Source of the DNA: Bacteroidales bacterium
GTDB lineage: Bacteria; Bacteroidota; Bacteroidia; Bacteroidales; UBA932
Assembly: GCA_017527625.1 (NCBI GenBank)
Contig: JAFXPV010000011.1
Location: forward strand, 1 to 28,922
Length of the DNA stretch: 28,922 bases
Direction: 5' to 3'
Shown here: positions 1 to 28,922 of the stretch, in pieces
Layout: the number at the start of each line of letters is the position of its first letter
How positions within the stretch are numbered: position 1 is the first letter of the stretch
Translations under genes and position numbers: made by a program
The notes under the pieces: model-generated
What the model was told of the DNA's origin: nothing
The model's database searches: none
The model's input: only the letters and a program-made list of their open reading frames with translations

Positions 1-1727
1 AAGAAATTATCCTTGACCGGATTCTGGCCGGCAACCGTGTAAAGACCGGCCACTTCCATACCGCCCGCGCTAACGCGGAACTTCTCCCTGTGGAATTCCA
101 GTCCGGCATAGGCGGTGATTTCAGGCGCCCCGACAACCGGGTTGCGCATTTTGAGCCAGCTGCCGTTGGTGACGAAGTTAAGGCTGCCGCTTATGTGCCA
201 GCGGAGTTCCAGTTCTACGCCCGAGTTTTCGATGGGGCCTGTGTTGACATTGCGGGGCATACCGTTGACCATCTGGGTCTGGATCATATTGCGGCCCTTG
301 AGGTAGAACACGTTCAGGCCGTATGTAACATAGTCTCCTGCAGGAGCCTTCCAGGCCAGTTCGTAGTTCATTATGCGCTCCGGCTCAAGGTCAGGGTTTG
401 CAGGACGGAACAGGTACATATCTTTGATGGTCGGCCTGCGGAAGCCCTTGCTTACCATAGCCTTCAGTTCGCCTTTGCCGATGCGGAATGCCAGACCGCC
501 CTGAGGCACGAGTTCCAGACCGGTCTTTGAATGGTTGTCAGCCCTCAGTCCGAGGTCGACGGTCAGCCAGCTGGCAACGTCCTGACGGAAATCGACGTAA
601 CCGGCAATCTCGTTCTCGGTCTTGTCGGCCATCGGGGCCAGGTTCTCACCTGTCGCAATGACCTGGTTCCAGGCCTTTCCGTGGATGCTCTGCCAGTCGA
701 AACCGACTGTGGTGGTGTTACCCTTGAAAAGGCCGAAGCTCTGCCAGGCCGAAACGCCTGCAAGCGCATCTTCGCTGCGGAACCAGTTTGCCTGGGGAGC
801 TGCGCCTTCGGCGTGGCCGTCATTGATCTTGTGGTTGCCGAAGTTGTAGTAGAAGCTTATGGCGCCGTCCGTCTTGTCGTAGTGGTTCTCGACGGCTGCC
901 GAAGCCACTCCGCGGGTGATCCACTGGTCGGCATCGAACAACGGCGCGTTCGTGGCGCCCGGATATGAAGAGTTGAAGTGTGTGATGTCTACGTCGGCAT
1001 AGGCGCTCCAGTTGTCCGAGAACTGGTAGCCGATCTTGCCGTAACCTCCGTACTGCTCGAAGCCCATCCGGGGACGGTGGTTGTTGCTGCGGGCATACTG
1101 GCCTGAAACGACGCTGCTGAAGCGGCCTTTCTTGATGCGGTTGCTGAGCACGCCTTTGAATGTGCCGAAACTTCCTGCACCGAGGTCGAGATCTGTGTGG
1201 ACGCCGTCTTCAAGTGACTTGCGGGTTATGATGTTTACTACTCCGCCCATCGCATTGCTGCCGTAGAGCACCGATGCCGGACCGCGGAGCACTTCCACGC
1301 GCTCGGTCATCAGTGTCTGGTATGAGTCTGAGATCGGATGGCCGAAGATGCCCTGATACTGGGGATGTCCGTCGATAAGCACCATCATCTGCCCTGAACC
1401 GCCGGCAAGGCCCCTGATGCTGATGCCGCCGGCAGCTCCGGTGCTGACGCCGTAGCCCAGCATCGCCCTCGACGACACGAAGAGGCCGGGCACGAGTTCA
1501 TTCAACGTGGGCAGCACGTTGAGACGTTGCGGAGATGTCAGTTCGCTATGGTTCACTACGCTGATCGTCTGGGGAAGGAAACCGGAAAGGGTCCTGGTCC
1601 TGGTGCCTGTGACGACAGCCTCGTCAATATAGTTGGCGGTGGTGTCCGGCCCGGCTGTTACGGCACCTGCCGTGAATATGCTCAAAAGCAGGCCGGCCAA
1701 GGTGGCCGAAAGGGTTATGTTTTTCAT
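1..1727 (-). CDS. TonB-dependent outer-membrane receptor (3' end beyond window)
   Basis: Outer-membrane active-transport receptor energised by TonB, probably for a metal-siderophore, heme or cobalamin-type ligand; the substrate is not readable. The frame starts at ATG 1727 and stays open to the left edge, giving 575 residues without a stop. Visible parts: a signal peptide (about residues 1-26), a TonB-box-like segment EAVVTGTR near residue 38, a plug domain with ISIRGLAGG, LIDGHPQYQG and the diagnostic RGPASVLYGSNAMGGVVNII, then a beta-barrel with alternating aromatic strands. There is no N-terminal carboxypeptidase-like extension and no SusD partner, so it resembles the classical CirA/FepA/BtuB type and not a SusC glycan importer. 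It is divergent from an AraC-type regulator 79 bp away, the usual arrangement for regulated siderophore receptors. Only the last barrel strands should be missing. Confidence 0.93.
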   Translation of the reverse strand, partial: MKNITLSATLAGLLLSIFTAGAVTAGPDTTANYIDEAVVTGTRTRTLSGFLPQTISVVNHSELTSPQRLNVLPTLNELVPGLFVSSRAMLGYGVSTGAAGGISIRGLAGGSGQMMVLIDGHPQYQGIFGHPISDSYQTLMTERVEVLRGPASVLYGSNAMGGVVNIITRKSLEDGVHTDLDLGAGSFGTFKGVLSNRIKKGRFSSVVSGQYARSNNHRPRMGFEQYGGYGKIGYQFSDNWSAYADVDITHFNSSYPGATNAPLFDADQWITRGVASAAVENHYDKTDGAISFYYNFGNHKINDGHAEGAAPQANWFRSEDALAGVSAWQSFGLFKGNTTTVGFDWQSIHGKAWNQVIATGENLAPMADKTENEIAGYVDFRQDVASWLTVDLGLRADNHSKTGLELVPQGGLAFRIGKGELKAMVSKGFRRPTIKDMYLFRPANPDLEPERIMNYELAWKAPAGDYVTYGLNVFYLKGRNMIQTQMVNGMPRNVNTGPIENSGVELELRWHISGSLNFVTNGSWLKMRNPVVGAPEITAYAGLEFHREKFRVSAGGMEVAGLYTVAGQNPVKDNF

Positions 1728-1744
1728 ATTTTTGAACCTTTTTG

Positions 1745-1752
1745 TAACTTTG
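1745..1752 (+). promoter_or_regulatory. Putative -7 element (TAACTTTG) for the AraC-type regulator gene
   Basis: TAACTTTG fits TAnnTTTG. It lies 4 bp from the opposing -7 of the receptor gene, and together they form a near-palindrome with arms CTTTG and CAAAG at 1748-1761. The start codon is 54 nt further on. One bound regulator could therefore cover both promoters. Confidence 0.45.
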
Positions 1753-1756
1753 TGCG

Positions 1757-1764
1757 CAAAGATA
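1757..1764 (-). promoter_or_regulatory. Putative -7 element (TATCTTTG) for the TonB receptor gene
   Basis: TATCTTTG on the minus strand fits the Bacteroidota -7 consensus TAnnTTTG and ends 29 nt before the receptor ATG, similar to the spacing at other genes here (23-29 nt). No good -33 TTTG is visible at 19-20 bp. Confidence 0.5.
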
Positions 1765-1806
1765 CGGGCCTGCAGCCCATAATCCTTTTCACTTTTTGTC
1801 CTTTTT

Positions 1807-2652
1807 ATGTCCAATATTTCCTCTGCGAACGCAAAAGTATTCCTTTGTCCCCAGGACCTGCCCTCTCCCGCCGGATTCTACGGCAGCCACCACATTCACT
1901 TTATTTGTTTTTCCGGGGGAGGCTCCTTTGTCTGCGACGGTGCCAGGCACAGCTTCGGGGGCAATGACCTTGTTATCCTCCAGGGAGACTCCGGATGCAC
2001 CGGGCTGGTCTTTTCCGACGACTTCAGCGGCAAGGCCCTGGCTGTGCCCAGAGGCTTTCTGCACAACGCCCACAACGGCAACGTATGGTCGACGAGCGGA
2101 TTCCTGCAGACCAAGGCCCATCCGGTGACCCACCTTGATGCCGATGAGAAGGAGCTGCTGCTGTCGGACATAGCAAGGATAGAGGAACGGCTCTGCCGCA
2201 CAAGCGACTTCGGCAGGCAAAGCCTCTACCACTGCTTCCAGGTGCTTATGTACGACATCTGGGACATTTACGACGACAAGGCCGTATCCAGCAGGCTGAC
2301 CGGAAGCAATGACGCCGCATTTGTGTTTATGAGGTTCCAGGAGCTGCTGAAGGCACACTGCAACAGCGAGAGGACCGTTGCGTGGTATGCAGGGAAGCTG
2401 AACATCACCCCGCGCAAGCTGAGCAGGGTGTGCCTTGATGCCAGCGGGTCCGGAGCCAGCGACTGGATCAACCACTACACCACCCTGCGTGTACGCGAGC
2501 TGCTCGAAAGTTCAGACCGCAGCCTCGAAGACATCTGCGACGAAATGCACTTCTCCAGCAGGTCGTACTTCACGCGCTATGTGGCAAAGACCCTGGGGGC
2601 GACACCATCGGATTACCGGAAGGCCTTCAGGGCCGAAGGGCGACAACAATGA
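1807..2652 (+). CDS. AraC/XylS-family transcriptional regulator
   Basis: A 281-residue DNA-binding regulator. The C-terminal ~100 residues hold the two helix-turn-helix units of the family: the first around VAWYAGKLNITPRKLSRVC, the second around LEDICDEMHFSSRSYFTRY, followed by the typical GATPSDYRK ending. The N-terminal half has a cupin-like stretch (HIHFICFSGGGSFVCDG) suited to binding a small ligand or effector. The start at 1807 is chosen because it follows the -7 element and retains the whole cupin-like region; the next Met is over 100 codons downstream. The gene is divergent from a TonB receptor, which it probably controls in response to the transported ligand. That link is inferred from position only. 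Confidence 0.9.
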   Translation: MSNISSANAKVFLCPQDLPSPAGFYGSHHIHFICFSGGGSFVCDGARHSFGGNDLVILQGDSGCTGLVFSDDFSGKALAVPRGFLHNAHNGNVWSTSGFLQTKAHPVTHLDADEKELLLSDIARIEERLCRTSDFGRQSLYHCFQVLMYDIWDIYDDKAVSSRLTGSNDAAFVFMRFQELLKAHCNSERTVAWYAGKLNITPRKLSRVCLDASGSGASDWINHYTTLRVRELLESSDRSLEDICDEMHFSSRSYFTRYVAKTLGATPSDYRKAFRAEGRQQ

Positions 2653-2672
2653 ACCATATTTCCATATTTTGC

Positions 2673-2680
2673 TATATTTG
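2673..2680 (+). promoter_or_regulatory. Putative -7 element (TATATTTG) for the small barrel gene
   Basis: TATATTTG is a full match to TAnnTTTG and lies 24 nt before ATG 2705, just after the araC-type stop. It supports separate transcription of the following gene and the choice of 2705 as its start. Confidence 0.55.
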
Positions 2681-2704
2681 CGCCGCTTTTTAAAGACACA
2701 TACT

Positions 2705-3373
2705 ATGCAAAAATTAATCTTCGTTATTTCATTCGCTTTACTGACAGTTCTCGGAGTTTCAGCCCAGGATTACGAGAAATCCTATTTCGAGGCTGTGAGC
2801 AATGTCAGGTTAGGATATGCCGGCATCGCCTCATCATCTGATTCACATCTCAAAGGTGGCTTTGACTTTGGTTTCAATATTCTGGAGGCAGGTGTCAGAC
2901 CCTACAAGAACGGCCAGATCAGCCTCGGTGCAGATTTAAATCTTGACTTTTTCAATGCAGCTGAAAGCTATTACTTCCTTTCAGCAGCCCACAAAACTGC
3001 CATCGCACCTTCAATGGGAGTGTTCAACAAGGTAAGGAGCTCTCGTCTTGAGGCCCTCACTTTCGGCTTCCCCCTGAACTTCACCAATACTTTCGGCGAG
3101 AAGCTGAAAGTGACCATCGGCGCATCTGCCAGAATCAACCTCGATGCCGGCACTTATGTAAACTATCTCAGCGCCACTGAAGACCCCACTACCACATCCG
3201 TGTCAGGAATCAAGACAAAACGCTTCTCTTACGACGTGCACCTCGCGGTTTCATACGACGGCTTCGGCATTTACGCATCCTATGTCCCGATGAAGTACTT
3301 CGAGAACGGCTACGGTCCTGACTTCAACTTCTTCACCGTAGGCGTCATCATCATCAACGACTACTCAGACTAA
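2705..3373 (+). CDS. Small outer-membrane beta-barrel protein
   Basis: A 222-residue exported protein of unknown specific function. Residues 1-20 form a signal peptide ending in VSAQ. The rest shows alternating hydrophobic/aromatic strands (for example LEAGVRPYKNGQISLGADLNLDFF and FFTVGVIII near the C-terminus), as in the 8-stranded barrels common in Bacteroidota. The in-frame region upstream is open to 2435 but overlaps the regulator gene. The true start is set by the signal peptide and by the -7 element 24 nt upstream. It stands alone between an AraC-type gene and a strong terminator. No ligand or enzymatic motif is recognisable. Confidence 0.82.
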   Translation: MQKLIFVISFALLTVLGVSAQDYEKSYFEAVSNVRLGYAGIASSSDSHLKGGFDFGFNILEAGVRPYKNGQISLGADLNLDFFNAAESYYFLSAAHKTAIAPSMGVFNKVRSSRLEALTFGFPLNFTNTFGEKLKVTIGASARINLDAGTYVNYLSATEDPTTTSVSGIKTKRFSYDVHLAVSYDGFGIYASYVPMKYFENGYGPDFNFFTVGVIIINDYSD

Positions 3374-3388
3374 TTGAGCCAGCACCAC

Positions 3389-3418
3389 AAAAAAAGCCGC
3401 GCCAGCGCGGCTTTTTTG
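3389..3418. terminator. Bidirectional rho-independent terminator
   Basis: A GC stem (GCCGCG pairing with CGCGGC, loop CCAG, 3396-3411) is flanked by an A-run on the left and a T-run on the right. It works for the barrel gene on the plus strand and for the DUF2461 gene whose stop codon is at 3419-3421 on the minus strand. Confidence 0.85.
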
Positions 3419-4102
3419 TTACATCCACTCTTCTATAGCATAATCCACCGGACGGTCCAGGTAACGGACGAAGGGGACTGCCGGCTTGAAGTCTGCGACA
3501 ACACGTTTTGCCAGATCTGGACGCAGAAGATAATCCGCAGTAACCGGCTTCATCAGCAGGAACTGTTTCAGACGGAAATACTTCGACCAGGGTTTGTCGT
3601 CGGGCCAGCCCTGGGCGGGACGTGAAAGGGCTCCGTCCCACATCACGCTCCAACCGTGGCCGGGGTTTGCGACCTTGTCGAACTGTTCCCCGTTCAGCAT
3701 TATTTCCTCGCGGACACTCTTGATGATGAGCCTTTCCTGACGCCAGATCCCGACGCAGAGAAAATAGCTGTTCTCGCCGGGCTCGATGTGAAGATAATAG
3801 CCGGGATACTGGGACTTGCGGCCGCCTTTGGCGAAATAAAGGCCGCACCAGCTTTTGTAGGGAGGATTGCCGTGGAAGCGCTGGTCCTGATAGATACGCC
3901 AGGTGATATCTTTCGGGCCGAGGCCTGCAAGGTCAGCATCAAGCTTCTCAAGCCCGGCAAGGATTTCCATACCGAGATTTTCGTAATAGCTTTTTATCGC
4001 CAGATAGAGCGGCTTGCGCTCATCAAACCATTTCTTTTCGTTGTTTTCCGCCAGTTCTGCATAGAACTGCAGCATATCGGGCATTGAAATTTGTGTCTCC
4101 AT
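3419..4102 (-). CDS. DUF2461 family protein
   Basis: A 227-residue soluble protein of the DUF2461/TIGR02453 family, whose biochemical role is unknown. Family hallmarks are the N-terminal LAENNEKKWFDERK, the central DITWRIYQDQRFHGNPPYKSW and GYYLHIEPGENSYFLCVGIW. Length is normal for the family. Two starts are possible: ATG 4102, or ATG 4084 (residue 7). The -7-like TAAATTTG ends at 4110, only 7 nt from the first but 25 nt from the second, so 4084 may be the true start. Divergent from the MgtC gene. No signal peptide or membrane segment. Confidence 0.88.
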   Translation of the reverse strand: METQISMPDMLQFYAELAENNEKKWFDERKPLYLAIKSYYENLGMEILAGLEKLDADLAGLGPKDITWRIYQDQRFHGNPPYKSWCGLYFAKGGRKSQYPGYYLHIEPGENSYFLCVGIWRQERLIIKSVREEIMLNGEQFDKVANPGHGWSVMWDGALSRPAQGWPDDKPWSKYFRLKQFLLMKPVTADYLLRPDLAKRVVADFKPAVPFVRYLDRPVDYAIEEWM

Positions 4103-4109
4103 ATAGAGA

Positions 4110-4117
4110 CAAATTTA
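4110..4117 (-). promoter_or_regulatory. Putative -7 element (TAAATTTG) for the DUF2461 gene
   Basis: Full match to TAnnTTTG on the minus strand. It lies 25 nt before the alternative start at 4084, which matches the spacing of other genes in the window. No -33 TTTG at the expected distance. Confidence 0.4.
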
Positions 4118-4171
4118 ATGAATTTGCGTATTTTTACATATTACACTTCTGACCTACAAACATTTTCTGAT

Positions 4172-4843
4172 ATGTCTCTTTCATACGACTTGATAATAAG
4201 GATACTGGTAGGCGGCGCACTCGGCGGCATCATCGGCCTCGAGAGGGAGAAAAGGGCCAAGGAGGCCGGTTTCCGCACCCATTTCCTGGTAGCATTGGGC
4301 AGCACTCTGATATCCGTCATTTCGGCTTTCGGCTATGACAAAGTCGCAGACATCATCCCCATCGCGAGATATGACCCCTCCCGTCTGGCAGCACAGATCG
4401 TTTCGGGCATCGGCTTCATAGGAGCCGGACTCATCATCTTCCAGAAGAATGTGATCCACGGCCTGACCACCGCCGCAGGACTCTGGGTGACGGCAGCCAT
4501 CGGCATAGCCTGCGGAGTGGGCCATTACGACCTGGCCATAGTCACGACCATTATGGTTCTCATCGCCCTGGAGCTCGTAATGGTCATCGACCGCAAGCTC
4601 AACAAGCGCCAGCTGACCATAACTATGAAAGCTTCGGACAAAGAGAAAATCAGCCAGTTCGTCCAGAGCGTCAAGGCTGACGGCGCAGTGCTGAGGGCAT
4701 ATGACCTCGAAGTGCTGAACGAAGGCGACGGCAAGATCTACAAAGCCGACATCGAACTCAGCACAAAGCGCATCGACTACGAAGAGCGCGTCTGGGATCT
4801 GCTGGAAGGGATGGAAGGCTCGATTATGTCTCACAAGAAATAA
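4172..4843 (+). CDS. MgtC/SapB family membrane protein
   Basis: A 223-residue inner-membrane protein of the MgtC/SapB/YhiD family, which in other bacteria is tied to growth at low magnesium, acid or host stress; its exact role here is unknown. The N-terminal ~130 residues hold several hydrophobic segments and the family signature: GGIIGLEREKRAKEAGFRTHFLVALGS, then DPSRLAAQIVSGIGFIGAG and GLTTAAGLWVTAAIG. The C-terminal ~75 residues are soluble and look like the ACT-like domain of full-length members. ATG 4172 was chosen because the first transmembrane helix begins right after it (MSLSYDLIIRILVGG); an upstream in-frame ATG would add a non-conserved tail overlapping the divergent gene. A small EF-hand/helical gene follows 23 bp downstream, probably in the same transcript. 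Confidence 0.9.
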   Translation: MSLSYDLIIRILVGGALGGIIGLEREKRAKEAGFRTHFLVALGSTLISVISAFGYDKVADIIPIARYDPSRLAAQIVSGIGFIGAGLIIFQKNVIHGLTTAAGLWVTAAIGIACGVGHYDLAIVTTIMVLIALELVMVIDRKLNKRQLTITMKASDKEKISQFVQSVKADGAVLRAYDLEVLNEGDGKIYKADIELSTKRIDYEERVWDLLEGMEGSIMSHKK

Positions 4844-4866
4844 TAAACCAATAATATCACACTGCA

Positions 4867-5193
4867 ATGAGCGAAGAATTTGACAAGAGAGACCTCAACA
4901 AGGACGGAAAAGTCACTTTAGGAGAAAAAATCGGCTATGGCATCGACGAAGCCGTCAAAGACGCCAAGGAAGTCGCCGCCAAGGTCAAGGAGAAAGCCCC
5001 GGAGAAGTTCGCCGAAATGAAGGAAGACATCAAGGAAGCTGCCGGCAAGGCTAAAGTGAAAGCTGAAGAACTCAAGGAGAAAGCCCCGGAGAAATTCGCC
5101 GAGATGAAGGCCGACATCAAGGAAGCTGCCGACAAGGCAAAGACCACGATCGACAACTTCGTCTCAAAGAAAGACGGCGAGAAAAAAGCTTAG
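4867..5193 (+). CDS. Small EF-hand / amphipathic helical repeat protein
   Basis: A 108-residue, highly charged protein with no signal peptide and no assigned family. Residues 9-20 (DLNKDGKVTLGE) match a canonical 12-residue EF-hand loop at every ligand position (D1, N3, D5, G6, V8, E12). Residues 41-63 and 70-92 are two copies of a 23-residue Lys/Glu/Ala-rich unit (KEKAPEKFAEMK...) differing at only two positions, predicted as long amphipathic helix and reminiscent of LEA or YtxH-like stress proteins. It lies 23 bp after the MgtC gene and ends 4 bp from a convergent gene. One EF-hand loop alone may bind Ca2+ or Mg2+ weakly, or dimerise to do so. A role in divalent-cation or envelope stress with MgtC is inferred from position. 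Confidence 0.75.
   Translation: MSEEFDKRDLNKDGKVTLGEKIGYGIDEAVKDAKEVAAKVKEKAPEKFAEMKEDIKEAAGKAKVKAEELKEKAPEKFAEMKADIKEAADKAKTTIDNFVSKKDGEKKA
4987..5142 (+). repeat. Two direct repeats of 69 bp inside the helical-protein gene
   Basis: Copies at 4987-5055 and 5074-5142 (period 87 bp) encode the duplicated 23-residue unit. Nucleotide identity is high, so the duplication is recent or kept similar. Confidence 0.8.
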
Positions 5194-5197
5194 GCTT

Positions 5198-6337
5198 CTA
5201 GTCCAGATACTCAAAAAAAGCAATGTCCCGGTCCACCTTCAGATGGATCCGGCGGCCGAGGTACAGCGAATAGTTGGGAGCGCTCTTGTGGACGTTCCAG
5301 TCGTGGCCTGCGTCAATCTGATACATCACCGGTATCTGCCGGTTCCCGATTTTGGAGTATATGATTCCGGGCAGTGACAGGTCCATACCCTTGTAGTCGT
5401 CAAAATCCGTAAACTGCCCCACTATGATTCCTGCGATCTCGTCCAGTTTGCCGGAGAGAAGCAGGTTCTGCATCATCCTGTCGATGGCGTAGCTGTCTTC
5501 ACCCACATCTTCTATGAAGAGGATGGCATCTTTCATATCCAGATTCATAGGCGTTCCCTGCAGGCTGTAGATCAGCGACAGGTTGCCTCCCACCAGCCTT
5601 CCGGTAGCTTCTCCTTCGCGGCAATAATAATTCGTAGTTATCGAAAGCCCCGGAGCTTCCCCGAAAAGCGCGTCGTGCAGGAAGGCCACCGAAGTCGTAT
5701 CACCTTCGATGCGGGTGGCCATCGGCCCGTGCATAGATTCCAGACCAAGATTGTTAAGAGCAATGTGCAGGGCTGTCACGTCGCTGTAGCCGACTATCCA
5801 TTTCGGGTTTTCATAGAGCGGGGTGAAATCCAGATATGGCGTCACCTGGGCAGCGCCATATCCTCCCCTGGTCGAAATCATAGCTTTGATGTCAGGGTCG
5901 TCGATCATAGCCTGGGTCGCCTTGATACGCTCTTCGAGAGTACCGTCATAACGGCCGTTCTGCTTGAAAAGGTTGTCGGCGAACTTGACCCTCAGGCCCC
6001 AGTTCTCGAACACTGACACTCCGTAAAGCAGGGCAGTGCTGTCGACGTAGTTGGAGATGCCGAAGATGCCTATGCAGTCGCCACTCTTCAGCGGTGCGGG
6101 ACGGATGTCAGGCCTGACGGCAGCAGGCGCTTCCTGCTCCTGCGCATCGTCGCTCTGAACTATAAGCGTAGTATCAATCTGTGCAGGGGCGGCAGGCGCC
6201 TCCTCCTGCTGCTCAATTTCTTCTTCAAGCGGAGTGATGTCAGTCTGGACCGGCGTTTTGTAAGGCCTCATAGCCTCTGCGCAAAGGCAGCTGCAAACCG
6301 CCAGGGCGGCAATCAGCAGGGATAGTCTCTTGTTCAT
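5198..6337 (-). CDS. Exported LD-carboxypeptidase (peptidase family S66)
   Basis: A 379-residue serine peptidase of family S66, which removes the terminal D-residue from murein tetrapeptides during peptidoglycan recycling. The catalytic triad is visible as Ser185 in GYSDVT, Glu276 in FIEDVGE and His345 in DAGHDW, with the STRGGYGA loop at 156-162. Unlike the cytosolic LdcA type, it begins with a signal peptide (about residues 1-22; Cys-rich but without a standard lipobox) and then a Glu/Gln/Pro/Ala-rich low-complexity linker (about 37-82) before the catalytic domain. It should therefore act in the periplasm. It is last in the NUDIX > nitroreductase > HAD > S66 operon and overlaps the HAD gene by 4 nt. 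An immunity-type (MccF) function is possible but not indicated. Confidence 0.9.
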   Translation of the reverse strand: MNKRLSLLIAALAVCSCLCAEAMRPYKTPVQTDITPLEEEIEQQEEAPAAPAQIDTTLIVQSDDAQEQEAPAAVRPDIRPAPLKSGDCIGIFGISNYVDSTALLYGVSVFENWGLRVKFADNLFKQNGRYDGTLEERIKATQAMIDDPDIKAMISTRGGYGAAQVTPYLDFTPLYENPKWIVGYSDVTALHIALNNLGLESMHGPMATRIEGDTTSVAFLHDALFGEAPGLSITTNYYCREGEATGRLVGGNLSLIYSLQGTPMNLDMKDAILFIEDVGEDSYAIDRMMQNLLLSGKLDEIAGIIVGQFTDFDDYKGMDLSLPGIIYSKIGNRQIPVMYQIDAGHDWNVHKSAPNYSLYLGRRIHLKVDRDIAFFEYLD

Positions 6338-6975
6338 TTCAGCATCTGAACGATATCTGTAAAACTGTCTGCAAGGAAATCAGCCCCCGCAGCCTTTAAA
6401 TCTTCGGCGGTGCCGTTGCCGTATGTCACGGCTATCGTCCTGCAACCCGCCGCACGGCCCATCAGTATGTCGAAGGGGGCATCGCCGACCATCACTGCTT
6501 CTGCAGCAGGGACATCCAGGGCTTCGAGTATGATATTCACCGGCTGGGGGTCAGGCTTGGCCTTGGTCACGTCATCAGCTCCGACGGTCATCTCAATCAG
6601 CGGAGCAAGGCCCAGCTCGGCGATGTAGCGGTCGAGGGTGTGGCGGTGGCGGCTGCTGGCTATGGCCAGTTTCATACCGCCGTCCTTCAGCTTACGCATA
6701 GTATCCAGGACGCCGGGATACAGGGTCACCGCGCCCTTCTTGTCCAGCTCGTCGAACATCCTGCGGTATGCGGCGGCATATTCTGCCTCACCCGCCTCGT
6801 CCAGCGGAATCAGGGCGCTGAAGCATTTCTCGAGAGGCAGGCCGATGACGCTGCGGTAGCGGGCTTCGCTGAGCGGCTGGCGGCCCATCGCCTTGAAGGT
6901 GGCTGCCATCGTGGTCAGGATTATACCCGTCGTGTCCCCGAGAGTGCCGTCGAAATCGAAGATTGCGAGCTTCAT
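6334..6975 (-). CDS. HAD-superfamily phosphatase (phosphoglycolate phosphatase-like)
   Basis: A 213-residue cytosolic hydrolase. Motif I is FDFDGTLGDT at residues 6-15 (nucleophile and acid/base Asp), motif II Ser is in IASSR, the motif III Lys is in AKPDPQP, and motif IV is VGDAPFDILMG. A helical cap lies between motifs I and II, as in subfamily IA enzymes such as Gph and beta-phosphoglucomutase; the substrate cannot be read. The start overlaps the nitroreductase stop by 4 nt, and the stop overlaps the S66 start by 4 nt, so translation is probably coupled. Confidence 0.9.
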   Translation of the reverse strand: MKLAIFDFDGTLGDTTGIILTTMAATFKAMGRQPLSEARYRSVIGLPLEKCFSALIPLDEAGEAEYAAAYRRMFDELDKKGAVTLYPGVLDTMRKLKDGGMKLAIASSRHRHTLDRYIAELGLAPLIEMTVGADDVTKAKPDPQPVNIILEALDVPAAEAVMVGDAPFDILMGRAAGCRTIAVTYGNGTAEDLKAAGADFLADSFTDIVQMLK

Positions 6976-7496
6976 ATTATCTTGTAATAATCGGCTTTGC
7001 GGGGTCTGGGTGCAGGAGCTGCGTGAGCGATGTAGCCGAGCGACACGCTGCCCACGCCTTCATATCCCTCCGGAATACCCAGCTGCGGCGCAATCCTGCG
7101 GCCTTCCTCCGACTCGAACATCTCTTTGCAGCGGTTGATCCAGCAGGCGCCCAGGCCGATGCTGTGAGCTGCAAGAAGTATGTTGCCGATGACGAGGGAA
7201 CCGTCTTTCACGCAATTGCTGTTGTCAGACTTTGAAAAAACGAGGATGATGGTCGGGGCCCCGTAGTACGGGTCGATGTCGGACCTGCCCCACGCCTCGG
7301 CATTCAGTCTCCTCAGCACTGCGCATAACTCAGGGTTCTGCACGGCGATGATCACCGGATCCTGGGTACCCTTGCCGGTCGGAGCCCACGTGCCGGCTTC
7401 CAGCACGGCTTTCAGCTCCTCTTCCTTTATCTGGTCAGGCAGGTAGCGGCGTATGCTGCGACGCTCGCGGATAGCCTTCAAAACTTCGTTGTCCAT
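6972..7496 (-). CDS. Nitroreductase-family FMN oxidoreductase
   Basis: A 174-residue member of the small nitroreductase family that reduces substrates with NAD(P)H through bound FMN. The N-terminal RERRSIRRY motif contacts the FMN phosphate, WAPTGKG follows near residue 38, and the middle GNILLAAHSIGLGACWI helix is the usual dimer/FMN segment. Length is normal. The natural substrate is unknown; many relatives reduce quinones or nitroaromatics. It starts 3 nt after the NUDIX stop and overlaps the HAD gene by 4 nt. Confidence 0.9.
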   Translation of the reverse strand: MDNEVLKAIRERRSIRRYLPDQIKEEELKAVLEAGTWAPTGKGTQDPVIIAVQNPELCAVLRRLNAEAWGRSDIDPYYGAPTIILVFSKSDNSNCVKDGSLVIGNILLAAHSIGLGACWINRCKEMFESEEGRRIAPQLGIPEGYEGVGSVSLGYIAHAAPAPRPRKADYYKII

Positions 7497-7499
7497 ATC

Positions 7500-8069
7500 T
7501 TATAATAAATGGTTTTCTGCAAAATAACGCCAAAGCGGCGCAGTCATCAGGGCCTGCTTGCAATAGCCGCCCTGCAGCAGCTGCCGCACTTCGTCGACAG
7601 TCATAAGCACCGGTTCGATGGCCTCAGTAGGATCGAGATGCTGGTCGCCGACCTTCTCCACTCCGGTGGCGAGGAAGCAGTGGCTGAGATTGTTCTGTGA
7701 AGAAGGATTGGCGCAGAGCGTCATAATCTCCCTCCACTCTCCTCCGGCATAGCCTGTCTCCTCCATCAGCTCCCTTTTGGCAGCGGCGAGAGGCTCCTCC
7801 CCTTCCTCGATCACTCCCGCACAAAGTTCGTATTCTGTGACGCCCAGTCCGTGACGGTACTGCTTCTCCATCACGAAAAGCCCGTCGGCGGTGCGGGCGA
7901 TCACATTCACCCAGTCGGGATATTCAAGGACATAATATGCAGGATTGCGGCGGCCGTCCGGCAGCTCCACGCAGTCGCGGCGCACAGTCATCCACGGCCC
8001 CTCCCGAAGCAGATATTCACTCGAGAGCACCTTGTAGCGGCCTTCTTCAGAAATGTTGAAATCAATCAT
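7500..8069 (-). CDS. NUDIX hydrolase (ADP-ribose pyrophosphatase-like)
   Basis: A 189-residue enzyme that cleaves nucleoside diphosphates linked to another moiety. The NUDIX box is complete: GVIEEGEEPLAAAKRELMEE followed by TGY, with the REL and EE metal ligands. The flanking domain layout (YVLEYPDWVNVIARTADGLFVMEKQYRHGLG before the box) resembles ADP-ribose/ADP-sugar pyrophosphatases. An in-frame ATG at 8123 is possible, but 8069 (MIDFNISEEG) is preferred because the -7-like TATCTTGC lies between the two. First gene of a four-gene operon; the next gene begins 3 nt after its stop. It may salvage or clear ADP-ribose or related metabolites. Confidence 0.88.
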   Translation of the reverse strand: MIDFNISEEGRYKVLSSEYLLREGPWMTVRRDCVELPDGRRNPAYYVLEYPDWVNVIARTADGLFVMEKQYRHGLGVTEYELCAGVIEEGEEPLAAAKRELMEETGYAGGEWREIMTLCANPSSQNNLSHCFLATGVEKVGDQHLDPTEAIEPVLMTVDEVRQLLQGGYCKQALMTAPLWRYFAENHLL

Positions 8070-8092
8070 CGCTTTGTCTGTCGAAAATCTCT

Positions 8093-8100
8093 GCAAGATA
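8093..8100 (-). promoter_or_regulatory. Weak -7-like element (TATCTTGC) for the NUDIX operon
   Basis: TATCTTGC differs from TAnnTTTG at the last positions and sits 23 nt before ATG 8069. It is the only candidate between the ccsBA stop and the operon. Confidence 0.3.
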
Positions 8101-8136
8101 CAAAAGACTCCGGACAAGGACAAAGGGAGGTGACCA

Positions 8137-10194
8137 TTAAGAGTAACTGTGCATACCGCCCAGGATGAGATTCACTCCGAAATAGGTTATCAGCACGGAC
8201 AGGAAGGCTACTATCATATAGATATGGTAGAACGTAGGATTGCGGAAGGCCTTGATGGAAGTGCCGTGTATCGAGAAAGCATACACAAGCAGCGTTATCA
8301 GCGCCCAGGTCTCCTTGGGGTCCCAGGCCCAGTACGAGCCCCAGCTGATATTAGCCCATACAGCTCCGAGGAAGGTGCCGAAAGTGAGCAGGAACACGGC
8401 CGGAGTCACGATTACCTTGCTGAGGTTCTGCAGGCTCACCTTCGCCTCGTTGCCTTTCACTATGAGGCCGAGGATGCCGTTCAGCATTGCAAGGCCCAGC
8501 AGCGTGTAGGATATCATCATACTGAGCACGTGTATCGACAGCAGCGGGCTCTGCAGCACAGGCATCAGGTGTGTCAGACGCGGATTTGCGCTCGACATCG
8601 TGGCCATAAGCATCGTGAAGCCGGCCAGCAGGAAGCCCAGCGGCTGCAGAAGCTGCATTTTCCGGTAGAGCAGCGACATCGCAAGAGTAGAAAACCAGGC
8701 GATGAGCATCATCACGCAATAGCTGCCGGTGAACGGCATATGTCCGGAGGCGAACCACCTCAGGGCCAGCACTGCAGTCAGATAGGCGAACAGCATCCAA
8801 GACACCACTGCAAGCGCCCTGGCCAGCTTCGCGGGAGTTTTCCTGCCTTTGGACAGCCAGATGCCCGACAGCACGAACATTATGATGCCGAGAGTGATGG
8901 AGAGCATAAACTGCACCTTGGGCAGACAGATGGCATTGTAGGCCCTCTCAGCCTTTATCTTGGCTGCGGTCGGCAGGACTTCCTCTGCGTTCTTCTCCTG
9001 ATATTTCTTTATCTGGCCGACGATGCGGCTTACTTCGTCCCAATTGCCGGAGCGTGCTTCTTCGCGGAGCAGGCTGATGCTGCCACGTATGAAAGCCTCT
9101 TCTGCGGGTTCCATCTCAGGCAGTCTGTCTTCGCTGCCGAACCACCTGACATTGCCGGCGACCTGCAGGGGGAAGAGTTTGAACGCAGCTCCCGACGCCG
9201 CATTGTCCCGGACTGTGTATTTCTCCTTCTCCTTGGAAGTTCCGACTTCTTTGGCTTTAATCTTCAAGGGCCGGTCCTGCCACTCGTCATACCAGAACAT
9301 CCAGCCGGTCATCAGCTGTTCTGCAGTATAGCCGTCCACTGAAGCCTTGCCGTAAGCCTTGAGAGCGTAGTCGCGCGCCTGGGTCTGCAGAGGGCAGATA
9401 CGGTCGTTGTAGTAGACATACAGCTCGCCGATCTCCTTTGCCACCTCCTTCGGGGCTGCAGGCCGCTGAGCATTGCCAGCCGCCTGTGAGGCCAGCGGCA
9501 GCAGCGCCAGCGCCACAACCGCCGTCACCTTGCGCAGGGCTGCACGCCACTGGCTGTCCTTCTGGAAAAAGAAGCACAGCATCGCCACCAGCAGCAAGAG
9601 GTAACCGGTGTACGTGATGCCGACGCCCCAGACATCTTTGCTCATAGCGAGGACCGATGTCTGCAGGTCATCGGAATAATCAGCCTGGTACATCCTCCAG
9701 CCCATATGCTTGCCGATATTGTTCATCGAGATTTCCAGCTGGCTGCCGTCATCAAGATCCACAAGGCTGCGGTAGTCTGACGGCGCCATCGAGCCCGGAT
9801 AGCGCTCGATCTCAAATTCCTGCAGGGTCAGGGTGAAAGGCAGTTCGATGTTCCTGCCGCTGTCGGTGACCACGGTAGAATTGGGCACGCCCTTGTCCAG
9901 GCTGATCATACCTTCCTGGCTGAAAAGGTGGGTCACCAGCGCACCGATGAGCATAATGACCATCGAGCAGTGGAGCAATATCGTAAAGAAGGCCTTGACG
10001 CCGCGCTTGAGCAGCAGTGCGAGCCCTGAGACGGCCGCGATGGCCCATAAGGCGATGAATGCCGGATTGTGATAGACGAGGCTGAACGAGAAGTCCGTGC
10101 CCCGGCTTTTCTCAACGAAAGTGGCAGCCACCATCGCAATGATGATGACCGCCATACTTCCGAATGATAATAACTTCAGTGTCTTGTTCTTCAT
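8137..10194 (-). CDS. CcsB-CcsA (ResB/ResC) fusion, cytochrome c heme-attachment protein
   Basis: A 685-residue membrane protein of the System II cytochrome c maturation machinery, which exports heme and attaches it to CxxCH sites outside the cytoplasmic membrane. The N-terminal ~220 residues are ResB-like with four hydrophobic segments. A periplasmic domain follows (about 235-425, with YYNDRICPLQTQARDYALKAYGK), as in Bacteroidota versions. The C-terminal ~255 residues are CcsA with the tryptophan-rich heme-binding WGSYWAWDPKETWALI and flanking His residues (LSIHVLSMMISY, YAFSIHG). Its ATG overlaps the stop of the di-heme oxidoreductase gene by one base (TAATG), which ties this maturation factor to that cytochrome. 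It is last in the operon, 67 bp before the NUDIX start. Confidence 0.93.
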   Translation of the reverse strand: MKNKTLKLLSFGSMAVIIIAMVAATFVEKSRGTDFSFSLVYHNPAFIALWAIAAVSGLALLLKRGVKAFFTILLHCSMVIMLIGALVTHLFSQEGMISLDKGVPNSTVVTDSGRNIELPFTLTLQEFEIERYPGSMAPSDYRSLVDLDDGSQLEISMNNIGKHMGWRMYQADYSDDLQTSVLAMSKDVWGVGITYTGYLLLLVAMLCFFFQKDSQWRAALRKVTAVVALALLPLASQAAGNAQRPAAPKEVAKEIGELYVYYNDRICPLQTQARDYALKAYGKASVDGYTAEQLMTGWMFWYDEWQDRPLKIKAKEVGTSKEKEKYTVRDNAASGAAFKLFPLQVAGNVRWFGSEDRLPEMEPAEEAFIRGSISLLREEARSGNWDEVSRIVGQIKKYQEKNAEEVLPTAAKIKAERAYNAICLPKVQFMLSITLGIIMFVLSGIWLSKGRKTPAKLARALAVVSWMLFAYLTAVLALRWFASGHMPFTGSYCVMMLIAWFSTLAMSLLYRKMQLLQPLGFLLAGFTMLMATMSSANPRLTHLMPVLQSPLLSIHVLSMMISYTLLGLAMLNGILGLIVKGNEAKVSLQNLSKVIVTPAVFLLTFGTFLGAVWANISWGSYWAWDPKETWALITLLVYAFSIHGTSIKAFRNPTFYHIYMIVAFLSVLITYFGVNLILGGMHSYS

Positions 10195-11966
10195 TAAATT
10201 GAGTTGATAAATTCCACTACAGCGTCCCTGTCCTCCTTACTGAGGTTGTAGAACTTCTCTGCAGAAGAATAGGAATGACTCTTCTTGCTGTATCCGTGCC
10301 ACATAATGGCTTCGACCACATTGCGGGCACGGTTGTCGTGCAGCCTGTCGCCGCGGCCGGTCTCCTGGGCCGAAAGTCCGCGGCCCCAGAGCGGTGTAGT
10401 GCGGCACCAGCTGCCGTGGATGTCGTTCTTCATATACAGCTTGTGCTGCACGAAGTCCGAATAGGGATAAATCTTCTGGTCTGCGTAGCGAGGCAGGGGC
10501 TTGCCCTCATACATCGCCGGTGCCCAGTAGTTGTCATCCTTGGTAGTCCACGAAGGACGGTGGCACGATGCACAGCCCAGTTCCATAAAGACTTTCTTGC
10601 CTCTCTGGACGCTCTCTTTGTTGAGATTGCGGGCACGCGGGATAGCAAGGCCGCGGTGCCATACCATAAAGGCGTAGTTCTGGTCGGCTGTCATCTCGGG
10701 TTCAAAGTTATGATATTTATTGTCAAACTGGTTGGTGCCCGGACGCAGAAGTTCATAAACTGCCTCGGCTATCTCTTCTTCAGTAACCTTGCCGTCACCG
10801 TTTACGTCCACATAGTAGGGAGAATTCTTGCCGGAAGCCTTGATGGAAGCGATCACATCCTTGTTCTTGCTCATTGCGCTGGCCCAGGCGTTGGTCGTGT
10901 AGAGATAAGGTCTGTCCGGACGGGACACATTGGTGATGTTCCAGATGGCGTTGGCTCCAGCTCCGTCCTGTAGGCTGCCTCTGGTCAGAGCGTATGTATA
11001 GCGCTTGAGGGTCTTGTAGTCTCCTGCGGCCTTGGAAGTTTTCGTTCCGTCGGCAAGGATGCCGTCAGTATAGAAATTGGTGTAATATGCGCTTGCAGCC
11101 ATCTTCTGCGCTCCCTCGTCCCAGTAGTTGGGATTGAGGTATTCGCTGACTTCAAGTCCTGCTGACCTGAAATAGGCAGCCTCTTTTGCATACTGTGCGA
11201 CAATGCTGTCTGTGGGGATTGCATCTATAAGACCGGTACCGGTGATGCCGATAGTGCTTTCCAGCCTGAACTCGATATTCTCGGGCACAGGGTCTGTGTT
11301 GAAAGCGCTCTTCGGGATAGTTATGGTCGGATATTGCAGGGCGTATTTCTAGCTGTCCTTGAACTGCATCGGAAGGCCGCTCTCCATAGCCCCTATTTCG
11401 TTCCACACGATGCTTATCTGCTTCTCATCGATCGGGGGCAGGAACGGAGACTGGGCCATTGTCTGGGGCATACCTGTAACCTCAGCGATATAAGGACCGT
11501 CGTTGCTGCCCGCAGATGTGGGATGATATACGACCAGCAGGTAGCCGTTGCCATATGCTGCGCTGCCGTTGGCGATGTACTTGTCTTTCCACTGGCCGTG
11601 GCCGTAACCGGGGTGGCAGTCAAGGCACGACTTGCGCACCGAGGCCGGTCCGAGGCCGTTGAAAGGTTTGGTGTTTTCGGTGTAGTTGCGCTCGAAGAAT
11701 TTCTCTCCGAGGTTGAACTCGTAAGAGAGGCCCTGGGCTTCTACCGCAGGGGTCTCATCCTCGTAGCAACCGTCAGTCACATTGGTAGTGGTACCGAGCT
11801 GTCCGCCGGGGAACCATTCGTCGGCCGAGAAGTTGCCTACAGCCTGACCGACATACTTGGTGTCGGGCTCATTCTTTTCGGGCTGCGGTTCATCCTTGGG
11901 ATTACAAGCCGCCATCAGGAAAACCGACAATGTCAAAGCAGCATATCTGAGATATTTCATAGCCAT
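10194..11966 (-). pseudogene. Di-heme oxidoreductase (DUF1111/putative thiol oxidoreductase), interrupted by an in-frame TAG
   Basis: One reading frame of 590 codons encodes a DUF1111-family di-heme c-type protein, but codon 206 (11349-11351) is TAG. The upstream part (205 residues) carries a lipoprotein signal (MAAC, Cys21) and the first heme site CLDCH at 114-118, after FNGLGP. The downstream part carries the family core and the second heme site CASCH at 465-469. Sequence on both sides of the TAG is continuous family-like sequence (GLPMQFKDS, stop, KYALQYPTITIP), so this is a point nonsense change and not two genes. The downstream piece has no signal peptide and only a GTG (11288) as a possible start. 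A canonical EF-hand loop (DVNGDGKVTEEE, 387-398) is inserted in the second half. Possible readings: a recent pseudogene, a sequence error, or amber readthrough. Neighbouring genes (eda, uxuA, rubredoxin, the EF-hand helical protein) end in TAG, so TAG is a normal stop here. Confidence 0.85.
11349..11351 (-). other. In-frame amber codon inside the di-heme oxidoreductase gene
   Basis: The minus-strand context is GACAGC TAG AAATAC. A single change (for example CAG, AAG, GAG, TAC or TGG to TAG) would restore the 590-residue frame. Confidence 0.9.
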
Positions 11967-11972
11967 AGAGTT

Positions 11973-13193
11973 TTAGAGGGTTTCAACAAAATCCGCAGCC
12001 TTGTTGAGTTCGGCATCGAGGGCGTTCAGCGTCTCCATAGCTTTTGCGGCGCACGCTGCGTCGGGATCGTCCACAAATGCGACGCCGCTTGCGACGCAGG
12101 CATTAAGGGCTTTCACCGCCTCGTCGAGAGCACTCTGGATGGCAGCCACACCGCTGTACTTCTGGTTGCCGAGCACTTTCATTATGCAGTCCTTCGAAGG
12201 AGCCGAAGCGCCGGCCTTGCCGTACAGACTGTACTGTATGCTGAGAAGGTTGTTGAGGAAATCAGTGTATGACTTCTTTGAATAAGGCGACTCGATATAG
12301 TCAGGATCGGTAGCGTAGTATGCCGATGCGATCTTGCTGTTCGCAACCTCGTTGCAGATGTTTGAGCAGCCTGCCACAAGGATGGTGGAAACGGCTCTCT
12401 GCCAGGTGGCCATCGTACTGCCGGGCTTTGTTGCTGCAAGCATATTTTCGCCGAAGGTCAGACCGTTGTCCATCACTGTGTTCAGCTCGAGTTCGTCCTC
12501 TACATATTTCACCCTGTCCTCGGGAGCATCCGGATCCCAAGCGGCCTGAAGCTGCCAGCAGTAGTTTCGCAGATCTTCTGCCACAGCCGTGGCAAAAATG
12601 ATCTCATCAGCCCCGCTAACTTTGTAGGCAGCGAAAGATTCATCTTTTTCGTTGCCTTTGAGGTCTGAGAGCTTGCGGTTGGCACCGTCACGGAAGAGGA
12701 TGAACTCTATGCCGTGGAAGCCCAGGTTGCTGACACCGACCTCGTCCGCTGCACCGGAACCTTCTTCATCAAGGTCGGCGATTACCGCAGCGTTGCTGAG
12801 TTCCTTGGCGAGCTTGTCCTTGTTGAGCGGCCAGGTGTCGATGTGCGGGTCGATGCCGTAGACGGTAGCGGCTCCGTAAAGGAAAGCTTCGCTTGCCTCC
12901 CACTGTGCGCGGGCATCAAGGAAGGTGGCGCAGATGGCGTCGATGTCGCTCTGGCTTGCACTTCCGAGCCCCTTGGCCTTGAAAGCCGCGAGCTGGTCAT
13001 ATAGTTTTGAGGTAGCGTCTGCCAGATTTCCATATACTTCATAAATCACATCCGGAACATACTCTTCCACTGCAGCTTTAAGCTGCTTCTCCGCCTCAGA
13101 TTCCTTTGTGTTGTCTTCCGGGTTGCAGGAAACCAGGATGAACGGCGCTGCAGCCACTGCTGCCGCGCAAATGAAATTCATAAATCTTTTCAT
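11973..13193 (-). CDS. Imelysin-family (peptidase M75) lipoprotein
   Basis: A 406-residue lipoprotein of the imelysin/EfeO-like family, whose members bind or handle iron or heme at the envelope; proteolysis is not generally established. The signal peptide ends in LVSC with Cys23 as the lipid site. The GxHxxE motif is present as GFHGIE at 158-163, preceded by DPHIDTWPLN, and the two-bundle alpha-helical composition fits. ATG 13193 was chosen because the signal peptide starts there; an in-frame ATG at 13268 would add 25 residues reaching into the upstream porin gene. The gene is 19 bp after the porin and 6 bp before the di-heme oxidoreductase. Imelysin next to DUF1111 is a known pairing in iron-regulated operons of other Gram-negatives. 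Confidence 0.9.
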   Translation of the reverse strand: MKRFMNFICAAAVAAAPFILVSCNPEDNTKESEAEKQLKAAVEEYVPDVIYEVYGNLADATSKLYDQLAAFKAKGLGSASQSDIDAICATFLDARAQWEASEAFLYGAATVYGIDPHIDTWPLNKDKLAKELSNAAVIADLDEEGSGAADEVGVSNLGFHGIEFILFRDGANRKLSDLKGNEKDESFAAYKVSGADEIIFATAVAEDLRNYCWQLQAAWDPDAPEDRVKYVEDELELNTVMDNGLTFGENMLAATKPGSTMATWQRAVSTILVAGCSNICNEVANSKIASAYYATDPDYIESPYSKKSYTDFLNNLLSIQYSLYGKAGASAPSKDCIMKVLGNQKYSGVAAIQSALDEAVKALNACVASGVAFVDDPDAACAAKAMETLNALDAELNKAADFVETL

Positions 13194-13212
13194 AGTGTAT
13201 GTAGGTGTTGTT

Positions 13213-14493
13213 TTATTTTCCATTGAAAAAAGCTGCGTATGCCACGCCAATAGATATGGACGGTTCATTGTTGTACTGAGGAGAAAGGAAGCGGTGGGAG
13301 TATTCCGCCTTCACCGCGATCTGGGGGATGGGGAACCAGTTGATACCGGCTGCAACCCTCATCTTTTCAGTAAAATCGGCGCTGCCCTGTCCGCTCTTCG
13401 CTACGTACGGATTGTACCACTCGCATCTTCCGAACAGGTAGAGCTGCTGATCTTTGTCCCTGCCGCCCGAAACTCCGTTCAGAAGGTCATATCCGGCCTC
13501 GAAGCCGAAAGCCATTGCCATATCGCCGACGGGTGTCGAATCGTATGGAGCTCCGGAAGCCGCGCCCTTGCTGCTCTTGTATTTGCTTATGACGCCGGCG
13601 TTCTTAAGGTAGCCGTAATCTGCATTGCCGCGGACGATCCATCCCGAGCCTTTGTAGCTGAAATCATAAGCGCCGACCAGCAGAGTGCCTTTGGCCGCGG
13701 CCAGACTGGCGTTGGTAAAAGCCTCATAAGGGAATGTGTTCCTGAGCGTATTCCCGGCGTAGCCGCTGACCCCCATCTTGAGGCGGTCTTCGAGGAATGA
13801 CTTGTCGATCCTCGCCGCGAAGCCGAGGGTATTGGCTACCTGGAACTTGAAGGGAGTGTTTGCGCCGCCGTTGATGAAACCGTCGCGCCCGAACATCATA
13901 GCGTCCAGGCCTGAGACTACGAGCAGCTCATATTTCCAGCTCCCGAGCGTGCCCCAGATGCTGACGCCCGTATCGTGCCAAGTTGAAGGGAGAACTGTCG
14001 CCTCGCCTTCGGGCCTGTAGACCGTGAAAAAGTTGAGCGGTTCGTGGGCATTGTTCAGACCGCCGACGGGGACTACGATATGTCCCATACGGACGTTGAG
14101 CTGAGGCATAAAACTCTTCTGGATCCAGAACTGTTCCAGCTCGACCTCTCCGCCACGCTCCGTTTCGGCTTCCCATTCACCGGCTTCCTCGAATTCCTTC
14201 TCCACCTCCGTGCCTGTGCCCAGATGTTCGAATTCTATCTCACTCTGCATACTCCATCCTTTCCCGAAATCGTATCCTACATAGAATACGGCGTGCGGGA
14301 CGTCGAAGCGTCCGTGAGACTCTCCTTTATGAAATGCAGCATTGGAATAGCGATAGACGTTGTCGCTGTAGAAATTGCGGCTGAGGGCGACTTCCCCGTA
14401 ACCGCCGAGCGTAAGCTTCTGAGCCTGCGCGTCAAGTGTACAAATCAATAATGATATGAGAGAAACTCTCAAAAAAAACCTTCTGATCGTCAT
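13213..14493 (-). CDS. Outer-membrane porin-like beta-barrel protein
   Basis: A 426-residue exported barrel protein. Residues 1-24 form a signal peptide ending in AQAQ. The mature protein shows LGGYGEVALSR, repeated amphipathic strands and a C-terminal strand SISIGVAYAAFFNG. The layout recalls phosphate-selective-porin-like proteins of Bacteroidota, with a long acidic Glu-rich loop (about residues 95-120). It is the first gene of the porin > imelysin > di-heme > CcsBA operon, so it probably lets the metal, heme or redox substrate of that system through the outer membrane. Specificity is unknown. Confidence 0.83.
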   Translation of the reverse strand: MTIRRFFLRVSLISLLICTLDAQAQKLTLGGYGEVALSRNFYSDNVYRYSNAAFHKGESHGRFDVPHAVFYVGYDFGKGWSMQSEIEFEHLGTGTEVEKEFEEAGEWEAETERGGEVELEQFWIQKSFMPQLNVRMGHIVVPVGGLNNAHEPLNFFTVYRPEGEATVLPSTWHDTGVSIWGTLGSWKYELLVVSGLDAMMFGRDGFINGGANTPFKFQVANTLGFAARIDKSFLEDRLKMGVSGYAGNTLRNTFPYEAFTNASLAAAKGTLLVGAYDFSYKGSGWIVRGNADYGYLKNAGVISKYKSSKGAASGAPYDSTPVGDMAMAFGFEAGYDLLNGVSGGRDKDQQLYLFGRCEWYNPYVAKSGQGSADFTEKMRVAAGINWFPIPQIAVKAEYSHRFLSPQYNNEPSISIGVAYAAFFNGK

Positions 14494-14517
14494 CTTTCAA
14501 CTCGGTTTTAACCGATG

Positions 14518-14525
14518 CAAAAGTA
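14518..14525 (-). promoter_or_regulatory. Putative -7 element (TACTTTTG) for the porin-imelysin operon
   Basis: TACTTTTG is a full match to TAnnTTTG, ends 24 nt before ATG 14493, and equals the -7 of the tRNA-Lys promoter. The usual -33 position is occupied by the inverted repeat at 14545-14566. Confidence 0.55.
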
Positions 14526-14544
14526 TGACAACCAAAAGGCGCGG

Positions 14545-14566
14545 AAATCACCACTTTTGGTGATTT
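14545..14566. repeat. Perfect 9-bp inverted repeat, candidate operator (or terminator of rubredoxin)
   Basis: Arms AAATCACCA and TGGTGATTT enclose CTTT. The repeat covers about -28 to -50 relative to the porin promoter and lies 13 nt past the rubredoxin stop. No T-run follows directly on the minus strand, so an operator reading is slightly favoured over a terminator. A separate 12-bp palindrome (GCCCTGCAGGGC) sits at 14569-14580. Confidence 0.5.
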
Positions 14567-14579
14567 GTGCCCTGCAGGG

Positions 14580-14741
14580 CTACTCAGCGGGGCTGAACTG
14601 GTCTTTACCTACGCCGCAGAGAGGGCATACCCAATCTTCGGGAAGATCTTCGAAGGCTGTGCCGGGAGCTATGCCGTTGTCGGGGTCGCCGGCCTGAGGG
14701 TCATATTCGTACCCGCAGAGATCGCAAACGTACTTTTTCAT
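14580..14741 (-). CDS. Rubredoxin
   Basis: A 53-residue iron-sulfur electron carrier holding one Fe(Cys)4 centre. Translation begins [15 protein letters not shown] and ends with [16 protein letters not shown]. Both CxxCG knuckles (CDLCG at 6-10, CPLCG at 39-43) and the GIAPGT and [11 protein letters not shown] stretches are typical of full-length rubredoxins. Start ATG 14741, stop TAG. Soluble, no signal peptide. It lies upstream of and co-directional with the porin-imelysin-di-heme operon but is separated from it by an inverted repeat and a promoter. Rubredoxins in anaerobes usually serve superoxide or peroxide reduction; no such partner is in the window. Confidence 0.97.
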
Positions 14742-14821
14742 AGTTGTGGGAATTGGTAATTATTCGTACTGATTTGTAATGATTTCGCAGCACTAAGGTA
14801 ACAACATTCCTGGCAAAACGC

Positions 14822-14829
14822 TACATTTG
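14822..14829 (+). promoter_or_regulatory. Putative -7 element (TACATTTG) for kdgK-eda-uxuA
   Basis: Full match to TAnnTTTG, 26 nt before the kdgK ATG. No -33 TTTG at 19-20 bp, which may mean activator dependence. Confidence 0.55.
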
Positions 14830-14855
14830 CCGCAGCAAAATGCAATAATTATTCA

Positions 14856-15887
14856 ATGGACAAGATAGTTACTTTCGGAGAGGTTATGCTCCGTCTCGCA
14901 ACCCCCGGCTATGAGCGTTTCGGCCAGGGAAATATGCTTTCAGCCACCTTCGGCGGCGGCGAAGCCAATGTAGCCGTTTCACTTGCAAACTACGGTATGC
15001 CGGTGTCTTTCGTCACCCGTCTTCCCAAGAACGACATAGCCGCAGCCTGTGTCAGGGAGCTTCGTGGTTTCGGTGTCGACACATCTGATATTGTTTACGG
15101 CGGCGGACGCATAGGCATCTATTTCCTTGAGACAGGTGCAGTGAGCCGCGGCAGCAAGGTAATCTATGACCGCGCGAACTCTTCGATAGCCGACATCAAG
15201 CCTGGAATGATCGACTGGGACAAGGTGCTCGAAGGCGCCCGCTGGTTCCACTGGACCGGCATCACCCCTGCCATCTCCGAAGGTGCCGCTGCCGTCTGCC
15301 TTGAGGCAGTCAAGGCCTGCAATGCCAAGGGCATCACTGTTTCCTGCGACCTCAACTACCGCAAGAACCTCTGGAAATGGGGCAAGAGTGCGATGGAGGT
15401 TATGCCTGAGCTGGTAGCTTGCTCGGACATCATCCTCGGCAACGAGGAAGATGCATCCAAGGCTCTCGGTATCACTCCGGAAGGAGTCGACGTCGCTGCC
15501 GGCAAGGTTGAGGCTGAGGCCTATCTTTCTGTTTCAAAACAGATAATGGCCCGCTTCCCCCGCTGCAAGAAAGTGATCACTACCCTGCGCGGGTCAATCA
15601 ATGCCAACGACAACAGCTGGGCTGGCGTCCTCTACGATGGAGCCACCCTGTTCAAATCCCGCGAATACCGTATCACCCACATCGTCGACCGCGTCGGCGG
15701 CGGTGATTCGTTTATGGGCGGCCTGATCTACGGCCTGCTCAACTACGACAGCGACCAGAAGGCCCTCGATTTCGCAGTGGCTGCATCTTGTCTGAAACAT
15801 ACGATCTACGGCGACTACAACCGCGTCAGCGTGGAAGAAGTGGAAAAACTTATGGGCGGCGATGCCTCAGGGCGTGTTGCCAGATAA
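14856..15887 (+). CDS. kdgK: 2-keto-3-deoxygluconate kinase (PfkB family)
   Basis: A 343-residue cytosolic sugar kinase that phosphorylates 2-keto-3-deoxy-D-gluconate (KDG) to KDPG. The PfkB signatures are the N-terminal FGGGEANVAVSLANYG (about 30-45) and the C-terminal DRVGGGDSFMGGLIYGL (about 277-293) with the catalytic Asp in GGGDS. YGGGRIGIYFLE and DLNYRKNLW match KdgK-type members. It is first in a three-gene unit with eda (17 bp gap) and uxuA, which makes the KDG assignment strong: the next enzyme uses its product and uxuA makes its substrate. Confidence 0.93.
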   Translation: MDKIVTFGEVMLRLATPGYERFGQGNMLSATFGGGEANVAVSLANYGMPVSFVTRLPKNDIAAACVRELRGFGVDTSDIVYGGGRIGIYFLETGAVSRGSKVIYDRANSSIADIKPGMIDWDKVLEGARWFHWTGITPAISEGAAAVCLEAVKACNAKGITVSCDLNYRKNLWKWGKSAMEVMPELVACSDIILGNEEDASKALGITPEGVDVAAGKVEAEAYLSVSKQIMARFPRCKKVITTLRGSINANDNSWAGVLYDGATLFKSREYRITHIVDRVGGGDSFMGGLIYGLLNYDSDQKALDFAVAASCLKHTIYGDYNRVSVEEVEKLMGGDASGRVAR

Positions 15888-15904
15888 CCTAAAACAATAC
15901 GATT

Positions 15905-16573
15905 ATGAGCAGATTCAAAAGGCTTCACGTTCTCAATACCTTCGTAAGCACAGGTATCGTTCCCCTCTATTACAATTCAGACGCCGAAATCGTCAAGAAG
16001 GTCGTAAAGGCTTGCTATGACGGCGGCGCACGCGTGTTTGAATTCACCAACCGCGGCGACTTCGCCCACGAGGTGTTCGCGCAAGTGAACAAATGGTGCG
16101 CGAAGGAATGCCCCGAGATGATAATGGGTACGGGTTCTGTCTGCGACCCCGCAACTGCAGCTCTCTACATCCAGCTCGGAAGCAGCTTCATCGTATCGCC
16201 CAGCCTCAATCCTGATATGGCCAAGATCTGCAACCGCCGCAAGGTGGCCTGGATTCCCGGTTGCGGCACGCTGAGCGAAATCAATATGGCGGAGGAACTC
16301 GGCTGCGAGATAGTCAAGATATTCCCCGGTGCTGAAGTCGGCGGTCCGAGCTTCGTCAAGGCCGTCAAGGGTCCCTGCCCCTGGACTGAGCTTATGCCTT
16401 CGGGCGGCGTGACTCCCGAGAGGGAAAGCCTCGAAGCCTGGTTCAAGGCTGGTGTAGCCTGCGTAGGTCTCGGCTCGAAGCTTACTCCTAAGGATGTCAT
16501 CGCCAACGGCGATTTCGCTTTCATTGAGAGGAAAGTCCGCGAGGCTCTGGCCATCGTAAAGGAACTTAGATAG
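15905..16573 (+). CDS. eda: KDPG / 4-hydroxy-2-oxoglutarate aldolase
   Basis: A 222-residue class I aldolase splitting KDPG into pyruvate and glyceraldehyde-3-phosphate. The TIM-barrel active site is visible: the Glu in FEFTNRG (about residue 47), the Schiff-base Lys in EIVKIFPG (about residue 139) and the PSGGV phosphate loop (about 162-166). Length is close to other Eda proteins. Second gene of the hexuronate unit, 6 bp before uxuA; stop codon TAG. Confidence 0.93.
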   Translation: MSRFKRLHVLNTFVSTGIVPLYYNSDAEIVKKVVKACYDGGARVFEFTNRGDFAHEVFAQVNKWCAKECPEMIMGTGSVCDPATAALYIQLGSSFIVSPSLNPDMAKICNRRKVAWIPGCGTLSEINMAEELGCEIVKIFPGAEVGGPSFVKAVKGPCPWTELMPSGGVTPERESLEAWFKAGVACVGLGSKLTPKDVIANGDFAFIERKVREALAIVKELR

Positions 16574-16579
16574 AATATT

Positions 16580-17800
16580 ATGGTAAAACTTGAAAAAGCC
16601 TGGCGTTGGTTCGGCGAAAACGACGCCGTAACATTGGACAATCTCGTCCAGATGGGCATCGAAGGTGTTGTCACCGCTCTCCACCATCTTCCGACCGGCG
16701 TTGTCTGGCCCAAAGATGCCATTTTGAGGCGTAAACTTCAGATTGAATCCAAGGGTATGCGCTGGGCGGTTGTCGAGAGCGTGCCTGTGTCTGAAGACAT
16801 CAAAACCGGAAGCAGCAGACGCGACGAGCATATCGACAACTACCGCAAGACCATACGCAACCTCGGGCAATGCGGCATCGACACTGTCTGCTACAATTTT
16901 ATGCCGGTGCTGGACTGGTGCAGGACCATCCTGAACTACCCGTACGTCGGTGGCGGCATCGGACTTTGCTTCGACTACCCCACATTCGTCGCTTTTGACG
17001 TTTTCATCCTCAAGAGGCCCGGAGCCGAAAATGATTACAGCGAGAAAGATCTCGCCGACGCTCAGGAAGTCTTCAAGGCTATGACTCCCGAACAGGCCGA
17101 AACGCTCTGCTACAACATTATTGTCGCCACGCAGGGTTTCATCAACGGCGCCGTCGACAGTTCAGCCAGCGACTATAAGGAAATATTCCTTTATTACATC
17201 TCCCGCTACAAGGACATCGACAAGGAGCAGTACCGCGCCAACCTCAAGTATTTCATCGACGCACTGATCCCTGTCTGCGAAAAATACGGCGTCAATCTGG
17301 CCATCCATCCCGACGATCCGCCCTACCCCATCCTCGGAATGCCCCGCATTATGGGATGTGCCGACGATATGGAGTGGCTCGCCAAGGCCAATCCTTCGAC
17401 CCGCAACGGCATTACTTTCTGCACCGGTTCGCTTTCGGGCCGCCAGGACAACGATATGGTGGCGATGGCTGAACGCTTTGCCGACCGCATCCACTTCCTG
17501 CACCTGCGCAACACCCGTTACATAGGTCACAGCCGCAGTTTCTATGAGTCGGGTCACCTCTACGGAGACCTTGATATGCCGGCTATCGTCGAGGTATTTA
17601 TGCGCGAGCAGCGCCGCCGTCTTGCCGAAGGCCGCAAGGACTTCCGTATGCCGGTGCGTCCAGACCACGGCATCCGCATCCTCAATGACCTCGACGCCGA
17701 CAAATACAACATCGGCTACCCGCTCAACGGACGCCTTCGCGGCATCGCCGAGCTCGACGGCCTGATGGTAGGCATCGACAGGATGCTGTCACGGGAATAG
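16580..17800 (+). CDS. uxuA: Mannonate dehydratase
   Basis: A 406-residue metal-dependent enzyme that dehydrates D-mannonate to KDG, in the glucuronate branch. Recognisable segments: the N-terminal WRWFGENDAVTL, NLAIHPDDPPYPILGMPRI with the metal/active-site His and Asp (about 235-250), FCTGSLSGR, FLHLRNTR and RPDHGIRILND near the C-terminus. Length agrees with UxuA. It follows eda by 6 bp; the stop is TAG. The fructuronate reductase (uxuB) that would supply mannonate is not in the window. Confidence 0.94.
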   Translation: MVKLEKAWRWFGENDAVTLDNLVQMGIEGVVTALHHLPTGVVWPKDAILRRKLQIESKGMRWAVVESVPVSEDIKTGSSRRDEHIDNYRKTIRNLGQCGIDTVCYNFMPVLDWCRTILNYPYVGGGIGLCFDYPTFVAFDVFILKRPGAENDYSEKDLADAQEVFKAMTPEQAETLCYNIIVATQGFINGAVDSSASDYKEIFLYYISRYKDIDKEQYRANLKYFIDALIPVCEKYGVNLAIHPDDPPYPILGMPRIMGCADDMEWLAKANPSTRNGITFCTGSLSGRQDNDMVAMAERFADRIHFLHLRNTRYIGHSRSFYESGHLYGDLDMPAIVEVFMREQRRRLAEGRKDFRMPVRPDHGIRILNDLDADKYNIGYPLNGRLRGIAELDGLMVGIDRMLSRE

Positions 17801-17955
17801 ATTTCCCATTTCTGCACCACAATATGGATGTAAAGCCGTGTGGTTCATACTGTGGTCATTATCCGTTTTCCGGCGACAATATGAAGAAATGCGCATCACG
17901 TTCATTTCGTCGCCAAGAAGGAGCGCTCGCACACATACAGACGGAAGAAACAGGT
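17801..17955. other. Non-coding spacer with a bulged hairpin
   Basis: No credible gene. A two-step stem is present at 17872-17914: GGCGAC (17872-17877) pairs with GTCGCC (17909-17914) and GAAATG (17886-17891) with CATTTC (17903-17908), leaving an 8-nt bulge. No T-run follows, so it is not a standard terminator for uxuA. Short open frames here lack codon structure. Confidence 0.45.
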
Positions 17956-18128
17956 ATCAGCTGTAAGCGCAGACTGCCTTGCGGCGACACTACCGCCCTC
18001 GGTAGTGAAGAGGGAGGGGCCCGTTGGATACGAGTTCTGCGAAGCAGGACGAAGTAGGCAATGGGAGGGGCGAAGTGAGCCGAAGGCGAACGGAGGTCGC
18101 CGCAAGGCAGTCTGCACTTACAGCTGAT
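17956..18128. repeat. 173-bp palindromic element with 33-bp terminal inverted repeats (MITE/REP-like)
   Basis: The left arm 17956-17988 and right arm 18096-18128 are reverse complements with one mismatch (C at 17968, where the complement of the right arm has T). Inside are a perfect hairpin (ACTACCG pairing with CGGTAGT, 17989-18006), a wobble hairpin (GTTCTGC-GAA-GCAGGAC, 18034-18050) and purine-rich GGGAGGGG/CGAAG stretches. The right arm ends on the last base of the DUF456 stop codon. No transposase and no obvious target-site duplication. It lies between convergent genes and could be a dispersed mobile repeat, a bidirectional terminator, or a structured RNA. Confidence 0.7.
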
Positions 18129-18610
18129 CAGAAGACGTACTTGATGATGTCGTAAAACAGGATACCGCTTACTATGAGCTTGGCACCGGTGCCGGACATA
18201 AAGCCGAGAAAAGCGCCCAGGCTTGCCTTGAAGGAATCCCACACGCCTCTTTTCTCGAAGAGGAATTCACCCAGGAAGGCTCCTGCCAGAGAACCCAGGA
18301 TGATGCCGAAGGGCGAGAACATACCGATGAAAAGGCCTATCATCGCTCCGACGCTGGCTGCCTTGTGCCCGCCAGTCACCTTGGTGAACCACGCCGGCAC
18401 GAAGTAGTCGAATATCGTCACGATCACAGTCACGGCCAGCCAAATCATCAGAAAACGCAGTGTCATCGGATCCGCCACTCCCCTCTGGCCTGAGAAATAC
18501 ACGAGAAGAAGGCCGACCCAGCTGAGCGGAGGGCCCGGAAGGGCGGGAATGATGCTGCCTACGATTCCCACAAGACCCAGGATCAATGCAAAAACACAGA
18601 ATACGTCCAT
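18128..18610 (-). CDS. DUF456 family membrane protein
   Basis: A 160-residue integral membrane protein of the DUF456 family, function unknown. It opens with a hydrophobic helix and the family motif GIIPALPGPPLSWVG-type stretch (here GSIIPALPGPPLSWVGLLLVY, about 20-40). Glycine-rich membrane segments follow (GAMIGLFIGMFSPFGIILGSLAGAFLGE), then a last helix near the C-terminus. It starts 4 nt after the EamA stop, so the two form an operon. Its TGA stop shares its last base with the palindromic element. Confidence 0.88.
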   Translation of the reverse strand: MDVFCVFALILGLVGIVGSIIPALPGPPLSWVGLLLVYFSGQRGVADPMTLRFLMIWLAVTVIVTIFDYFVPAWFTKVTGGHKAASVGAMIGLFIGMFSPFGIILGSLAGAFLGEFLFEKRGVWDSFKASLGAFLGFMSGTGAKLIVSGILFYDIIKYVF

Positions 18611-18614
18611 AGTA

Positions 18615-19520
18615 CTATTCGGCAGGCGAAGCCGCCCTTGATTTGTTTACAATCCAGACTCCGGCGAACACCAGCACGATGGCCAGCACCTTCTGCCAGC
18701 TGAGAGTGTCCATCCCGGCTATGATGCTCACCACCACTGCGATGATGGGCTGAAGATAGGTATACATACTGACGATGGTCGGCCTGAGCCTGCGCTGTCC
18801 GGCAGGTATCAAGAAATAGGCCACGAAGGTCGCCAGCACGATCAGGTATGCAATCTCCAGCCATACCTTCGGCGTGACGGCCGCATAATCCACCGACAGG
18901 ATCGGCTTTATGCTCAGTGGGATTGAGACCACCATCGCAAAGAAGAACATCCACTTCATCAGCGTCACTATGCCGTATTTCTGCGTGAGAGGCCTGAAAA
19001 TGCCAAGATATGCACCAAAGGTGAAGCAGTTGGCCACCAGCAGCGCAATTCCGGCCGGAGTCGAACTCTGCAACCCGCCCTTGAAATGCAGAGAGGTGAA
19101 GATCAGCAGCAGCGCACCCGCCAGCGAAGTCACCACACCCAGCACCTTCTTGCCGGTGATCGGCTCCCCGAGAAACACAGCCGCGAACAACATCGCCCAC
19201 ATCGGAGTCAGCGAGCCGATAATCGAGCAGTCGATGGACGAAGCCATCGTAATGCCCTTCAGAAAAGTATACTGCGGCAGCGCCAGCCCGATGATGCCGG
19301 CCAGCGCCATCAGGCAAACATCCTTGAAAGGCACCTTCTCGGGCTTTGCAAAGAGCGACATCAGCCAGAAAATACCCGCTGCCAGAATCATCCTCGCCCC
19401 GAAGAGCGCCTCCGGCGACACAGACTCCGCATTCGCAATATCCTTGCAGAACACAATGTTCAGCCCGAATATCGTATACGCCACCGCGCACGCCAGATGC
19501 CCCGTCAGTTTGGAATTCAT
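18615..19520 (-). CDS. EamA/DMT-superfamily transporter
   Basis: A 301-residue inner-membrane permease with about ten transmembrane helices arranged as two EamA repeats (roughly residues 5-140 and 155-290), as in metabolite exporters of the RhaT/YdcZ type. Repeat signatures include SLTPMWAMLFAAVFLGEPIT in the first half and SMYTYLQPIIAVVVSIIAG in the second. The substrate is unknown. ATG 19520 is preferred over 19547 because the first helix begins right after it and the -7-like element lies between the two. Co-transcribed with DUF456. Confidence 0.9.
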   Translation of the reverse strand: MNSKLTGHLACAVAYTIFGLNIVFCKDIANAESVSPEALFGARMILAAGIFWLMSLFAKPEKVPFKDVCLMALAGIIGLALPQYTFLKGITMASSIDCSIIGSLTPMWAMLFAAVFLGEPITGKKVLGVVTSLAGALLLIFTSLHFKGGLQSSTPAGIALLVANCFTFGAYLGIFRPLTQKYGIVTLMKWMFFFAMVVSIPLSIKPILSVDYAAVTPKVWLEIAYLIVLATFVAYFLIPAGQRRLRPTIVSMYTYLQPIIAVVVSIIAGMDTLSWQKVLAIVLVFAGVWIVNKSRAASPAE

Positions 19521-19525
19521 AGGGC

Positions 19526-19533
19526 CAAAGATA
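19526..19533 (-). promoter_or_regulatory. Putative -7 element (TATCTTTG) very close to the EamA start
   Basis: Full TAnnTTTG match ending only 5 nt before ATG 19520. If used, the transcript would be nearly leaderless; otherwise it is a chance match. Confidence 0.35.
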
Positions 19534-19868
19534 GTGATTCGAAGCAATTGTTTGTGTTATGCGCTGAAGATTTGCCTCGTGAAATAATAATATTTGATAT
19601 CAATTTATCTCATATATTTTTTCAGTTTTTTGCCGTGATTTGCAATGTGCTTGTTTCCAGAATGGTACGTAAACACCTTCCCTTGATTACGAAGGGGAGA
19701 TGTTTGCTTAAACCAGTATCATTCAGCCGCTTGCGCATCACGCAGCTTCACATCACTCATCGCGCTTACTGCGGCTGCGGGCGGCGGCTGTTGCCTGACT
19801 TTTTATTAACTTTACGGTAAAGATCAGGCTGGCACGATTATCGCCGTACAATCGGCCAAACCTCTTTA
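19534..19868. other. Divergent intergenic region upstream of the serpins
   Basis: No gene seen in 335 bp. It holds an AT-rich stretch (19580-19630), an imperfect hairpin at 19671-19705 (AAACACCTTCCCTT against AAGGGGAGATGTTT, one mismatch and one wobble), and a weak -7-like TAACTTTA at 19807-19814 that is part of a 13-bp palindrome (CTTTAC-G-GTAAAG, 19810-19822). The last is the best promoter candidate for the serpin pair, giving a leader of about 45 nt. Confidence 0.45.
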
Positions 19869-21119
19869 ATGATTCAGACAATGTTTACGGTTATACTTTT
19901 AGCTGCTATGTTGATGACAAACCCCACAGTCTGCGGCAACGGCAACGAGCTGCAGAAGGATGATAACGTACGCAAGAGCATCGAATTGACTGAGGCTCAG
20001 CGAGGGCTCAGCCGCTCGTCGAACGATTTCACTTTTGACTTTATGAAGATCCTGGCCGGAAAAGAGAAGGATGATGCCAATATCTTCGCATCGCCGTTCA
20101 GCCTGCGGACTGTGCTCTCGATGACGGCTGAAGGGGCTGCAGGAGACACTAAGGACGAGATGCGCCGCGCGCTTAAGCTGTCAGAATTCAGCGAGGAGGA
20201 TGCCACCGGCTACTTCAAGACGATTATCCCTGCTCTTCAGGGGGCTGACAAGACTACGGTGATGGAAATCGCCAATTCCTTCTGGTCAAAGAAGGCTATC
20301 CCGATCAAGAAGGACTACGTCGCAATGCTGAAGGCTGACTACTACGCCGAGTGCGAAACTCTGGCTGACAACGGGATAGCAGCGGCAGGGGCAGTGAACT
20401 CCTGGTGCGGCCGCAAGACCCACGGTATGATCAATATGATAGTCGACCAGATTCCGGACGACCAGATGGTTGCGCTGATCAACGCCCTCTATTTCAAAGG
20501 CGAATGGAGCTCACCGTTCAATAAGGATTACAACTACGACGACGACTTCCACAATTACGACGGGTCGACCAAGAAGGTAACTCTTATGAAGAAGGAGACA
20601 TCGATGAATGTCTACCGCGGCAAACAGGCTGCGGCCATCAACCTTCCTTACGGCAACGAGGCCTTCCAGATGACCGTCATCCTTCCCAATGAAGGTGTGA
20701 ATGTCGACGATGTGGTCGCCGGCCTTGACGCTGAGAGCTGGAGGCGCTACCGCAACTACGGCGAAAGGCATCCGGTGACGGTCTCGTTCCCCAAATTCGA
20801 AAGTGAATATTCAGCATCTGCCAACTGCATCGAGACGCTGAAAGATATGGGGATGGAAAAGGCCTTCACCAGGGGCGCCGACTTCAGCGGCATCAGCGAC
20901 GTCAGCGTCTTCATCGACCAGGTGATCCACAAGGCCAAGGTAAAAGTCAATGAAGAAGGCACCGAAGCCGCAGCTGTCTCATACGTCGGAATGAGGCTTG
21001 GCAGCGCTGCCGTGCCGCTGGAACACGTCTACTTCAAGGTCGACAGGCCTTTCATCTACGCCATAAGCGAAATCAGCACCGGCACCATCGTATTTATGGG
21101 CATCCAGAAACAATTCTGA
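19869..21119 (+). CDS. Serpin (serine/cysteine protease inhibitor), copy 1
   Basis: A 416-residue exported protein of the serpin fold, which traps proteases by a cleavage-driven conformational change. The N-terminus has a hydrophobic signal; a Cys at residue 22 (PTVC) may be lipidated, but the lipobox is poor. Family blocks: NIFASPFSLRTVLSMTAEGAAGDTKDEM, NALYFKGEW, INLPYGNEAFQMTVILPN, and the breach/shutter sequence near the C-terminus (FKVDRPFIYAISE). The hinge is canonical (KVNEEGTEAAA, Glu362 onwards), so it should be inhibitory. The reactive loop continues SYVGMRLGSAAVPLEH; the cleavage site cannot be fixed because the loop is longer than in model serpins. First of two tandem paralogues. 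Confidence 0.94.
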   Translation: MIQTMFTVILLAAMLMTNPTVCGNGNELQKDDNVRKSIELTEAQRGLSRSSNDFTFDFMKILAGKEKDDANIFASPFSLRTVLSMTAEGAAGDTKDEMRRALKLSEFSEEDATGYFKTIIPALQGADKTTVMEIANSFWSKKAIPIKKDYVAMLKADYYAECETLADNGIAAAGAVNSWCGRKTHGMINMIVDQIPDDQMVALINALYFKGEWSSPFNKDYNYDDDFHNYDGSTKKVTLMKKETSMNVYRGKQAAAINLPYGNEAFQMTVILPNEGVNVDDVVAGLDAESWRRYRNYGERHPVTVSFPKFESEYSASANCIETLKDMGMEKAFTRGADFSGISDVSVFIDQVIHKAKVKVNEEGTEAAAVSYVGMRLGSAAVPLEHVYFKVDRPFIYAISEISTGTIVFMGIQKQF

Positions 21120-21137
21120 CAACACAATGCAAAAAAG

Positions 21138-22376
21138 ATGAAAATGTTTACCGTCACACTAATAGCCGCAATTATGCTTTTCAACAACTGCAACAAAAAA
21201 GCCGAGCCGCAGAAGGACGACAATGTCCGCAAGGATATCGAACTGACAGAGACACAGAAAGATCTTTGCCGCACGGCGAATGAATTCACCTTCGATTTTA
21301 TGAAGCTTCTGGCCGGAAAGGAGGACAAGGACGCCAATATGTTCGCATCGCCTTTCAGCCTCCAGACTGTCCTTGCAATGACAGCCGAAGGCGCTGTCGG
21401 CGATACCAAAACCGAGATGCTCAAGGCCCTCAGGCTGTCGGGCTTCAGCGAGGAGGATATTGCAGGTTTTTATAGGACACTCATCCCTGCCCTTCAGAGT
21501 GTAGACAAGAAAACCGTGATGGAAATTGCCAACTCTTTCTGGTCAAAGGAGGTGATCGTCGTCAAAGATGATTACGCAGCCAAACTGCAGAAAAACTACT
21601 ACGCGGAGTGCAAGACACTGGTCAATGACGGTTTTGACGCGGCGATCGCAATGAACGACTGGTGCTCGAAGAAGACCCACGGGATGATCGACCATATTGT
21701 CGACCAGGTTTCCGAAGAGCAGATGGTAGCGCTCATCAACGCCCTTTATTTCAAAGGTGAATGGAGTGACAAGTTCTATGAGAAATACAGCCGTAAAGAA
21801 AAATTCAACAATCACGACGGCTCGACCAGCGATGTCACTATGATGAGACGCACTGACGATATGTTCGTAGTTCTGGACGAAGATGCCTGGGCGCTCACCC
21901 TGCCTTACGGCAACCGTGCGTACCGGATGACAGTCATTCTCCCGAAGAAAGGTGTCGACGTCGATGCCGTTTTTGCAGGCCTCGATGAGGACAGTTGGAA
22001 AGAATATCTCCACGGCGGCTACGAACGTGAAGTCGTCCTCTCTCTTCCCAAGTTCGAGACCGAATACTCAGCTTCAGACCTTTGCATACAGACCCTCAAG
22101 GAGATGGGCTTGAAGAAAGCTTTCGAACGCAGCGCCGACTTCTCCGGCATCAGCAACGTCGCCCTTTACATCAGCCAGATAATCCACAAGGCAAAGGTGA
22201 AAGTGAATGAGGAAGGCACCGAAGCAGCTGCTGTGTCATACGTCGGAATGGACCTTGCCACCGCAATTCCGAGAGATGAGCCCATCGAGTTCAAGGTCGA
22301 CCGCCCGTACATCTACGCTATCAGCGAGGTCAGCACCGGCGCCATCACATTCATCGGCATCCAGAAACAATTCTGA
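21138..22376 (+). CDS. Serpin (serine/cysteine protease inhibitor), copy 2
   Basis: A 412-residue paralogue of the preceding serpin, 18 bp downstream and similar along its whole length (shared QKDDNVRK, FASPFSL, ANSFWSK, FKGEW, AKVKVNEEGTEAAAVSYVGM). The N-terminus MKMFTVTLIAAIMLFNNCNKK looks like a lipoprotein signal with Cys18, although Asn at -1 is unusual. The hinge is intact and the reactive loop differs after the shared VGM: DLATAIPRDEPIE here versus RLGSAAVPLEHVY in copy 1, which predicts different target proteases. Its stop codon abuts the stop codon of the convergent GDPD-like gene with no base between. Confidence 0.94.
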   Translation: MKMFTVTLIAAIMLFNNCNKKAEPQKDDNVRKDIELTETQKDLCRTANEFTFDFMKLLAGKEDKDANMFASPFSLQTVLAMTAEGAVGDTKTEMLKALRLSGFSEEDIAGFYRTLIPALQSVDKKTVMEIANSFWSKEVIVVKDDYAAKLQKNYYAECKTLVNDGFDAAIAMNDWCSKKTHGMIDHIVDQVSEEQMVALINALYFKGEWSDKFYEKYSRKEKFNNHDGSTSDVTMMRRTDDMFVVLDEDAWALTLPYGNRAYRMTVILPKKGVDVDAVFAGLDEDSWKEYLHGGYEREVVLSLPKFETEYSASDLCIQTLKEMGLKKAFERSADFSGISNVALYISQIIHKAKVKVNEEGTEAAAVSYVGMDLATAIPRDEPIEFKVDRPYIYAISEVSTGAITFIGIQKQF

Positions 22377-23168
22377 TTATTCTTCGAAAAGAGCGCTGTT
22401 GGAACGGTAGAACAGCGCGCACTCGTCAGGGCGGTCGGAATTCATATAGTCGATGCCCAGCGAATAGAACACGTGGTAAACCGTTTCGCTCTCGGGAGCA
22501 CCCCAGAAGCGGAGCGGTTTTCCCTGTGAATGGGCCTTGCCAACTGCATCCATTACCTTTTCCCAGCCGGCTTTGCTGCCACGGCCGCGGCCTCTCCACA
22601 GTGTATATTTATAGAAAGGAGCGCTGAACAGCGCGATGCGCTGCAGCTGCGACGGGGTGTATTCCAGTTCCAGGTTGCCGTCGAAGAAGATGAAATCAGG
22701 ATATTTGCCAAAATCGGCGGGAGCAGGCACATTGCCGGTCATCACCACCCTCACTGCGTAGGGATTCACCGCAGGGTCGAAGACGTCGCGGTGTGCCGAG
22801 AGCAGTTTCACCAGCGTGCCCAGGGTCGGCTCGGTCGTCTCCTTGATGTCGACCATCAGCTGGAGCGTCTGCTCGCTGTCCGCCCAGGCCCTGCCGCCGT
22901 TCTGACTGAACACCTGCAGCAGCGGCTGGAGATAGAGAGCCTCGAAGGTGCGTTCCGGCTTGATGTCCTTGCGGTCGTGGCTGACAAAGAGAGTGCCGTC
23001 GATGCAATAGACGTCTGCCTCCACGGAGTCGAAGCGCTCGCTGTAAGCCGCCCAGAACGGCGCCACGCGCTCGTAGTCGTTATGCGAATGCAGCAGCACC
23101 GGATTCTGTCCACGCGCACCCACAGAACAAAGCATCAGAACCGCCAGCAGTATCACCATCTTTTTCAT
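22377..23168 (-). CDS. Exported GDPD / PI-PLC-like phosphodiesterase family protein
   Basis: A 263-residue exported protein with the TIM-barrel fold of glycerophosphodiester phosphodiesterases and phosphatidylinositol phospholipase C. Residues 1-20 form a signal peptide ending in ARGQ. Active-site-like sequences are HSHNDYE (residues 28-34), VEADVY (about 50-55) and SHDRK (about 63-67). Length is normal for the Bacteroidota members. The phosphodiester substrate is unknown. Convergent with serpin 2, zero spacing. ATG 23168 lies 7 nt after a -7-like element; residue 4 (ATG 23159) is an alternative start. Confidence 0.85.
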   Translation of the reverse strand: MKKMVILLAVLMLCSVGARGQNPVLLHSHNDYERVAPFWAAYSERFDSVEADVYCIDGTLFVSHDRKDIKPERTFEALYLQPLLQVFSQNGGRAWADSEQTLQLMVDIKETTEPTLGTLVKLLSAHRDVFDPAVNPYAVRVVMTGNVPAPADFGKYPDFIFFDGNLELEYTPSQLQRIALFSAPFYKYTLWRGRGRGSKAGWEKVMDAVGKAHSQGKPLRFWGAPESETVYHVFYSLGIDYMNSDRPDECALFYRSNSALFEE

Positions 23169-23175
23169 ATCACCC

Positions 23176-23183
23176 CAAAGTTA
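23176..23183 (-). promoter_or_regulatory. Putative -7 element (TAACTTTG) for the GDPD-like gene
   Basis: Full TAnnTTTG match ending 7 nt before the ATG, implying a very short leader. No -33 TTTG at the expected distance. Confidence 0.4.
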
Positions 23184-23248
23184 ACAAATAATGCGGTAAT
23201 GGCTACACGCATCGTAAACGCGAAAGGCCGCAACAACACGGACACAAT

Positions 23249-23267
23249 TGGTTCCCTGAGGGAACCA
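23249..23267. repeat. 19-bp perfect palindrome in a purine-rich intergenic stretch
   Basis: TGGTTCCCT and AGGGAACCA flank a single G. A purine-rich run (AAAGGAGGGG, GGAAGGAGGCGAAGC) follows up to the tRNA terminator and recalls the interior of the element at 17956-18128. It is probably a decayed or partial intergenic repeat; 23184-23340 holds no gene. Confidence 0.5.
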
Positions 23268-23340
23268 TTAAAGGAGGGGTCAGATAAGGAAGGAGGCGAA
23301 GCATCCGACTGGCACGAGAAAAGCCAAACGCGCCAAAAAT

Positions 23341-23372
23341 GAGAAAAGCCGCTGAAACCAGCGGCTTTTCTC
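23341..23372 (-). terminator. Rho-independent terminator of tRNA-Lys
   Basis: A perfect 14-bp stem (23341-23354 with 23359-23372, loop 4 nt) rich in GC at its tip, with the descending arm ending CTTTTCTC on the minus strand. It begins 2 nt after the tRNA 3' end. Confidence 0.85.
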
Positions 23373-23373
23373 G

Positions 23374-23446
23374 TGACCCGTTTGGGGCTCGAACCCAAGA
23401 CCCCAGCATTAAAAGTGCTGTGCTCTACCAACTGAGCTAACGAGTC
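23374..23446 (-). tRNA. tRNA-Lys (anticodon UUU)
   Basis: A 73-nt cloverleaf. The acceptor stem is GACTCGT with ACGGGTC, the discriminator base A, and the D arm GCTCAGTTGGTAGAGC. The anticodon stem CAGCA/TGCTG encloses CTTTTAA with anticodon TTT, and the T arm TTGGG-TTCGAGC-CCCAA is intact. CCA is not encoded and must be added after transcription. Confidence 0.97.
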
Positions 23447-23465
23447 AAGACCCTTTTGGGGACTG

Positions 23466-23497
23466 CAAAAGTATGTAATCCCTTTGTAATCTCCAAA
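23466..23497 (-). promoter_or_regulatory. Consensus Bacteroidota promoter of tRNA-Lys
   Basis: -33 TTTG (23494-23497) and -7 TACTTTTG (23466-23473) are separated by exactly 20 bp, giving a start about 15 nt before the tRNA 5' end. It is the best promoter in the window and serves as the reference for the others. Confidence 0.8.
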
Positions 23498-23615
23498 TAA
23501 TATTTTTCAACTGGCCCATAGTCGAAATTAAACGGATATAAATGCTTAAAAACGGATAGAGAACTTTTCGTGGCCTACATTGCGTCCCGTAACAAAACAA
23601 ATGGAGGAAAAAGAA

Positions 23616-24692
23616 ATGAAAAGAATTGCTGCAATCTTCATCGCAGCCGCGATGATTGCCACGGCTTGCAACGTGCTGCCGGAAAATGGAAACCTACAGC
23701 CGCGCAAAGGCGGTCTGGTGCTGGGAATCGCCAGCTTCGAAATCGACGTCCCGTCCATAAAGTCTACTGTGCCTCCGGACACCAACTCATTCGTGCTGTC
23801 CGTCACCGACCTGCTCGGGAAAGTCTACTACAAAGGTCTGTACGGAGAAAGGCCTGACTCCATACTGTTGCCGGAAGGCACGTACTCTCTGTCACTGGTT
23901 TCAGCCGACTATTCCGTGCCTGCCTTCGAATCTCCCCAGTGGGGCACCGAGACCCAGGTTGACATAGTCGCCGACGAAGTCACCAAGGTGCTTCTCGAAT
24001 GTTCACAGATCAACAGCGGAGTCAGGCTGGTTTATGGAAGTCACTACCGAGAGCTGTTCGGCACCAGCCCCGTGAACATCGTGCAGGGCGACAAAAGCCT
24101 GCTGTATCCGGTCGGGGAAGACCGGTTCGCATTCTTCCCGCCGGGAGAAGCCCGCTTCGACATCGTCACGGACACGGAGACAAAACCTATCTTTAAAAGA
24201 ACTCTCCGCTCCGGCGTCAACCTGACCATCAATCTTGACGCATCGTCAAATTCAGGCGAGTCGGCATTCTCGGTGACTGTCGACACCCAGGCGACCTACG
24301 AGACCGAAGACATCATCACCGACGGAACATTCTTCGAGGAGGACGGACTGACGATGAAAACTGCTTTCTGCGTGGATTCGGCAGCGCGCCATATGGGTGA
24401 CACCGTGTGGGTGTGGGGATATATCGTAGGCGGCGACTGCACTGCCGACAACGTGAACTTCTTCACCGGCGACATCGCTTCGACCACTCATTTCGCAATC
24501 GCATCGTCGCCCACAGCTTCGAAGAGGTCGGAATGTATGGCGGTCGAGCTCAGCAAATCTGCGATGCGCGCGGAACTGAACCTCGTGGACAACCCCCAGC
24601 TCAAATACAAGAAGATTTACCTGAGGGGCAAAGTGGCCAACTATATGGGCTCTTGGCCGGGAATAAAAAATCTCTCCGAATACAAGTATTAA
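23616..24692 (+). CDS. DUF4493-like lipoprotein with C-terminal OB-like (DUF6359-type) domain
   Basis: A 358-residue surface or periplasmic lipoprotein. The signal peptide MKRIAAIFIAAAMIATAC puts the lipidated Cys at residue 18. The first ~220 residues resemble Bacteroidota DUF4493 proteins (GGLVLGIASFEID, LLPEGTYSLSLVSADY, GVRLVYG, repeated beta-sandwich strands). Residues ~270-358 resemble the OB-fold-like domain seen in DUF6359 proteins (GDTVWVWGYIVGG to KIYLRGKVANYMG). Both calls are from pattern only. ATG 23616 is chosen because of the signal peptide and a rare clear Shine-Dalgarno (GGAGG at 23603-23607). The function is unknown; relatives are often adhesion or glycan-locus lipoproteins. 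A weak -7-like TACATTGC is at 23576. Confidence 0.75.
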   Translation: MKRIAAIFIAAAMIATACNVLPENGNLQPRKGGLVLGIASFEIDVPSIKSTVPPDTNSFVLSVTDLLGKVYYKGLYGERPDSILLPEGTYSLSLVSADYSVPAFESPQWGTETQVDIVADEVTKVLLECSQINSGVRLVYGSHYRELFGTSPVNIVQGDKSLLYPVGEDRFAFFPPGEARFDIVTDTETKPIFKRTLRSGVNLTINLDASSNSGESAFSVTVDTQATYETEDIITDGTFFEEDGLTMKTAFCVDSAARHMGDTVWVWGYIVGGDCTADNVNFFTGDIASTTHFAIASSPTASKRSECMAVELSKSAMRAELNLVDNPQLKYKKIYLRGKVANYMGSWPGIKNLSEYKY

Positions 24693-24717
24693 ACGGATAA
24701 TATCCGTATTTGATTTG

Positions 24718-24725
24718 TATTTTTG
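24718..24725 (+). promoter_or_regulatory. Putative -7 element (TATTTTTG) for the CobW-type gene
   Basis: Full TAnnTTTG match, 24 nt before ATG 24750. A small palindrome (CGGAT-AAT-ATCCG, 24694-24706) sits about where -33 would be. Confidence 0.5.
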
Positions 24726-24749
24726 CCAAGAAAGAAAACGAAAGCAAAG

Positions 24750-25880
24750 ATGAATCAGAAAGAAACTCCGGTATTGCTGCTCACCGGATATCTGGGCAGC
24801 GGAAAGACCACCCTCGTAAACAGAATCCTGTCGAACAGGCCGGGCATACGCTTCGCCGTAATCGTGAATGACATCGGCGAGGTGAACATCGATGCCAGCC
24901 TGATACAGCAGGGCGGCGTGGTAAAGCAGCAGGACGACAGCCTGGTAGCCCTGCAGAACGGATGCATCTGCTGCACCCTCAAGATGGACCTTGTCAACCA
25001 GCTGTGCGACCTTATCAAGACAGGCAGCTTCGACTACATCGTCATCGAGGCCAGCGGCATCTGCGAGCCGGTTCCCATCGCGCAGACCATCTGCTCGATA
25101 CCCGGTATGCCGCCGGAGTACACAAAACGCGGAATCCCGCGCCTGGACTGCATAGTGTCTGTTGTAGATGCCTTGAGGCTCAGGGATGAATTCGCCTGCG
25201 CGAAGGACCTCACCCGAGACAACATCGACGACGAGGACATCGAGAACCTGATAATCCAGCAGATCGAGTTCTGCGACATCATACTGCTCAACAAGGTGGA
25301 CCAGGTGTCCGAAGAGGAGCTGAAGCAGATCAAGGCCGTGGTACGCGCCATCCAGCCCAGCGCCAAGGTGGTAGACTGCACGTTCGCAGACGTACCCCTG
25401 CAGGAGATACTCGACACCCACAGCTTCAACTTCGACAAGGCCAGCCTTTCGGCAGCCTGGATTAAGGAGATGGGCAAGCCGGTCGAGGATGAAGAGGAAA
25501 GTGAAGAAGAGGAGGAATACGGCATCGGCACCTTCGTGTACTATCGCCGCCGCCCGTTCGACGTCAACAAGTTCGACCGCTTCGTGATAAAGCACTGGCC
25601 TTCCAACATCATCCGCGCGAAAGGCATCTGCTGGTTCACCGACAACAACGATATGTCGTACCTCTTCGAGCAGAGCGGAAAGCAGAAACAGCTCAAGGAG
25701 ATCGGACAATGGTACGCCACAGCTCCGGCTGACGAACTCGAAGACCTGATGATGGAAGACCCTACCCTGGCAATGGACTGGGATGACGAATGTGGGGACA
25801 GGATGATAAAACTCGTGTTTATCGGACAGCATCTCGACCGCGAGAAACTGACCCAAGAACTCGATTTCTGTCTTGCCTGA
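24750..25880 (+). CDS. CobW/G3E-family metallochaperone GTPase
   Basis: A 376-residue GTPase of the G3E family (CobW/YeiR/ZNG-like), which delivers zinc or another metal to client enzymes. Walker A is GYLGSGKTT at 13-21; the metal-binding CxCC motif is C72-I-C74-C75 (NGCICCTLK); IEASGICEP at 99-107 and NKVD at 181-184 complete the GTPase core. A run of acidic residues (about 246-256) links it to the C-terminal CobW_C domain (about 258-376). The start at 24750 is preferred over an upstream in-frame TTG because the promoter ends at 24725. It precedes uxaC by 61 bp but uxaC has its own promoter. The client is unknown. Confidence 0.92.
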   Translation: MNQKETPVLLLTGYLGSGKTTLVNRILSNRPGIRFAVIVNDIGEVNIDASLIQQGGVVKQQDDSLVALQNGCICCTLKMDLVNQLCDLIKTGSFDYIVIEASGICEPVPIAQTICSIPGMPPEYTKRGIPRLDCIVSVVDALRLRDEFACAKDLTRDNIDDEDIENLIIQQIEFCDIILLNKVDQVSEEELKQIKAVVRAIQPSAKVVDCTFADVPLQEILDTHSFNFDKASLSAAWIKEMGKPVEDEEESEEEEEYGIGTFVYYRRRPFDVNKFDRFVIKHWPSNIIRAKGICWFTDNNDMSYLFEQSGKQKQLKEIGQWYATAPADELEDLMMEDPTLAMDWDDECGDRMIKLVFIGQHLDREKLTQELDFCLA

Positions 25881-25903
25881 TATTCAGAATTTGAATAAAT
25901 TTG
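25872..25903 (+). promoter_or_regulatory. Putative promoter of uxaC (CTTG-N20-TAAATTTG)
   Basis: -7 TAAATTTG at 25896-25903 is a full match; CTTG at 25872-25875, 20 bp upstream, is one base off the -33 TTTG. The -33 lies inside the end of the CobW-type gene. Leader of about 32 nt. Confidence 0.55.
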
Positions 25904-25941
25904 TGAGAATCGATCAATAATAATCTAAAAATACGAATACA

Positions 25942-27345
25942 ATGACCCCGTTCATCACAAAAGACTTTATGCTGACAACGGATGCTGCCCGCGAGTTGTA
26001 TCACGAGAGCGCCGAGAAGATGCCCATCATCGACTACCACTGCCACCTGGTTCCCCAGATGATCGCCGAGAACACCCAGTTCAAGAATATGACTGAGGTA
26101 TGGCTTGGCGGCGACCACTACAAGTGGCGTGCAATGCGAGGCAACGGCGTTCCTGAAGAATACATCACCGGCGGCAAATCCGACTGGGAGAAATTCGAGA
26201 AATGGGCCGAAACCCTGCAGTACGCAATGCGCAACCCGCTTTATCACTGGTCTCACCTTGAGCTTTCACACATCTTCGGCATCGACAAGGTCCTCAATCC
26301 TTCGACTGCCCGCGAAATCTACGAAGAGTGCAACGCGAAGCTTGCCACCGAGGACTTCCGCGCCCAGAAACTGATGACTGGCTGCAATGTCGAGACCGTC
26401 TGCACCACCGACGATCCTGTTGACGACCTGAGATACCACAAGCAGATTGCCGAGCATCCCTTCGGAGTCAAGGTTCTTCCCGCCTGGAGGCCCGACAAGG
26501 CTCTCGGTGTTGACAATCCCAAGGCTTACAAGGAGTATATCGGCAAGCTCGAGAAAGCTGCAGGTATGGAAATCAAGAGTTACCGCGACCTGCTCGAGGC
26601 TCTTCAGAAACGCCACGATTTCTTCGAGAAGATGGGCTGCCGGCTGAGTGACCACGGAATGGACACCTTCCACGCTGCCGACTATACGGCGACTGAAATC
26701 AACCGTATCTTCAAGAACGCCCTCGCCGGCAAGAAGCCGACTGCGAAGGAGTTCGACAAGTTCCAGAGCGCTTTGCTGTTCGACTTCGGCGTGATGGATG
26801 CCCGCAGCGGCTGGACCCAGCAGTTCCACGTCGGTCCGATCCGCAACAACAACACCAAGATGTTCAAGAAGCTCGGTCCCGACACCGGTTTCGATGCTAT
26901 CAACGACCTGCCGATGGCAGAGGCCGGCCACAAGTTCCTGGACCGTCTCGCCAAGAACGATGCTCTTGCCAAGACCATCCTCTACTGCCTCAACCCGAAG
27001 GACAACGAGGTGCTCACAGTGATGGCTTACACCTTCAACGACGGCACGGTTCCCGGCAAAATGCAGTTCGGAAGCGGCTGGTGGTTCCTCGATCAGGAAG
27101 ACGGTATGCGCAAGCAGCTCAACGCGCTGTCTGCCCTCGGCCTGCTCAGCAGGTTCGTAGGTATGCTCACCGACTCCCGCAGTTTCCTGTCATATCCCCG
27201 CCACGACTACTTCCGCCGCATTCTCTGCGACGTGCTCGGCAAGGATATCGAAGACGGCAAGCTGCCCCGCAGCGAGATGCCGTTCATCCACAAGATGGTG
27301 TCAGACATCTCTTACAACAACGCAAAGAATTACTTCGGATTCTAA
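25942..27345 (+). CDS. uxaC: Uronate (glucuronate/galacturonate) isomerase
   Basis: A 467-residue cytosolic amidohydrolase-superfamily enzyme converting D-glucuronate to D-fructuronate and D-galacturonate to D-tagaturonate. The metal-binding DYHCHL (His33, His35) sits near the N-terminus. AMRGNGVPEEYITG, CTTDDPVDDL, SDHGMDTF, QFHVGPIRNNN and MLTDSRSFLSYPRHDYFRRILC are diagnostic for UxaC, and the length matches. With kdgK, eda and uxuA 8 kb upstream it supplies the first step of hexuronate use. It is transcribed alone, from its own promoter to a strong terminator. Confidence 0.95.
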   Translation: MTPFITKDFMLTTDAARELYHESAEKMPIIDYHCHLVPQMIAENTQFKNMTEVWLGGDHYKWRAMRGNGVPEEYITGGKSDWEKFEKWAETLQYAMRNPLYHWSHLELSHIFGIDKVLNPSTAREIYEECNAKLATEDFRAQKLMTGCNVETVCTTDDPVDDLRYHKQIAEHPFGVKVLPAWRPDKALGVDNPKAYKEYIGKLEKAAGMEIKSYRDLLEALQKRHDFFEKMGCRLSDHGMDTFHAADYTATEINRIFKNALAGKKPTAKEFDKFQSALLFDFGVMDARSGWTQQFHVGPIRNNNTKMFKKLGPDTGFDAINDLPMAEAGHKFLDRLAKNDALAKTILYCLNPKDNEVLTVMAYTFNDGTVPGKMQFGSGWWFLDQEDGMRKQLNALSALGLLSRFVGMLTDSRSFLSYPRHDYFRRILCDVLGKDIEDGKLPRSEMPFIHKMVSDISYNNAKNYFGF

Positions 27346-27368
27346 GGATCTGCGGCATAACAAAAATA

Positions 27369-27402
27369 GAGGGGCGGAAGATTTCCGTCCCTCTTTTATT
27401 TT
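27369..27402. terminator. Bidirectional rho-independent terminator after uxaC and GH92
   Basis: An 11-bp stem with one G-T wobble (27369-27379 with 27383-27393, loop GAT) is followed by TTTTATTTT on the plus strand and preceded by an A-rich run that gives a T-run on the minus strand. Confidence 0.85.
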
Positions 27403-27416
27403 GTGGAGCCCGGCAG

Positions 27417-28922
27417 CTACTGCTCCCGCGAGAATGAATACGGCAGATCCTCCGGCGCAGTGCCTCGTTTGTAATTCGGCTTGTCGGACATCTCAACCTT
27501 GACACTGCCGCCCTTTATCAGGTCGAAGTGGTCGAAGTAGTTCTTCGTATAGGGCTTGCCGCGGAAGGTCATAGCGTCGATATAGTAATTGTCCGGGCCG
27601 TTGTCAGGCGCATCTATAGTCAGGTCGTTGCCGTTCTCGAAGTGGAGTACGGCTTTTTTGAACAGCGGGGTTCCAATAATATACTGGTTCGTGCCGGGAG
27701 CCACCGTGTAGAAACCAAGAGCGGACAGCACATACCAGGCAGAGGTCTGGCCGTTGTCCTCGTCGCCGCAGTAGCCGTCGGGAGTGGCGCTGTAGAGCTT
27801 GTCCATCGTCTCCCTCACCCAATGCTGCGTCTTCCAGGGCTCGCCCGCATAGTCATAGAGATAGATCATATGCTGTGCAGGCTGGTTGCCGTGGGCGTAG
27901 TTGCCCATATTCATCACCTGCATCTCGCGGATTTCGTGAATCACACCGCCGTAGTAGCTTTCGTCGAAGAGCGGCGGCACATTGAACACAGAGTCCAGCA
28001 TAGTCACGAAATTGTCCCGGCCGCCCATAAGGTCGATGAGGCCCTGCGGATCGTGGAATACGCTCCAGGTGTAGTGCCAGCTGTTGCCCTCGGTGAAGGC
28101 GTCGCCCCATTTCAAGGGAGAGAAAGGAGCCTGGAAACTGCCGTCGGCATTGCGGCCGCGCATCAGGCTGCTCTCCTTGTCGAAAACGTTCTTGTAGTTG
28201 AGAGCCCGCTTCGCATAGAGCTGCACTTCGTCATCCGGTCTTCCGAGAGCCTTCGCGACCTGCAGGATGCACCAGTCGTCGTATGCATATTCCAACGTAC
28301 GGGCCACGCTCTCGTTGATGCCGACATCGTACGGCACATAGCCCAGGTCGTTGTAGTACTGCCAGCCGAGACGGCCGGTTGAGCTCACCCGCGGGTGGAC
28401 GGCGTTGCTGCCGTGGAGCAGGCCTTCGAACATCACCTCAGGCTCTGCCACCTTCAGTCCTTTCATAAAGGCATCTGCAAGCACCGCTGCGGAGTTGTTG
28501 CCGACCATACAGCCGCGGTGGCCGGGAGAAGCCCACTCAGGGAAGAAGCCGCTCTCCTTATATACATTGACCAGGCCCTCCTGCATCTGCAGTGCCTCGG
28601 TGGGATACATCAGGTTGACGAACGGGAACAGGCTGCGGAAGGTATCCCAGAAGCCTGTGTCGGTATACATATAGCCCGGTAGCACTTCGCCGTTGTAAGG
28701 GCTGTAGTGCATCACCTGCCCGTCTGCCGTTATTTCATAGAACTTACGGGGGAAGAGTAGCGCACGGTAGAGACACGAATAGAAGGTGCGCATATTGTCC
28801 ACATTCTCGCTGCTGACCTCGATGCGTCCCAGAACGTCGTTCCACGCAGCCTTGCCGGCAGCCGCCACTTCATCGAAGTTCCTGTCGCCAAGCTCCTTGA
28901 GGTTCTGGAGAGCCTGCTCGTC
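27417..28922 (-). CDS. Glycoside hydrolase family 92 alpha-mannosidase (5' end beyond window)
   Basis: The frame is open from the right edge to the stop at 27417, giving the C-terminal 501 residues of a GH92 exo-alpha-mannosidase; intact enzymes are about 720-780 residues. These Ca2+-dependent inverting enzymes trim alpha-mannose from N-glycans or yeast mannan in the periplasm or at the surface. Family blocks: YTDTGFWDTFRSLFP, EGLVNVYKESGFFPEWASPG, DAFTEGNSWHYTWSVFHDP (with the Glu thought to be the catalytic acid), YAHGNQPAQHMIYLYDYAG and GYCGDEDNGQTSAWYVLSALGFY (with candidate base Asp residues). A GTG at 28868 is internal. The signal peptide and N-terminal beta-sandwich lie outside the window. 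Confidence 0.95.
   Translation of the reverse strand, partial: DEQALQNLKELGDRNFDEVAAAGKAAWNDVLGRIEVSSENVDNMRTFYSCLYRALLFPRKFYEITADGQVMHYSPYNGEVLPGYMYTDTGFWDTFRSLFPFVNLMYPTEALQMQEGLVNVYKESGFFPEWASPGHRGCMVGNNSAAVLADAFMKGLKVAEPEVMFEGLLHGSNAVHPRVSSTGRLGWQYYNDLGYVPYDVGINESVARTLEYAYDDWCILQVAKALGRPDDEVQLYAKRALNYKNVFDKESSLMRGRNADGSFQAPFSPLKWGDAFTEGNSWHYTWSVFHDPQGLIDLMGGRDNFVTMLDSVFNVPPLFDESYYGGVIHEIREMQVMNMGNYAHGNQPAQHMIYLYDYAGEPWKTQHWVRETMDKLYSATPDGYCGDEDNGQTSAWYVLSALGFYTVAPGTNQYIIGTPLFKKAVLHFENGNDLTIDAPDNGPDNYYIDAMTFRGKPYTKNYFDHFDLIKGGSVKVEMSDKPNYKRGTAPEDLPYSFSREQ

What the first reader, a model, noticed from the sequence alone, without database searches (positions are those of the whole stretch)
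1..28922. The tetranucleotide CATG appears to be absent from the whole window
Reading the plus strand line by line and across line joins, I found no CATG (its own reverse complement, so this covers both strands). A random sequence of this length and roughly 55% GC should hold about 110. ATG is common but always preceded by A, G or T. Codons before Met are forced to T-ending or other forms (GATATG, AATATG, TTTATG, CTTATG, GGTATG), although these genes otherwise prefer C-ending codons. Nearly every CAT is followed by A, C or T. This spans all genes, both strands and intergenic DNA, so it is a genome-level pressure. The usual explanation would be long exposure to a CATG-cutting (NlaIII-type) restriction system; a repair- or mutation-driven process is another possibility. 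Total avoidance in 29 kb is extreme.
Basis: partly seen in the sequence, partly recalled or inferred. Interest (0 to 1): 0.8.

Follow-up and report, generated by a model that had tools for sequence, protein, structure and literature searches.

The report
Chromosome stretch purged of CATG
A 29-kb piece of a gut bacterium's chromosome has lost every copy of the four-letter word CATG, most likely because a CATG-cutting defence enzyme in its lineage kept damaging its own host; the principle is known, but the completeness and the species-to-species switching are striking.

Summary
Confirmed: 0 CATG against 111-140 expected. All three reading frames and non-coding DNA are clean, and each frame escapes at its own wobble base, which points to selection against the word rather than one mutation type. 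The window comes from an uncultured ruminant-gut Bacteroidales related to Cryptobacteroides; its genome is not held, so its own enzymes cannot be inspected. In relatives the depletion spans many contigs but is patchy: six genomes are at or below 0.13 of expectation, others near 1, and one close relative (about 84% DNA identity) is at 0.82. Among palindromes only CATG, GATC, sometimes GGCC, and the generally rare CTAG are repeatedly purged. In 398 genomes of the family, 4 carry an ICEA/NlaIII-family nuclease gene beside a D12 methyltransferase; all 4 are depleted, against 20 of 92 sampled genomes without it (Fisher p=0.003, not corrected for kinship). No ICEA gene passed the cut-off in 26 genomes of the window's likely genus, so the link to this window is inference. 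Best reading: long self-restriction by a CATG-specific type II R-M system, resident or recently lost. Such avoidance is published. New member of a known kind.

The parts
1..28922 (.). The whole window: no CATG on either strand (the word is its own reverse complement)
   Evidence: 0 observed, 124 expected by second-order Markov; 140 +/- 12 in shuffles
1807..28868 (.). 26 predicted coding stretches (8,401 codons) in which CATG is avoided in all three frames by synonymous codon choice
   Evidence: 0/100, 0/39 and 0/53 in the three frame contexts; synonymous shuffle 119.5 +/- 7.7
23344..27343 (+). Block aligned to four close relatives (83.0-88.6% pairwise identity): 23 columns hold CATG in at least one relative, none in the window
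   Evidence: L003 holds 20 of the 23; L001, L002 and L013 hold 4 each
23373..23446 (-). tRNA-Lys(TTT), the only RNA gene found; also without CATG
   Evidence: zero count
25942..27345 (+). uxaC (glucuronate isomerase), the gene used to fetch relatives and build the tree
   Evidence: Pfam UxaC E=1.7e-202; 80 loci; tree

Best explanation
The lineage carried, for long, a CATG-specific type II restriction-modification system in which nuclease and methyltransferase act independently. Any lapse in methylation lets the nuclease cut the host's own CATG sites, so point mutations that remove a site are favoured. CATG is never obligatory in coding DNA: NNC|ATG, CAT|GNN and NCA|TGN all have synonyms. The chromosome can therefore be purged with little change to its proteins. 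The most likely enzyme is an ICEA/NlaIII-family HNH nuclease paired with a D12 adenine methyltransferase, as found in four depleted relatives. Shown: the absence, its form, its spread over many contigs and its patchiness in relatives, and the gene module in four depleted relatives. Inferred: that the window's own lineage has or had such a system, and that the relatives' ICEA proteins cut CATG. The odds given here cover both a resident and a recently lost system, so they overlap with the first two rivals.
For: Word-level selection: in the window's codon choice each reading frame escapes at a different base of the word. Of 52 coding CATG site comparisons with four relatives, 40 show no amino-acid difference in the window and 12 do. 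Spread: in G006 148 against 1366 over 20 stretches (336 kb), while its low-GC mobile stretch (GC 0.40) still has 60/100, as expected for newly arrived DNA. Patchy gain and loss: on a UxaC tree of 48 rows the depleted label (14 rows) needs 9 changes, at least 6 forced by supported branches; shuffled labels need 12.2 on average, so it is also somewhat clustered. The close relative G003 is at 267/324. Words below 0.35: CATG in 13 of 72 measurable loci, GATC 21 of 73, GGCC 5 of 72, CTAG 11 of 12, every other palindrome 0 or 1. ICEA PF05315 over cut-off in 4 of 398 family genomes, full length at E=1.3e-119 in G274. All 4 depleted: G274 89/255, G376 3/66, G370 7/76, G368 0/32, against 20 of 92 ICEA-negative genomes below 0.4; Fisher p=0.0032. 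The island D12 methyltransferase scores 434-452 bits in the three carriers where it is whole, is split over two contigs in the fourth, and no other genome of these 398 exceeds 309 bits. Literature: avoidance follows orthodox type II systems and can be a trace of lost ones (PMC4687349, abstract and passages).
Against: No ICEA over cut-off in 43 genomes, 61 or 26 of the window's likely genus (one weak match below cut-off in G205). 20 of 92 ICEA-negative genomes are depleted all the same. In depleted G005, G009, G016 and G025 none of five DNA-methyltransferase Pfam families passed its cut-off. G041 keeps both island methyltransferases and the EVE-like gene but has no ICEA between them, yet sits at 15/172. 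The association rests on 4 carriers, two of them near-twins (ICEA 97% identical), and is not corrected for kinship; at a cut of 0.3 it is 3 of 4 and p=0.024. 12 of 52 site comparisons involve an amino-acid difference. In H. pylori, which has a CATG methyltransferase, CATG is not depleted (O/E 1.25 by base composition, PMC3849833, passage), so carriage of a CATG system does not always deplete; most iceA1 genes there are said to be broken (PMC13340068, passage).
Confidence: 0.75

Rival explanations
1. The pressure is a CATG-specific type II system that is not of the ICEA/NlaIII family, still resident in the window's lineage.
For: ICEA over cut-off in 0 of 26 genomes of the likely genus, although the word is at 0 in the window and at 0.20-0.33 in G001, G002 and G012.
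Against: None of the four methyltransferase families searched in 43 genomes tracks the depletion; ICEA is the only candidate found whose carriers are all depleted. Assembled genomes may lack mobile islands: two of four ICEA islands run into contig ends.
Confidence: 0.25
2. Trace only: the system has been lost and the depletion is a fading scar.
For: Close relatives span 0.20 to 0.82, as expected during recovery; published for other systems (PMC4687349, passages). G041 has the module without ICEA.
Against: Zero in 29 kb leaves no sign of recovery in the window itself; relative G003, 84.6% identical in the aligned block, has recovered or was never purged, so scars may not last long.
Confidence: 0.3
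3. A mutational or repair process, such as methylcytosine deamination or Vsr-type repair, destroys CATG.
For: Vsr genes occur in relatives G001 and G002 (Pfam PF03852); NNC|ATG sites mostly became TATG (30 of 40 third-position cases).
Against: Vsr-type repair (T to C, recalled) would turn CATG into CACG/CGTG, but that pair is 64.3 per 10 kb in the window and 61.6 in the undepleted relative, while TATG/CATA is 97 against 68. Deamination does not readily explain CAT|Gxx 0/39 and NCA|TGx 0/53, where the escape is at the T or the A.
Confidence: 0.03
4. Selection on RNA: an endoribonuclease or translation effect against CAUG in transcripts.
For: The word is palindromic, so DNA and RNA pressures look alike in genes.
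Against: Non-coding DNA is also clean, 0 of about 15, though part of it may be transcribed; I know of no RNA process (recall) that would switch between sister species. Not tested further.
Confidence: 0.02
5. Artefact of library making or assembly, for example NlaIII digestion.
For: None found.
Against: Depleted relatives come from several hosts and studies (horse, goat, sheep, yak records), and undepleted species occur beside them.
Confidence: 0.005

Closest known systems
Restriction-site avoidance in genomes with orthodox type II R-M systems (Rusinov et al. 2015, PMC4687349)
   Same: Loss of a short palindromic site, tied to type II systems, stronger with longer residence, and left behind as a trace after loss (abstract and passages read)
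   Different: Here the word is wholly absent from 29 kb and the state switches between close species; the terms CATG and Bacteroid- have 0 occurrences in that paper's main text
NlaIII of Neisseria lactamica and iceA1-hpyIM of Helicobacter pylori
   Same: The nuclease found in four depleted relatives is a member of Pfam ICEA, whole in three and cut at a contig end in one, beside a D12 methyltransferase; iceA1 is described as NlaIII-like and next to hpyIM (PMC13340068, passages)
   Different: In three of the four islands a second, N4/N6-class methyltransferase precedes ICEA (the fourth is cut), and in one an EVE-NucS-like gene lies between ICEA and the D12 gene; H. pylori shows CATG O/E 1.25
GATC avoidance in other Bacteroidales
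   Same: Near-total loss of a restriction palindrome: 0/55 in L071, 2/74 in L050, 2/76 in L066
   Different: Other word, probably other enzymes; not followed here

Membership tests
Orthodox type II R-M site avoidance | A palindromic restriction word far below expectation on the whole genome | tested here: inconclusive
   0/124 in the window; the window's own genome is not held; met in stretches of relatives, e.g. G006 148/1366 over 336 kb
Orthodox type II R-M site avoidance | A cognate nuclease and a separate methyltransferase in the same genome or in close kin | tested here: inconclusive
   Found in 4 depleted genomes of the family but over cut-off in 0 of 26 of the likely genus; the window's genome is not held
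Orthodox type II R-M site avoidance | The word is avoided in all frames and in non-coding DNA | tested here: met
ICEA/NlaIII family (the relatives' nuclease) | Full-length match to the ICEA profile | tested here: met
   G274 residues 2-223 to profile 1-218 of 218, E=1.3e-119; G376 and G370 1-218; G368 113-218 only, cut at a contig end
ICEA/NlaIII family (the relatives' nuclease) | Adjacent adenine methyltransferase | tested here: met
   D12-class gene beside ICEA in all four islands, split over two contigs in G376; that it methylates adenine in CATG is not tested
ICEA/NlaIII family (the relatives' nuclease) | Cleavage of CATG | not testable with these tools
   Needs an enzyme assay; all four carriers are CATG-depleted at a cut of 0.4
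ICEA/NlaIII family in the window's own organism | ICEA gene in its genome | not testable with these tools
   Genome not held; the window's ORFs of 100 aa or more were listed and ten of them scanned against Pfam, with no ICEA among those ten
Vsr-type repair bias | Loss through T-to-C at the third base (excess of CACG/CGTG) | tested here: not met
   CACG+CGTG 64.3 against 61.6 per 10 kb in an undepleted relative; 1 of 52 coding cases became CACG and none CGTG

The most novel reading that the evidence does not exclude
Some of these bacteria meet a CATG-cutting nuclease chiefly by owning almost no sites rather than by methylating them, so that the purged chromosome itself is the immunity. A companion EVE/YTH-like reader fused to a NucS-like nuclease, seen inside one ICEA island and left in place of ICEA in one strongly depleted genome, could carry on the pressure after ICEA is gone.
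Probability: 0.07. Interest if true: 0.8.

Novelty: new member of a known kind. Interest (0 to 1): 0.4.

Why it matters
The group offers natural pairs of close species in which the same genes hold the normal number of CATG in one and none in the other, so the speed of purging, of recovery and the lifespan of a restriction system could be measured. It also gives a way to infer a bacterium's past or present restriction enzymes from DNA alone, useful for uncultured gut species.

Tried and rejected
Methyltransferase families as tracers: PF02086 rings in 6 of 43 genomes and 18 of 54, PF01555 in 14 of 43, PF07669 in 30 of 43, 17 over cut-off, PF00145 in 18 of 43, PF02384 in 15 of 39; none follows depletion. 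The G006 PF07669/PF02384 hit is in a low-GC mobile stretch and looks like a type I modification gene (type I by reading the neighbouring genes, recall). The G025 PF01555 hit looks like an rRNA methyltransferase (by eye).

ICEA as a tracer gave nothing at first in 43 and in 61 genomes, and its control genomes did not ring in those searches nor. It came to light only because the EVE-NucS-like neighbour in G041 led to G274. The second match of that search, G211 (28% identity over part of the protein), is also depleted (29/148), but its island is a different, C5-methyltransferase one; I do not count it. G041 was not among the 398 genomes (its own protein found no exact match there), so those 398 are a sample, not the whole family.

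Mobile carriers: ICEA in plasmids gave 1 distant partial match; ICEA and the D12 methyltransferase gave no relative in viral contigs. PDB sequence search: none for ICEA, one weak match for the EVE-NucS-like protein (E=0.038). Rows dropped before the Fisher test: 5 of 97 ICEA-negative genomes with fewer than 10 expected CATG. The ICEA-carrier stretches include the islands; without them G274 is 65/197, G376 1/42, G370 7/43 and G368 0/14 (added up). Paper searches for CATG avoidance: (6 papers listed; 1; 0 papers with CATG, Bacteroidales, methyltransferase and motif), for Cryptobacteroides with restriction-modification (2 listed, not opened); this does not prove absence from print.
Full report
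Observation. CATG occurs 0 times in 28,922 bases; 124 are expected from its sub-words and 140 +/- 12 from dinucleotide shuffles. Among the 16 four-base palindromes only CTAG is also very low (2/31), and CTAG is low in 11 of the 12 relatives' loci where it could be measured.

How it is avoided. In 26 predicted coding stretches (8,401 codons) the word is missing in each frame: NNC before ATG 0 of 100 (73 expected from the rest of the window), CAT before Gxx 0 of 39 (14 expected), NCA before TGx 0 of 53 (9 expected). Shuffling synonymous codons gives 119.5 +/- 7.7. Non-coding DNA (3,865 bases) holds 0 of about 15. In the window's codon choice the base that gives way is the wobble base, which is a different base of the word in each frame. 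Compared with four close relatives, 52 coding CATG sites of theirs are something else in the window: 40 without and 12 with an amino-acid difference in the codons touched (some sites are shared by relatives, so these are not 52 events, and the direction of change is not known). This fits selection against the word better than one mutational path.

Where it comes from. The ten window genes scanned are ordinary chromosomal ones. The nearest UxaC relatives (96-97% identical) are metagenome-assembled Bacteroidales from goat, sheep, water buffalo and yak. The four lie in one genus list of 26 genomes, taken here as the window's likely genus; G002 also appears in the family list drawn around G006, whose genus list holds Candidatus Cryptobacteroides onthequi (L005 = G004). 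The window's own genome is not held.

Relatives. CATG observed/expected in 80 loci ranges from 0.02 to 1.27. In G006, 20 stretches (336 kb) hold 148 against 1366; 11 of them hold 0-3, while a low-GC mobile stretch holds 60/100. Relative G003, 84.6% identical to the window over a 4-kb block, holds 267/324. In that block 23 alignment columns have CATG in at least one relative: 20 of them in G003's copy (L003), 4 each in L001, L002 and L013, none in the window. On a UxaC tree of 48 rows the depleted state needs 9 changes, at least 6 forced by supported branches, against 12.2 for shuffled labels (a single-gene tree). Of 97 ICEA-negative genomes sampled (43 reached through UxaC loci, 54 from the genus of G006), 92 were measurable and 20 fall below 0.4.

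Which words. Counting loci with at least 30 expected, those below 0.35 are 13 of 72 for CATG, 21 of 73 for GATC, 5 of 72 for GGCC, 1 each for CCGG, AGCT and GTAC, 11 of 12 for CTAG and none for the other nine palindromes. GATC reaches 0/55. So the window is the most complete case seen here of a common pattern.

The enzyme. Five methyltransferase families do not follow the depletion. The strongly depleted G041 holds an island with a 262-aa N4/N6-class methyltransferase, a 383-aa protein and a D12 methyltransferase. A search with the 383-aa protein led to G274, whose island has relatives of the same three genes plus a 226-aa gene that matches Pfam ICEA over its full length at E=1.3e-119. ICEA is the family of H. 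pylori iceA (that Pfam ICEA also covers NlaIII is recall); iceA1 is described as NlaIII-like and beside a methyltransferase gene (PMC13340068, passages). ICEA passes its cut-off in 4 of 398 family genomes. All 4 are depleted: 89/255, 3/66, 7/76 and 0/32. Of 92 ICEA-negative genomes 20 are below 0.4, Fisher p=0.0032; with a cut of 0.3 it is 3 of 4 against 16 of 92, p=0.024. The carriers are few, two are near-twins (ICEA 97% identical), and kinship is not corrected for, so this is support, not proof. The island D12 methyltransferase stands apart at 434-452 bits in the three carriers where it is whole and is split over two contigs in G376; the next genome scores 308. The islands of G368 and G376 run into contig ends, a reason why assembled genomes may miss them.

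What is not explained. The window's likely genus (26 genomes) has no ICEA over cut-off, although G001, G002 and G012 are at 0.20-0.33. Depleted G005, G009, G016 and G025 have no match over cut-off in any of the five methyltransferase families. Their residual CATG sites (for example 21 in 64 kb of G005) would need protection if a nuclease were active. Either the islands are missing from the assemblies, or the systems were lost recently, or the enzymes belong to families not searched.

Verdict. The best explanation is long self-restriction by a CATG-specific type II system, most plausibly ICEA/NlaIII-like, present now or until recently. Avoidance of type II sites, also as a trace of lost systems, is published (PMC4687349, abstract and passages). 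What is notable is the completeness, the switching between close species, and a candidate module in relatives.

Noticed in passing
L203:5503-6651 and L316:10609-11748: A 379-383 aa protein in the R-M islands of G041 and G274: EVE/YTH-like reader domain followed by a NucS-like nuclease domain; in G041 it sits where ICEA is missing.
   Followed up: partly
L195:11542-15781 and L196:12111-18821: Relatives G001 and G002 carry different defence islands beside similar flanking genes: Vsr + MutH-like + C5 methyltransferase + HNH in one, Vsr + two C5 methyltransferases + an AAA/McrBC-like pair in the other.
   Followed up: partly
L324, L325, L244 (G082): GATC is as low as or lower than CATG: 3/69, 2/76 and a ratio of 0.04, so two words are purged in one genome.
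   Followed up: no
19869-22376: Two serpin-like genes in tandem (Pfam serpin E=1e-91 for the first; the second is similar by eye).
   Followed up: no
10194-14493: Cluster of a di-haem oxidoreductase, an imelysin-type protein and a probable outer-membrane protein, perhaps for iron uptake (Pfam for the first two; the rest by eye).
   Followed up: no
L320:6583-10561 (G211): Three proteins without a Pfam match below E=0.1 beside a C5 methyltransferase with an N-terminal helix-turn-helix, in a CATG-depleted genome: a possible unrelated R-M system.
   Followed up: partly
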